Assembly: GCF_045679555.1 (NCBI RefSeq)
Contig: NC_092091.1
Span: 84,077,657 to 84,141,656, forward strand
Direction: 5' to 3'
Length of the DNA stretch: 64,000 nucleotides
Origin: Salvelinus alpinus
Taxonomy: Eukaryota; Chordata; Actinopteri; Salmoniformes; Salmonidae
This document shows, in pieces, positions 1-64,000 of this stretch. The notes beneath the pieces are model-generated. The model had not been told where the DNA came from and ran no database searches. It was given only the letters and a program-made list of their open reading frames with translations. The stretch's first letter is position 1, and every line of letters starts with the position of its first letter. The position numbers and the translations under genes were made by a program.

Positions 1-85
1 GTGTTTAAAGATGAAAAGAGGACTGAACAGGTAACTTGATATGCTGACTCCTTGTATTGAGTCCCCCTATTCAGCACCAAGAGTC

Positions 86-250
<165 letters not shown>

Positions 251-506
251 TCTAATTTTCTTTTGAAGTGATGTTTCTTTGTCTTGCTGTGACAAGGTAC
301 TCACCACATCCTGGTTCTGTCATCACAACACGCCACATTCACAGAGTTGAACCTATTTCCTGTACATCTCTCTGACACACACACACATTTTCTCTACATA
401 CTCTCTCACACACACATTCTCTCTCTACACACACTTTCTCCATCTCACTCTCTCTACGTACACACTTCCTGTCTGCTAAATAACAGTGTCAGGCATATCA
501 TCTATC

Positions 507-549
507 ATGGTGGGCTACTGTCCCATCTGTGGGAAACCCGTCTACTTTG
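507..549 (+). CDS. CRIP-like LIM protein, exon 1
   Basis: First coding exon of a small LIM-only protein resembling the cysteine-rich intestinal protein (CRIP) family. It starts at an ATG and encodes 14 codons plus one base (MVGYCPICGKPVYF), ending at a strong donor (G|GTGAGT). The first zinc-ligand pair, C-P-I-C, is here. Joined to 6454-6548 and 7032-7070 it gives one complete LIM domain with the spacing C-x2-C-x17-H-x2-C-x2-C-x2-C-x17-C-x2-C, so all eight zinc ligands are present. CRIP proteins are small zinc-binding proteins of about 77 residues, thought to act through protein-protein contacts. As spliced, this product stops at 58 residues. Family assignment comes from the LIM spacing and motifs such as LGRDYHPLCLKC and HDEKPYC; paralogue identity (CRIP1/2/3) is not settled. 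Confidence 0.75.
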
Positions 550-558
550 GTGAGTGCA

Positions 559-582
559 GTGTGTGTGTGTGTGTGTGTGTGT
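559..582. repeat. (GT)n microsatellite in intron 1
   Basis: A short GT run a few bases after the exon 1 donor. A second run lies at about 714-738. Confidence 0.85.
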
Positions 583-843
583 TTGCAGTGTAACACCGTT
601 GGTCAGAGATGCCATAGAATTATGGAATAGTTGCTAGATTGTTAGGACAGGTTTTTGAGAGGCATCGTTCGCTCGCAAATCTTTTCTAAACTCAATCGTT
701 ATACCTTTCCTATTGTGTGTGTGTGTGTGTGTGTGTGTCTCCATGCTCTGAACAGTCTGTCATGACTCACACACAGACAACAGGAAGTGTCTTCTCTGAG
801 GAAGCAGACTGTTCTCTAACACACCGGATACTCTCCAATACTC

Positions 844-1143
844 TAACCTGGTGTCCTTTCCTTTCTAACCAGCCTTCTTTTCATCCTGGGATAAGTTCCA
901 ACACCCTAAACTGGTCTCTTTTCCTTCACTGGCTGGGTTCCTATAGTCTAACCTGGTGTCCTTTCCTTTCTAACCAGCCTTCTTTTCATCCTGGGATAAG
1001 TTCCAACACCCTAAACTGGTCTCTTTTCCTTCACTGGCTGGGTTCCTATAGTCTAACCTGGTGTCCTTTCCTTAAGAGGCTGGGTTCCAATAGTCTAACC
1101 TGGCTTCCTTCCCTTTAGAGGCTGGGTTCCTATAGTCTAACCT
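844..1143. repeat. 105-bp tandem repeat, about 2 full copies plus degraded copies
   Basis: The TAACCTGGTGTCC motif recurs at 844, 949 and 1054 (period 105). Shorter derivatives of the GGCTGGGTTCCTATAGTC end follow to about 1143. The repeat lies in intron 1 of the LIM gene, and the 133-residue open frame over it is an artefact. Confidence 0.85.
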
Positions 1144-1173
1144 GGTTTAGTGGCCTTTTTGGGTACTTCAGAG

Positions 1174-2216
1174 TATCATGAGTCTGTAATTATCTCTGGC
1201 CCTCTGTGTGTCCTTATCACATGAGTCTGTAATTATCTCTGGCCCTCTGTGTGGTCTTATCACATGAGTCTGTAATTATCTCTGGTCCTCTGTGTGTCCT
1301 TATCACATGAGTCTGTAATTATCTCTGGCCCTCTGTGTGTCCTTATCACATGAGTCTGTAATTATCTCTGGTCCTCTGTGTGGTCTTATCACATGAGTCA
1401 GTAATTATCTCTGGTCCTCTGTGTGGCCTTATCACATGAGTCTGTAATTATCTCTGGTCCTCTGTGTGTCCTTATCACATGAGTCTGTAATTATCTCTGG
1501 CCCTCTGTGTGTCCTTATCACATGAGTCTGTAATTATCTCTGGCCCTCTGTGTGGTCTTATCACATGAGTCTGTAATTATCTCTGGCCCTCTGTGTGTCC
1601 TTATCACATGAGTCTGTAATTATCTCTGGCCCTCTGTGTGTCCTTATCACATGAGTCTGTAATTATCTCTGGCCCTCTGTGTGGCCTTATCACATGAGTC
1701 TGTAATTATCTCTGGTCCTCTGTGTGTCCTTATCACATGAGTCTGTAATTATCTCTGGTCCTCTGTGTGTCCTTATCACATGAGTCTGTAATTATCTCTG
1801 GTCCTCTGTGTGGTCTTATCACATGAGTCTGTAATTATCTCTGGCTGTCTGTGTGGTCTTATCACATGAGTCTGTAATTATCTCTGGTCCTCTGTGTGGC
1901 CTTATCACATGAGTCTGTAATTATCTCTGGCCCTCTGTGTGGCCTTATCACATGAGTCTGTAATTATCTCTGGCCCTCTGTGTGTCCTTATCACATGAGT
2001 CTGTAATTATCTCTGGCCCTCTGTGTAGTCTTATCACATGAGTCTGTAATTATCTCTGGTCCTCTGTGTGTCCTTATCACATGAGTCTGTAATTATCTCT
2101 GGCCCTCTGTGTGGTCTTATCACATGAGTCTGTAATTATCTCTGGCCCTCTGTGTGGTCTTATCACATGAGTCTGTAATTATCTCTGGCCCTCTGTGTGT
2201 CCTTATCACATGAGTC
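1174..2216. repeat. 43-bp minisatellite, about 24 copies
   Basis: Unit begins ATGAGTCTGTAATTATCTCT; starts at 1178, 1221 and 1264 fix the period at 43. Variation is confined to a few positions (GGCCC/GGTCC, GTGTCC/GTGGTC). The array resumes briefly at 2609 after an inserted element, so it is older than that insertion. Confidence 0.95.
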
Positions 2217-2608
2217 TGTAACGGCAGTCTATTTCGTCCTCCTCATCGGACGAGTAGAAGCGAGAAGGATCGGAGGACCAATGTGCAGAGTGGTAAGTTT
2301 CCATGGTAACTTAATGTACACGAAAACAATACACGATACAAAACAACAAACGAACATACCGTAACAGTCCCGTGTGGCGAAACACTGACACAGGAACAAA
2401 CACCCACAAAACACACGTGAAACCCCAGCAGCCTAAGTATGATTCTCAATCAGGGACAACGATTGACAGCTGCCTCTGATTGAGAATCATACCAGGCCGA
2501 ACCCAAAATCCCAACATAGAAAACACACATAGACAACCCACCCCAACTCACGCCCTGACCATACTAAAATACATACAAAACAAGGGAAATAAGGTCAGGA
2601 ACGTGACA
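2217..2608. mobile_element. Solo-LTR-like insertion (392 bp)
   Basis: The segment starts TGTAACG and ends CGTGACA, imperfect inverted ends of the TG...CA type. It is flanked by a 5-bp direct repeat GAGTC (2212-2216 and 2609-2613), and the 43-bp repeat continues on both sides. TG...CA ends with a 5-bp target duplication and no coding capacity suit a solo LTR. An internal hairpin is visible, TATGATTCTCAATCAG pairing with CTGATTGAGAATCATA, around 2438-2492. A non-autonomous DNA element is the alternative. Confidence 0.6.
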
Positions 2609-2639
2609 GAGTCTGTAATTATCATGTCAAATAGACAAT

Positions 2640-3087
2640 AATTAAATAAGATTGTTTAAAAATATATATAATATAAAGCTGTAAATCCTTAACCTTAATA
2701 TAAACCATGAACTCAGTAAATATCATTGGTGTTTAATATGAGGGTTTCAGCATGAAATATTCTTAATGTTTTTTTAAACACTTGTATTTATTTTACTGTC
2801 AAAATGTCTTTGTTGTAAATGTGTTGGAGCCAAACTGATGTCAGTTGTTAAATAAGTCAATAGAGTTCATCAAAATAATGCTGTTGTTGATTAGATGCTT
2901 TTTCATTAATTAGTCTGTTGGACAATATGGACACAGACACCATTTAGAGGAATACATTTTTTAAAAGTTATTCACGTATAAATTCCCAAAGTTACTTTGG
3001 TAAATTACCGGTAGCTTAGCAACTCTCTAGTCACAGTGCAGATCTCTCTCTGAATGGCAGACAACATTTGACCTCTTGCCCCTGCTG
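2640..3087. other. Intron 1 sequence without recognised features
   Basis: AT-rich, apparently single-copy sequence between the solo-LTR-like element and the LINE. No coding exon, RNA gene or repeat was recognised. Confidence 0.5.
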
Positions 3088-3170
3088 TCCTCTAACTCCA
3101 TTGGTCCATGACCTGCAATCTCTACTGCACTCCACACTGCCCTTTCCCACCTGGACAAAAGGAACACCTA

Positions 3171-4774
3171 CAGTGGGGAGAACAAGTATTTGATACACTG
3201 CTGATTTTGCAGGTTTTCCTACTTACAAAGCATGTAGAGGTCTGTAATTTTTATCATAGGTACACTTCAACTGTGAGAGACGGAATCTAAAACAAAAATC
3301 CAGAAAATCACATTGTATGATTTTTAAGTAATTAATTTGCATTTTATTGCATGACATAAGTATTTGATATATCAGAAAAGCAGAACTTAATATTTGGTAC
3401 AGAAACCTTTGTTTGCAATTACAGAGATCATAGGTGTCCTGTAGTTCTTGACCAGGTTTGCACACACTGCAGCAGGGATTTAGGCCCACTCCTCCATACA
3501 GACCTTCTCCAGATCCTTCAGGTTTCGGGGCTGTCGCTGGGCAATACGGACTTTCAGCTCCCTCCAAAGATTTTCTATTGGGTTCAGGTCTGGAGACTGG
3601 CTAGGCCACTCCAGGACCTTGAGATGCTTCTTACGGAGCCACTCCTTAGTTGCCCTGGCTGTGTGTTTCGGGTCGTTGTCATGCTGGAAGACCCAGCCAC
3701 GACCCATCTTCAATGCTCTTACTGAGGGAAGGAGGTTGTTGGCCAAGATCTCGCAATACATGGCCCCATCCATCCTCCCCTCAATACGGTGCAGTCGTCT
3801 TGTCCCCTTTGCAGAAAAGCATCCCCAAAGAATGATGTTTCCACCTCCATGCTTCACGGTTGGGATGGTGTTCTTGGGGTTGTACTCATCCTTCTTCCTC
3901 CAAACACGGCGAGTGGAGTTTAGACCAAAAAGCTCTATTTTTGTCTCATCAGACCACATGACCTTCTCCCATTCCCCCTCTGGATCATCCAGATGGTCAT
4001 TGGCAAACTTCAGACGGGCCTGGACATGCGCTGGCTTGAGCAGGGGGACCTTGCGTGCGCTGCAGGATTTTAATCCATGACGGCGTAGTGTGTTACTAAT
4101 GGTTTTCTTTGAGACTGTGGTCCCAGCTCTCTTCAGGTCATTGACCAGGTCCTGCCGTGTAGTTCTGGGCTGATCCCTCACCTTCCTCATGATCATTGAT
4201 GCCCCACGAGGTGTGATCTTGCGTGGAGCCCCAGACCGAGGGTGATTGACCGTCATCTTTAACTTCTTCCATTTTCTAATAATTGCGCCAACAGTTGTTG
4301 CCTTCTCACCAAGCTGCTTGCCTATTGTTCTGTAGCCCATCCTAGCCTTGTGCAGGTCTACAATTTTATCCCTGATGTCCTTACACAGCTCTCTGGTCTT
4401 GGCCATTGTGGAGAGGTTGGAGTCTGTTTGATTGAGTGTGTGGACAGGTGTCTTTTATACAGGTAATGAGTTCAAACAAGTGCAGTTAATACAGGTAATG
4501 AGTGGAGAACAGGAGGGCTTCTTAAAGAAAAACTAACAGGTCTGTGAGAGCCGGAATTCTTACTGGTTGGTAGGTGATCAAATACTTATGTCATGCAATA
4601 AAATGCAAATTAATTACTTAAAAATCATACAATGTGATTTTCTGGATTTTTGTTTTAGATTCCGTCTCTCACAGTTGAAGTGTACCTATGATAAAAATTA
4701 CAGACCTCTACATGCTTTGTAAGTAGGAAAACCTGCAAAATCGGCAGTGTATCAAATACTTGTTCTCCCCACTG
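3171..4774 (-). mobile_element. Tc1-like transposon, complete with 198-bp inverted repeats
   Basis: 1604-bp element starting CAGTGGGGAGAACAAG and ending with the reverse complement. Flanking TA dinucleotides (3169-3170 and 4775-4776) are the usual Tc1/mariner target duplication. Inverted repeats span 3171-3368 and 4577-4774. One transposase gene lies on the minus strand. The element sits inside the RT of the LINE, so it is the younger insertion. Confidence 0.95.
3387..4406 (-). pseudogene. Tc1-like transposase with one premature stop
   Basis: DD34E transposase that would cut and paste the element at TA sites. The frame starts [16 protein letters not shown] at 4406 with an N-terminal helix-turn-helix region (residues ~1-110). 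The catalytic residues are D in [11 protein letters not shown] in [10 protein letters not shown] and E in [10 protein letters not shown], with 34 residues between the last two. Translation stops at 3480-3482 after EEWA (308 residues), but the same frame continues without a further stop to the normal end ANKGFCTKY at 3387. The full frame is 339 residues, the usual family length. A single nonsense change, probably AAA to TAA, is therefore the only coding lesion seen. The lost tail is past the catalytic core, so activity cannot be judged. Confidence 0.9.
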
Positions 4775-4776
4775 TA

Positions 4777-5712
4777 TGTGAGAATGCTATTCATTGACTA
4801 CAGCTCAGCGTTCAACACCGTAGTGCCCTCAAAGCTCATCACTAAGCTAAGGACCCTGGGACTAAACACCTCCCTCTGCAACTGGATCCTGGAGGTTCTG
4901 ACGGGCCGCCCCCAGGTGGTGAGGGTAGGTAACAACACATCCGCCATGCTGATCCTCAAAACGGGGGCCCCTCAGGGGATCGTGCTCAGACCCCTCCTGT
5001 ACTCCCTGATCACTCTTGACTGTCGTGCCAGGAACGACTCCAACACCATCATCAAGTTTGCCGATGACACAACAGTGGTAGACCTGATCACCGTCAACGA
5101 TGAGACAGCCTATAGGGAGGAGGTCAGAGACCTGGCCGTGTGGTGCCAGGACAACAACCTCTCCCTCAACGTGATAAAAACAAAGGAGATGACTGTGGAC
5201 TACAGGAAAAGGAGGACCGAGAACGCCCCCATTCTCATCGACGGGGCTGTAGTGGAGCAGGTTGAGAGCTTCAAGTTCCTTGGTGTCCACGTCACCAACA
5301 AACTAACATGGTCCAAGCACACCAAGACAGTCGTGAAGAGGGCATGACAAAGCCTATTCCCCCTCAGGAGACTGAAAAGATTTGGCATGGGTCCTTAGAT
5401 CCTCAAAAGCTTCTACAGCTGCACCATCGAGAGCATCCTGACGGGTTGCATCATTGCCTGGTATGGCAACTGCTCAGCCTCCGACTTCAAGACACTACAG
5501 AGGGTTGTGCGTACGGCCCAGTACATCACCGGTGCCAAGCTTCCTGCCATTCAGGACCTCTATACCAGGCGGTGTCAGAGGAAGGCCCTACAAATTGTAA
5601 AAGACACCAGTCACCCTAGTCATAGACTGTTCTCTCTTCTACCGCACGGCAAGTGGTACCGGATCACCAAATCTAGGACCAAAAGGCTCCTTATCAAACA
5701 TCTAATCAAATG
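4777..5712 (+). pseudogene. LINE reverse transcriptase C-terminal half (fragment)
   Basis: RT palm motifs are clear: [11 protein letters not shown], the GAPQG block ([15 protein letters not shown]) and the catalytic box KFADDTT, followed by the [11 protein letters not shown] and [10 protein letters not shown] blocks typical of CR1/L2/Jockey-type elements. The frame ends at 5347 with TGA just after KTVVKRA. Homology goes on in other frames (IESILTGCIIAWYGNC, then VVRTAQYITGAKLP to about 5712), so at least one frameshift and one more stop (near 5398) break the end. No endonuclease domain is present because the copy is 5'-truncated. Confidence 0.85.
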
Positions 5713-5984
5713 ACCACCAGACCCCTCTTTTACACTGCTGCTATTCTCTGTTTACTATCTATACATAGTCACTTTAACTCTCCCTACATATTACCTCCAT
5801 TACCTGGATTAACCGGTGCCCCCTCACATTGACTCTGCAACGGAACCCCAATATAGCCTCGCTATTGTTATTTTACTGCTGCTGTTTAATTATTTATTAC
5901 TGAAAAAATATATATCTTTACTGAACACATTTTTTATTAAGAGTTCTTAAAGCAATGTTGGTTAAGAGCTTGTAAGTAAGAATT

Positions 5985-6360
5985 TCACTATAAGGTCCAC
6001 ACCTGTTGTATTCAGCATTTCACTGTGAGGTCTACACCTGTTGTATTCAGCATTTCACTGTGAGGTCCACACCTCTTGTATTCAGCATTTCACTGTAAGG
6101 TCGACACCTGTTGTATTCAGCATTTCACTGTGAGGTCTACTACACCTGTTGTATTCAGCATTTCACTGTGAGGTCCACACCTGTTGTATTCAGCATTTCA
6201 CTGTGAGGTCCACACCTGTTGTATTCAGCATTTCACTGTAAGGTCTACACCTGTTGTATTCAGCATTTCACCTGTAAGGTCCACACCTGTTGTATTCAGC
6301 ATTTCACTGTGAGGTCCACACCTGTTGTATTCAGCATTTCACTGTTGTATTCGGCGCATG
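5985..6360 (+). repeat. ~35-bp tandem repeat in LINE 3' tail
   Basis: The core TTCAGCATTTCACTGTGAGG with CACACCTGTTGTA recurs about ten times. It is an internal expansion of the LINE 3' UTR, just before the element's terminal GCGCATGTGACAAATAC. Confidence 0.85.
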
Positions 6361-6453
6361 TGACAAATACAATTTGAGTATCCTCTAACTAGATTGGTCC
6401 ATGACAGACATTTGACCTCTAACCCTTGGTATCCTCTCTCCCCATTGGTCCAG

Positions 6454-6548
6454 GTGAGAAGAAGAGGTCATTGGGGCGGGACTACCACCCTCTGTGTCTG
6501 AAGTGTCAACAGTGTCAGAGACAGTTGACCCCAGGACAACATGCTGAG
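6454..6548 (+). CDS. CRIP-like LIM protein, exon 2
   Basis: The exon follows a CCAG acceptor and ends GAG|GTATGG. It is 95 bases long, so exons 1+2 give 138 bases, or 46 codons. It encodes GEKKRSLGRDYHPLCLKCQQC (split by the exon 1 junction) and then QRQLTPGQHAE. This supplies the H-x2-C-x2-C-x2-C centre of the LIM domain. The order SLG-x2-(W/Y)H-x2-CL-x-C and the HAE before the splice are CRIP hallmarks. Exon 2 lies only 73 bases after the right target duplication of the LINE in intron 1. Confidence 0.75.
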
Positions 6549-6552
6549 GTAT

Positions 6553-6850
6553 GGAGAGAGAGGGAGGGAGGGAGGGAGGGAGGGAAGAGGAGGAGGGAGA
6601 GAAGGGGGAGGGAGGAACGGGAGCTGAGGGGAGTATAGCGGAGGGGGGAGGGGGGAGAGGGGAGAGATGGAAGGGAAGGGGGAGAGAGAGTGAGTCAGGG
6701 AGAGAAGGGGAGGGGAGAGAGGGAAGGGAAGGGGGAGAGAGAGTGAGTCAGGGAGAGGAGGGGAGAGAGGGAAGGGAAGGGGGAGAGAGAGTGAGTCAGG
6801 GAGAGAAGGGGAGGGGAGAGAGGGAAGGGAAGGGGGAGTGACGGGGGAGA
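6553..6850. repeat. Polypurine (GA-rich) tract with ~60-bp internal repeats, intron 2
   Basis: The plus strand is nearly all purine. A block with AGAGAGTGAGTCAGGGAGAG recurs three times. Open frames on both strands are low-complexity artefacts. Confidence 0.85.
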
Positions 6851-6861
6851 GAAAGATAGTA

Positions 6862-6908
6862 TCAACAGTGTCAGAGACAGCTGACCCCAGGACAACATGC
6901 TGAGGTAC
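6862..6908 (+). pseudogene. Duplicated 3' half of LIM exon 2 with donor
   Basis: The sequence from CAACAGTGTCAGAGACAG to ACATGCTGAG|GTAC repeats the last ~44 bases of exon 2 and its donor, with one clear substitution (TTGACC to CTGACC). It has no acceptor directly in front, only polypurine sequence, so it is probably a dead exon copy. Confidence 0.8.
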
Positions 6909-6968
6909 GAAGACAGGGAGGGGGAGGGTGGGGAAGGAGTGAGGGAGGGAGGTGGGGTGCAGAAGGAA

Positions 6969-6994
6969 GGTCTGTCTGTCTGTCTGTCTGTCTG
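6969..6994. repeat. (TCTG)n microsatellite
   Basis: About six copies of the tetranucleotide, just before the exon 3 acceptor region. Confidence 0.85.
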
Positions 6995-7031
6995 TCATGA
7001 ACTAAGATGTTTTCTGTGCTTTGTGTTTCAG

Positions 7032-7070
7032 CATGATGAGAAACCCTACTGCACTAACTGTTACATGTAG
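7032..7070 (+). CDS. CRIP-like LIM protein, exon 3 (ends at in-frame TAG)
   Basis: After the acceptor TGTGTTTCAG the frame reads HDEKPYCTNCYM and meets TAG, giving a 58-residue protein that completes the LIM domain (last ligands C-T-N-C). The codons after the TAG read MLGTRG in the same frame (MFGTRG in many later array copies). This matches the conserved C-Y-x-x-M-F-G-P-(K/R)-G that follows the LIM domain in CRIP proteins. A possible donor AGAG|GTAGAT lies at 7086/7087, in the same phase as a candidate last exon at 14433. The TAG thus looks like a nonsense change inside a longer ancestral frame. The exon is also copy 1 of the 68-bp array that follows. Confidence 0.7.
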   Translation, partial: HDEKPYCTNCYM

Positions 7071-10000
7071 ATGTTGGGTACCAGAGGTAGATACTGCTTG
7101 GTGATGAGTAACCCTACTGCACTAACTGTTACATGTAGATGTATGGTACCAGAGGTAGATACTGCTTGGTGATGAGTAACCCTACTACACTAACTGTTAC
7201 ATGTAGATGTATGGTACCAGAGGTAGATACTGCTTGGTGATGAGTAACCCTACTACACTAACTGTTACATGTAGATGTTGGGTACCAGAGGTAGATACTG
7301 CTTGGTGATGAGTAACCCTACTACACTAACTGTTACATGTAGATGTTGGGTACCAGAGGTAGATACTGCTTGGTGATGAGAAACCCTACTACACTAACTG
7401 TTACATGTAGATGTATGGTACCAGAGGTAGATACTGCTTGGTGATGAGTAACCCTACTACACTAACTGTTACATGTAGATGTTTGGTACCAGAGGTAGAT
7501 ACTGCTTGGTGATGAGTAACCCTACTACACTAACTGTTACATGTAGATGTTGGGTACCAGAGGTAGATACTGCTTGGTGATGAGTAACCCTACTACACTA
7601 ACTGTTACATGTAGATGTTGGGTACCAGAGGTAGATACTGCTTGGTGATGAGTAACCCTACTACACTAACTGTTACATGTAGATGTTGGGTACCAGAGGT
7701 AGATACTGCTTGGTGATGAGTAACCCTACTACACTAACTGTTACATGTAGATGTTGGGTACCAGAGGTAGATACTGCTTGGTGATGAGTAACCCTACTAC
7801 ACTAACTGTTACATGTAGATGTTTGGTACCAGAGGTAGATACTGCTTGGTGATGAGAAACCCTACTACACTGTTACATGTAGATGTTTGGTACCAGAGGT
7901 AGATACTGCTTGGTGATGAGTAACCCTTCTACACTAACTGTTACATGTAGATGTTTGGTACCAGAGGTAGATACTGCTTGGTGATGAGTAACCCTACTAC
8001 ACTAACTGTTACATGTAGATGTGTGGTACCAGAGGTAGATACTGCTTGGTGATGAGTAACCCTACTACACTAACTGTTACATGTAGATGTTTGGTACCAG
8101 AGGTAGATACTGCTTGGTGATGAGAAACCCTACTACACTAACTGTTACATGTAGATGTGTGGTACCAGAGGTAGATACTGCTTGGTGATGAGAAACCCTA
8201 CTACACTAACTGTTACATGTAGATGTTGGGTACCAGAGGTAGATACTGCTTGGTGATGAGTAACCCTACTACACTAACTGTTACATGTAGATGTGTGGTA
8301 CCAGAGGTAGATACTGCTTGGTGATGAGTAACCCTACTACACTAACTGTTACATGTAGATGTGTGGTACCAGAGGTAGATACTGCTTGGTGATGAGTAAC
8401 CCTACTACACTAACTGTTACATGTAGATGTTGGGTACCAGAGGTAGATACTGCTTGGTGATGAGTAACCCTACTACACTAACTGTTACATGTAGATGTGT
8501 GGTACCAGAGGTAGATACTGCTTGGTGATGAGTAACCCTACTACACTAACTGTTACATGTAGATGTTTGGTACCAGAGGTAGATACTGCTTGGTGATGAG
8601 AAACCCTACTACACTAACTGTTACATGTAGATGTTGGGTACCAGAGGTAGATACTGCTTGGTGATGAGTAACCCTACTACACTAACTGTTACATGTAGAT
8701 GTATGGTACCAGAGGTAGATACTGCTTGGTGATGAGAAACCCTACTACACTAACTGTTACATGTAGATGTTGGTACCAGAGGTAGATACTGCTTGGTGAT
8801 GAGTAACCCTACTACACTAACTGTTACATGTAGATGTTTGGTACCAGGGGTAGATACTGCTTGGTGATGAGAAACCCTACTACACTGTTACATGTAGATG
8901 TTAGGTACCAGAGGTAGATACTGCTTGGTGATGAGTAACCCTACTACACTAACTGTTACATGTAGATGTTGGGTACCAGAGGTAGATACTGCTTGGTGAT
9001 GAGAAACCCTACTACACTAACTGTTACATGTAGATGTTTGGTACCAGAGGTAGATACTGCTTGGTGATGAGAAACCCTACTACACTAACTGTTACATGTA
9101 GATGTTGGGTACCAGAGGTAGATACTGCTTGGTGATGAGTAACCCTACTACACTAACTGTTACATGTAGATGTTTGGTACCAGAGGTAGATACTGCTTGG
9201 TGATGAGTAACCCTACTACACTGCTACATGTAGATGTTGGGTACCAGAGGTAGATACTGCTTGGTGATGAGTAACCCTACTACACTGCTACATGTAGATG
9301 TTGGGTACCAGAGGTAGATACTGCTTGGTGATGAGTAACCCTACTACACTGCTACATGTAGATGTTGGGTACCAGAGGTAGATACTGCTTGGTGATGAGT
9401 AACCCTACTACACTAACTGTTACATGTAGATGTTAGGTACCAGAGGTAGATACTGCTTGGTGATGAGTAACCCTACTACACTAACTGTTACATGTAGATG
9501 TTTGGTACCAGAGGTAGATACTGCTTGGTGATGAGAAACCCTACTACACTAACTGTTACATGTAGATGTTTGGTACCAGAGGTAGATACTGCTTGGTGAT
9601 GAGTAACCCTACTACACTAACTGTTACATGTAGATGTTTGGTACCAGAGGTAGATACTGCTTGGTGATGAGAAACCCTACTACACTAACTGTTACATGTA
9701 GATGTTTGGTACCAGAGGTAGATACTGCTTGGTGATGAGAAACCCTACTACACTGTTACATGTAGATGTGTGGTACCAGAGGTAGATACTGCTTGGTGAT
9801 GAGAAACCCTACTACACGAACTGTTACATGTAGATGTGTGGTACCAGAGGTAGATACTGCTTGGTGATGAGAAACCCTACTACACTAACTGTTACATGTA
9901 GATGTGTGGTACCAGAGGTAGATACTGCTTGGTGATGAGTAACCCTACTACACTAACTGTTACATGTAGATGTTTGGTACCAGAGGTAGATACTGCTTGG

Positions 10001-13000
10001 TGATGAGTAACCCTACTACACTAACTGTTACATGTAGATGTGTGGTACCAGAGGTAGATACTGCTTGGTGATGAGAAACCCTACTACACGAACTGTTACA
10101 TGTAGATGTGTGGTACCAGAGGTAGATACTGCTTGGTGATGAGTAACCCTACTACACTAACTGTTACATGTAGATGTTTGGTACCAGAGGTAGATACTGC
10201 TTGGTGATGAGTAACCCTACTACACTAACTGTTACATGTAGATGTTGGGTACCAGAGGTAGATACTGCTTGGTGATGAGACACCCTACTACACTAACTGT
10301 TACATGTAGATGTTTGGTACCAGAGGTAGATACTGCTTGGTGATGAGTAACCCTACTACACTAACTGTTACATGTAGATGTTTGGTACCAGAGGTAGATA
10401 CTGCTTGGTGATGAGTAACCCTACTACACTAACTGTTACATGTAGATGTTGGGTACCAGAGGTAGATACTGCTTGGTGATGAGAAACCCTACTACACTAA
10501 CTGTTACATGTAGATGTTGGGTACCAGAGGTAGATACTGCTTGGTGATGAGTAACCCTACTACACTAACTGTTACATGTAGATGTTGGGTACCAGAGGTA
10601 GATACTGCTTGGTGATGAGACACCCTACTACACTAACTGTTACATGTAGATGTTTGGTACCAGAGGTAGATACTGCTTGGTGATGAGTAACCCTACTACA
10701 CTAACTGTTACATGTAGATGTTTGGTACCAGAGGTAGATACTGCTTGGTGATGAGAAACCCTACTACACTAACTGTTACATGTAGATGTTGGGTACCAGA
10801 GGTAGATACTGCTTGGTGATGAGTAACCCTACTACACTAACTGTTACATGTAGATGTTTGGTACCAGAGGTAGATACTGCTTGGTGATGAGTAACCCTAC
10901 TACACTAACTGTTACATGTAGATGTTGGGTACCAGAGGTAGATACTGCTTGGTGATGAGAAACTCTACTACACTAACTGTTACATGTAGATGTTGGTACC
11001 AGAGGTAGATACTGCTTGGTGATGAGATACCCTACTACACTAACTGTTACATGTAGATGTTTGGTACCAGAGGTAGATACTGCTTGGTGATGAGTAACCC
11101 TACTACACTAACTGTTACATGTAGATGTATGGTACCAGAGGTAGATACTGCTTGGTGATGAGTAACCCTACTACACTAACTGTTACATGTAGATGTATGG
11201 TACCAGAGGTAGATACTGCTTGGTGATGAGTAACCCTACTACACTAACTGTTACATGTAGATGTTGGGTACCAGAGGTAGATACTGCTTGGTGATGAGAA
11301 ACCCTACTACACTAACTGTTACATGTAGATGTTGGGTACCAGAGGTAGATACTGCTTGGTGATGAGTAACCCTACTACACTAACTGTTACATGTAGATGT
11401 TGGGTACCAGAGGTAGATACTGCTTGGTGATGAGACACCCTACTACACTAACTGTTACATGTAGATGTTTGGTACCAGAGGTAGATACTGCTTGGTGATG
11501 AGTAACCCTACTACACTAACTGTTACATGTAGATGTTTGGTACCAGAGGTAGATACTGCTTGGTGATGAGAAACCCTACTACACTAACTGTTACATGTAG
11601 ATGTTGGGTACCAGAGGTAGATACTGCTTGGTGATGAGTAACCCTACTACACTAACTGTTACATGTAGATGTTTGGTACCAGAGGTAGATACTGCTTGGT
11701 GATGAGTAACCCTACTACACTAACTGTTACATGTAGATGTTGGGTACCAGAGGTAGATACTGCTTGGTGATGAGAAACCCTACTACACTAACTGTTACAT
11801 GTAGATGTTGGTACCAGAGGTAGATACTGCTTGGTGATGAGTAACCCTACTACACTAACTGTTACATGTAGATGTTGGGTACCAGAGGTAGATACTGCTT
11901 GGTGATGAGTAACCCTACTACACTAACTGTTACATGTAGATGTTGGGTACCAGAGGTAGATACTGCTTGGTGATGAGTAACCCTACTACACTGTTACATG
12001 TAGACGTTTGGTACCAGAGGTAGATACTGCTTGGTGATGAGTAACCCTACTACACTAACTGTTACATGTAGATGTATGGTACCAGAGGTAGATACTGCTT
12101 GGTGATGAGTAACCCTACTACACTAACTGTTACATGTAGATGTTTGGTACCAGAGGTAGATACTGCTTGGTGATGAGATACCCTACTACACTAACTGTTA
12201 CATGTAGATGTTTGGTACCAGAGGTAGATACTGCTTGGTGATGAGATACCCTACTACACTGTTACATGTAGATGTTGGGTACCAGAGGTAGATACTGCTT
12301 GGTGATGAGAAACCCTACTACACTAACTGTTACATGTAGATGTTTGGTACCAGAGGTAGATACTGCTTGGTGATGAGTAACCCTACTACACTAACTGTTA
12401 CATGTAGATGTGTGGTACCAGAGGTAGATACTGCTTGGTGATGAGAAACCCTACTACACTAACTGTTACATGTAGATGTTGGGTACCAGAGGTAGATACT
12501 GCTTGGTGATGAGTAACCCTACTACACTAACTGTTACATGTAGATGTTGGGTACCAGAGGTAGATACTGCTTGGTGATGAGTAACCCTACTACACTAACT
12601 GTTACATGTAGATGTTTGGTACCAGAGGTAGATACTGCTTGGTGATGAGTAACCCTACTACACTAACTGTTACATGTAGATGTTTGGTACCAGAGGTAGA
12701 TACTGCTTGGTGATGAGTAACCCTACTACACTAACTGTTACATGTAGATGTGTGGTACCAGAGGTAGATACTGCTTGGTGATGAGTAACCCTACTACACT
12801 GTTACATGTAGATGTATGGTACCAGAGGTAGATACTGCTTGGTGATGAGAAACCCTACTACACTGTTACATGTAGATGTCTGGTACCAGAGGTAGATACT
12901 GCTTGGTGATGAGAAACCCTACTACACTAACTGTTACATGTAGATGTGTGGTACCAGAGGTAGATACTGCTTGGTGATGAGTAACCCTACTACACTGTTA

Positions 13001-14275
13001 CATGTAGATGTGTGGTACCAGAGGTAGATACTGCTTGGTGATGAGTAACCCTACTACACTAACTGTTACATGTAGATGTTTGGTACCAGAGGTAGATACT
13101 GCTTGGTGATGAGTAACCCTACTACACTGTTACATGTAGATGTATGGTACCAGAGGTAGATACTGCTTGGTGATGAGTAACCCTACTACACTAACTGTTA
13201 CATGTAGATGTTTGGTACCAGAGGTAGATACTGCTTGGTGATGAGTAACCCTACTACACTAACTGTTACATGTAGATGTATGGTACCAGAGGTAGATACT
13301 GCTTGGTGATGAGTAACCCTACTACACTAACTGTTACATGTAGATGTTTGGTACCAGAGGTAGATACTGCTTGGTGATGAGAAACCCTACTACACTAACT
13401 GTTACATGTAGATGTTTGGTACCAGAGGTAGATACTGCTTGGTGATGAGTAACCCTACTACACTGTTACATGTAGATGTGTGGTACCAGAGGTAGATACT
13501 GCTTGGTGATGAGAAACCCTACTACACTAACTGTTACATGTAGATGTTGGTACCAGAGGTAGATACTGCTTGGTGATGAGTAACCCTACTACACTAACTG
13601 TTACATGTAGATGTTTGGTACCAGAGGTAGATACTGCTTGGTGATGAGAAACCCTACTACACTAACTGTTACATGTAGACGTTTGGTACCAGAGGTAGAT
13701 ACTGCTTGGTGATGAGAAACCCTACTACACTAACTGTTACATGTAGACGTTTGGTACCAGAGGTAGATACTGCTTGGTGATGAGTAACCCTACTACACTA
13801 ACTGTTACATGTAGATGTTTGGTACCAGAGGTAGATACTGCTTGGTGATGAGAAACCCTACTACACTGTTACATGTAGATGTTTGGTACCAGAGGTAGAT
13901 ACTGCTTGGTGATGAGAAACCCTACTACACTAACTGTTACATGTAGATGTTGGTACCAGAGGTAGATACTGCTTGGTGATGAGTAACCCTACTACACTAA
14001 CTGTTACATGTAGATGTTAGGTACCAGAGGTAGATACTGCTTGGTGATGAGAAACCCTACTACACTAACTGTTACATGTAGATGTTGGTACCAGAGGTAG
14101 ATACTGCTTGGTGATGAGAAACCCTACTACACTAACTGTTACATGTAGATGTTGGTACCAGAGGTAGATACTGCTTGGTGATGAGTAACCCTACTACACT
14201 AACTGTTACATGTAGATGTTTGGTACCAGAGGTAGATACTGCTTGGTGATGAGAAACCCTACTACACTACTTCTA
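7035..14275 (+). repeat. 68-bp minisatellite built from LIM exon 3, about 106 copies
   Basis: The unit runs from GATGAG(A/T)AACCCTACT to ATACTGCTTGGT. Starts at 7035, 7103 and 7171 give a period of 68, with 67-bp (one T/G lost) and 64-bp (AACT lost) variants. The first unit is the real exon 3 with its acceptor; later units keep the exon sequence but not the CAG acceptor. Most carry GATGAGTAA, a minority GATGAGAAA as in the exon. The array fills what should be exon 3 and intron 3 of the LIM gene. Confidence 0.97.
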
Positions 14276-14432
14276 CTACTACTACACTACCTCTACACTA
14301 CTTTGGCCAGAGACTTGGTCAAAAGTAGTACACTAAATTGGGAATAGTGTGTGTCTTAGGATGGTATGTACAGCAAATATCTCATACATCTATATCTCTC
14401 TTTCTCTCTCTCTTCTCTCCTCTCTCTCTCAG

Positions 14433-14485
14433 CTGGTAACAGGAGACTGATGTCAAACTGTCACAGCTCAGCCTCCTCTTCCTAG
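14433..14485 (+). CDS. Candidate last exon of the LIM gene
   Basis: A strong acceptor (about 35 pyrimidines, then CAG) precedes 53 bases that stay open in the phase set by a donor at AGAG|GTAGAT in exon 3. The frame reads AGNRRLMSNCHSSASSS and ends at TAG. In CRIP genes I expect a short last exon just after the M-F-G-P-x-G motif, which fits. The exon can only be translated if the TAG in exon 3 is bypassed or absent in other alleles; otherwise it is 3' UTR. No homologue was compared. Confidence 0.4.
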
Positions 14486-14603
14486 GAACCAGTCTAACTA
14501 ACCAAAAACCAACCAAAATACAACCTAATGAGAACTAACAGGCTATCAACAAGCTTCTACAGTCGTCTGGTTGAAGTGTGTTAAATACAGAGTCCCTTTA
14601 GGC

Positions 14604-16012
14604 ACCAACACACATCCTACACTACACATGTACTGGAGTACACAGACACACATCCTACACTACACATGTACTGGAGTACACAGACACACATCCTACACTA
14701 CACATGTACTGGAGTACACAGACACACATCCTACACTACACATGTACTGGAGTACACAGACACACATCCTACACTACACATGTACTGGAGTACACAGACA
14801 CACATCCTACACTACACATGTACTGGAGTACACAGACACACATCCTACACTACACATGTACTGGAGTACACAGACACACATCCTACACTACACATGTACT
14901 GGAGTACACAGACACACATCCTACACTACACATGTACTGGAGTACACAGACACACATCCTACACTACACATGTACTGGAGTACACAGACACACATCCTAC
15001 ACTACACATGTACTGGAGTACACAGACACACATCCTACACTACACATGTACTGGAGTACACAGACACACATCCTACACTACACATGTACTGGAGTACACA
15101 GACACACATCCTACACTACACATGTACTGGAGTACACAGACACACATCCTACACTACACATGTACTGGAGTACACAGCCTCACATCCTACACTACACATG
15201 TACTGGAGTACACAGCCACACATCCTACACTACACATGTACTGGAGTACACAGCCACACATCCTACACTACACATGTACTGGAGTACACAGACACACATC
15301 CTACACTACACATGTACTGGAGTACACAGCCACACATCCTACACTACACATGTACTGGAGTACACAGCCACACATCCTACACTACACATGTACTGGAGTA
15401 CACAGCCACACATCCTACACTACACATGTACTGGAGTACACAGCCTCACATCCTACACTACACATGTACTGGAGTACACAGACACACATCCTACACATCC
15501 TCACATCCTACACTACACATGTACTGGAGTACACAGACACACATCCTACACGACACATGTACTGGAGTACACAGACACACATCCTACACGACACATGTAC
15601 TGGAGTACACAGACACACCCTACACTACACATGTACTGGAGTACACAGACACACATCCTACACTACACATGTACTGGAGTACACAGACACACATCCTACA
15701 CATCCTCACATCCTACACTACACATGTACTGGAGTACACAGACACACATCCTACACTACACATGTACTGGAGTACACAGACACACATCCTACACGACACA
15801 TGTACTGGAGTACACAGACACACATCCTCCACTACACATGTACTGGAGTACACAGACACAGATCCTACACTACACATGTACTGGAGTACACAGACACACA
15901 TCCTACACTACACATGTACTGGAGTACACAGACACACATCCTACACTACACATGTACTGGAGTACACAGACTCACATCCTACACTACACATGTACTGGAG
16001 TACACAGACACT
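14604..16012 (+). repeat. 38-bp minisatellite, about 37 copies
   Basis: Unit CACATCCTACACTACACATG followed by TACTGGAGTACACAGACA; ATG positions 14628 and 14666 give the period. It contains the perfect inverted repeat TGTACT-GG-AGTACA. Since 38 is not a multiple of three and no frame of the unit has a stop, all three plus frames stay open for 450-512 codons. None is taken as a gene. Confidence 0.97.
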
Positions 16013-16040
16013 ACCTAGTCAGATCATGTTTAAATACAAC

Positions 16041-16108
16041 CAGAGTTCTGAACACACACACACACACACAGACACACACAGATATATACACACACACACA
16101 GACACATA
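16041..16108. repeat. (CA)n-rich microsatellite
   Basis: CACACA runs with AGA and ATATAT interruptions. Confidence 0.85.
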
Positions 16109-16137
16109 GGGACTTTGCAATGAGGGTTTCAGCATGA

Positions 16138-16466
16138 CAGTTAGTTCAAGAGGGGAATCACACAGACTGATCTCAGTTAATTCATACTGTATGCTGTAGT
16201 CTGTCCAAGAGGGGAATCACACAGACTGATCTCAGTTAATTCATACTGTATGTTGTAGTCTGTCCAAGAGGGGAATCACACAGACTGATCTCAGTTAATT
16301 CATACTGTATGTTGTAGTCTGTCCAAGAGGGGAATCACACAGACTGATCTCAGTTAATTCATACTGTATGTTGTAGTCTGTCCAAGAGGGGAATCACACA
16401 GACTGATCTCAGTTAATTCATACTGTATGTTGTAGTCTGTCCAAGAGGGGAATCACACAGACTGAC
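16138..16466. repeat. 59-bp minisatellite, copy near SRCR gene A
   Basis: Unit contains CTGTCCAAGAGGGGAATCAC and GTTAATTCATACTGTATG; starts at 16201, 16260 and 16319 give a period of 59, about 5.5 copies. The same repeat occurs at 55702-55992 beside SRCR gene B, so it belongs to the duplicated segment. Confidence 0.95.
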
Positions 16467-16476
16467 AGCCTGTAAT

Positions 16477-16482
16477 TTTATT
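16477..16482 (-). terminator. Candidate polyadenylation signal, SRCR gene A
   Basis: TTTATT on the plus strand reads AATAAA on the coding strand. The equivalent in gene B is at 56005-56010. If used, the A transcript would have a ~1.55-kb 3' UTR including two minisatellites, against ~0.36 kb for B. Confidence 0.4.
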
Positions 16483-16519
16483 AAAAGCATTCAGTTGATT
16501 ACATGGCAGTTTAGAGAGA

Positions 16520-16660
16520 AACATCATGACAATAATCTACATCATAATCAATAATCAGTATCATAACATTTATAATCAATAACATCATTATCTCTATAGT
16601 ACTAACATCATAACAATAATCTACATCATAATCAAAATAACATTTAATCAACAACATCAT
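16520..16660. repeat. AT-rich imperfect repeat (ATCATAACAATAATCTA)
   Basis: Several imperfect copies of an ATCATAATCAATAACATCAT motif. A similar stretch lies at 56050-56200 beside gene B. Confidence 0.7.
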
Positions 16661-16753
16661 GAGCGGTAAACAACAACAAACCCCTTTTTTTTTCACATAC
16701 AAAGAATGAACAGATGGTTATAATAATACATGAACTAATAATGGAGACACTTC

Positions 16754-17268
16754 AAGATAAAGAATCTAAGAGACACTAAATAAGATAAATAATCTAAGAG
16801 ACACTAAATAAGATAAAGAATCTAAGAGACACTAAATAAGATAAAGAATCTAAGAGACACTAAATAAGATAAAGAATCTAAGAGACACTAAATAAGATAT
16901 AGAATCTAAGAGACACTAAATAAGATAAAGAATCTAAGAGACACTAAATAAGATAAAGAATCTAAGAGACACTAAATAAGATAAAGAATCTAAGAGACAC
17001 TAAATAAGATAAAGAATCTAAGAGACACTAAATAAGATAAAGAATCTAAGAGACACTAAATAAGATATAGAATCTAAGAGACACTAAATAAGATAAAGAA
17101 TCTAAGAGACACTAAATAAGATATAGAATCTAAGAGACACTAAATAAGATAAAGAATCTAAGAGACACTAAATAAGATAAAGAATCTAAGAGACACTAAA
17201 TAAGATAAAGAATCTAAGAGACACTAAATAAGATAAAGAATCTAAGAGACACTAAATAAGATAAAGAC
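16754..17268. repeat. 28-bp minisatellite, about 18 copies
   Basis: Unit AGATAAAGAATCTAAGAGAC plus ACTAAATA, period 28 (16771, 16799). The array is very uniform and absent from the matching place beside gene B. Confidence 0.95.
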
Positions 17269-17341
17269 ATGATGACAAAAAGCAATACATTCTGGAACAC
17301 AAAACAGACGTAATTGAACTACTCTCTTGAAATAATTAAAA

Positions 17342-17816
17342 ACCCCATGTTACCCAAAACCCAATGTTACCCATGTAACCCAAACCCCCATGTTACCCAG
17401 AACCCCATGTTACCCAAAACCCCCATGTTACCCAAACCCCATGTTACCCAGAACCCCATGTTACCCATGTAACCCAAACCCCCATGTTACCCAGAACCCC
17501 ATGTTACCCAGAACCCCATGTTACCCAGAACCCCATGTTACCCAGAACCCCATGTTATCCATGTTACCCAGAACCCCCATGTTACCCAAACCCCATGTTA
17601 TCCATGTTACCCAGAACCCCCATGTTACCAAAACCCATGTTACCCAGAACCCCATGTTAACCAGAACCCCATGTTAACCAGAACCCCATGTTACCCAAAC
17701 CCCATGTTACCCAAACCCCATGTTACCCAGAACCCCATGTTACCAAAACCCCATGTTAACCAGAACCCCATGTTACCCAAACCCCATGTTACCCAAAACC
17801 CCATGTTACCCTGGTG
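17342..17816. repeat. ~16-bp minisatellite CCCCATGTTACCCAGAA
   Basis: About 28 copies of a 15-17 bp unit. The minus strand has regularly spaced runs of three or four G. Short proline-rich open frames across it are artefacts. Absent beside gene B. Confidence 0.95.
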
Positions 17817-18032
17817 GTAAAAACCAAACTAAAAGGAATAATGGTGGTTGCAGTCACTCCTTTTAGATTTCTTCCAAGGTTCTAGAAAGATAAACTAATT
17901 CTGAACTTGTTATTAAAATTAGAACCTCTTCAGGTTTGTCACCACATTTTAAACACCAGTCCACTGCTGACCATCGATTTAAAACACAAAACTGACCTAA
18001 GATCAGCATGTAGGGTCAGCTTCATTCTACTC

Positions 18033-21000
18033 CTACTCCGTCCCCTGGGCTGCTCTCTCCTCTCCCGGTCCAGCTTCAGCTCTGGAGCTCAGAGAGACCA
18101 TCTCCATGGCATTGACATCAAGATCCATGCTGCTCACCCTGTTCACTCTCTTCTGCCTCCTGGTGGGCTAGGGAGACACAGCACCAACAGTCAGACATTT
18201 AATCGCTAGTATCTCCATTCTCTCTCCCTCCCTCTCCCCCTCACCCTCTAGTTTAAATGACTTGTAACGTCTGAGTAAATGTCTTTACCTTGTAGTACAG
18301 GTAGGAGGTGGTGATGGCTGTCAGTAGGAGCAGCAGCACTACAACGTGTCTGATGATGAAGGCTGGCAGAGGAGAGGCTGCAAACAGAAACACCTTTGAT
18401 GAGGGGACTGATCATCATCACATAGATCTGCGGGAAATCTGTCAATGACAAAGTTATAAGTCTGGTTCATGTTCAGTTACCTGTGATGGTGAGGGAGAGG
18501 AGCTCACTCTCAGAGGAGAAGTTATGAGAGAAAACACAATTGTCATAAACACAGCTGTAGTTCCCTTGGTGGGAGTCATCTGCAGCAGGGAAGAGGAAGG
18601 CAGCAGAGTGATTGACAGCTGGCTGGGTCTGGGTTCTGTTGGAGCCGGTGGACGTGAGGAGGAAGGAGCCTCCTGGGTACTGTGGCTGAGTGGAGCAGGT
18701 GATGGTGAAGCTGTAGCCCCTGAACATCTCGGGCCCCTGGTGGCCCCTGGAGACCCCTCCCATTGAGTCAGTCAAGGAGATATCAGGCTGGACCAGGAGA
18801 TCTGTAACAATAAAAGAGAAGAAGAAAAACCTCTTCAACTAGTTTCCTATAGATATGACAATAACATCAGCATGTAACAGTGCCAGCCACCCTCCCTCAC
18901 AGGGCAACATGAGTAGTGGGCCTACAGTCACTGAGACAACATATGTTGATATCAGGCTTAAGCAGGACATCTGGAACAAGAGGAGAGAAAAAGAAAACGC
19001 TCCTCAACTACTTTCCTCATTTAGATATGACAATAACATGACATGTGACAGTGGTAGTGAGTAGAGACGTTCACTGAGATAACACTCAAATACAAAAGCA
19101 TTCTGGGATATTTAAGTTGTATTTGATTCCCACTTGACTGAGTGATCTATTTTGCAAAGCAGACTGACAAGCTAAACAGTCATCATGAGAGGTGCAGAGG
19201 AAGTTGTATGAATGAAGGAAATCAGTGGAATATAAATATAATATGTTGATATTTCCTGAGCAGATCACTGAGTCCAGGAAGGAGATATAATACATGGACA
19301 AAAGTATGTGGAACTCAGCAGTGAGTTTTACAACAGAGGATTATTTTTACGCTCTACGTGGTTCAACACTCAGCGGTCCGTTCTGTCAGCTTGTGTTGTC
19401 TACCACTTCACGGCTGAGCCGTTGTTGCTCCTAGACGTGCCACGTTGAAAGTCACTGAGATCTTCAGTAAGTCCAATCTACCTTAAGTGTTTGTCTATGG
19501 AGATTGCATGACTGTGTGCTCAATTGTATAAACCTGTCAGCAACAGGTGTGGCTGAAATAGCCGATTCCACTGATGTCCACATACTTTTGGCCACATAGT
19601 GTATCTTGTTATTACCTGAGCAGATCACTGTGAGTCCAGGAAGGAGATCATAGCTTCTGTAACAGTCCCTCAGTGAAGACTCAAACCAATAACAGTAAAC
19701 TCCAAACCCTCTAGTGGTGTTTCCAGGTATTACTGAAACAGTGGAGCCACAACCCAGCTGTCTACACACTACTGCAGCTACATCCTTCTGGTCCCAGTCA
19801 TCAGTTCCCACAATCCTCCACTCTCCCTGGTCGTACCGCTCCAGTCCACCAGCACAGCGACTGCCTCCTCCCACCAGCCTCACATCCTCAGGTTCTGAGA
19901 AAAGAAAAGAGAGAGACAGTAATCTTACTATTTTCTCACTAAAACACACCTATATTGTCTCTCATATTCTTCACTCCAGGTGAAAAACAATGTTGATTGA
20001 GTGACATACTGTTTCTTACCTGAGCAGGTGAGTCCAACAGCATTACCAGGTAGGCAGGTGTTGTGTTTTCTGTCTGAGGTGTCACAGTCCAGGAGAAAGG
20101 ACTCATTGCCTTTACACTGGAACTCTTTATCCCAGGTCTGACCCTCACCTCCTCCATAGAGCCCCCCCTGTAGAGCTGCAGGAGCCCCACAGCCAACATC
20201 CCTACAGACTACCTCTGCATCCTGCCGGTCAAAGTCAGCTTCACACACTGAGGCCCAGGACTGACTGGACTTCACCTCCACTCTCCCAGAGCAGAGACCA
20301 GCTCCATCCACAAGCCGCACAGACTCTGGAGAAAAAGAGTTGGTTGAACATTCAATCAGTTTTGTTGATGACACTGTCAAGGACTAAACACAAATATGTT
20401 GGATAAAAGATTGTAGTTTGCTATGTTTGATACTGTAAGAGGTAGAAATGGGTTCTTAGTCACTCAGGATCGGGTTGGGAATAATGCAGGCAGGAGACAG
20501 GAATAAGTTCACTTCACTTTATAGAAAATAAACAGCTGGACATCCATCAGGCAGCTTCACTTCAGTACCATCTGAACTACAATGATCTGCCCATGAACAT
20601 CTCCCATAAACCAATATGACAAACACAAATATAATGTTTAAATACATCTGACATCTCTCCCTCTATTTAAATTAAATAAAATCACATAAAACATGATACA
20701 TGGTAATATTATATAATGTACAAATAAATCTCTCAATATGACCAGTCTCTTACCTGAACAGATCACATGATGATAATATCCACCATTACAGACACCACGT
20801 CCTCCTTCTCTGATGTCACACTGTCTAATAAAAGACTCATTTCCATCACATCCCAATAGTGCGACTCTTCTTCTTCCATCTTCAACCAGAGGTCCTCTAG
20901 ATGCAGCTACAGGATTCCCACAGTCCAGCTGTCTACACACAACCTTAATCTCTATCATCATGCTCCACAACCTAGAACATAGACCTGACCACTCTCCTCT

Positions 21001-21326
21001 GTAGAAGACTTCCACTGTCCCAGAACAGGAAGTGGTCCCATTCACTAGTCTGACTGAGTATTCAGCTGTAAACAGCAGAGAGGAAAACACAGTGGTGAGG
21101 ACAGATGATGACAGTGATTCTGTTATTCTAACAGCAGTAATGCTTTGTGGTTGACAAGTATTAGTAGTTGCATAAAACACTACTTGTTATTCGGTTTTAG
21201 AATGGTTTGTATGGACACATGAATTTCTCCATGTGGGATAATAAAGTTGACTAATATTGAACTGCTATAATCACTGTAGATTTATACTCTACCTACCTGG
21301 TGGACTGATGCTTTGAGCCTGGAGAT
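18033..21326 (-). CDS. SRCR(x3)-Ig-transmembrane receptor, copy A (5' exon missing)
   Basis: Minus-strand gene with exons 21297-21326, 20754-21065, 20020-20325, 19616-19894, 18481-18801, 18289-18377 and 18033-18167, all with GT-AG borders and matching phase 1 (last junction phase 0). The ~490 residues comprise a 10-residue linker (DLQAQSISPP), SRCR1 (104 residues, 8 Cys), SRCR2 (102, 8 Cys), SRCR3 (93, only 6 Cys) and an Ig-like domain with TITC...NYSCVYD. A transmembrane helix (VVVLLLLLTAITT) and a 44-residue tail ending AAQGTE follow. SRCR domains bind proteins or microbial ligands at the cell surface in CD5/CD6/CD163-type receptors; SRCR plus Ig is less usual. No signal-peptide exon is visible just upstream, where the gene meets repeats, a Tc1 fragment and a polypyrimidine tract. 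Exact orthologue unknown. Confidence 0.85.
19296..19604 (-). mobile_element. Internally deleted Tc1-like copy in SRCR gene A intron
   Basis: The left end has ACAAAAGTATGTGGAAC and the right end CCACATACTTTTGGCCACAT, imperfect inverted ends of the AAAAGTATGTGGACA Tc1 family. Only ~120 bases of transposase sequence remain (around 19345-19460). A related, differently deleted remnant is at the same intron position in gene B (57585-57825), so the insertion predates the gene duplication. Confidence 0.75.
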
Positions 21327-21335
21327 CTGAGGAGA

Positions 21336-21500
21336 AAGAGAGAGACAGAGACAGAGGAGAAAGGGAGGAGTCAGAGGAAGAGAGAGACAGAGGAGAAAGG
21401 GAGGAGTCAGAGGAAGAGAGAGACAGAGGAGAAAGGGAGGAGTCAGAGGAAGAGAGAGACAGAGGAGAAAGGGAGGAGTCAGAGGAAGAGAGAGACAGAG
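21336..21500. repeat. ~36-bp purine-rich tandem repeat, upstream of SRCR A
   Basis: GAGGAAGAGAGAGACAGAGG with AGAAAGGGAGGAGTCA, about 4.5 copies. The same repeat lies at 59482-59792 upstream of gene B. Confidence 0.9.
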
Positions 21501-21587
21501 ATTAAATGAACATCAACATGACCTTTCATGACGTGATGGGAAGACAGGCTTATCATTGGTATGGTGCAACAACACCCATGTGTACAA

Positions 21588-21808
21588 ACACTATATATAC
21601 AAAAGTATGTGGACACCCTTCAAATGAGTGGATTCTATTTCAGGCACACCCCTTCCTGACAGATATATAAAATCAAGCACTCAGCGATGCAATCTCCATA
21701 GACAAACATTAGCAGTAGAATGGCCTTAATGAAGCGCTCAGTGACTTTCAACATGGCAACATCATAGGATACCTCCTTTCCAAGTCAGACGATCAAATTT
21801 CATAATCC
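21588..21808 (-). mobile_element. Tc1-like element end fragment
   Basis: Starts at ACTATATATACAAAAGTATGTGG and carries the terminal part of the AAAAGTATGTGGACA Tc1 family up to GTCAGACGATCAAATTTC. It then stops abruptly at the polypyrimidine tract. Confidence 0.75.
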
Positions 21809-23656
21809 CCCAACTCCTCTCCTCTTATCCCCCTGTCCTATTCCTCTCCTCCAACTCTCCTCATCTGCCCCTCTCCTCCCCTCTTCTCTTCTCCCCCCTC
21901 TCCTCTCCCTCACTTCTCCTCTTATTGTCCTCCCTTCTCCTCTTCTCCCCATCTCTACTCCACTTCTCCCTCTCTCTTCTACTAATCTTCCCCTCTCTTC
22001 TCCCTCTCTCCTCCCCCTCTCCTCATCTTCTCTCCTCTTCTCCCACTCTTCTACCCCCGTTCTCCCCCTCTCTTCTCCTCTTCTCCCCCACTCTTCTCCT
22101 CTTCTCACCCTCTCTTCTCCTCTACACTCCTCCCCCTCTCCTCTTCTCACCCTTTCCTCTCCTCACCTCTCCCTCTCCTCTTCTCCCCCTCTCCACTTCT
22201 CCCCCTCTCTTCTCCTCTTCTGCCTTCTCCCTTCTCCACCCCGCTCTCCTCTCATCTACACTCCTCCCCTCTCCCAGCTCCCCCTCCCTTCTCCTCTTCT
22301 CCCTCTCCTCCCCATCTCTTCTCCTCTTCTCCCCCTCTCTTCTACACCCTCCTCTCTTCCCCTCCCCCCTCCTCTCCTCTTCTCCACCTCTACCCTTCTT
22401 CTCCCCCTCTCTTCTCCCCATCTCATCTCCTCTTTCCCCCATCTCTTCTCTTCTCCACCTCTACTCTTCTCTTCTATCCCTCTCTTCTCCTCTTTCCCCC
22501 ATCTCTTCTCCTCTCCTCTCCTCTCCTCCTTCCCCTCTCTCCCCATCTCTTCTCCTCTTTCCCCGCTCTCCTCTCCTCTCTTCAATTCTCCTCTTCTCCC
22601 CCCCTACTCCCCTCCCCCTCTTCTCTTCCCCACTTCTGCCCCTCTCTTCTCCTCTTGACACTCTATTCTCCTCTTCTCCCCCTCTCATTCTCCCTCCACT
22701 CTTCTCTTCTCCCTCCACTCCTCTTCTCCCCCTCTCCTCTCCTCTTCCCCCTCTTCTCCTCTTCTCCTCTACCCTCTTCTCCCCCTCTCTTCTCCTCTTT
22801 CCCCCCTCTCTTCTCTCTCTTTCCCCATCTCTTCTCCTCTCCTCTCTTCAATTCTCTGCTTCTCACCCTCTCCTCTTCCCCCCCCTTCTCTCCCCATCTT
22901 CTCTCTCCTCTCTCCCTTCTCTTCCTCTCTCTTCTCCACCTCTCTTCTAATCTTCTCCCCTCTTCTCCCCTCTCCTCTTCTGCACCTCTCCTCTTCTCCC
23001 CCATCTCATCTACTCTTCTCTTCTCCCCCTCTCCACACCTCCCCCTCTCTTCTCCTCTCCTCCCCTTCCCCACTTCTGCCCCTTTCTTCCCCTCTTTTGA
23101 CACTCTATTCTCCTCTCCTCTCCCCCTCTCCCCTCCCTTTTCTCTCCACTTCTCCCCCTCTCCTCTCTTCTCCTCTCCCTTCTCCACCCCGCTCTACTCT
23201 ACACTCCTCCCCCTCTCCCAGCTCCCCCTCTCTTCTACACCCTCCTCTCTTATCCCCCTCTCCTCTTCTCTCCTCTTATCCCCATCTCTTCTCCTCTTTC
23301 CCACCTCTCTTCTCCTCTCTTCTCCCTCTCCTCTCTTCTCCTCTCTCCCTTCTCTTCCTCTCTCTTCTCCACCTCTTTTCTAATCTTCTCCCCCCTTCTC
23401 CCCTCTCCTCTTCTCCCCCTCTCTCCTCCCCTCTTCTCTTCTCTCCCTCTCATCTTCTCCAACCCTCTCCTCTCCTCTTCTCCCCTTCCGCCCCTCTCTT
23501 CTCCTCTTTTGACACTCTGTTCACCTCTTCTCCCCCTCTCATTCTCCCTCCACTCCTCTCATCTCTTCCCCTCCCCCCTCTACTCTTCTCCCCCTCTCCT
23601 CTCTCCTCCTCCCCCTCTCTTCTCCTCATCTCTTCTCCTCTTCCCCCCTCTGTTCC
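21809..23656. repeat. 1.85-kb polypyrimidine tract upstream of SRCR A
   Basis: The plus strand is almost only C and T, with rare A/G. A higher-order repeat is visible: TGACACTCT(A/G)TTC recurs near 22657, 23097 and 23511, spaced 440 and 414 bases. Open frames of up to 341 codons in several frames are compositional artefacts. On the coding strand of gene A this is a polypurine tract about 0.5 kb upstream of the first recognised exon. Confidence 0.95.
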
Positions 23657-23658
23657 AT

Positions 23659-24010
23659 TTTAAACAGCCTAACAGGCTCTCCCACCATCTCTAATGATCT
23701 GGTCTGCTTGATGATGAACTAAATGTAGACCACAGCATGATTATTATATGACTACCACATCTCTGTACCCCCACACACACAATCCATGTTTGGCAGATGC
23801 TCTTTTCATTTACAATTTAACCCTTAGTCTACCATTTCTGCAGCCGTGTGGAAATCTGTAACGTCCGATCAGTTTGTCCTGTAAACTGTGGAAAGATGAG
23901 ACTCAGGAACACGATGATGTTCTCCGTTTTGCTCTACGACCCCATAAGCATCGTCTGAAGTCGTACAGTCCATCTGCCAACTTCTGTCTGTAGTGTCAGA
24001 ACCGTTTGGA
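23659..24010. other. Apparently single-copy sequence
   Basis: No gene recognised. The right part (GTGGAAAGATGAGACTCAGGAACACG) resembles the following 70-bp unit and may be its source. A 63-codon minus-strand frame spans it without family motifs. Confidence 0.5.
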
Positions 24011-24013
24011 CTA

Positions 24014-24940
24014 CACACTAACATGACCCCACTATGGAAAGGTGAGTCTCTCAGGAACACGTACAGGTTGTATTGATCTAGGACACACTAACATGACCCC
24101 ACTATGGAAAGGTGAGTCTCTCAGGAACACATACAGGTTGTATTGATCTAGGACACACTAACATGACCCCACTATGGAAAGATGAGTCTCTCAGGAACAC
24201 GTACAGGTTGGTTTGATCTAGGACACACTAACATGACCCCACTATGGAAAGGTGAGTCTCTCAGGAACACGTACAGGTTGGTTTGATCTAGGACACACTA
24301 ACATGACCCCACTATGGAAAGGTGAGTCTCTCAGGAACACGTACAGGTTGTATTGATCTAGGACACACTAACATGACCCAACTATGGAAAGGTGAGTCTC
24401 TCAGGAACACATACAGGTTGTATTGATCTAGGACACACTAACATGACCCCACTATGGAAAGGTGAGTCTCTCAGGAACACATACAGGTTGGTTTGATCTA
24501 GGACACACTAACATGACCCCACTATGGAAAGGTGAGTCTCTCAGGAACACATACAGGTTGGTTTGATCTAGGACACACTAACATGACCCCACTATGGAAA
24601 GGTGAGTCTCTCAGGAACATGTACAGGTTGTATTGATCTAGGACACACTAACATGACCCCACTATGGAAAGGTGAGTCTCTCAGGAACACGTACAGGTTG
24701 GTTTGATCTAGGACACACTAACATGACCCCACTATGGAAAGGTGAGTCTCTCAGGAACACATACAGGTTGGTTTGATCTAGGACACACTAACATGACCCC
24801 ACTATGGAAAGGTGAGTCACTCAGGAACACGTACAGGTTGTATTGATCTAGGACACACTAACATGACCCCACTATGGAAAGGTGAGTCTCTCAGGAACAC
24901 ATACAGGTTGTATTGATCTAGGACGCCCACAAGCTTTACA
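24014..24940. repeat. 70-bp minisatellite, about 13 copies
   Basis: Unit contains CACTAACATGACCCCACTAT, GGAAAGGTGAGTCTCTCAGG and ACACRTACAGGTTG; TACAGGTTG at 24062, 24132 and 24202 gives period 70. Each copy includes GGTGAGTCTC, a donor-like string. Confidence 0.95.
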
Positions 24941-24944
24941 AGAC

Positions 24945-25560
24945 TCGTCTGAAGGTCTCCTGGTACCAGTTTAACACATTTATGGAAGTAGATATGGAGA
25001 TAGTTTAGTTCCAAACAATAAGGGGTGAAATAATGTAAAATTTTAATATTAGTTTCCTGATCTTTTTCCCACAAAATATAAAAATCCCAAGACTATTTGG
25101 CCCTAAACAGACATTACATGGTGACAGACTATCTGATAGAAAACTGAGAAAAAAATGTACAATATACAAATGAAGTGAGCATAGCCTTGCTATTGAGAAA
25201 GGATTGAAACAGGCAGAGAGAAGACTGGCTATGTGCCCACTGCCACAAAATGAGGTGGAAACTGAGCTGTACTTTCTAACCTCCTGAGCTGTACTTTCTA
25301 ACGATATAAGAGACACATATTTCCCTCAGATTACAAAGACCCCAACATTTTTTTTAAACAAATATAATATTGACTAGCTCTCGTATCTGGTAGGTGAAAT
25401 ACCACAGTGTGCAATCATGTCAGCAGAATGTGTGACCTGTTGTGATGAGAACAGGGTAACCAGTGGAGAACAAACACCACAGTAAATAAAACCTAGGACT
25501 AGATTTATCACTTTAGTTAATTTCCCTTGACATTTGTACTTCTACTTTTTGTACACACAT
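24945..25560 (-). mobile_element. L1/Tx1-type LINE remnant
   Basis: Contains TGGCCCTAAACAGACA, GTGAGCATAGCCTTGCTATT and CCACAAAATGAGGTGGAAACT, strings I recognise from a common salmonid LINE 3' region; strand is uncertain. Shorter parts of the same sequence recur at ~36745-36862 and ~55560-55700. No intact frame. Confidence 0.5.
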
Positions 25561-25582
25561 CTCACACTCTCCTACACACACC

Positions 25583-25778
25583 AGCTGACTGAGAGGGCCC
25601 TAGTGGAGCCGGCTGGCTGAGAGGGCCCTAGTGGAACCAGGTGGCTGAGCGGGTCCTAGTGGAACCAGCTGGTTGAGAGGGCACTAGTGTAGCCAGTTGG
25701 TTGAGAGGGCACTAGTGTAGCCAGCTGGTTGAGAGGGCACTAGTGTAGCCAGCTGGTTGAGAGGGCACTAGTGGTACC
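25583..25778. repeat. 28-bp minisatellite, short array
   Basis: CAGCTGGTTGAGAGGGCACTAGTG-type unit, about 7 copies. It is the same unit as the large array at 36864-38333, and in both places follows a fragment of the same LINE remnant. Confidence 0.9.
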
Positions 25779-25779
25779 G

Positions 25780-27150
25780 GGGTACCGGTGCAGAGTCAAT
25801 GTGCGGGTCACCGGTGTCAAGGTTATTGAGGTAATATGTACATGTAGGTAGAGTTATTAAAGTGACTATACATAGATAATAACAGAGAGTAGCAGCAGCG
25901 TAGGCGAAGGGGGGGGGGGGGTGCAAATAGTCTGGGTAGCCATTTGATTAGATGTTCAGGAGTCTTATGGCTTGGGGGTAGAAGATGTTTAGAAGCCTCT
26001 TGGACCTAGACTTGATGCTCCGGAACCGCTTGCCGTGCGGTAGAAGAGAGAACAGTCTATGACTAGGGTGACTGGAGTCTTTGACCATTTTTATGGCCTT
26101 CCTCTGACACCGCCTGGTATAGAGGTCCTGGATGGCAGAAAGCTTGACCCAAGCTTGATGTACTGGGCCGTACGCACTACCCTCTGTAGTGTCATGCGGT
26201 CAGAGATCGATCAGTTGCTATACCAGGCAGTGATGCAACCCGTCAGGATGCTCTCGATGGTGCAGCTGTAGAACCTTTTTAAGGATCTGAGGACCCATGT
26301 CAAATCTTTTCAGTCTCCTTTTGTCGTGCCTTCTTCACGACTGTCTTGGTGTGTTTGGACCATGTTAGGATGTTGGTGATGTGGACACCAAGGAACTTGA
26401 AGCTCTCAACCTGCTCCACTACAGCCCCGTTGATGAGAATGGGGGCGTGCTCGGTCCTCCTTTTCCTGTCTTTCACAATCATCTCCTTTGTCTTGATCAC
26501 GTTGAGGGAGAGATTGTTGTCCTGGCACCACACGGCCAGGTCTCTGACCTCCTCCCTATAGGCTGTCGCACTATTGTCAGTGATCAAGCCTACCACTGTT
26601 GTGTCATCGGCAAACTTAATGGTGTTGGAGTCATGCCTCGGCGTGCAGTCATGAGTGAACAGGGAGTACAGGAGGGGACTGAGCACACAGCCCCCGTGTT
26701 GAGGATCAGCGTGGCGGATGTGTTGTTACCTAACCTTACCACCTGGGGGGGGGGCCCGTCAGGAAGTACAGGATCCTGTTGCAGAGGGAGGTGTTTAGTC
26801 ACAGGGTCCTTAGCTTAGTGATGAGCTTTGAGGGCACTATGGTGTTGAACGCTGAGCTGTAGTCAATGAACAGCATTCTCACATAGGTGTTCCTTTTGTC
26901 CAGGTGGGAAGGGGCAGTGTGGAGTGCAATAGAGATTACATCATCTGTGGATCTGTTGGGGCGGTATGGAAATTGGAGTGGGTCTAGGGTTTCTGGGAAA
27001 ATGGTGTTGATGTGAGCCATGACCAGCCTTTCAAATCACTTCATGGCTACAGACGTGAGTACTACGGGTCGGTAGTCATTTAGGCAGGTTACCTTGGTGT
27101 TCTTGGACACAGGGACTATGGTGGTCTGATTGAAACATGTGGTGGATCTA
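25780..27150 (-). mobile_element. LINE (L2/RSg-1-like), reverse-strand copy
   Basis: Same family as 3113-6380, 3' end on the left. The 3' UTR covers about 25780-26060 and includes a (G)n run at 25910-25921. The RT region follows to about 27020, and further ORF sequence to about 27150. The element is truncated at its 5' side. Confidence 0.85.
26300..27020 (-). pseudogene. LINE reverse transcriptase fragment
   Basis: Two minus-strand pieces carry RT motifs. 26799-27020 reads [16 protein letters not shown] and [11 protein letters not shown]; 26300-26686 reads the [11 protein letters not shown] box and FKFLGVHITNILTW. The region between (GAPQG block) is shifted, with a C/G run near 26744-26756. 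The copy cannot code for an intact enzyme. Confidence 0.85.
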
Positions 27151-27184
27151 ATTTAATACATTTGCTTCTGTCTGTTTTTTAAAT

Positions 27185-27300
27185 AATGAAATTCAAAGGT
27201 CAGGGTCAAGCTGAGCCGGACCAAGAGTGGAAGAGTGGAAAAGGTTACTGGTTGTGATGACATCACTGGTGAGAAGTCAGTAATGAAAAGATATTGAGTT
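27185..27300. repeat. Third copy of the GGTTACTGGTTRTGATGACA block
   Basis: The stretch with GTTACTGGTTGTGATGACAT and CACTGGTGAGAAGTCAGT matches 34845-34950 and 39510-39595, so part of the duplicated ~0.95-kb block also occurs here. Confidence 0.75.
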
Positions 27301-27391
27301 GACTGCATGTTAGTCTGTCAGCCCTATCTCTGTTGACATCTCCCTCTCTCTCCATCTCCCCTCCTCCTCTGTCCCATAGACACATCAAGTA

Positions 27392-29385
27392 GTTTGGGTG
27401 TGTATAAATACAGCTAAACCTAGGGTATGGCTAAATGGGGTGTGTATAAATACAGCTAAACCTAGGGTATGGCTAAATGGGGTGTGTATAAATACAGCAA
27501 AACCTAGGGTATGGCTAAATGGGATGTGTAGAAATACAGCTAAACCTAGGGTATGGCTAAATGGGATGTGTAGAAATATAGCTAAACCTACGGTATGGCT
27601 AAATGGGGTGTGTAGAAATACAGCTAAACCTAGGGTATGGCTAAATGGGGTGTATAGAAATACAGCTAAACCTAGGGTATGGCTAAATGGGGTGTGTAGA
27701 AATACAGCTAAACCTAGGGTATGGCTAAATGGGATGTGTAGAAATACAGCTAAATCTAGGGTATGGCTAAATGGGATGTGTAGAAATACAGCTAAACCTA
27801 GGGTATGGCTAAATGGGGTGTGTAGAAATACAGCTAAACATAGGGTATGGCTAAATGGGGTGTGTAGAAATACAGCTAAACCTAGGGTATGACTAAATGG
27901 GATGTGTAGAAATACAGCTAAACCTAGGGTATGGCTAAATGGGATGTGTAGAAATACAGCTAAACCTAAGGTATGGCTAAATGGGATGTGTAGAAATACA
28001 GCTAAACCTAGGGTATGGCTAAATGGGGTGTGTAGAAATACAGCTAAACCTAGGGTATGGCTAAATGGGGTGTGTAGAAATACAGCTAAACCTAGGGTAT
28101 GGCTAAATGGGGTGTGTAGAAATACAGCTAAACCTAGGGTATGGCTAAATGGGGTGTGTAGAAATACAGCTAAACCTAGGGTATGGCTAAATGGGGTGTG
28201 TAGAAATACAGCTAAACCTAGGGTATGGCTAAATGGGGTGTGTAGAAATACAGCTAAACCTAGGGTATGGCTAAATGGGGTGTGTATAAATACAGCTAAA
28301 CCTAGGGTATGGCTAAATGGGATGTGTAGAAATACAGCTAAACCTAGGGTATGGCTAAATGGGGTGTGTAGAAATACAGCTAAACCTAGGGTATGGCTAA
28401 ATGGGGTGTGTAGAAATACAGCTAAACCTAGGGTATGGCTAAATGGGATGTGTAAAAATACAGCTAAACCTAGGGCATGGCTAAATGGGATGTGTAGAAA
28501 TACAGCTAAACCTAGGGTATGGCTAAATGGGGTGTGTAGAAATACAGCTAAACCTAGGGTATGGCTAAATGGGGTGTGTAGAAATACAGCTAAACCTAGG
28601 GTATGGCTAAATGGGGTGTGTAGAAATACAGCTAAACCTAGGGTATGGCTAAATGGGGTGTGTAGAAATACAGCTAAACCTAGGGTATGGCTAAATGGGG
28701 TGTGTAGAAATACAGCTAAACCTAGGGTATGGCTAAATGGGGTGTGTAGAAATACAGCTAAACCTAGGGTATGGCTAAATGGGGTGTGTATAAATACAGC
28801 TAAACCTAGGGTATGGCTAAATGGGATGTGTAGAAATACAGCTAAACATAGGGTATGGCTAAATGGGGTGTGTAGAAATACAGCTAAACCTAGGGTATGG
28901 CTAATTGGGATGTGTAGAAATACAGCTAAACCTAGGGTATGACTAAATGGGATGTGTAGAAATACAGCTAAACCTAGGGTATGGCTAAATGGGGTGTGTA
29001 TAAATACAGCTAAACCTAGGGTATGGCTAAATGGGGTGTGTAGTAATACAGCTAAACATAGGGTATGGCTAAATGGGGTGTGTAGAAATACAGCTAAACA
29101 TAGGGTATGGCTAAATGGGGTGTGTAGAAATACAGCTAAACCTAGGGTATGACTAAATGGGATGTGTAGAAATACAGCTAAACCTAGGGTATGGCTAAAT
29201 GGGGTGTGTATAAATACAGCTAAACCTAGGGTATGGCTAAATGGGGTGTGTATAAATACAGCTAAACCTAGGGTATGGCTAAATGGGGTGTGTATAAATA
29301 CAGCTAAACCTAGGGTATGGCTAAATGGGGTGTGTATAAATACAGCTAAACCTAGGGTATGGCTAAATGGGGTGTGTAGAAATCC
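27392..29385. repeat. 42-bp minisatellite, about 47 copies
   Basis: Unit AAATACAGCTAAACCTAGGG then TATGGCTAAATGGGGTGTGTA(G/T)A, period 42. Because 42 is a multiple of three, the minus strand is open for 668 codons as a 14-residue repeat (FLHTPFSHTLGLAV) and the plus strand is open in long pieces (CRNTAKPRVWLNGV). Both strands being open argues against selection for coding. Confidence 0.97.
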
Positions 29386-29394
29386 CCCCACCTG

Positions 29395-29710
29395 ATAATT
29401 TACTGTACTTAAAAACTCTAAAATACTATTTGGAGAACAGCAAAAACTAACATAAATGAATGCCCCCAGACATTAATTATCACTTCAATATTAGGTTAAT
29501 ATTAGGTTTAAAGGTCTGTGGAATGGATGTACAACGTACCACTCAACCTCATCATACAGAGGCTACATTGACTCATTTAGTCTACTGGTGGAACAGTACA
29601 ATGAAATAGAAGCATAATACACACTTCATCGCTGACTTCAAATACCCACATCGATGTGAAAGTAACCGGAGCATAAAACAGCTGACTGGGAATGTAAACT
29701 ATGCCAGATA
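29395..29710. other. Apparently single-copy AT-rich sequence
   Basis: Nothing recognised between the 42-bp array and the SINE. Confidence 0.5.
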
Positions 29711-29711
29711 A

Positions 29712-29890
29712 AATAATTTTTTATATAACCTTTATGTAACTAAGCAAATCAGTTAAGAACAAATTCATATTTACAACGACGGCCTACCCCGGCCTAACCC
29801 AGACGACGCTGGGACAATTGTGCGCCGCCCTACGGGACTCCCAATCACGGCCGGATGTGATGCAGCCTGGATTCAGACAAACCAGGCCAG
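29712..29890 (-). mobile_element. tRNA-derived SINE
   Basis: On the minus strand it runs from a degraded tRNA-like head (GAATCCAGGCTG, near 29870) through GTGATTGGGAGTCCCGTAGG and GGCGGCGCACAATTG to TTAAGAACAAATTC-complementary sequence and an AT-rich tail. I recognise this as a very abundant repeat of salmonid and some other fish genomes. Confidence 0.75.
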
Positions 29891-29922
29891 ATAAATCCTA
29901 CACATGCATGTAAATAAAATAC

Positions 29923-30309
29923 TGTAACGACCCTGGGTTTATAAGCGCGGAAATCGACTCTGCCGCTTGAGCATGCTTTTGCGGCACAGTCGATAGCGCG
30001 CCGGACCTCAGGCTAGGAGGTCGAGGGTTCGAGACCTGCTCCCTGCTGTTTCATTACATTGGTGTCAGAAGTGATCGGACCTTGCATCCATGACAGTGCG
30101 TGTGCTTGGCCGGTGAGCGCGTTCCTGTAAGACGTAGAGTCGCGAGGACGCGCTCTTTGAAAGGAGGGAGTAGTGTAACGACCCTGGGTTTATAAGCGCG
30201 GAAATCGACTCTGCCGCTTGAGCATGCTTTTGCGGCACAGTCGATAGCGCGCCGGACCTCGGGCTAGGAGGTCGAGGGTTCGAGACCTGCTCCCTGCTGT
30301 TTCATTACA
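29923..30309 (+). mobile_element. Terminal-repeat retrotransposon in miniature (TRIM-like)
   Basis: Two 136-bp direct repeats (29923-30058 and 30174-30309) differ at one base by eye (CCTCAGGCT/CCTCGGGCT). Each begins TGTAACG and ends ATTACA. One base after the first repeat lies TGGTGTCAGAAGTG, which fits a primer-binding site complementary to the 3' end of tRNA-Leu (CACTxCTGACACCA). Just before the second repeat is the purine run GAAAGGAGGGAG, a polypurine tract. The ends are flanked by ATAC (29919-29922 and 30310-30313), a likely target duplication. The internal part is only 115 bp and non-coding, so mobility would need enzymes from elsewhere. The near-identical repeats suggest a recent insertion. 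Confidence 0.85.
29981..30040 (+). promoter_or_regulatory. tRNA-like cassette with pol III B box in 5' LTR
   Basis: GGTTCGAGACC at 30026-30036 fits the B-box consensus GGTTCGANNCC exactly. About 35 bases upstream, CACAGTCGATAGCGCG resembles an A-box/D-arm. Between them GACCTC-AGGCTAG-GAGGTC forms a 6-bp stem with a 7-base loop, as in an anticodon arm. The T-arm pairs at about 4 of 5 positions. The same cassette is at 30232-30291 in the 3' LTR. A tRNA-like fold is seen; pol III activity is inference. Confidence 0.6.
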
Positions 30310-30313
30310 ATAC

Positions 30314-31750
30314 ATTAAAGGAATTTCTTAGGCCTTCAATCAACAAGGACGCATAACGACAAACTGACTCAACCAAAGAATGAAGAAAATCATGAAATAC
30401 AAGATGAAAATATTCATCACTCATTCCTTTACTTGACAGTGTTAAATAATACTTGTATGTGAGAACAATACTTTTTGTAAACAAATGTTTAATTTTGGCT
30501 TTATAATAAGGTTGGTAGCAAGATGGAAAATCGTTGAGGAAATCTGTTGCAGCTCAAGTCGACTACAAAATCCACAATGCAATGCTCTCTGTATGGGCTG
30601 GCTGGTAGCTAAACGTATCTACACACAATAATACCAAAGACAATATCAGCATGTGAAGTAGCTAACTAGCTGTTAAATCACCTAAACAAACTGCACTATC
30701 AATTTAGGAGTCTCCAATCTCACCATATTCAACCTGCAGATCGATGTGTCTCACAGAGTGGAATCTAACATTCGCAACTTCAGAAATACTTTTGAGGAGA
30801 TGGGAAACGGTCCCCTTGCTACTTCAATAGGCGGCGCGGTGCATTCTGGGTGATTCTGGGACAAGGAGAGCGCTCTTTCAAGGTTTGAATGGGAGTCTAT
30901 TGGGCTCTAGATTAAAAACCCAACATTAGCATGAATTTTGTCAAAAAGAAATACAACATTACTGATATTTTCGGAGATGTGAGATAATTAACTTGCTATC
31001 TGTAGTATCGTATAGCTTTGGAATCGTGACAGTACGTACTTTTGATGAAAATAGGCAGTTTCTCGACATGAAGTACACTGACTTTGAGAAGATATTACGT
31101 GACGATTGGTTTAGCAACCGCGTGACGCAGCATGTGAACGTGATTGGTCGACAGTCTGCTGGGTGGGGTGTTATACAGGCACGCAGATCTATAGAAATGG
31201 GAGGATCATTTGTACATTGAAAAGCGTTGCCGACCCCCTGCTATAATGTATATGAAGTCACCCTTGTGGAGCGGTTCCTATTGTGTACTATGACAGTGTC
31301 ATTGTCTCATGTGCTTCCCAACACAATTGTTGCTCTGCATTCAGACATGTTCCTTATGATGGGTGCACCCAGTTCATTTTGTATTTGCCTGTCTGCATTA
31401 TTCACCAGGGAAAGGAAACATTCTGTGAATACTGAAGCATTGCATCAACAAGGTGGCTCTGATAATATTGAAACATTGTATAAATGAACAAGGCGGCTCG
31501 GAGAAACTGAAACATTTAGTATCAACAAGACAACTCTGAGAATATTCATATTGCAACATAGTAGTCAACACGGAGGCAGCAGGGCCAGTTTGTCTGTCTG
31601 ATATTATTGTGTTGCCTACGCAGCATCTGGGTGCTCATTATATACTAAAAACAGCCCTACATCCACACTATAGATAAATAACTTAGCAATATTTAATGAC
31701 CTCATGCAGCAATATTGATCTGTTCATCTTTTAATTCAGGAAGATGGACA
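30314..31750. other. Unassigned sequence, no gene recognised
   Basis: Mixed sequence; the part near 30800-31220 (GGCGCGGTGCATTCTGGG, GAATGGGAGTCTATTGGGC, GCGTTGCCGACCCCC) has the feel of an old transposable element. Open frames of 75 and 86 codons at 30993 and 31227 have no recognisable motifs. Confidence 0.4.
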
Positions 31751-31754
31751 AGCA

Positions 31755-32236
31755 AAACTGATGGAGTGAGAGGTGGAAATGCATTATACCAGAGGTAGGT
31801 AGACTACAGGTAGGGATTAGGATGCAGACAGAGTAACACTGATGGAGTGAGAGGTGGAAATGCATTATACCAGAGGTAGGTAGACGACAGGTAGGGATTA
31901 GGATGCTGACAGAGTAACACTGATGGAGTGAGAGGTGGAAATGCATTATACCAGAGGTAGGTAGACTACAGGTAGGGATTAGGATGCAGACAGAGCAACA
32001 CTGATGGAGTGAGAGGTGGAAATGCATTATACCAGAGGTAGGTAGACTACAGGTAGGGATTAGGATGCAGACAGAGCAACACTGATGGAGTGAGAGGTGG
32101 AAATGCATTATACCAGAGGTAGGTAGACTACAGGTAGGGATTAGGATGCAGACAGAGCAACACTGATGGAGTGAGAGGTGGAAATGCATTATACCAGAGG
32201 TAGGTAGACTACAGGTAGGGATTAGGATGCAGACAG
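31755..32236. repeat. 81-bp minisatellite, about 6 copies
   Basis: Unit contains CTGATGGAGTGAGAGGTGGA and ATGCATTATACCAGAGGTAGG; ATGGAGTGAG at 31761, 31842 and 31923 gives period 81. A 152-codon minus-strand frame arises because 81 is a multiple of three. Confidence 0.95.
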
Positions 32237-32239
32237 AGG

Positions 32240-32815
32240 ATGATGATGTAGACCTATAGGTAAGAAGTTAATGTTGGGCTCGCTACAGAAGGCTATATCA
32301 AACCTCTGATACAGTACTGGACTACTAGTGGGTGTGGCGTACAGCAGGTCAGCCACCAGGGGGAGACTCGTCGAGGCCTGGTGACAGACAGAGTATACAT
32401 CACGAGCCGATGGCTCCATCTGCTGGACGTGCCAGGTCTCGACGGGCTCTCCGGCCAGGACTAATTGTGGCTGACTGGGAGTTGGTGAGTAATCAGGGGC
32501 TGGTTGCTCACCAGCTGTGCAAGGCCCATAAAGCTGCCAGAAGGGCAGCACACAGAGAGAGTGGGGGAGGAAAGGACTCCCGTATAGTTGGGGACGGTTG
32601 CAGAGGTATGAGGCGGGAGTTCAGTTTTTGTGCTGGACAGGATACAGCAAGACCCGGAGCGTAGAAGACGGTATCCCGGAGAGGGTCTCATGGGGGAGAC
32701 CTATCTTTATCTTTTTGATTTATTGAAACCGAGCTAATCCTACTCTGTTCGTGTCTGATCTGGGTAAACCTCTTGACCAAAGCCCCTGGTCTACCACAGG
32801 GGGGAAATGGTTTTC
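32240..32815. mobile_element. Probable old retroelement/LTR-like sequence
   Basis: Contains CAGCTGTGCAAGGCCCATAA and GCTGCCAGAAGGGCAGCACA, strings I associate with repeated LTR-like DNA in salmonids. No terminal repeats are visible in the window. Overlapping short frames on both strands have no motifs. Confidence 0.35.
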
Positions 32816-32883
32816 CAAAAAGTAAAAAAATCTAATTACATTCATGTATTTGTCTCGGGGCGCCGCAGCACCCTCATAATGCC

Positions 32884-33945
32884 TACTTCCCTCGGCTATG
32901 CTCTGTCCCCTCCCCTCCTATCTCTCTCCTCTGCCCTCCCCACCCCCTACTTCCCTCAGCTATGCTCTGTCCCCTCCCCTCCTATCTCTCTCCTCTGCCC
33001 TCCCCACCCCTACTTCCCTCGGCTATGCTCTGTCCCCTCCCCTCCTATCTCTCTCCTCTGCCCTCCCCACCCCCTACTTCCCTCAGCTATGCTCTGTCCC
33101 CTCCCCTCCTGTCTCTCCTCTGCCCTCCCCCATCTTCCCTCGGCTATGCTCTGTCCCCTCCCCTCCTATCTCTCTCCTCTGCCCTCCCCACCCCTACTTC
33201 CCTCAGCTATGCTCTGTCCCCTCCCCTCCTATGTCTCTCCTCTGCCCTCCCCCATCTTCCCTCGGCTATGCTCTGTCCCCTCCCCTCCTATCTCTCTCCT
33301 CTGCCCTCCCCACCCCCTACTCCCCTCAGCTATACTCTGTCCCCTCCCCTCCTATCTCTCTCCTCTGCCCTCCCCACCCTCTACTTCCCTCGGCTATGCT
33401 CTGTCCCCTCCCCTCCTATCTCTCTCCTCTGCCCTCCCCACCCTCTACTTCCCTCGGCTATGCTCTGTCCCCTCCCCTCCTATCTTTCTCCTCTGCCCTC
33501 CCCACCCTCTACTTCCCTCGGCTATGCTCTGTCCCCTCCCCTTCTCTCTCTCCTCTGCCCTCCCCACCCCCTACTTCCCTCAGCTATGCTCTGTCCCCTT
33601 CCCTCCTATCTCTCTCCTCTGCCCTCCCCACCCCCTCCCCACCCCCTACTTCCCTCAGATATGCTCTGTCCCCTCCCCTCCTATCTCTCTCCTCTGCCCT
33701 CCCCCATCTTCCCTCGGCTATGCTCTGTCCCCTCCCTTCCTCTCTCTCTCTCCTCTGCCCTCCCCACCCCCTACTTCCCTCAGCTATGCTCTGTCCCCTC
33801 CCCTCCTATCTCTCTCCTCTGCCCTCCCCACCCCCTACTTCCCTCAGCTATGCTCTGTCTCCTCCCCTCCTATCTCTCTCCTCTGCCCTCCCCACCTCCT
33901 ACTTCCCTCAGCTATGCTCTGTCCCCTCCCCTCCTATCTCTCGTT
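32884..33945. repeat. ~64-bp pyrimidine-rich minisatellite, about 17 copies
   Basis: Unit CTATGCTCTGTCCCCTCCCC then TCCTATCTCTCTCCTCTGCCC and a CCCACCCCCTACTTCCCTC linker; lengths vary (63-64, shorter where ACCCCCTAC is lost). All three plus frames stay open for over 330 codons; rejected as genes. Confidence 0.95.
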
Positions 33946-34960
33946 CTCTCTCTCTCTCTTCCTGCCATGTAGCATCAGGCCTGTTGAGCTTGACTCAGGT
34001 CACAGACCTCTGGCATCGACACTCCCCCCTTCTCCTTCTCTAACATAAGACCAATATTAAATAGATACATAAAATATACTCTCATTCATTTACATAGAGA
34101 CAGATACAATCAATCATTGACACACTGAATATACAACAGTCAGATGCATGACACCATCACATCTTAACTGACATTAGTGTCTGTCCCCAGATGGACAGTT
34201 AGGCTCCAGTAAAGTACATTTACAGGTGATCACATCATTGTCCTGCTTTGAGACACATTTTTACTGTCTGCTTCCAGTTGCATGTTATTTTACTAGCCCT
34301 GCAAATGGTAATATATCTTACAATATCAAAACATATCTCAGTAACTGTCACAAGTGTCTATCAACATAACAGCCTCCTACCTGTGCTCCACAACAGGGTC
34401 ATCAGTATCACTACAGGTATCATTTCTGCCTCTAACTGGGGTTACTGTCATGAAGAGTGGACTGAAGAGTGGAACATACTGCTTGGCTATATGACTTCTA
34501 TGTCATAAGTTCGTTAGGTCTTTGATGTGAGATAAACTTCTTAGCAACTTATCTTGGATCAGTGGTTGAACACACTACAGCAAACTGAAAAACTCCACAG
34601 GAAACTGCTGACAGAGCAGCAACGTTTCACATAGTGTGTCCTATAATATCACCTCTAACTTTCTACTGCTTGAGTTCACCTCTTATAGAATATTGGCTTA
34701 ATGTTCCAGCACCTCAATATAAACAGTACCAGCACCCAAAATGAGTACTGATGAGGTCTCATGTTAGAGCAGGAGAAGGGGGGATGTGGTGTAGAAGCTA
34801 GAGGTCTGTTACCCAAGTCAACTCAACAGGCCTGATGCTATATGTCAGGGTCAGGCTGGACTGGGCCAAGAGAGGAACAGGTTACTGGTTATGATGACAT
34901 CACTGGTGAGAAGTCAGTCATGAAAAGATATTCATTTGATTTAAATGTTTGTCTCCTTCT
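33930..34960. repeat. Duplicated block, copy 1 (pair with 38590-39600)
   Basis: About 0.95 kb is nearly identical, in direct order, to 38590-39600: CATTTACATAGAGACAGATA, GACACTGAATATAC-type and CAGATGGACAGTTAGGCTCC strings run in the same order. Each copy contains a signal-peptide exon on the minus strand and ends with the GGTTACTGGTTATGATGACA block. Confidence 0.9.
34381..34423 (-). CDS. Signal-peptide exon of an Ig-type receptor (copy 1)
   Basis: Minus-strand ATG at 34423 opens MIPVVILMTLLWST plus one base, then a donor ACAG|GTAGGAGG. A 43-base first exon ending in phase 1 with a hydrophobic leader is the usual start of an immunoglobulin-superfamily or SRCR receptor gene. The only downstream minus-strand candidate exons are those of SRCR gene A at 21.3 kb, whose first exon begins in the same phase, but 13 kb of repeats lie between. 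It may equally be an orphan exon. A diverged copy is at 39019-39061. Confidence 0.45.
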
Positions 34961-36422
34961 ACCAACCCAGTCTGTTAGTAAGAACTATCTCTCTCATATC
35001 TCTCTCTCTCTCCCTCCTCCCCTATCTCCTCCTCAGTCTGTCAGTGAGTAAGAACTATCTCTCTCTCCTATCTCTCTCTCTCTCCCTCCTCCCCTGTCTC
35101 CTCCTCAGTCTGTCAGTGAGTAAGAACTATCTCTCTCATATCTCTCTCTCTCTCCCTCCTCCCCTATCTCCTCCTCAGTCTGTCAGTGAGTAAGAACTAT
35201 CTCTCTCTCCTATCTCTCTCTCTCTCCCTCCTCCCCTGTCTCCTCCTCAGTCTGTCAGTGAGTAAGAACTATCTCTCTCCCCTATCTCTCTCTCTCTCCC
35301 TCCTCCCCTGTCTCCTCCTCAGTCTGTCAGTGAGTAAGAACTATCTCTCTCTCCTATCTCTCTCTCTCTCCCTCCTCCCCTGTCTCCTCCTCAGTCTGTC
35401 AGTGAGTAAGAACTATCTCTCTCCTATCTCTCTCTCTCTCCCTCCTCCCCTGTCTCCTCCTCAGTCTGTCACTTAGTAAGAACTATCTCTCTCTCTCCCC
35501 CCTCTCTCTCTCTCTCCCTCCTCCCCTGTCTCCTCCTCAGTCTGTCAGTGAGTAAGAACTATCTCTCTCCTACCTCTCTCTCTCTCTCTCTCTCTCCTCC
35601 CCTGTCTCCTCCTCAGTCTGTCAGTGAGTAAGAACTATCTCTCTCTCCCCTCTCTCTCTCTCTCCCTCCTCCCCTGTCTCCTCCTCAGTCTGTCAGTTAG
35701 TAAGAACTATCTCTCTCTCTCTCCCCTCTCTCTCTCTCTCCCTCCTCCCCTGTCTCCTCCTCAGTCTCAGTGAGTAAGAACTATCTCTCTCCTATCTCTC
35801 TCTCTCTCCCTCCTCCCCTGTCTCCTCTTCAGCCTGTCAGTTAGTAAGAACTATCTCTCTCTCCCCTCTCTCTCTCTCTCCTTCCTCCCCTGTCTCCTCT
35901 TCAGCCTGTCAGTTAGTAAGAACTATCTCTCTCTCCCCCTCTCTCTCTCTCCTTCCTCCCCTGTCTCCTCTTCAGCCTGTCAGTTAGTAAGAACTATCTC
36001 TCTCTCCCCTCTCTCTCTCTCTCCTTCCTCCCCTGTCTCCTCTTCAGCCTGTCAGTTAGTAAGAACTATCTCTCTCTCCCCTCTCTCTCTCTCTCCTTCC
36101 TCCCCTGTCTCCTCTTCAGCCTGTCAGTTAGTAAGAACTATCTCTCTCTCCCCTCTCTCTCTCTCTCCTTCCTCCCCTGTCTCCTCTTCAGCCTGTCAGT
36201 TAGTAAAAACTATTTATCTCTCTCCCCTCTCTCTCTCTCTCCTTCCTCCCCTGTCTCCTCTTCAGCCTGTCAGTTAGTAAGAACTATCTCTCTCTCCCCT
36301 CTCTCCTTCCTCCCCTGTCTCCTCTTCAGCCTGTCAGTTAGTAAAAACTATTTATCTCTCTCCCCTCTCTCTCTCTCTCCCTCCTCCCCTGTCTCCTCCT
36401 CAGTCTGTCAGTGAGTAAGAAC

Positions 36423-36424
<2 letters not shown>
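34961..36424 (+). repeat. ~62-67-bp pyrimidine minisatellite carrying splice-site pairs, about 22 copies
   Basis: Unit: AAGAACTATCTCTCTC, CT-rich tract, CTCCCCTGTCTCCTCCTCAG, then TCTGTCAGTGAGT. In the first part each unit has a long pyrimidine tract ending CAG, then TCTGTCA, then GTGAGTAAG. Later copies have TTAGTAAG instead of GTGAGTAAG, which weakens the donor. Confidence 0.95.

Positions 36425-36426
<2 letters not shown>

Positions 36427-36519
<93 letters not shown>
36427..36519. repeat. (GT)n microsatellite, about 46 units
   Basis: Uninterrupted TG/GT dinucleotide run. Confidence 0.97.
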
Positions 36520-36521
<2 letters not shown>

Positions 36522-36744
36522 GTAGAAAACACATGTTGACTCACCCTACCTGTAGAGAAACACCAATGCCATCCTCCTCTTTCATGTATCCTACACGTCT
36601 ATGACTGTCATACAGGACACCAATGCTATGGGTGACAATATAATAAACCTACACAGTATCTAGAACTACACAATTATTAAATATTTACTGACTAGGAAAT
36701 ATAATAAACCTACACAGTGTCTAGAACTACACAACTATAAAATC

Positions 36745-36862
36745 TCAAAGTGAATTTAAATGCTGTTTGGCCCTAAACAGACAGTACATGACTATCTGAC
36801 CACTGTGACTGATAGAAACCAGAGAAAAAAATGGACAATGTAGAGACAATGTGAGCATTGTG
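36745..36862. mobile_element. L1/Tx1-type LINE remnant (short)
   Basis: TTGGCCCTAAACAGACAGTA and GATAGAAACCAGAGAAAAAAATG match the remnant at 25080-25160. Confidence 0.55.
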
Positions 36863-36863
36863 G

Positions 36864-38333
36864 GCCCTAGTGGAGCAGGCTGGCTGAGAGGGCCCTAGTG
36901 GAGCAGGCTGGCTGAGAGGGTCCTAGTGGAGCAGGCTGGCTGAGAGGGCCCTAGTGGAGTAGGCTGGCTGAGAGGGCCCTAGTGGAGCCGGCTGGCTGAG
37001 AGGGTCCTAGTGGAGCAGGCTGGCTGAGAGGGCCCTAGTGGAGCAGGCTGGCTGAGAGGGCCCTAGTGGAGCAGGCTGGCTGAGAGGGCCCTAGTGGAGC
37101 AGGCTGGCTGAGAGGGCCCTAGTGGAGCAGGCTGGCTGAGAGGGCCCTAGTGGAGCCGGCTGGCTGAGAGGGCCCTAGTGGAGCCGGCTGGCTGAGAGGG
37201 CCCTTGTGGAGCCGGCTGGCTGAGAGGTTCCTAGTGGAGCCGGCTGGCTGAGAGGGCCCTAGTGGAGCCGGCTGGCCGAGAGGGCCCTAGTGGAGCAGGC
37301 TGGCTGAGAGGGCCCAAGTGGAGCCGGCTGGCTGAGAGGGCCCTAGTGGAGCCGGCTGGCTGAGAGGTTCCTAGTGGAGCAGGCTGGCTGAGAGGGCCCA
37401 AGTGGAGCCGGCTGGCTGAAAGGGACCTAGTGGAGCAGGCTGGCTGAGAGGGCCCGAGTGGAGCAGGCTGGCTGAGTGGGCCCTAGTGGAGCAGGCTGGC
37501 TGAGAGGGCCCTAGTGGAGCAGGCTGGCTGAGAGGGCCCTAGTGGAGCAGGCTGGCTGAAAGGGACCTAGTGGAGCAGGCTGGCTGAGAGGGCCCGAGTG
37601 GATTAGGCTGGCTGAGAGGGCCCTAGTGGAGAAGGCTGGCTGAGAGGGCCCTAGTGGAGCAGGCTGGCTGAGAGGGCCCTAGTGGAGCAGGCTGGCTGAG
37701 AGGGCCCAAGTGGAGCCGGCTGGCTGAGAGGTTCCTAGTGGAGCCGGCTGGCTGAGAGGGCCCTAGTGGAGCAGGCTGGCTGAGACAGCCCTAGTGGAGC
37801 AGGCTGGCTGAGAGGGCCCTAGTGGAGCAGGCTGGCTGAGAGGGCCCTAGTGGAGCAGGCTGGCTGAGACGGCCCTAGTGGAGCAGGCTGGCTGAGACGG
37901 CCCTAGTGGAGCAGGCTGGCTGAGAGGGCCCTAGTGGAGCAGGCTGGCTGAGACGGCCCTAGTGGAGCAGGCTGGCTGAGAGGGCCCTAGTGGAGCAGGC
38001 TGGCTGAGAGGGCCCTAGTGGAGCAGGCTGGCTGAGAGGGCCCTAGTGGAGCAGGCTGGCTGAGAGGGCCCTAGTGGAGCAGGCTGGCTGAGAGGGCCCT
38101 AGTGGAGCCGGCTGGCTGAGAGGGCCCTAGTGGAGCAGGCTGGCTGAGAGGGCCCTAGTGGAGCAGGCTGGCTGAGAGGGCCCTAGTGGAGCAGGCTGGC
38201 TGAGAGGGCCCTAGTGGAGCAGGCTGGCTGAGAGGGCCCTAGTGGAGCAGGCTGGCTGAGAGGGCCCTAGTGGAGCAGGCTGGCTGAGAGGGCCCTAGTG
38301 GAGCAGGCTGGCTGAGAGGGCCCTAGTGGAGCC
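36864..38333. repeat. 28-bp minisatellite, about 52 copies
   Basis: Unit GAGCAGGCTGGCTGAGAGGG CCCTAGTG, period 28 (36901, 36929). Variant units with GAGCCGG or CCCGAG are scattered. Confidence 0.97.
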
Positions 38334-38610
38334 CTTCCCTTACTCTTTCTCTCTTCTCCACAAATCTCTCTCCCCTCCCCCCTCTCTTCCCTCCCCTCTC
38401 TCTTCCCTCCCCTTCTCTCTCTTTCTCTCTCCTCCACAATTCTCTCTCTCCCCTCTCCTTTTCTCTCCCTTACCCTCCTCCCTCCTCTACCTCCTCTCTC
38501 CCCTACCCTCCTCTGTCCCCTCCCGTCCTCTGCTCTCCCCACCCTTCCTCTCTCCTCCCTCTCGTTCTGCTCATCTCTCCCTCTCTCTCTCTCTCTCGTT
38601 CTCTCTCTCT
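38334..38610. repeat. CT-rich tract
   Basis: Pyrimidine-rich low-complexity sequence linking the 28-bp array to duplicated block 2; equivalent in position to the end of the 64-bp array before block 1. Confidence 0.85.
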
Positions 38611-39600
38611 TCTTGACATATAGTGTTGAACCTGTTGATCTTGACTCAGCTCATAGACCTCTATCATCTACACCCCTCCCTTCTCCTACTCTAACATAAC
38701 ACCAATATAATATATACTCTCATTCATTTACATAGAGACAGATACAATCAATCATTGACACACTGAATATACAACAGTCAGATGCATGACACCATCACAA
38801 CTTAACTGACATTAGTGTCTGTCCCCAGATGGACAGTTAGGCTCCAGTAAAGTACATTTACAGGTGATCACATCATTGTCCTGCTTTGAGACACATTTTT
38901 ACTGTCTGCTTCCAGTTGTATGTTATTTTACTAGTCCTGCAAATGGTAATATATCTTACAATATCAAAACATATCTCAGTAACTGTCACAAGTGTATATC
39001 AATATAACAGCCTCCTACCTGTGCTCCACAACAGGATGGTCAGTACCACTGCATATATCATATCTGTCTCTAACTGGGGCTCCGCTGAGCGAAACAAGAC
39101 TACTGTCATGAAGAGTCGACTGAAGTGTGGAAACTACTGCTAGGCTATATGACTTCTATCTCATTACGTCCTAAATTCAATGATGTGAGATAAACTTCTT
39201 AGCATCTTATCTTGGATCAGTGGTTGAACACACTACAGCAAACTGATATGTTAAAAAAACTCCACAGGAAACTGCTGACAGAGCAGCAAAGTTACAAATA
39301 GTGTGTCCTATAATATCGCCTCTAACTTTCTACTGCTTGAGTTCACCTCTTATAGAATATTGGCTTAATGTTCCAGCACCTCAATATAAACAGTACCAGC
39401 ACCCAAAATGAGTACTGATGAGGTCTCATGTTAGAGCAGGAGAAGGGGGGATGTGGTGTAGAAGCTAGAGGTCTGTTACCCAAGTCAACTCAACAGGCCT
39501 GATGCTATATGTCAGGGTCAGGCTGGGCTGGGACAAGAGAGGAACAGGTTACTGGTTATGATGACATCACTGGTGAGAAGTCAGTGAATAAAAGATGAAG
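38590..39600. repeat. Duplicated block, copy 2 (pair with 33930-34960)
   Basis: Direct repeat of block 1 with a few per cent difference and small indels, such as GCTCCGCTGAGCGAAACAAG present only here (39079-39098). Its ends carry imperfect inverted repeats of ~80 bp (38625-38697 against 39429-39512), as block 1 does. Confidence 0.9.
39019..39061 (-). CDS. Signal-peptide exon of an Ig-type receptor (copy 2)
   Basis: Minus-strand MIYAVVLTILLWST plus one base, then ACAG|GTAGGAGG. It is the paralogue of 34381-34423: same length, same donor and phase 1, with five changed residues in fourteen. The start and frame survive while much of the change is amino-acid altering. No following exon can be assigned with confidence. 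Confidence 0.45.
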
Positions 39601-39780
39601 GGGAGAGGAAGGAGGAGAGGGAGGAGAGGGAGGAGAGGGGGAGAAAAGAGAAGAGAGAGAAGAGGAGGATGGGAGAAAGGGAGAGGAGAGGGAGGAGAGG
39701 TGGAGAAAAGAGGAGAGAGAGAAGAGGAGGATGGGAGAGGAGAGGAGAGGAGAGGAGGATGGGAGAAAGGGAGAGGAGGT
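39598..39780. repeat. Polypurine tract
   Basis: GGAGAGGGAGGAGAGGGAGG-type sequence directly before the inverted-duplicate region. It is the counterpart, on the opposite strand, of the start of the polypyrimidine tract at 60336. Confidence 0.9.
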
Positions 39781-40296
39781 ACTGTTTGTCTCCCACCGTT
39801 CCACTCAGAGGACTCTACCTTCTGTTATCAAGTGGGGCGTTTCCACTATATTTAGTTTACCAGTCATTTCAGTGAAGGGAACAAGTGCACACTTTAGGAG
39901 AAAGGAGAGATAATTGGTGCAATGCTTCTTTCTAGTCTACAGTCCTGCGTCTGTGACACCAGATTATCACCTAGTGGCCATAAGAGGAACTGTCCTGTCA
40001 GTGTGTTTTTACTGCTGGCTCAAAACAACACATGACCTGCATACATGATATGATTCATGTGTGAGTACTAAAAGCATATGAATATAGTATATTATAGTAT
40101 ATTTATTATATATGTGGGTCTGATAAGTAAACACTCTTAATGTTTGCTGTTTTATCACTCAGAAGAACATTGGACACTATGTAACCAAACACATGTGAAA
40201 CCTCATGATATGAGTGATAAGAAGTGTTTAAAAAGGTGAGTTCTGAACCCTGTAGACTACTGCACTACTTCTGAAGAAGACCAGAGTCATTTCAGA
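39781..40296 (+). promoter_or_regulatory. Promoter region of the 40297 exon; inverted duplicate of 59842-60335
   Basis: The sequence from CGTTCCACTCAGAGGACTCT through AATTGGTGCAATGCTTCTTT to ACATGTGAAACCTCAT occurs again, reverse-complemented, at 59842-60335. A TATA-like TTTAAAAAG at 40227-40235 lies about 62 bases before the ATG at 40297. Confidence 0.6.
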
Positions 40297-40440
40297 ATGA
40301 AGACTGCTATAGTTCTGACGCTGTTGCTGTTCTGTCTGTCTGGGGCCTGGACTCAGGGAGAGAGTGGAGGGGTGACTAGTAGTTCTGTCTGTCTGTCTGT
40401 CTGGGGCCTGGACTCAGGGAGAGAGTGGAGGGGTGACTAG
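40297..40440 (+). pseudogene. 5' end of a secreted protein gene (C1q-like in style), truncated
   Basis: ATG at 40297 begins a clear signal peptide, MKTAIVLTLLLLFCLSGAW, followed by TQGESGGVTSSS. From memory this start resembles teleost complement C1q-like secreted proteins (MKT leader, CLSGA, then GESGG and serines); I could not compare. A ~60-base segment containing GGGGCCTGGACTCAGGGAGA is then duplicated (about 40340-40385 and 40402-40445). The frame ends at TAG (40438-40440), and the gene runs into a (TCTG)n repeat and a Tc1 element. No coiled-coil or C1q domain follows, so this is a gene fragment. A donor-like GTGACT at 40372 gives a phase that does not fit the SRCR exons. Confidence 0.5.
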
Positions 40441-40444
40441 TAGT

Positions 40445-40621
<177 letters not shown>

Positions 40622-41905
40622 AGTATATACACTAAATCACCAAAAGTATGTGGACACCTGCTCGTCAAACATCTCATTCCAAAATCATGGGCATTAATAT
40701 GGAGTTGGTCCCCCTTTGCTGCTATAACAGCCTCCACTCTTCTGGGAAGGCTTTCCACTAGATGTTGAAACATTGCTGCGGGGACTTGCTTCCATTCAGC
40801 CACAAGAGCATTAGTGAGGTCGGGCACTGATGTTGGGCGATTAGGCCTGGCTCACAGTCTGCGTTCCAATTCATCCCAAAGGCGTTCGACGTTGTTGAGG
40901 TAAGGGATTTGTGAAATTCTTCCACACCAATCTCGACTAACCATTCATGTCTCGCTTTGCGTACAGGGGCATTGTCATGCTGAAACAGGAAAGGGCCTTC
41001 CCCAAACTGTTGCCACAAAGTTGGAAGCCCAGATTCCTCTAGAATGTCATTCTATGCTGTAGCATTGAGATTTCCCTTCACTGGAACTAAGGGGCCTAGC
41101 CCGAACCATGAAAAACAACCCCAGACCATTATTCCTCCTCCACCAAACTTTACAGTTGGCACAATGCATTGGGGCAGGTAGCATTCTCCTGGCATCCGCC
41201 AAACCCAGATTAGTCCGTCAGATTGCTAGAAGGTGAAGCATGATTCCTCACTCCAGAGAATACGTTTCCACTGCTCCAGAGTCCAATGGCATCTAGCTTT
41301 ACACCACTTAAGCCGACACTTGGCATTGCACATGGTGATCTTAGGCTTGTATGCAGCTGCTCGGCCCTGGAAACCCATTTCATGAAGCTCCTGACAAACA
41401 GTTTCTGGCGCTGATGTTGCTTCCAGAGGCAGTTTGGAACTTGTTAGTGAGTGTTGCAACCAAGTACAGATGATTTTTACACGTTACACGCTTCAGCACT
41501 CGGCGGTCCCGTTCTGTGAGCTTGTGTGGCCCACTACTTCTTGGCTGAGCCGTTGTTGGTCCTAGATGTTTCCACTTCTCAGTAACAGCACTTACAGTTG
41601 ACCGGGGAAGCTCTAGCAGGTCAGAAACTTGACAAACTGACTTGTTGGAAAGGTGCCATCCTATGACGGTGCCACGTTGAAAGTTACGGAGATCTTCAGT
41701 AAAGCCATTCTACTGCCACTTGTTTGGTTACTACATGATTCCATATGTGTTATTTCATAGTTTCAATGTCTCCACTATTATTCTACAATATAGACAATAG
41801 TTAAAACTGATCCTAGATCTGTACAATGTAGACAATAGTTAAAATAAAGAAAAAACATTGAATTTGTAGGTGTGTCCAAACAATTGACCGGTACTGTATA
41901 TGCAT
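40622..41905 (-). mobile_element. Tc1-like element, degraded and possibly hybrid
   Basis: The left end, CACTAAATCACCAAAAGTATGTGGACA, belongs to the AAAAGTATGTGGACA Tc1 family. The right end, TAGGTGTGTCCAAACAATTG followed by ACCGGTACTGTA, belongs to a different Tc1 family (end GTGTCCAAACTTTTGACTGG). Transposase remains lie between on the minus strand. The right side is also interrupted by CTGATCCTAGATCTGTACAA, part of the next repeat. Confidence 0.75.
40700..41700 (-). pseudogene. Tc1-like transposase remains
   Basis: Minus-strand pieces include QLHEMGFQGR-type sequence (CQELHEMGFQGRAAAYKPKI, 41226-41459), RLKWCKARCHWT and WKRILWSEES with the first catalytic acid region, and FLFQHDNAPVRKA with the second aspartate (40758-41018). 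Stops and shifts separate them (for example between 41226 and 41018), so no intact enzyme is encoded. Confidence 0.8.
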
Positions 41906-41914
41906 TGTGGAGGT

Positions 41915-42215
41915 GAACTGGTCCTAGATCTGTGCAAAGGCATAACATCTACAGCAGGAACAACTGTCTGTATTAGAGAACATATAAAACGAACTGATCC
42001 TAGATCTGTGCAAATGCATAACATCTACAGCAGGAACAACTGTCTGTGTTAGAGAACATATAAAACGAACTGATCCTAGATCTGTACAAATGCATAACAT
42101 CTACAGCAGGAACAACTGTCTGTGTTAGAGAACATATAAAACGAACTGATCCTAGATCTGTACAAAGGCATAACATCTACAGCAGGAACAACTGTCTGTG
42201 TTAAAAGGCCCAGCT
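41915..42215. repeat. ~73-bp minisatellite, about 4 copies
   Basis: GATCCTAGATCTGTRCAAAG and CATAACATCTACAGCAGGAA recur with CAACTGTCTGTGTTAGAGAA. Confidence 0.9.
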
Positions 42216-42340
42216 GGATTTAAAATGACATATTTGAATGTCAAATGATTTGTTTGTCAGTACAAGACAGGGTCTGTGGAGGCTTGGGCTATTAGTGATA
42301 GATTTTTGGAGGGACCCTTGTCCCTACAGCCAATCAGTGA

Positions 42341-42712
42341 GCAGCTTCCCTTCCCCTACATCTCAGGCAGTTCTGTTACTCACAACACCCCCCTGCTTCC
42401 CTCAACAATGGAACAGCTTCCCTTCCCCTACATCTCAGGCAGTTCTGTTACTCACAACACTCCCCCTGCTTTCCTCAACAATGGAACAGCTTCCCGTCCC
42501 CTACATCTCAGGCAGTTCTGTTACTCACAACCCTCCCCCTGCTTTCCTCAACAATGGAACAGCTTCCCTTCCCCTACATCTCAGGCAGTTCTGTTACTCA
42601 CAACACTCCCCCTGCTTTCCTCAACAATGGAACAGCTTCCCTTCCCCTACATCTCAGGCAGTTCTGTTACTCACAACACCCCCCCTGCTTTCCTAAACAA
42701 TGGAACAGCCCA
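42341..42712. repeat. ~73-bp minisatellite, about 5 copies
   Basis: CAGCTTCCCTTCCCCTACAT, CTCAGGCAGTTCTGTTACTC and CTTTCCTCAACAATGGAA recur. Open frames of about 150 codons in two frames are artefacts. Confidence 0.92.
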
Positions 42713-42916
42713 CTGAGCTAAAGCCTTGCCATTACAAATATGTTTTAAAGGAGCGGGACATTTTTTACAATGAGGAAATAATATGTCATGTTTTACACGT
42801 ACCTCAGCCATCATTGTGAATGGTGTCTTATGCAGTGACAAAATTAGATTTGCTGATGCAGTAAATCTAATACTTAGGTGTTTTTAGGCCTGAAAGGTCT
42901 GCGGTGATTCCAGCCA

Positions 42917-43367
42917 TGCTGGCAGGGTCTGAATCAAACCCAATGACCACCTGGCACACTGACAGGGTCTGAATCAAACCCCATGTCTACCTGGCACACT
43001 GACAGGGTCTGAATCAAACCCAATGTCCACCTGGCACACTGACAGGGTCTGAATCAAACCCAATGTCTACCTGGCACACTGACAGGGTCTGAATCAAACC
43101 CAATGACCACCTGGCACACTGGCAGGGAATGTCCACCTGGCACACTGACAGGGTCTGAATCAAACCCAATGTCCACCTGGCACACTGACAGGGTCTGAAT
43201 CAAACCCAATGTCCACCTGGCACACTGACAGGGTCTGAATCAAACCCAATGTCCACCTGGCACACTGACAGGGTCTGAATCAAACCCAATGTCTACCTGG
43301 CACACTGACAGGGTCTGAATCAAACCCAATGACCACCTGGCAAACTGACAGGGTCTGAATGTTAAGG
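42917..43367. repeat. 40-bp minisatellite, about 11 copies
   Basis: Unit GACAGGGTCTGAATCAAACC CAATGTCCACCTGGCACACT, period 40 (42961, 43001), one truncated unit near 43120. Confidence 0.95.
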
Positions 43368-43439
43368 GGAGGGAAGATTGGTCAAGAGGGTGATGATTAT
43401 TGTTGTTCTACTGCCTGATTGTTAAAAAAGCTTTGTTAA

Positions 43440-43813
43440 AGAACAAGAAGGCCCGCACACTGTTTACAAAAGCTTTGTTTAATCAGCACAACAGTTTTCA
43501 GCTGTGCTATCATTATTGCAAAAGGGTTTTCTAATGATCAATTAGCATTTTAAAATGACAAACTTGGATTAGCTAACACAACATGCCATTGTAACACAGG
43601 AGTGATGGTTGCTGATAATGGGCCTCTGTACGTCTATGTAGATATTCCATAAAACAATCAGCCGTTTCCAGCTGCAATAGTCATTTACAACATTAACAAT
43701 GTCTACACTGTATTTCTGATCATTTTGATGTTATTTTAATGGACAACATTTTTTGATTTTCTTTCAAAAACAAGGACATTTCTAAGTGACCCCAAACTTT
43801 TGAACGGTAGTGT
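43440..43813 (+). mobile_element. Tc1-like element 3' portion
   Basis: Ends with TAAGTGACCCCAAACTTTTG then AACGGTAGTGTA, the terminal inverted repeat of a common Tc1 family. AT-rich non-coding remains precede it and the other end was not found. Confidence 0.65.
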
Positions 43814-43814
43814 A

Positions 43815-44172
43815 CATCTACATGATGTATTGTTACACCATGTAGGAGCAGTATAGACCTAGTCTGTTCATTATATACATCTACATGATGTATTGTTACA
43901 CCATGTAGGAGCAGTATAGACCTAGTCTGTTCATTATATACATCTACATGATGTATTGTTACAACATGTAGGAACAGTATAGACCTAGTCTGTTCATTAT
44001 ATACATCTACATGATGTATTGTTACACCATGTAGGAGCAGTATAGACCTAGTCTGTTCATTATATACATCTACATGATGTATTGTTACACCATGTAGGAG
44101 CAGTATAGACCTAGTCTGTTCATTATATACATCTACATGATGTATTGTTACACCATGTAGGAGCAGTATAGA
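43815..44172. repeat. 63-bp minisatellite, about 5.7 copies
   Basis: Unit CATCTACATGATGTATTGTT ACACCATGTAGGAGCAGTAT plus AGACCTAGTCTGTTCATTATATA; starts 43815 and 43878. Confidence 0.95.
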
Positions 44173-44254
44173 CTGACAGTAGCTGGCTACTTATTTAGAT
44201 TTAGTTTGACTTAATGAACTGCCTTAAATGTGCTGTAGTAAAATAAAATGTATT

Positions 44255-44675
44255 CGCACTAATCAATCAACACATTCCTGTCTTTGTATGTCTCAATATA
44301 ATAGTATTATTTAATGAAATCCATTTAAAATAATATTTTCCTCAACTGCGTTTCCCACTCCAGTCAGCAGACGGCGATTTGCGTCGTTCAGGCGATGCTG
44401 CTATCGTGACGTATAATCTAGTGGACGGTTCTTCAAAAACAACAAGTCAACCACCTCGGTAGCTTGCTAGCCAACGTAGCCGAAAGATTCAAGCTGTTTT
44501 TACGCTTTCGGTGTATATTAGCTGCTGTGTTTTAGACACACTTCTATCGTATCTACTTGTTAACCTATTTAATTTAATATGACGTTATTTTTTATTAGTC
44601 AGATATAGTAGCTGGCTGGTTAAATTAGCACTAGCTTAGTCGCTAATGATAGCTAGCTAGCTAATATCCCCGAAC
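44255..44675 (+). promoter_or_regulatory. Upstream region of the zinc-finger gene
   Basis: The part with CCTCAACTGCGTTTCCCACT and CCAGTCAGCAGACGGCG is repeated at 49690-49820 after the gene. Such reuse suggests a tandem zinc-finger family with a shared promoter segment. No TATA box was assigned. Confidence 0.5.
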
Positions 44676-44959
44676 ATGAGCTCACTAAGCTTCTCTCCTC
44701 CTGCTAAAGAAGAGGTCTGCTGGACGGAGAAAGAAGCTCTGGGGCTGAACATTGTAGTGAAAGAGGAGGAGGAAGAGGAGGATGTCACGGTTAAAAAATA
44801 AATTGAGGGCGAGGCTGTTACAGTGAAAGAAGAGGAAGACGCGTTCACAGTGAAAGGAGGATGAGAAAGAGGATGCCGTTTTTGACGTGAAGAAGGAAGG
44901 GGAGATTTCTGTCACATTGAAAGATGAAGAGGTGGAGATAGGAGATCTGATTTACATCA
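44676..44959 (+). pseudogene. C2H2 zinc-finger gene, acidic first exon (broken)
   Basis: ATG at 44676 opens MSSLSFSPPAKEEVCWTEKE and a run of acidic VKEEEE/VTVK repeats, ending GDLIYI at a donor A|GTAAGT (44960). This is the N-terminal exon usual for salmonid C2H2 zinc-finger genes, which are presumed DNA-binding regulators. Two lesions are visible: a TAA after DVTVKK (44799-44801), and a frameshift in GTGAAAGGAGGATGAGAAAG near 44860, after which the acidic frame resumes (EDAVFDVKKEGEISVTLKDE). The stop comes about 41 codons in, so the exon cannot give a full protein. Confidence 0.8.
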
Positions 44960-44999
44960 GTAAGTACCGCTTTAAATTGGGTTTTCACTTTGGATATTC

Positions 45000-45650
45000 T
45001 GAGTTGGCTCGTCAATACCTCATCAAGGGAGGGCCCTGGGATGATGACTGATATGTCTAGAATCAGACGACGTAGAGAGCAAGCTACCCCTTGTTTTCTC
45101 CGTTCCGTTTTCAAAAAGTGACTTAACATATATATTTGAGAAGGGTCTATCTGGGGGCCACGGCATGTAGTGATTTTAATGTAGTTATGATTTACTAAAC
45201 ACAGTGCCCCCCAATAGTGCCATGCGAGAGTTGGGTTGGCTACACCAACGATTATGGATATACTGACAATAAGTCTCTGCCCTAACAAGCCGAGTCGTTG
45301 TCCACAAAGCGGCACTGTGGGTTGTCTAGCTCCCGCCTATCCTTTCTTTGGATTGGTGGATCTTATTATTATTGTTATCTATTGTTTATATTCTATGAGG
45401 GTTGTTGTCGTCAACCGCCTGTATTCAATGGAGAGAGATGCTAAGCTACTAGCATGAATATGCATAGCGATCTGGAGACAACTCCTATAGTGTTTTTTTA
45501 TCAAAGTTGTCGGTATGTCACGTGTCCACATAACAATTGAAGAATTACGACACTTCTGTTAGATCAAGTAAACCTCATGTAGCAAATAAGCCATTCATTT
45601 TGTTGTTGACCAAATTCAACACTTTCCACATTGGGTTGATAATTGTTTCC
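45000..45650. other. Zinc-finger gene intron, no feature recognised
   Basis: Intronic sequence. A 73-codon frame at 45236 shows no domain. Confidence 0.45.
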
Positions 45651-45835
45651 ACTAGAGAGACAACCAATTGGGTACAACCTACTGTAACCTACTGACATGA
45701 CCTAGAGAGAAAACCAATTGGGTACAACCTACTGTAACCTACTGACACGACCTAGAGAGAAAACCAATTGGGTACAACCTACTGTAACCTACTGACATGA
45801 CCTAGAGAGAGAACCAATTGGGTACAACCTACTGT
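45651..45835. repeat. ~50-bp tandem repeat, about 3.7 copies
   Basis: CTAGAGAGAAAACCAATTGG and GTACAACCTACTGTAACCTA with CTGACATGAC recur. Confidence 0.92.
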
Positions 45836-46147
45836 AATTGCATGAGAAAATAATGGTACCAGTCAAAAGTCTCCATGACTCTGCCGTTGTGCTGTAGAAT
45901 TTGTGAATTTTGTCGCTTGTATAATAAGGGACTATCATTTGTCCCAACATGACAGGCCACAGACTTTGATAAAGACTTCCAAAAGTTTTTCCACAGTTTG
46001 AGATCGACTGAGTTTTTTTAATGGGGTTTCTCCCTGTGCACCTGCCAATGTAAATCCATTGAACGAGACAAGTTACCAGACAGGACATATTGCTGATGCT
46101 CTTCCTATTGATAACCCGAATGACAATTAACTTGTTGGTGGTGGTCG

Positions 46148-46305
46148 TGGAGTCAGATGTGAAGGAGGAGGTTGATCATCAGGAGTCAGATGTGGAGGAG
46201 GAGGTTGATCATCAGGAGTCAGATGTGAAGGAGGAGGTTGATCATCAGGAGTCAGATGTGAAGGAGGAGGTTGATCATCAGGAGTCAGATGTGAAGGAGG
46301 AGGTT
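46148..46305. repeat. 33-bp tandem repeat, about 5 copies
   Basis: Unit GAGTCAGATGTGAAGGAGGA GGTTGATCATCAG. It translates as ESDVKEEVDHQ, reminiscent of the acidic exon, but lies in the intron next to a Tc1 fragment without a supporting splice site. Confidence 0.9.
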
Positions 46306-46324
46306 GATGGCCACATCAGTGAAT

Positions 46325-46921
46325 TGTACTTTTTGGAGAAATGTCCTCTGGTCTGATGAAACAAATATAGAACTGTTTGGCCATAATGACCATCGTTATG
46401 TTTGGAAGAAAAAGGGAGAGGCTTGCAAGCCAAAGCTCACCATCCCAACTGTGAATCAAGGCGGTGGCAGCATCATGTTGTGGGGGTGTTTTGCTGCAGG
46501 AGAGAGTAGTGCACATCACAAAATAGATGGCATCATGAGGTGGGGAAATTCCGTGGATATATTGAAGCAAAATCTCAAGACATCAGTCAGGAAGTTAAAG
46601 CTTGGTCGCAAATGGGTCTTCCAAATGGACAATGACCCCAAGCATACTTCCAAAGTTGTGGCAAAATGGCTTAAGGACAACAAAGTCAAGGTATTGGAGT
46701 GGCCCTCACAAAGCCCTGACCTCAATCGTATAGAAAAGTTGTGGGCAGAACTGAAAAAGCGTGTGCGAGCAAGGAGGCCTACAAACCTGACACAGTTACA
46801 CCAGCTCTGTCAGGAGGAATGGGCCAAAATGCACCCAACTTATTGTGGGAAGCTTGTGGAAGGCTACCCGAAACGTTTGACCCAAGTTAAACAATTTAAG
46901 GGCAATGCTACCAAATACTAA
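46325..46921 (+). pseudogene. Tc1-like transposase, N-terminal half missing
   Basis: The frame carries the catalytic D in LWSDETNIELFG, D in QMDNDPKHTS and E in PDLNRIEKLW (normally NPIE), with the usual 34-residue gap, and ends GNATKY. The N-terminal DNA-binding half is absent, so it cannot act as a transposase. It belongs to a different Tc1 family from 3171-4774 and 40622-41905. Confidence 0.88.
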
Positions 46922-47150
46922 TTGAGTGTAGGTAAACTTCTGACCCACTGGGAATTTGATGACATAAAAGGTGAAATAAATCATTCTCTCTACTATTATT
47001 CTGACATTTCACATTCTTAAAATAAAGTGGTGATCCTAACTGACCTAAGACAGGGAATTTTTATTAGGATTAAATGTCAGGAATTGTGATGAAATTAAAT
47101 GTATTTGGCTAAGGTGTATGTAAACTTTCGACTTCAACTGTAGGTACCGT
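46325..47150 (+). mobile_element. 5'-truncated Tc1-like transposon
   Basis: Transposase from mid-domain to stop, then the right inverted repeat ending GTAAACTTTCGACTTCAACTG at 47150, followed by TA. The left half is missing and replaced by the 33-bp repeat. Confidence 0.88.
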
Positions 47151-47494
47151 TACTGTGTTAAAAACAGAGGCAATCGTGGGACTGATGTGTGGTGTTAAAG
47201 GGGAAATCTGAAATTTGTTTCTAAACATTGGAGTAAAAAAATAATGACATCTTTGTTATTGTTTCAACTGCAGATTGGTTGTTTGTTGCGTGGCTTTTTT
47301 AAAGGGGCAACCTAGGTTTTAAACGGAAACAAAATGGCAGCCCAGAGACCTGAGCTGTGTTGGAATACTCATACTAACTGTACTATTTGTGACGTACATT
47401 GAGTTTGTAGTATGCTTATTGGTCGTAGTATGATATAGTTGGTTTAGCCAAAAGTTCCCTGGTAAGCAAGCATTTCTAAACTTTATTCACTGTT

Positions 47495-47600
47495 ATGGGG
47501 TACTATTTTGGTGTGATGTCATTATGGGGTATTGTGATGTCATTATGGGGTATTGTGATGTCATTATGGGGTATTGTGATGTCATTATGGGGTATTGTCT
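47495..47600. repeat. 21-bp tandem repeat, about 4-5 copies
   Basis: GTGATGTCATTATGGGGTATT repeated. Confidence 0.92.
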
Positions 47601-48384
47601 GAAGATAGATCATTTAAAAAAAAATGTCATCCATTTTAGAATAATAGCCAAAGAACATTTTACTGGTTGAGGTCGTTTTTAAATACAAAGTAGTACATTT
47701 TCGACAAAAACATAAACATTATATAGGACATTCAAATGAACCTTACAATTATAATCCAAAGTAGTTTGAAATGCACTCATAAGCAACCTGGAAATGGAGG
47801 CTATATTTGCTGTCAGCCTATGAGAACTCCCCTGAGTTTTCCCCCACGGTGGTGAATTAGTGAATAGACACAGAGCTTAATGTGAGTTTCCTTGAGTAGC
47901 ACTCCTGATCTTGCACTGATAGTGTGTTGTCATATTCAGAATACATTGTGGAAAAACTAAAATCTTTGCTCACCTTTTTTGCTCCAGGCAGATATACAAC
48001 ATCCATAACTAGTGATTTCTGCATTATCAGGGAGGTGTTTCTGCAACCAAATTGCATGTGCATCGCCCTTGTCGCAATTTTAGAAAACACAGAAAGGGGC
48101 CTATATTGGAGACCAAAAGTCATCTGACACACTGCTTAGGATTTCAAAAACTTTTACTTTTTTCTAGACTAAAATCATTGATGTTACTACTAATGTGAAA
48201 AAAAGACTAAATATGACTATTGTTGCTCACTTGACTGTCTTAAGACAATTGTCAAGTAATTTTAACATTCATTACAGACGTCAATTGTTGTACAACATCA
48301 TGGCTACGCTGTTGGCATCACCTTTTACAGTGGATTTCTGCTGTTGTGGGTCTTTAACCATCTGTCTGACTTGTTGTTCACACA

Positions 48385-48628
48385 GGAGAGAGACGTGACT
48401 ATCGTGGATCCTCTGGGGAGCCTCAACAACATCATGATGCTAACAGGAGAGAGACGTGACTATCGTGGATCCTCTGGGGAGCCTCAACAACATCATGATG
48501 CTAACAGGAGAGAGACGTGACTATCGTGGATCCTCTGGGGAGCCTCAACAACATCATGATGCTAACAGGAGAGAGATGTGACTATCGTGGATCCTCTGGG
48601 GAGCCTCAACAACATCATGAAGCTGACG
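48385..48628 (+). repeat. 61-bp tandem duplication at the zinc-finger exon acceptor, 4 copies
   Basis: GGAGAGAGACGTGACTATCG and TGGATCCTCTGGGGAGCCTC recur at 48385, 48446, 48507 and 48568 (period 61). Each copy begins after an ACAG. The first follows a pyrimidine-rich stretch (CTTGTTGTTCACACAG); the last leads in frame into the zinc fingers. Confidence 0.93.
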
Positions 48629-49363
48629 AGGCAGAGAAGAGTCTCTCCCGATCATATCACCTCAAGAAACACCAGAGGAGACCCACAGGGAAGAAATCTC
48701 ACTGCTGCTCTGACTGTGGGAAAGGTTGCAAATCTTCATCAGAACTTAAAATACACCAGCGAGTACACACAGGAGAGAAATCTCACCGCTGTTTTGATTG
48801 TGGGAAGAGTTACTTAAGATCAGAATCACTAAAAGTACACATGAGAATTCACACTGGAGAGAAACCTTATAGCTGTGATCAATGTGGGAAAAATTTGACT
48901 CACTCAAACTGCCTGATAGTACATCTGAGAGCACACACTGGAGAGAAACCTTATAGCTGTGATCAATGTGGGAAGAGTTTTACTCACTCAAGCTGCCTGA
49001 TAGTACATCTGAGAGCACACACTGGAGAGAAACCTTATAGCTGTGATCAATGTGGGAAGAGTTTTACTCACTCAAGCTGCCTGATAGTACATCTGAGAGC
49101 ACACACTGGAGAGAAACCTTATAGCTGTGATCAATGTGGGAAGAGATTTGTTTACATCTAGCCATCTGACTATACACCAGAGAACACACACAGGAGAGAA
49201 ATCTTATAGCTGTAGTCAATGTGGGAAGAGTTTTATTCAGTCAAGCAGCCTGGTATCACACCAGAGAACACACACAGGAGAGAAATCTCATAGCTGTGAT
49301 CAATGTCACAAGAGATACTCTGATAAAAGATCTCTGATCAAACATCAGAAAATACATACATGA
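48569..49363 (+). pseudogene. C2H2 zinc-finger gene, finger exon (frameshifted)
   Basis: The exon continues the frame of the 44676 exon if spliced at 48568/48569: RERCDYRGSSGEPQQHHEAD, a linker usual in these genes, then eight fingers. Fingers 1-5 are intact, with HTGEKPYSC linkers; fingers 4 and 5 are identical ([21 protein letters not shown]-type). Finger 6 has an extra T (AGATTTGTTTACATC, ~49146-49156) that causes a stop at 49159-49161. Fingers 6-8 continue in another frame to [11 protein letters not shown] and a stop at 49361-49363. AATAAA at 49558-49563 is a possible polyadenylation signal. With the exon 1 lesions this is most likely a pseudogene; sequencing error is the alternative for the single T. 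Confidence 0.85.
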
Positions 49364-49689
49364 AGTAGTTGTTTCATGATATCAATGAAATGTCACAATG
49401 TAGAATATTTGAATGATGTCACAATGTAGAATGTTTTAACATTGTAGTAGGAATACAAAGGATTTGAATTTGTTAAAAGTCCATATTGATACAGAAACAC
49501 TAAACCATGATTTACATGTATTAAGAACAAGTTGATTGACAAAGTCATAAAAAATTTAATAAACCACATTTTGGCTCTGATAAAAGATATGGCTCTGGGG
49601 TCAAAATGATCCATGTCAGAACTATGGTTCAATGTAAATATGTAGTGGGTCTAAAGTTTGTTTTAAATTATCACTCATTAAACACGAAT

Positions 49690-49822
49690 CAATCAACACA
49701 TGCTTCTCTTTGAATGACTTAATATAATATTACACTTTTATGAAATAAATGAAAATAAACTTTTGGTTCCTCAACTGCGTTGCCCACTCCAGTCAGCAGA
49801 AAGAGACACAGCAGAAGTGCGT
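49690..49822 (+). other. Second copy of zinc-finger upstream region
   Basis: CGAATCAATCAACACATGCT and CCTCAACTGCGTTGCCCACT with CCAGTCAGCAGAA match 44260-44375. The copy is cut by the LINE that starts at about 49830, so a following zinc-finger gene may lie outside the window or be lost. Confidence 0.65.
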
Positions 49823-49829
49823 CTTTTTA

Positions 49830-51475
49830 TATTTGATTTGATTTATATATTTTTTTATTCAAAATGCAGATCTACAATTTACATTGTTACATCATACAAA
49901 ACAGAACACAGGTATTAACAAGAAAATACTAAAACATACAAAAAATATAAATAATGAACTATTCTAGTGTAGTTGTAATCACTCTGAAAAAATCTATAAT
50001 GATTCAGGAAGATGTTGTTGTTGTTATTCACTAGGATTAATGTTTTAATAAAATAGTTACATTCAATCAGAAATATGTGTAATTTTGGTATAGAATTTTG
50101 GAATTTTTGTTTGTGTATAAAGTATTTGGCAACAAGAATAAAAAAAATGAACAATCATTTCAATGGTCTTGTTATCATTGCAATAGTAACATATTATATC
50201 TTTCATGTCAAAAACATGGGTCATGTTCATAATGGTAAATAAGTATTTTTCAAGGTTTTCCCAAAATTCTGACACAAATTTACATTAAAGAACAAGTGGG
50301 ACAGATTCTCACCTTTTCTTCACAGAAAACACAGATATCATCAACAGCCACACATTTGGATATCATAGAATTACATGGATATACAGTATCTTATGTAACA
50401 TTTTAAAGTGCACTTCCTTAACTTTGTTTGGTATACAATATTTGTAAGGCCTTAACCAGGCATTTTTCCAGACAATGTCAGGAATAATAAGCATGTTCCA
50501 GAAACATTTTCCTCTCGGTGGAAGTTGGTTTTGTGAATGAAGAATTTGTCTTATATATTTATTACAACAAGATTTCTCAAGTAAGCCCACGCCTTCCAAT
50601 CTGAGTTCTGGATAAACTTTGTGATCATTACCAAAGCTAAGATGAGTTTTCATGAGTGTAGTTAGACCACTGGGAACGGCTTTGATCACAGAAATAAACA
50701 CTGAAAGGAATTGGAAACTCTTTCAATGTTATAAATTGTTCATATGTAAGAATATTACCTCTGTTGTCAAAAACATCAAGAACAAAGTCATTATTCCTCT
50801 CATGCCAGTTGGGGTAGAACAATGACTTATTCCTTACAGTTATGTCTGAATTATTCCACAAAAGAGCTTTATGTGGGGAAAAATTGTGTAGGAAACATAT
50901 TTTCCAGGCCTTAAAGCTTGTTGGTGAAACCTAGCCAATTTAGCGGGTAATCTTTCAGGAATATAATGACATTTCAGTAAAAATTGAAGAGCTCCCAATT
51001 TATGAAACACATTATTTGGAATGAAATACCATATTGAATCAGTGTTGATCAAACATCTTGTCAACCAGTTGATCTAGAAAGTGTTATTTATGTCACAAAG
51101 TCCAACACTTCCAGACCTCCTTCAGGTCTTTTATTACAGAGGACTGACTTCTTCAGTTTGTGAGACTTATTTTTCCAGATGAAGTCAAGAAAGGTCTTGT
51201 TGATCTCTTTACAAGTAGCAGGATTTACAAACAAAGATGAGGGGTACACAAAACCAGACAGTCCCTCTGCCTTGGACAGAAGTACTCTCCCAAGTATAGA
51301 AAGATCTCTTTGTAGACAATTATTAAATATGTTTTTGGTTTTCTTAATTTTAGGAGAGAAATTCATATGTTGTCTGACTGTGGTTTTTTGACAGATGTAT
51401 TCCTAAATATTTAACACAGTCCTTTACAGGAATATTTTCTATTTCTTTATCATCAGAGTCAAATAAACATAAGAT
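49830..51475 (-). mobile_element. L1-type LINE ORF2 3' part, degraded
   Basis: Minus-strand pieces carry RDLSILGRVLLSKAEGLSGF, VYPSSLFV and FLDFIWKNKSHKLKKSVLCN with GGLEVLDF, the region after the RT core in L1/Tx1-type ORF2 proteins. Further pieces extend left to ~50063 with the AT-rich 3' end near 49830. Several stops and shifts; the RT core is missing (5' truncation near 51475). Confidence 0.8.
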
Positions 51476-51478
51476 TTC

Positions 51479-52317
51479 TGTACTACAGAAACACTGCTAA
51501 TCCAACAATAGTGCTAGGTGCCTGTACTACAGAAACACTGCTAATCCAACAATAGTGCTAGGTGCCTGTACTACAGAAACACTGCTAATCCAACAATAGT
51601 GCCAGGTGCCTGTACTACAGAAACACTGCTAATCCAACAATAGTGCTAGGTGCCTGTACTACAGAAACACTGCTAATCCAACAATAGTGCTAGGTGCCTG
51701 TACTACAGAAACACTGCTAATCCAACAATAGTGCTAGGTGCCTGTACTACAGAAACACTGCTAATCCAACAATAGTGCTAGGTGCCTGTACTACAGAAAC
51801 ACTGCTAACTAAACAATAGTGCTAGGTGACTGTACTACAGAAACACTGCTAATCCAACAATAGTGCTAGGTGTCTGTACTACAGAAACACTGCTAATCCA
51901 ACAATAGTGCTAGGTGCCTGTACTACAGAAACACTGCTAATCCAACAATAGTGCTAGGTGCCTGTACTACAGAAACACTGCTAATCCACCAATAGTGCTA
52001 GGTGCCTGTACTACAGAAACACTGCTAATCCACCAATAGTGCTAGGTGCCTGTACTACAGAAACACTGCTAATCCACCAATAGTGCTAGGTGCCTGTACT
52101 ACAGAAACACTGCTAATCCACCAATAGTGCTAGGTGCCTGTACTACAGAAACACTGCTAATCCACCAATAGTGCTAGGTGCCTGTACTACAGAAACACTG
52201 CTAATCCACCAATAGTGCTAGGTGCCTGTACTACAGAAACACTGCTAATCCAACAATAGTGCTAGGTGCCTGTACTACATAAACACTGCTAATCCAACAA
52301 TAGTGCTAGGTGCCTGC
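51479..52317. repeat. 44-bp minisatellite, about 19 copies
   Basis: Unit TGTACTACAGAAACACTGCT AATCCAACAATAGTGCTAGG TGCC, period 44 (51481, 51525). A run of AATCCACC variants is clustered between 51980 and 52220. Confidence 0.97.
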
Positions 52318-52510
52318 ACACTTGAATTAAAGGGGAACTACTCTCAAAAAATGTGTGGTCTCCTGATGTGGTTTAATGGACTTAGAACATACAATTGTAT
52401 TGGTTTTCTGTTTAAAAAAGTCTGACTTTGAGAACAAAAACCTGGGGAAAAAATGAGAGAAATTTTGAAACCTGTGAATTTCTGACTCAGTTTCTCTGTT
52501 TCAATAATAG

Positions 52511-55500
52511 TAATACTATTATCCTACTGAACAGTACAGCTTGGGTTGGTCTACTATTATCCTACTGAACAGTACAGCTTGGGTTGGTCTACTATTATCC
52601 TACTGAACAGTACAGCTTGGGTTGGTCTACTATTATCCTACTGACCAGTACAGCTTGGGTTGGTCTACTATTATCCTACTGAACAGTACAGCTTGGGTTG
52701 GTCTACTATTATCCTACTGAACAGTACAGCTTGGGTTGGTCTATTATCCTACTGAACAGTACAGCTTGGGTTGGTCTACTATTATCCTACTGAACAGTAC
52801 AGCTTGGGTTGGTCTACTATTATCCTACTGAACAGTACAGCTTGGGTTGGTCTATTATCCTACTGAACAGTACAGCTTGGGTTGGTCTACTATTATCCTA
52901 CTGAACAGTACAGCTTGGGTTGGTCTACTATTATCCTACTGAACAGTACAGCTTGGGTTGGTCTACTATTATCCTACTGAACAGTACAGCTTGGGTTGGT
53001 CTATTATCCTACTGACCAGTACAGCTTGGGTTGGTCTACTATTATCCTACTGAACAGTACAGCTTGGGCTGGTCTACTATTATCCTACTGAACAGTATAG
53101 CTTGGGTTGGTCTACTATTATCCTACTGAACAGTACAGCTTGGGTTGGTCTACTATTATCCTACTGAACAGTACAGCTTGGGTTGGTCTACTATTATCCT
53201 ACTGAACAGTACAGCTTGGGTTGGTCTACTATTATCCAACTGAACAGTACAGTTTGGGTTGGTCTACTATTATCCTACTGAACAGTACAGCTTGGGTTGG
53301 TCTACTATTATCCTACTGAACAGTACAGGTTAGGTTGGTCTACCATTATCCTACTATTATCCTACTGAACAGTACAGCTTGGGCTGGTCTACTATTATCC
53401 TACTGAACAGTATAGCTTGGGTTGGTCTACTATTATCCTACTGAACAGTACAGCTTGGGTTGGTCTACTATTATCCTACTGAACAGTACAGCTTGGGTTG
53501 GTCTACTATTATCCTACTGAACAGTACAGCTTGGGTTGGTCTACTATTATCCAACTGAACAGTACAGTTTGGGTTGGTCTACTATTATCCTACTGAACAG
53601 TACAGCTTGGGTTGGTCTACTATTATCCTACTGAACAGTACAGCTTGGGTTGGTCTACTATTATCCAACTGAACAGTACAGTTTGGGTTGGTCTACTATT
53701 ATCCTACTGAACAGTACAGCTTGGGTTGGTCTACTATTTTCCTACTGAACAGTACAGCTTGGGTTGGTCTACTATTATCTTACTGACCAGTACAGCTTGG
53801 GTTGGTCTACTATTATCATACTGAACAGTACAGCTTGGGTTGGTCTACTATTATCATACTGACCAGTACAGCTTGGGTTGGTCTACTATTATCTTACTGA
53901 CCAGTACAGCTTGGGTTGGTCTACTATTATCCTACTGACCAGTACAGCTTTGGTTGGTCTACTATTATCATACTGAACAGTACAGCTTGGGTTGGTCTAC
54001 TATTATCCTACTGAACAGTACAGCTTGGGTTGGTCTACTATTATCCTACTATTATCCTACTGAACAGTACAGCTTGGGTTAGTCTACTATTATCCTACTG
54101 AACAGTACAGCTTGGGTTGGTCTACTATTATCCTACTGAACAGTACAGCTTGGGTTGGTCTACTATTATCCTACTGAACAGTACAGCGTGGGTTGGTCTA
54201 CGATTATCCTACTGACCAGTACAGCTTGGGTTGGTCTACTATTATCCTACTGAACAGTACAGCTTGGGTTGGTCTACGATTATCCTACTGACCAGTACAG
54301 CTTGGGTTAGTCTACTATTATCCTACTGAACAGTACAGCTTGGGTTGGTCTACTATTATCCTACTGAACAGTACAGCTTGGGTTGGTCTACTATTATCCT
54401 ACTGAACAGTACAGCTTGGGTTGGTCTACGATTATCCTACTGACCAGTACAGCTTGGGTTGGTCTACTATTATCATACTGAACAGTACAGCTTGGGTTGG
54501 TCTACTATTATCCTACTGAACAGTACAGCTTGGGTTGGTCTACGATTATCCTACTGACCAGTACAGCTTGGGTTGGTCTACTATTATCCTACTGAACAGT
54601 ACAGCTTGGGTTAGTCTACTATTATCCTACTGAACAGTACAGTTTGGTTGGTCTACTGTTATCCTACTGAACAGTACAGCTTGGGTTGGTCTACTATTAT
54701 CCTACTGAACAGTACAGCTTGGGTTAGTCTACTATTATCCTACTGAACAGTACAGTTTGGTTGGTCTACTATTATCCTACTGAACAGTACAGCTTGGGTT
54801 GGTCTACTATTATCCTACTGACCAGTACAGCTTGGGTTGGTCTACTATTATCCTACTGACCAGTACAGCTTGGGTTGGTCTACTATTATCCTACTGAACA
54901 GTACAGCTTGGGTTGGTCTACTATTATCCTACTGAACAGTACAGCTTGGGTTAGTCTACTATTATCCTACTGAACAGTACAGTTTGGTTGGTCTACTGTT
55001 ATCCTACTGAACAGTACAGCTTGGGTTGGTCTACTATTATCCTACTGAACAGTACAGCTTGGGTTGGTCTACTATTATCCTACTGAACAGTACAGCTTGG
55101 GTTGGTCTACTATTATCCTACTGAACAGTACAGCTTGGGTTGGTCTACTATTATCCTACTGAACAGTACAGCTTGGGTTGGTCTACTATTATCCTACTGA
55201 ACAATACAGCTTGGGTTGGTCTACTATTATCCTACTGACCAGTACAGCTTGGGTTGGTCTACTATTATCCTACTGAACAGTACAGCTTGGGTTGGTCTAC
55301 TATTATCCTACTGAACAGTACAGCTTGGGTTAGTCTACTATTATCCTACTGAACAGTACAGCTTGGGTTTGTCTACTCTTATCCTACTGAACAGTACAGC
55401 TTGGGTTGGTCTACTATTATCCTACTGAACAGTACAGCTTTGGTTGGTCTACTATTATCCTACTGAACAGTACAGCTTGGGTTGGTCTACTATTATCCTA

Positions 55501-55524
55501 CTGAACAATACAGCTTGGGTTGGC
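52511..55524. repeat. 38-bp minisatellite, about 79 copies
   Basis: Unit TACTATTATCCTACTGAACA GTACAGCTTGGGTTGGTC, period 38 (52523, 52561). Variants (GACCAG, TTAGTC, CGATT, loss of CTA) cluster in blocks, and some multi-unit blocks are repeated (for example near 53060 and 53380), so higher-order duplication has occurred. Confidence 0.97.
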
Positions 55525-55559
55525 CTGTAACAAGTAATTAAATAGTAAAAAGTAATTAA

Positions 55560-55700
55560 AGAGCAGCAGTAAAATAACAATAGCAGGACTATATACAGGT
55601 GGGTACCTGGCTCTCAAGAGTAGACAGGCTATGTGCACACAGCCCACAAAATGAGGTGGAAACTGAGATGCACTTCCTAACCTCCTGCCAAATGTATGAC
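55560..55700. mobile_element. L1/Tx1-type LINE remnant (short)
   Basis: GACAGGCTATGTGCACACAG and CACAAAATGAGGTGGAAACT match the remnant at 25220-25300. Confidence 0.55.
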
Positions 55701-55701
55701 C

Positions 55702-55992
55702 AGTTAATTCATACTGTATGTTGTAGTCTGTCCAAGAGGGGAATCACACAGACTGATCTCAGTTAATTCATACTGTATGTTGTAGTCTGTCCAAGAGGGG
55801 AATCACACAGACTGATCTCAGTTAATTCATACTGTATGTTGTAGTCTGTCCAAGAGGGGAATCACACAGACTGATCTCAGTTAATTCATACTGTATGTTG
55901 TAGTCTGTCCAAGAGGGGAATCACACAGACTGATCTCAGTTAATTCATACTGTATGTTGTAGTCTGTCCAAGAGGGGAATCACACAAGACTG
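55702..55992. repeat. 59-bp minisatellite, copy near SRCR gene B
   Basis: Same unit and period as 16138-16466, about 5 copies. Confidence 0.95.
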
Positions 55993-56004
55993 ACAGCCTG
56001 TCAT

Positions 56005-56010
56005 TTTATT
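56005..56010 (-). terminator. Candidate polyadenylation signal, SRCR gene B
   Basis: AATAAA on the coding strand, ~355 bases after the stop codon of gene B and next to the 59-bp repeat. Confidence 0.4.
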
Positions 56011-56364
56011 AAAAGCATTCAGTTGATTACATGGCAGTTGAAAGAGCATCTTAACAAAAATCTACATAATAATAAATCTCATAACAATTATAATCAATAA
56101 CATAATTATCTCTATACTACTAACAACATCATAACAATAATCTAAATCATAATCAATATCATAACATTTATAATCAATAACATCATTATCTATATACTAT
56201 ATATTCCAAGGTTCTAGAAAGATAAACTAATTATGAACTTGTTATTAAAATTAGAACCACTTCAGGTTTGTCACCACATTTTAAACACCAGTCCACTGCT
56301 GACCATCGATTTAAAACACAAAACTGACCTAAGATCAGCATGTAGGATCAGCTTCATTCTACTC

Positions 56365-59300
56365 CTACTCCGTCCCCTGGGCTGCTCTCTCCTCTCCCGG
56401 TCCAGCTTCAGCTCTGGAGCTCAGAGAGACCATCTCCATGGCATTGACATAAAGATCCATGCTGCTCACCCTGTTCACTCTCTTCTGCCTCCTGGTGGTC
56501 TAGGGAGACACAGCACCAACAGATAGTCATTTACTCTCTAGTATCTCCATTGTCTCTCCCTCTCCCCCTCACCCTCTCCCTCTAGTTTAAATGACTTGTA
56601 ACGTCTGAGTAAATGTCTTTACCTTGTAGTACAGGTAGGAGGTGGTGATGGCTGTCAGTAGGAGCAGCAGCACTACAACGTGTCTGATGATGAAGGCTGG
56701 CAGAGGAGAGGCTGCAAACAGAAACACCTTTGATGAGGGGACTGATCATCATCACATAGATCTGTGGGAAATCTGTCAATGACAAAGTTATAAGTCTGGT
56801 TCATGTTCAGTTACCTGTGATGGTGAGGGAGAGGAGCTCACTCTCAGAGGAGAAGTTATGAGAGAAAACATAATTGTCATAAACACAGCTGTAGTTCCCT
56901 TGGTGGGAGTCATCTGCAGCAGGGAAGAGGAAGGCAGCAGAGTGATTGACAGCTGGCTGGGTCTGTGTTCTGTTGGAGCCGGTGAACGTGAGGAGGAAGG
57001 AGCCTCCTGGGTACTGTGGCTGAGTGGAGCAGGTGATGGTGAAGCTGTAGCCCCTGAACATCTCGGGCCCCTGGTGGCCCCTGGAGACCCCTCCCATTGA
57101 GTCAGTCAGGGAGATATCAGGCTGGACCAGGAGATCTGTAACAATAAAAGAGAAGAAGAAAAACCTCTTCAACTAGTTTCCTATAGATATGACAATAACA
57201 TCAGCATGTAACAGTGCTAGCCACCCTCCCTCACAGGGCAACATGAGTAGTGGGCCTACAGTCACTGAGACAACATATGTTGATATCAGGCTTAAGCAGG
57301 ACATCTGGAACAAGAGGAGAGAAAAAGAAAACGTAGCTCCTCAACTACTTTCCTCATTTAGATATGACAATAACATGACATGTGACAGTGGTAGTGAGTA
57401 GAGACGTTCACTGAGATAACACTCAAATACAAAAGCATTCTGGGATATTTAACTTGTATTTGATTCCTACTTGACTAAGTGATCTATTTTGCAAAGCAGA
57501 CTGACAAGCTAAACAGTCATCATGAGAGGTGCAGAGGAAGTTGTATGAATGAAGGAAATCAGTTGAATATAATTATAATACAATACATGGCGAAAAGTAT
57601 GTGGAAGTTTCAACCAAGGACAGACAATTCTTACACTTCGCGGCTGAGCAACTGTTGCTCCTAGACGTGTTATGGTAAAAGTCACTGAGCTCTTCAGGTC
57701 ATTCCACTGCCAATCTATGAAGATTGTACCAGCGTGTGCTTGATTTTATTATACACCTGTCAGCAATGGGTGAGGCCGAAACAGCCAAATGCACTAATGT
57801 CCACTTACTTTTGGCCATATAGTGTGTCTTGTTATTATTACCTGAGCAGATCACTGTGAGTCCAGGAGAGAGATAATAACTTCTAGAACACTCCCTCAGT
57901 GAAGACTCAGACCCAGAACAGAAAACTCCAAACCCTCTAGTGGTGTATCCAGGTGGTACTGAAACAGTGGAACCACAACCCAGCTGTCTACACACTACTG
58001 CAGCTACATTCTCCTGGTTCCAGTCCTCAGCTCCCACAATCCTCCACTCTCCCTGGTCGTACCGCTCCACTCCACCAGCACAGCGACTGCCTCCTCCCAC
58101 CAGCCTCACATCATCAGGCTCTGAGAAAAGAAAAGAGAGAGACAGTAATCTTACTATTTTCTCACTAAAACACACCTATATTGTCTCTCATATTCTTCAC
58201 TCCAGGTGAGAAACAATGTTGATTGAGGGACAAACTGTTTCTTACCTGAGCAGGTGAGTCCAACAGCATTACCAGGTAGGCAGGTGTTGTGTTTTCTGTC
58301 TGAGGTGTCACAGTCCAGGAGAAGGGACTCTTTGCCTTTACACTGGAACTCTTTATCCCAGGTCTGACCCTCACCTCCTCCATAGAGCCCCCCCTGTAGA
58401 GCTGCAGGAGCCCCACAGCCAAGCTCCCCACAGACTACCTCTGCATCCTGCCGGTCAAAGTCAGCTTCACACACTGAGGCCCAGGACTGATTGGACTTCA
58501 CCTCCACTCTCCCAGAGCAGAGACCAGCTCCATCCACAAGCCGCACAGACTCTGGAGAAAAAGAGTTGGTTGAACATTCAATCAGTTTTGTTGATGACAC
58601 TGTCAAGGACTAAACACAAATATGTTGGATAAAAGATTGTAGTTTGCTATGTTTGATACTGTAAGAGGTAGAAATGGGTTCTTAGTCACTCAGGATCGGG
58701 TTGGGAATAATGCAGGCAGGAGACAGGAATAAGTTCACTTCACTTTATAGAAAATAAACAGCTGGACATCCATCAGGCAAATATAATGTTTAAATACATC
58801 TGACATCTCTCCCTCTATTTAAATGAAATAAAATCACATAAAACATGATACATGGTAATATTGTATAATGTACAAATAAATCTCTCAATATGACCAGTCT
58901 CTTACCTGAACAGATCACATGATGATAATATCCACCAAAACAGTAACCAGGTCCTCCTCCTGTGATGTTACACTGTCTAACAGAAGACTCATTTCCACTG
59001 CAATGCAATAGTGTGACTCTTCTTCTTCCATCTTCAACCAGACGTCCTCCAGATTCAGATACAGGATTCCCACAGTCCAGCTCTCTACACACAACCTTAA
59101 CCTCTCTCATCATGCTCCACCAACTAGGACATAGACCCAACCACTCTCCTCTGGAGAAGACTTCCACTGTCCCAGAACAGGAAGTGGTCCCATTCACCAG
59201 TCTGACTGAGTCTTCAGCTGTAAACAGCAGAGAGGAAAACACAGTGGTGAGGACAGATGATGACAGTGATTCTGTTATTCTAACAGCAGTAATGCGTTGT

Positions 59301-59479
59301 GGTTGACAAGTATTAGTAGTTCCATAAAACACTACTTGTTATTGGGTTTTAGAATGGTTTTGTATTGACACATGCATTTCTCCATGTGGGATAATAAAGT
59401 TGATTAATATTGAACTGCTATAATCACTGTAGATTTATACTCTACCTACCTGGTGGACTGACGCTTTGAGCCTGGAGAT
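56365..59479 (-). CDS. SRCR(x3)-Ig-transmembrane receptor, copy B (5' exon missing)
   Basis: Paralogue of gene A with the same seven exons and the same exon lengths: 59450-59479 (30), 58906-59217 (312), 58246-58551 (306), 57842-58120 (279), 56815-57135 (321), 56623-56711 (89) and 56365-56499 (135). All splice borders are GT-AG, with no stop or frameshift seen. Domains: linker DLQAQSVSPP, SRCR1 (8 Cys), SRCR2 (8 Cys), SRCR3 (6 Cys), Ig-like domain, transmembrane helix and 44-residue tail (TTRRQKRVNR...AAQGTE). By hand count it differs from A at 32/312 bases in SRCR1, 6/306 in SRCR2, 23/279 in SRCR3 and 4/321 in Ig. It is presumably a cell-surface immune receptor. No signal-peptide exon was found upstream; an inverted promoter-like segment and a polypyrimidine tract lie there instead. 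Confidence 0.85.
57585..57825 (-). mobile_element. Deleted Tc1-like copy in SRCR gene B intron
   Basis: Ends GGCGAAAAGTATGTGGAAG and CTTACTTTTGGCCATATAGT; orthologous in position to 19296-19604 but with a different internal deletion. Confidence 0.7.
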
Positions 59480-59481
59480 CT

Positions 59482-59792
59482 GAGGAGAAAGAGAGAGACA
59501 GAGGAGAAAGGGAGGAGACAGAGGAAGAGAGAGAGAGGAGAAGGGAGGAGTCAGAGGAAGAGAGAGAGACAGAGGAGAAAGGGAGGAGTCAGAGGAAGAG
59601 AGAGACAGAGGAGAAAGGGAGGAGTCAGAGGAAGAGAGAGACAAAGGAGAAAGGGAGGAGTCACAGGAAGAGAGAGACAGAGGAGAAAGGGAGGAGTCAG
59701 AGGAAGAGAGAGACAGAGGAGAAAGGGAGGAGTCACAGGAAGAGAGAGACAGAGGAGAAAGGGAGGAGTCACAAGAAGAGAGAGACAGAGGT
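59482..59792. repeat. ~36-bp purine-rich tandem repeat, upstream of SRCR B
   Basis: GAGGAAGAGAGAGACAGAGG with AGAAAGGGAGGAGTCA, about 8 copies (4.5 in gene A). Confidence 0.92.
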
Positions 59793-59841
59793 TAAATGAA
59801 CATCAACATGACCTTTCATGATGTGATGGGAAGACAGGTTT

Positions 59842-60335
59842 ATTATGAGGTTTCATGTGTTTGGTTACATAGTGTCCAATGTTCTTCTGAGTGATAAAAC
59901 AGTAAAGTTTGGTGGAGGAGGAATAATGGTTTGGGGATGTTTTAAACGCTACAGCAACAGACAATGTGATAAAACATTCAACATTAAGAGTGTTTACTTA
60001 TCAGACCCACATATATAATAAATATACTATAATATACTATACTCATATGCTTTTAGTACTCACACATGAATCATGTCATGTGTTGTTTTGAGCCAGCAGT
60101 AAAAACACACTGACATGACAGTTCCTCTTATGGCCACTAGGTGATAATCTGGTGTCACAGACGCAGGACTGTAGACTAGAAAGAAGCATTTCACCAATTA
60201 TCTCTCCTTTCTCCTAAAGTGTGCACTTGTTCCCTTCACTGAAATGACTGGTAAACTAAATATGGTGGAAACGCCCACTTGATAACAGAAGGTAGAGTCC
60301 TCTGAGTGGAACGGTGGGAGACAAACAGTACCTCC
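59842..60335 (-). other. Inverted duplicate of 39781-40216 (promoter-like segment)
   Basis: On the minus strand it carries the same ACTCAGAGGACTCTACCTTC to ACATGAAACCTCAT order as 39781-40216. The following first exon (signal peptide) seen at 40297 is absent here. It holds an extra 64 bases (59902-59965) flanked by an 11-bp repeat. Confidence 0.8.
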
Positions 60336-61682
60336 CCCTTCTCCCCTCTCCTCTCCTCCTTCCTCTCCCCCTCTCTTCTCCTCTTCTCCCCTATCCTCTC
60401 CTCCCCCTTCTCCCCTCTCCTCTTCTCTTCTCCCCTCCCCTCTCTCTTCTCCTCTTCTCCCCTCTCCTCTCCCCTCTCCTCTTCTCCCCCTCGCCTCTCC
60501 CCTCTCTTCTCCTCCTCTCCTCCCCGTCTCCCCCTCTCCTCTTCTCCCCAATTTCCTCATATACCCCTCTCATTTCCCCCTTCTCCTCTCCTCCCGTTCT
60601 CCCCCTCTCCCCTTCTCCCCCCTTCTCCCCCCTCTCTTCTTCTCCCCCCTCTCTTCTTCTCCCCCTCTCCTCTTCTCCCGCTCTATTCGCCTCCTCTCTT
60701 CTCCTCCCCCTCTCCTCTTCTCACGTTCTCTTCTCCCCCTCTCTTCTCCTCTTCTCCCCTCTCCTCTCCCCCCCTCTATACTCTCCTCTCCCCTCTACTC
60801 CCACACTCCACTCCTCTCCACACTCCCCTCTCCCTCCCACCCTTTTCCTCCCCTCTCTCCTCCCCCTTTTCCACTCCTCTTCCTTCCCCTCTCCTCATCT
60901 ACCCCTCTCACTTCCCTCTTCTCCTCTCTGCCCCCCTCTCCTCTTCTCCGACTCTCTCCTTCTCCCCTTCTCCTCTGACTCTCTCCTTCTCCCCTCTTCT
61001 CCCCCTCTCCTCTCCTCTTCCTTTCCTCCCCCTCTCTTCTTCTCCCCCTCTCCTCTCCTCCTCTACTCTTCTCCCCCCTCCTCGTCCTCCCCCTATCTGC
61101 TTCTCCCTCTCTCTTCTCCTCCTCTCAGTTCCCCCTTCTCCTCTCCTCCACCCCTCTCCTCTCCTCCACCCCTCTCCTCTCCCCTCCCCCCTCTCTTCTC
61201 CTCCCCCCTCTCTTCTCCTCCCACCTCTCCTGTCCTCCCCCTCTCTTCTCCTCCTATCTGCTTCTCCCCCTCTCTTCTCCTTTTCTCCCCCTCTCAGTTC
61301 CCCCTTCTCCTCTCCTCCACCCCTCTCCTCTCCCCTCCCCCCTCTCCTCTCCTCCCACCTCTCCTATCCTCTTCTCCCCCTCTCTCCTCCTCATCTCCCC
61401 CTTTCCTCTTCTACCCCTCTCACTTCCCCCTTCTCCCCCCACCCCCCCTCTCCTCTTCTCCCCCCTCTATTCTCCTCTTCTCCCCCTCTCCCCCTCTCTT
61501 CTCCCATTCTCCCCTTCTCCCCCTTTTCCTCTTCTACCCCCTCTCTCCTCTCCCCCCTCTCCACCTCTCCTCCCCCTCTCATCCCCCCTCTCGCCCCTCT
61601 CCTTCTCTTCTACCCCTCTCCTCTTCTCCCCACTCTCCTCTCATCTTCTTCCCCTCTCCTCCCCCCCTTCCCCTCTTCTCTT
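60336..61682. repeat. 1.35-kb polypyrimidine tract upstream of SRCR B
   Basis: Nearly pure C/T on the plus strand, with rare A/G. Frames open for over 460 codons are artefacts. It is the counterpart of 21809-23656 upstream of gene A. Confidence 0.95.
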
Positions 61683-61684
61683 CA

Positions 61685-61797
61685 GTTTACTCGGTAGTGA
61701 ATGTTGCAAACGAGGACAGATGATTTTAACACTACGTGCTTCATAACTCTGTGGTCCCGTTCTGTGTGACCTACCACTTCACAGATGAGCCATAAGA
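61685..61797 (-). mobile_element. Tc1-like fragment
   Basis: GTGAATGTTGCAAACGAGGACAG-type sequence, then GTGGTCCCGTTCTGTG, matches 41445-41550 in the Tc1 remnant. Confidence 0.7.
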
Positions 61798-61835
61798 CTG
61801 TTAAATAGTTCATTAATGGTTACCTGGACTGTCTG

Positions 61836-62418
61836 CACTGACACTACAAACACTCACTAGACTACACACTATATAAACACTCACAAGACTACACATACAC
61901 ACTATATAAACTATCACTAGACTACACATACACACTATATAAACACTCACTAGACTACACATACACACTATATAAACACTCACTAGACTACACATACACA
62001 CTATATAAACACTCACTAGACTACACACTATATAAACACTCACCAGACTACACATACACACTATATAAACACTCACCAGACTACACATACACACCATATA
62101 AACTAACTAAACTCCACACACTATATAAACACTCACTAGACTACACATACACACTATATAAACACTCACTAGACTACACATACACACTATATAAACACTC
62201 ACCAGACTACACATACACTATATAAACACTCACCAGACTACACACTATATAAACACTCACCAGACTACACACTATATAAACACTCACCAGACTACACATA
62301 CACACTATATAAACACTCACTAGACTACACATACACACTATATAAACACTCACTAGACTACACATACACACTATATAAACACTCACTAGACTACACACTA
62401 TATAAACACTCACTAGAT
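61836..62418. repeat. ~33-bp minisatellite with TATATAAA, about 18 copies
   Basis: Unit CACACTATATAAACACTCAC TAGACTACACATA; shorter 25-bp units lack ATACACAC. Confidence 0.95.
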
Positions 62419-62439
62419 TTAACATTCATTATATGCTTC

Positions 62440-63645
62440 TTCTGCTCTGTTCTTCATGTACATATCTACCTCAAATATCTTATTATTATCTATCCTGATA
62501 TCTAGTCACTTTACCCTGCCTTCATGTACATATCTACCTCAAATACCTTATTATTATCTATCCTGATATCTAGTCACTTTACCCTGCCTTCATGTACGTA
62601 TCTACCTCAAATATCTTATTATTATCTATCCTGATGTCTAGTCACTTCACCCTGCCTTCATGTACATATCTACCTCAAATACCTTATTATTATCTATCCT
62701 GATATCTAGTCACTTTACCCTGCCTTCATGTACGTATCTACCTCAAATATCTTATTATTATCTATCCTGATGTCTAGTCACTTCACCCTGCCTTCATGTA
62801 CATATCTACCTAAAATACCTTATTATTATCTATCCTGATATCTAGTCACTTTACCCTGCCTTCATGTACATTTCTACCTCAAATACCTTATTATTATCTA
62901 TCCTGATGTCTAGTCACTTTGCCCTGCCTTCATGTACATATCTACCTCAAATACCTTATTATTATCTATCCTGATATCTAGTCACTTTACCCTGCCTTCA
63001 TGTACATATCTACCTCAAATACCTTATTATCTATCCTGATGTCAAGTCACTTTACCCTGCCTTCATGGACATATCTACCTCAAATACCTTATTATTATCT
63101 ATCCTGATGTCTAGTCACTTTACCCTGCCTTCATGTACATATCTACCTCAAAAAACGTATTATTATCTATCCTGATGTCAAGTCACTTTACCCTGCCTTC
63201 ATGTACATATCTACCTCAAATACCTTATTATTATCTATCCTGATGTCTAGTCACTTTACCCTGCCTTCATGTACATATCTACCTCAAATACCTTATTATT
63301 ATCTATCCTGATGTCTAGTCACTTTACCCTGCCTTCATGTACATATCTACCTCAAATACCTTATTATTATCTATCCTGATGTCTAGTCACTTTACCCTGC
63401 CTTCATGTACATATCTACCTCAAATACCTTATTATTGTCTATCCTGATGTCTAGTCACTTTGCCCTGCCTTCATGTACATATCTACCTCAAATACCTTAT
63501 TATTATCTATCCTGATGCCTAGTCACTTTACCCTGCCTTCATGTACATATCTACCTCAAATACCTTATTATTATCTATCCTGATATCTAGTCACTTTACC
63601 CTGCCTTCATGCACATATCTACCTCAAATACCTTATTATTATCGA
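62440..63645. repeat. 68-bp minisatellite derived from a LINE 3' UTR, about 17.5 copies
   Basis: Unit CATGTACATATCTACCTCAA ATACCTTATTATTATCTATC plus CTGATATCTAGTCACTTTACCCTGCCTT, period 68 (62455, 62523). AGTCACTTTA...CATGTACATAT.ACCTCAA.A also occurs in the LINE 3' UTR at 25830-25880 (reverse strand). Confidence 0.93.
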
Positions 63646-63659
63646 TTATATATAATATA

Positions 63660-63740
63660 TAACCCCTTGTCTTTTTCCACATTTTGTTAAGTTACAGCCT
63701 TATTCTAAAATGTATTTAAAAACAATCCTCATAAATCTCC
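63660..63740. mobile_element. Tc1-like fragment
   Basis: CTTTTTCCACATTTTGTTAA and GTTACAGCCTTATTCTAAAATG are strings I recognise from a common salmonid Tc1 family. Confidence 0.5.
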
Positions 63741-64000
63741 ACACAGCCGAAGAACACTGTTGGAAACCCTTTTATCTAAGAGGTTATTCAACAAGTTGAA
63801 CCTGTTCAGTTTCCTCCATTTCATTCTGTACTCCAACATCTGCCTGGTATTCAAGATAACACACAACATAGCAGCACCACATTTGGTTTTAATCAACCTC
63901 AGACTTAAATAGCAGTGTTCCAAGAACCTCCACCAGGGGAACTGTAGAATCCTCAAACGGTCCACCACCTTCTCCCAAACTGCCTTCTCATACAAACCAA
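63741..64000 (-). other. Unassigned sequence with an 88-codon frame
   Basis: A minus-strand frame (start MYEKAVWEKVVDRLRI) covers 63729-63995 and may continue a mobile element. No motif was recognised and the sequence runs to the window edge. Confidence 0.3.

Follow-up and report, generated by a model that had tools for sequence, protein, structure and literature searches.

Genes A and B, both located in the window (the whole stretch of 64,000 nucleotides that was analysed), belong to a family of at least 42 gene copies encoding a membrane receptor built from three SRCR domains and a single Ig domain. In this family, three loops each of SRCR1 and SRCR3 outpace both synonymous sites and neighbouring introns by a wide margin, while SRCR2, the Ig domain, the transmembrane (TM) segment and the tail are near constant. 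We consider diversifying selection on the ligand face, combined with exchange among copies that homogenises the rest, to be the best explanation and a probable one for this array of SRCR receptors with hypervariable loops.

As judged by splice sites, each SRCR domain is encoded by one exon (Table 1). All three exceed the Pfam SRCR cut-off of 26.1 bits (66.9 for SRCR1, 78.4 for SRCR2, 43.8 for SRCR3) and thus belong to the SRCR superfamily, with eight conserved cysteines in SRCR1 and SRCR2, and six in SRCR3. Group B SRCR domains are defined by eight cysteines and one exon per domain. The candidate mini exon is present in 20 out of 20 ten-kb stretches, no start of the gene being located, and the cytoplasmic tail comprises 44 residues without an ITIM. 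No leader (signal-peptide) exon was found in 2.5–4.6 kb of upstream DNA: strict rules applied to three loci yielded none, and looser rules applied to 20 upstream stretches yielded, among the candidates listed, none common to more than two loci. Searches of the window gave no Rfam matches and no tRNAs.

Table 1. Exons, intron and hypervariable loops of genes A and B (positions in the window).
Feature	Position	Strand	Basis or alignment columns
Gene A mini exon (candidate, 30 bp, upstream of SRCR1)	21297..21326	-	splice sites
Gene A SRCR1 exon, 312 bp, hypervariable	20754..21065	-	splice sites; Pfam SRCR PF00530, E 2.1e-18
Gene A SRCR1 loop 1, directly after second conserved Cys	20944..20976	-	alignment columns 30-41
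Gene A SRCR1 loop 2, around fifth conserved Cys	20839..20871	-	alignment columns 66-84
Gene A SRCR1 loop 3, between sixth and seventh conserved Cys	20791..20817	-	alignment columns 92-105
Gene A SRCR1-SRCR2 intron; family diversity 0.017	20326..20753	-	A/B alignment and family diversity
Gene A SRCR2 exon, near-invariant across family	20020..20325	-	splice sites, Pfam, diversity
Gene A SRCR3 exon, hypervariable	19616..19894	-	splice sites, Pfam, diversity
Gene A SRCR3 loop 1	19782..19805	-	alignment columns 30-37
Gene A SRCR3 loop 2	19686..19712	-	alignment columns 61-69
Gene A SRCR3 loop 3	19638..19661	-	alignment columns 80-89
Gene A Ig exon	18481..18801	-	Pfam ig PF00047, E 1.6e-6; splice sites
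Gene A TM exon; Arg at outer edge	18289..18377	-	splice sites
Gene A short cytoplasmic tail exon, holds stop	18033..18167	-	splice sites
Gene B mini exon (candidate, 30 bp)	59450..59479	-	match to gene A
Gene B SRCR1 exon	58906..59217	-	match to gene A
Gene B SRCR2 exon	58246..58551	-	match to gene A
Gene B SRCR3 exon	57842..58120	-	match to gene A
Gene B Ig exon	56815..57135	-	match to gene A
Gene B TM exon	56623..56711	-	match to gene A
Gene B cytoplasmic tail exon	56365..56499	-	match to gene A

The copy number, a lower bound, is that of complete or almost complete SRCR2 exons found along one chromosome (C6); 41 copies lie within 2.7 Mb, dispersed in both orientations, and two of the 42 (at 84906341 and 91173640) stand outside the sequence comparison. 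Among 37 SRCR1 exons located beside an SRCR2 exon, 34 are intact (300–330 bp, lengths being multiples of three), and three, L013, L014, and L018, have a frameshift or stops. The rates for SRCR1 are based on the 34 exons and leave out these three, as well as the further SRCR1 copies L049–L055 and one extra SRCR1 copy each from L025 and L026. SRCR1 copies L052 and L055 look broken. Seven out of eight SRCR1 cysteines are kept in all 34 copies, and the remaining one in 32.

Our comparison of A and B gave the same counts of differing bases as the original prediction for SRCR1 (32/312), SRCR2 (6/306), SRCR3 (23/279), and the Ig exon (4/321); the other exons differ at 0/89 (TM), 2/135 (tail), and 1/30 (mini exon). 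Amino acid changes number 17 in SRCR3, as claimed, 24 in SRCR1, where about 21 had been suggested, six in SRCR2, and two in the Ig domain. The intron upward from 20326 in A and 58552 in B, said to be identical over about 215 bases, has zero differences over 228 bp, past which B has a 74-bp gap. Against the pooled introns around SRCR1–3 (11/710), the Fisher p-value is 1.7e-9 for SRCR1 and 1.3e-6 for SRCR3, and SRCR2 indeed stays close to the intron level (p = 0.60). The idea that the exons diverge faster than their introns holds on both sides of SRCR1, but only on the 5′ side of SRCR3, because the noncoding repeat DNA just 3′ of SRCR3, omitted in the original prediction, diverges between A and B at least as much as SRCR3 itself.

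Across the copies compared, the rates for SRCR1 and SRCR3 point to diversifying selection. According to pairwise counting, which needs no tree, dN/dS is 1.92 (1.35–2.91, n = 34) for SRCR1 and 2.60 (1.86–3.78, n = 39) for SRCR3, with dN ≤ dS in 0 out of 1000 codon bootstraps in both cases. The codon model, which uses a single tree and ignores recombination, yields omega of 2.5 and 2.9, omega = 1 being worse by 28.0 and 28.6 lnL units, respectively; the value given for kappa made no difference, and in the model without kappa omega = 1 is worse by 19.3 and 25.1 units. SRCR2 is nearly invariant, its dN/dS of 1.98 (0.95–4.42) being obtained at very low divergence and not significant in the codon model, and dN/dS of the Ig exon is about 1.0 (n = 13 copies). 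In four near-duplicate gene pairs, SRCR1 and SRCR3 pooled have 22.5 replacement versus 3.5 synonymous changes, and comparison of this replacement rate with introns gives p = 0.002 (22.5 being rounded to 23, and the number of sites approximate).

Relaxed constraint or pseudogenisation, with copies decaying and exons drifting, would agree with the three broken SRCR1 exons out of 37, and with the fact that only 10 out of 21 copies in ten-kb stretches combine an intact SRCR1 with all six main exons located inside the search distances. We rejected this explanation as very improbable, since dN/dS is well above 1 rather than near it, indels are in frame, cysteines are kept, and the TM segment and tail hardly differ among the 14 copies in which both could be located.

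The variation in SRCR1 and SRCR3 is concentrated in three loops each, where replacements and in-frame indels accumulate with the cysteines kept. With loop borders picked from the same alignment that yields the rates, dN and dS are 0.338 and 0.159 in the loops versus 0.085 and 0.053 in the framework of SRCR1, and 0.349 and 0.106 versus 0.043 and 0.026, respectively, in SRCR3. Diversity in 20-base windows is as low as 0.00–0.03 between loops inside the exons and at the SRCR3 exon end (this profile leaves out the broken L013, L014, L018, and also L017). Such clustering of changes, together with the proportion of multi-base codon differences (37–40% in the loops versus 24% and 9% in the framework), might also result from GC-biased gene conversion or a local AID-like mutation hotspot that accelerated both exons. 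However, a crude count with the majority base taken as ancestral gives no G/C bias (W>S 0.405 per W site versus S>W 0.643 per S site in SRCR1, 0.325 versus 0.500 in SRCR3), and WRC/GYW sites show no clear excess of variability over other C/G in SRCR1 (12/20 versus 68/123) and SRCR3 (15/35 versus 47/117), being somewhat more variable in SRCR2 (11/35 versus 27/137) and introns (15/59 versus 23/157). Neither process explains dN > dS with kept cysteines, and both were rejected for want of a clear signal in this count, the explanation being scarcely plausible.

The SRCR1 loops occupy the place where other SRCR domains hold the cation/ligand site, and most of this site has been lost. They cover seven out of eight positions equivalent to the DMBT1 cation/ligand residues listed in the excerpted structural study (PMC7043408). 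Acidic residues are found at the equivalents of D1019 in 0, D1020 in four, D1023 in two, and D1058, D1059, and E1086 in 0 out of 34 copies; the N1081 equivalent is acidic in two and Asn in three out of 34, and only at the D1026 equivalent is the acidic residue kept in 33 out of 34. Thus, SRCR1 largely lacks the acidic residues that cation-dependent binders of the DMBT1 type have at sites 2 and 3. The six site columns tested (30, 31, 35, 39, 105, 110) are more variable than random ones, with 27 out of 10000 draws being as variable. In two related SRCR families, on C36 and C1, most acidic residues are kept, and dN < dS in nine out of 10 non-identical pairs, that is, there is no excess of replacement change; in these controls, SRCR exons were recovered in seven out of 10 stretches, and some pairs are two domains of one gene.

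As dS of SRCR1 (0.080) and SRCR3 (0.045) exceeds the intron diversity across the family (0.017–0.022), selection on new mutations alone is insufficient, and the exons must also hold older alleles or imported pieces. The imports might be whole exons, converted from an older diverse pool of SRCR1 and SRCR3 exons without ongoing selection on the loops; this is compatible with the raised dS, with the synonymous change in SRCR1 being also higher in the loops (0.104 [0.016–0.211] versus 0.034 [0.016–0.056] per site, the error ranges being wide and overlapping), and with the existence of SRCR1 copies lacking an adjoining SRCR2 match. Still, it seems unlikely: conversion alone does not yield dN > dS, near-duplicate pairs carry new replacement changes, and the alleles at each loop are nearly all private to a single gene (26–30 distinct alleles in 33 genes). 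Besides, a whole-exon donor for A or B was rejected, as the nearest SRCR1 among the copies compared is 4.6% away for A and 9.6% for B; their nearest SRCR1–SRCR2 introns are 0.5–0.6% away. Rather, what points to exchange between copies is that the histories of the segments mostly do not correlate, 40 out of 45 pairs having no significant Mantel correlation (29 out of 33 genes, one of each near-duplicate pair being dropped). Within-exon recombination is modest, the PHI-like test giving 10/1000 at 30 bp and 76/1000 at 100 bp for SRCR1, and 46/1000 and 360/1000, respectively, for SRCR3. Thus, the original interpretation, diversifying selection or conversion importing exons, is supported, as dN/dS exceeds 1 in both exons by counting and on the tree, and no closer donor paralogue was seen among the copies compared; it is refined in that the varying unit is three loops, not the whole exon.

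The strong divergence of the SRCR3 3′ flank counts against a simple exon story. This noncoding stretch, free of coding selection, has diversity of 0.17 over 140 bp (15 out of 20 ten-kb copies), which, along with the raised exon dS, would be expected if conversion stalled at the indel-rich, divergent SRCR1, SRCR3, and repeat flank, so that these islands escaped homogenisation and kept old neutral divergence. But neutral divergence predicts dN ≤ dS, opposite to what is observed; frame, cysteines, and splice sites are kept; and diversity drops between the loops and at the SRCR3 exon end, a conserved segment (0.022 in the bridging 20-base window) that separates the last loop from the flank. Moreover, the flank was rejected as a clean neutral yardstick because it is a dispersed repeat, for which 40 of 2146 candidates were scored: copies from other chromosomes share 83–90% identity with that of A, and the listed C6 copies, 86–96%. 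Hence we regard such an escape as quite unlikely.

If selection on the loops and exchange among copies act together, each copy would have its own ligand face, set on a stalk and anchor that all copies share. Selection would favour novelty at the ligand face, and short gene-conversion or unequal-exchange events would keep the remainder of the gene uniform and shuffle short pieces, so that the history of a loop would bear little relation to that of the other loops or of the introns. With the binding loops driven apart and little else, the genome apparently holds a heritable collection of related receptors that differ in their binding surfaces; this repertoire would most likely recognise pathogens or self/allo ligands. 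Signalling may go via an adaptor protein, since the tail is short and lacks an ITIM, and the TM segment starts with Arg. A bolder and only tentative possibility is a germline repertoire using the SRCR fold like an antibody V domain: two domains of each chain would combine a constant framework with three CDR-like loops of variable length, these loops having arisen from a cation site since lost and being shuffled by conversion events of very short extent. Expression might be clonal or variegated, as in WC1.

By analogy, cattle WC1 appears to be the nearest known case. WC1 proteins, which are group B SRCR co-receptors of gamma delta T cells, contain at least six SRCR domains, arranged in the WC1 order, and carry tyrosine motifs in a long tail. 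Both families comprise multigene SRCR membrane receptors with a variable N-terminal SRCR domain. According to the available parts of the respective papers, bovine WC1 molecules are encoded by 13 genes (PMC3511184); variability peaks in their N-terminal domain (identity down to 50.4%), domain 9 being 88–99% identical (PMC2681482); and some of the domains, including the outermost one, bind Leptospira, with transcription being variegated (PMC5949365). Similarly, SRCR1 varies most in our array and SRCR2 is near-constant, but SRCR3 varies as well. Other differences are the at least 42 copies, the three SRCR and one Ig domains with a short ITIM-less tail instead of the WC1 architecture (within the DNA examined; exons further upstream are possible), variability lying in three loops of SRCR1 and SRCR3 with introns nearly identical, and the loss of most of the cation site in SRCR1.

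Teleost finTRIMs, as described in the excerpted report, are another multigene family of fish in which positive selection centres on loops, namely, variable B30.2 loops thought to face ligands (PMC2657112), but these are TRIM proteins with a different fold. Chicken chromosome 16 carries clustered SRCR receptor genes, as here, many of them, unlike here, reported in the part of the source seen to have ITIMs, with no mention there of hypervariable loops (PMC8813856). No fish SRCR array with such loops was found among the matches listed in the mostly openly available literature.

The array offers an example from nature of selection pulling against homogenisation along a single 1.5-kb gene segment, and, with the rest of the gene almost identical, ligand differences between copies could be tested directly. 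DMBT1/SALSA and CD163-type proteins belong to the same domain family (Pfam SRCR; PDB matches by sequence). The loops varying here hold the cation/ligand site in DMBT1/SALSA, whose structures, in the excerpt cited, prompted the suggestion of a single conserved, cation-dependent binding surface common to SRCR domains (PMC7043408). Whereas those proteins keep the acidic cation-dependent site, SRCR1 has replaced and diversified most of it: in one chromosome region, dozens of copies have largely given up the shared surface and, it seems, diversified it under selection.

The A/B difference counts of the original prediction were reproduced exactly by alignment of the two gene copies in the window (SRCR1, 32/312; SRCR2, 6/306; SRCR3, 23/279; Ig, 4/321), and the SRCR1-SRCR2 intron, counted from 20326 in A and 58552 in B, runs for 228 bp without any difference. 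Measured against nearby introns (11/710), the differences are in excess in SRCR1 (p = 1.7e-9) and SRCR3 (p = 1.3e-6), and SRCR2 remains near the intron level, its excess being not significant (p = 0.60).

The window corresponds to C6:84077657-84141656 in a 2.37-Gb genome. A search of this genome with the SRCR2 protein yields at least 42 full or nearly full copies, in both orientations, on C6, the chromosome of the receptor array (41 of the 42 within 83.25-85.95 Mb and one at 91.17 Mb), and at least 41 full or nearly full Ig exons are found on the same chromosome. Among C6 copies, identity to gene A is 91-98% for SRCR2 and Ig, and 68-89% for SRCR1. Our sample consists of 40 of the 42 SRCR2 copies, giving 37 SRCR1, 40 SRCR2, and 39 SRCR3 exons, and of 13 Ig exons coming from longer stretches only. 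The family contains four pairs of near-duplicate genes. Separately, the genomic stretches L050 and L051, which are separated by about 600 kb and lie on opposite strands, carry SRCR1 exons with identical protein, due either to inverted duplication or to duplication in the assembly; the near-duplicates, too, may be true or assembly duplicates.

The tree-free pairwise counting gives dN 0.153, dS 0.080, ratio 1.92 (1.35-2.91) for SRCR1, and dN 0.116, dS 0.045, ratio 2.60 (1.86-3.78) for SRCR3, as expected under diversifying selection, one of the two mechanisms named in the original prediction. For SRCR2, the ratio is 1.98 (0.95-4.42; dN 0.0215, dS 0.0108), with dN not exceeding dS in 35 of 1000 bootstraps, and for Ig it is 1.02 (0.56-2.40). 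A tree-based codon model gives the same picture: omega is 2.52, 2.88, and 1.52 for SRCR1, SRCR3, and SRCR2, and fixing it at 1 costs 28.0, 28.6, and 1.2 lnL units, respectively (19.3, 25.1, and 0.3 in the model without kappa). Recent changes show the same excess: in the four near-duplicate pairs, replacement changes in SRCR1 and SRCR3 pooled number 22.5 and synonymous ones 3.5. Replacements are also more frequent per site than intron changes (p = 0.002; for this test, 22.5 was rounded to 23 and the number of sites was approximated).

Two more SRCR+Ig families of this genome, located on C36 and C1, served as a control: dN is below dS in nine out of ten non-identical pairs (in the tenth, dN 0.043, dS 0.042), and most, but not all, of the acidic cation-site residues are kept (one C1 domain lacks the first pair). 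Neither GC-biased conversion nor AID-type hotspots are clearly supported as a cause.

As in a V domain, the SRCR protein alignment has three variable loops in a constant framework. In both SRCR1 and SRCR3, loop 1 lies just before the conserved AVVCR/KVVCR segment, loop 2 surrounds the Cys within the segment C-x-G-x-E-S, and loop 3 comes after the following Cys. Both domains have a loop dN of about 0.34-0.35, compared with framework values of 0.085 (SRCR1) and 0.043 (SRCR3), and loop lengths differ by whole codons.

DMBT1 residues were mapped onto SRCR1 by counts from conserved cysteines and by CD163 alignments, with an assumed DMBT1 motif spacing. According to PMC7043408, the cation/ligand residues of DMBT1 SRCR8 are D1019, D1020, D1023, D1026, D1058, D1059, N1081, and E1086. 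Seven out of eight equivalents, all except E1086, fall within SRCR1 loops. An acidic residue occurs in four out of 34 SRCR1 copies at D1020, in two each at D1023 and N1081, and in none at D1019, D1058, D1059, and E1086, the latter being an invariant Tyr; D1026 is still acidic in 33 out of 34. As the acidic residues are mostly absent and most of the sites lie within loops, the former cation/ligand site of SRCR1 is largely lost, its position now likely being the variable face.

Intron diversity is 0.017-0.022 in introns flanking the SRCR exons and 0.0045 in the Ig-TM intron. Synonymous diversity in the exons of SRCR1 and SRCR3 exceeds this intron diversity by a factor of two to nearly five, and thus these exons must be older than the flanking DNA or hold imported pieces. 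Directly 3' of SRCR3 lies a dispersed transposon-like repeat, presumably resembling a Tc1-type element, whose diversity is far above that of other introns (0.17 in the first 140 bp, 15 usable of 20 ten-kb copies). Among the matches listed, identity to the repeat of A is 83-90% on other chromosomes and 86-96% on C6, and hence the repeat may be subject to exchange among copies, or its diversity may merely reflect its age. This diverse flank weakens the SRCR3 part of the claim that both exons diverge faster than their own introns; the SRCR3 dN/dS is unaffected. About 33 bp of the SRCR3 exon end are repeated beyond the repeat in many copies. Minisatellite-type arrays are abundant in the window, those in the table being accompanied by others.

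Coordinates of repeats in the window and of short-frame Ig exon copies on C6
Feature	Coordinates	Remarks
Transposon-like repeat 3' of SRCR3	window 19290-19613; 57581-57841
36-bp tandem repeat (12 codons per unit)	window 21329-21500 (A); 59485-59791 (B)	4.8 and 8.6 copies; immediately 5' of the 30-bp candidate exon
Minisatellite	window 7034-14269	68-bp units, ~107 copies, 96% matches
Minisatellite-type arrays	window 52514-55523; 27396-29383
Tandem array, 84-bp units	window 48834-49306	between A and B; consensus presumably resembles C2H2 zinc fingers
Ig exon copies, slightly shorter open frame (112 aa)	C6:84270168-84280627; C6:77468844-77472302	spaced 2.4-4 kb at the former; perhaps a sister Ig gene type

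Distances computed for the loops, the framework, SRCR2, and the introns rarely correlate with each other (Mantel tests, p<0.05 in 5/45, low intron variation limiting the power), the strongest correlation being that between loop 2 and the framework of SRCR1 (r = 0.52). Incompatible pairs of informative sites make up 39% in SRCR1 and 51% in SRCR3, with a modest PHI-like test only. Near-duplicates aside, loop alleles are rarely common to two genes, e.g., A and L022 (SRCR1 loop 2), L015 and L032 (loops 1 and 3), or L010 and L029 (loop 3), where L-numbers denote stretches with family copies. We read these data as homogenisation, by which the constant parts would be equalised among copies, combined with very short exchanges that the loops would undergo; recurrent mutation could be behind part of the loop/segment pattern.

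The exons located encode SRCR1-SRCR2-SRCR3-Ig, followed by one predicted TM and a tail of 44 residues; the latter two are nearly identical across the 14 copies with both located. A leader exon was sought in 2.5-4.6 kb of DNA upstream of the copies and not found. An ITIM is absent from the tail, and Arg is the first residue of the TM, which suggests that the putative receptor would pair with an ITAM adaptor.

The nearest known case is cattle WC1. According to PMC2681482, WC1 domain 1 varies most and domain 9 least, and the authors considered selection on a binding domain 1; according to PMC5949365, Leptospira is bound by some WC1 SRCR domains. The outer SRCR domain is variable in both systems. 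However, the number of domains, the Ig domain, and the tail set the present family apart, and thus it is not classed as WC1; it is a diversified SRCR receptor family.
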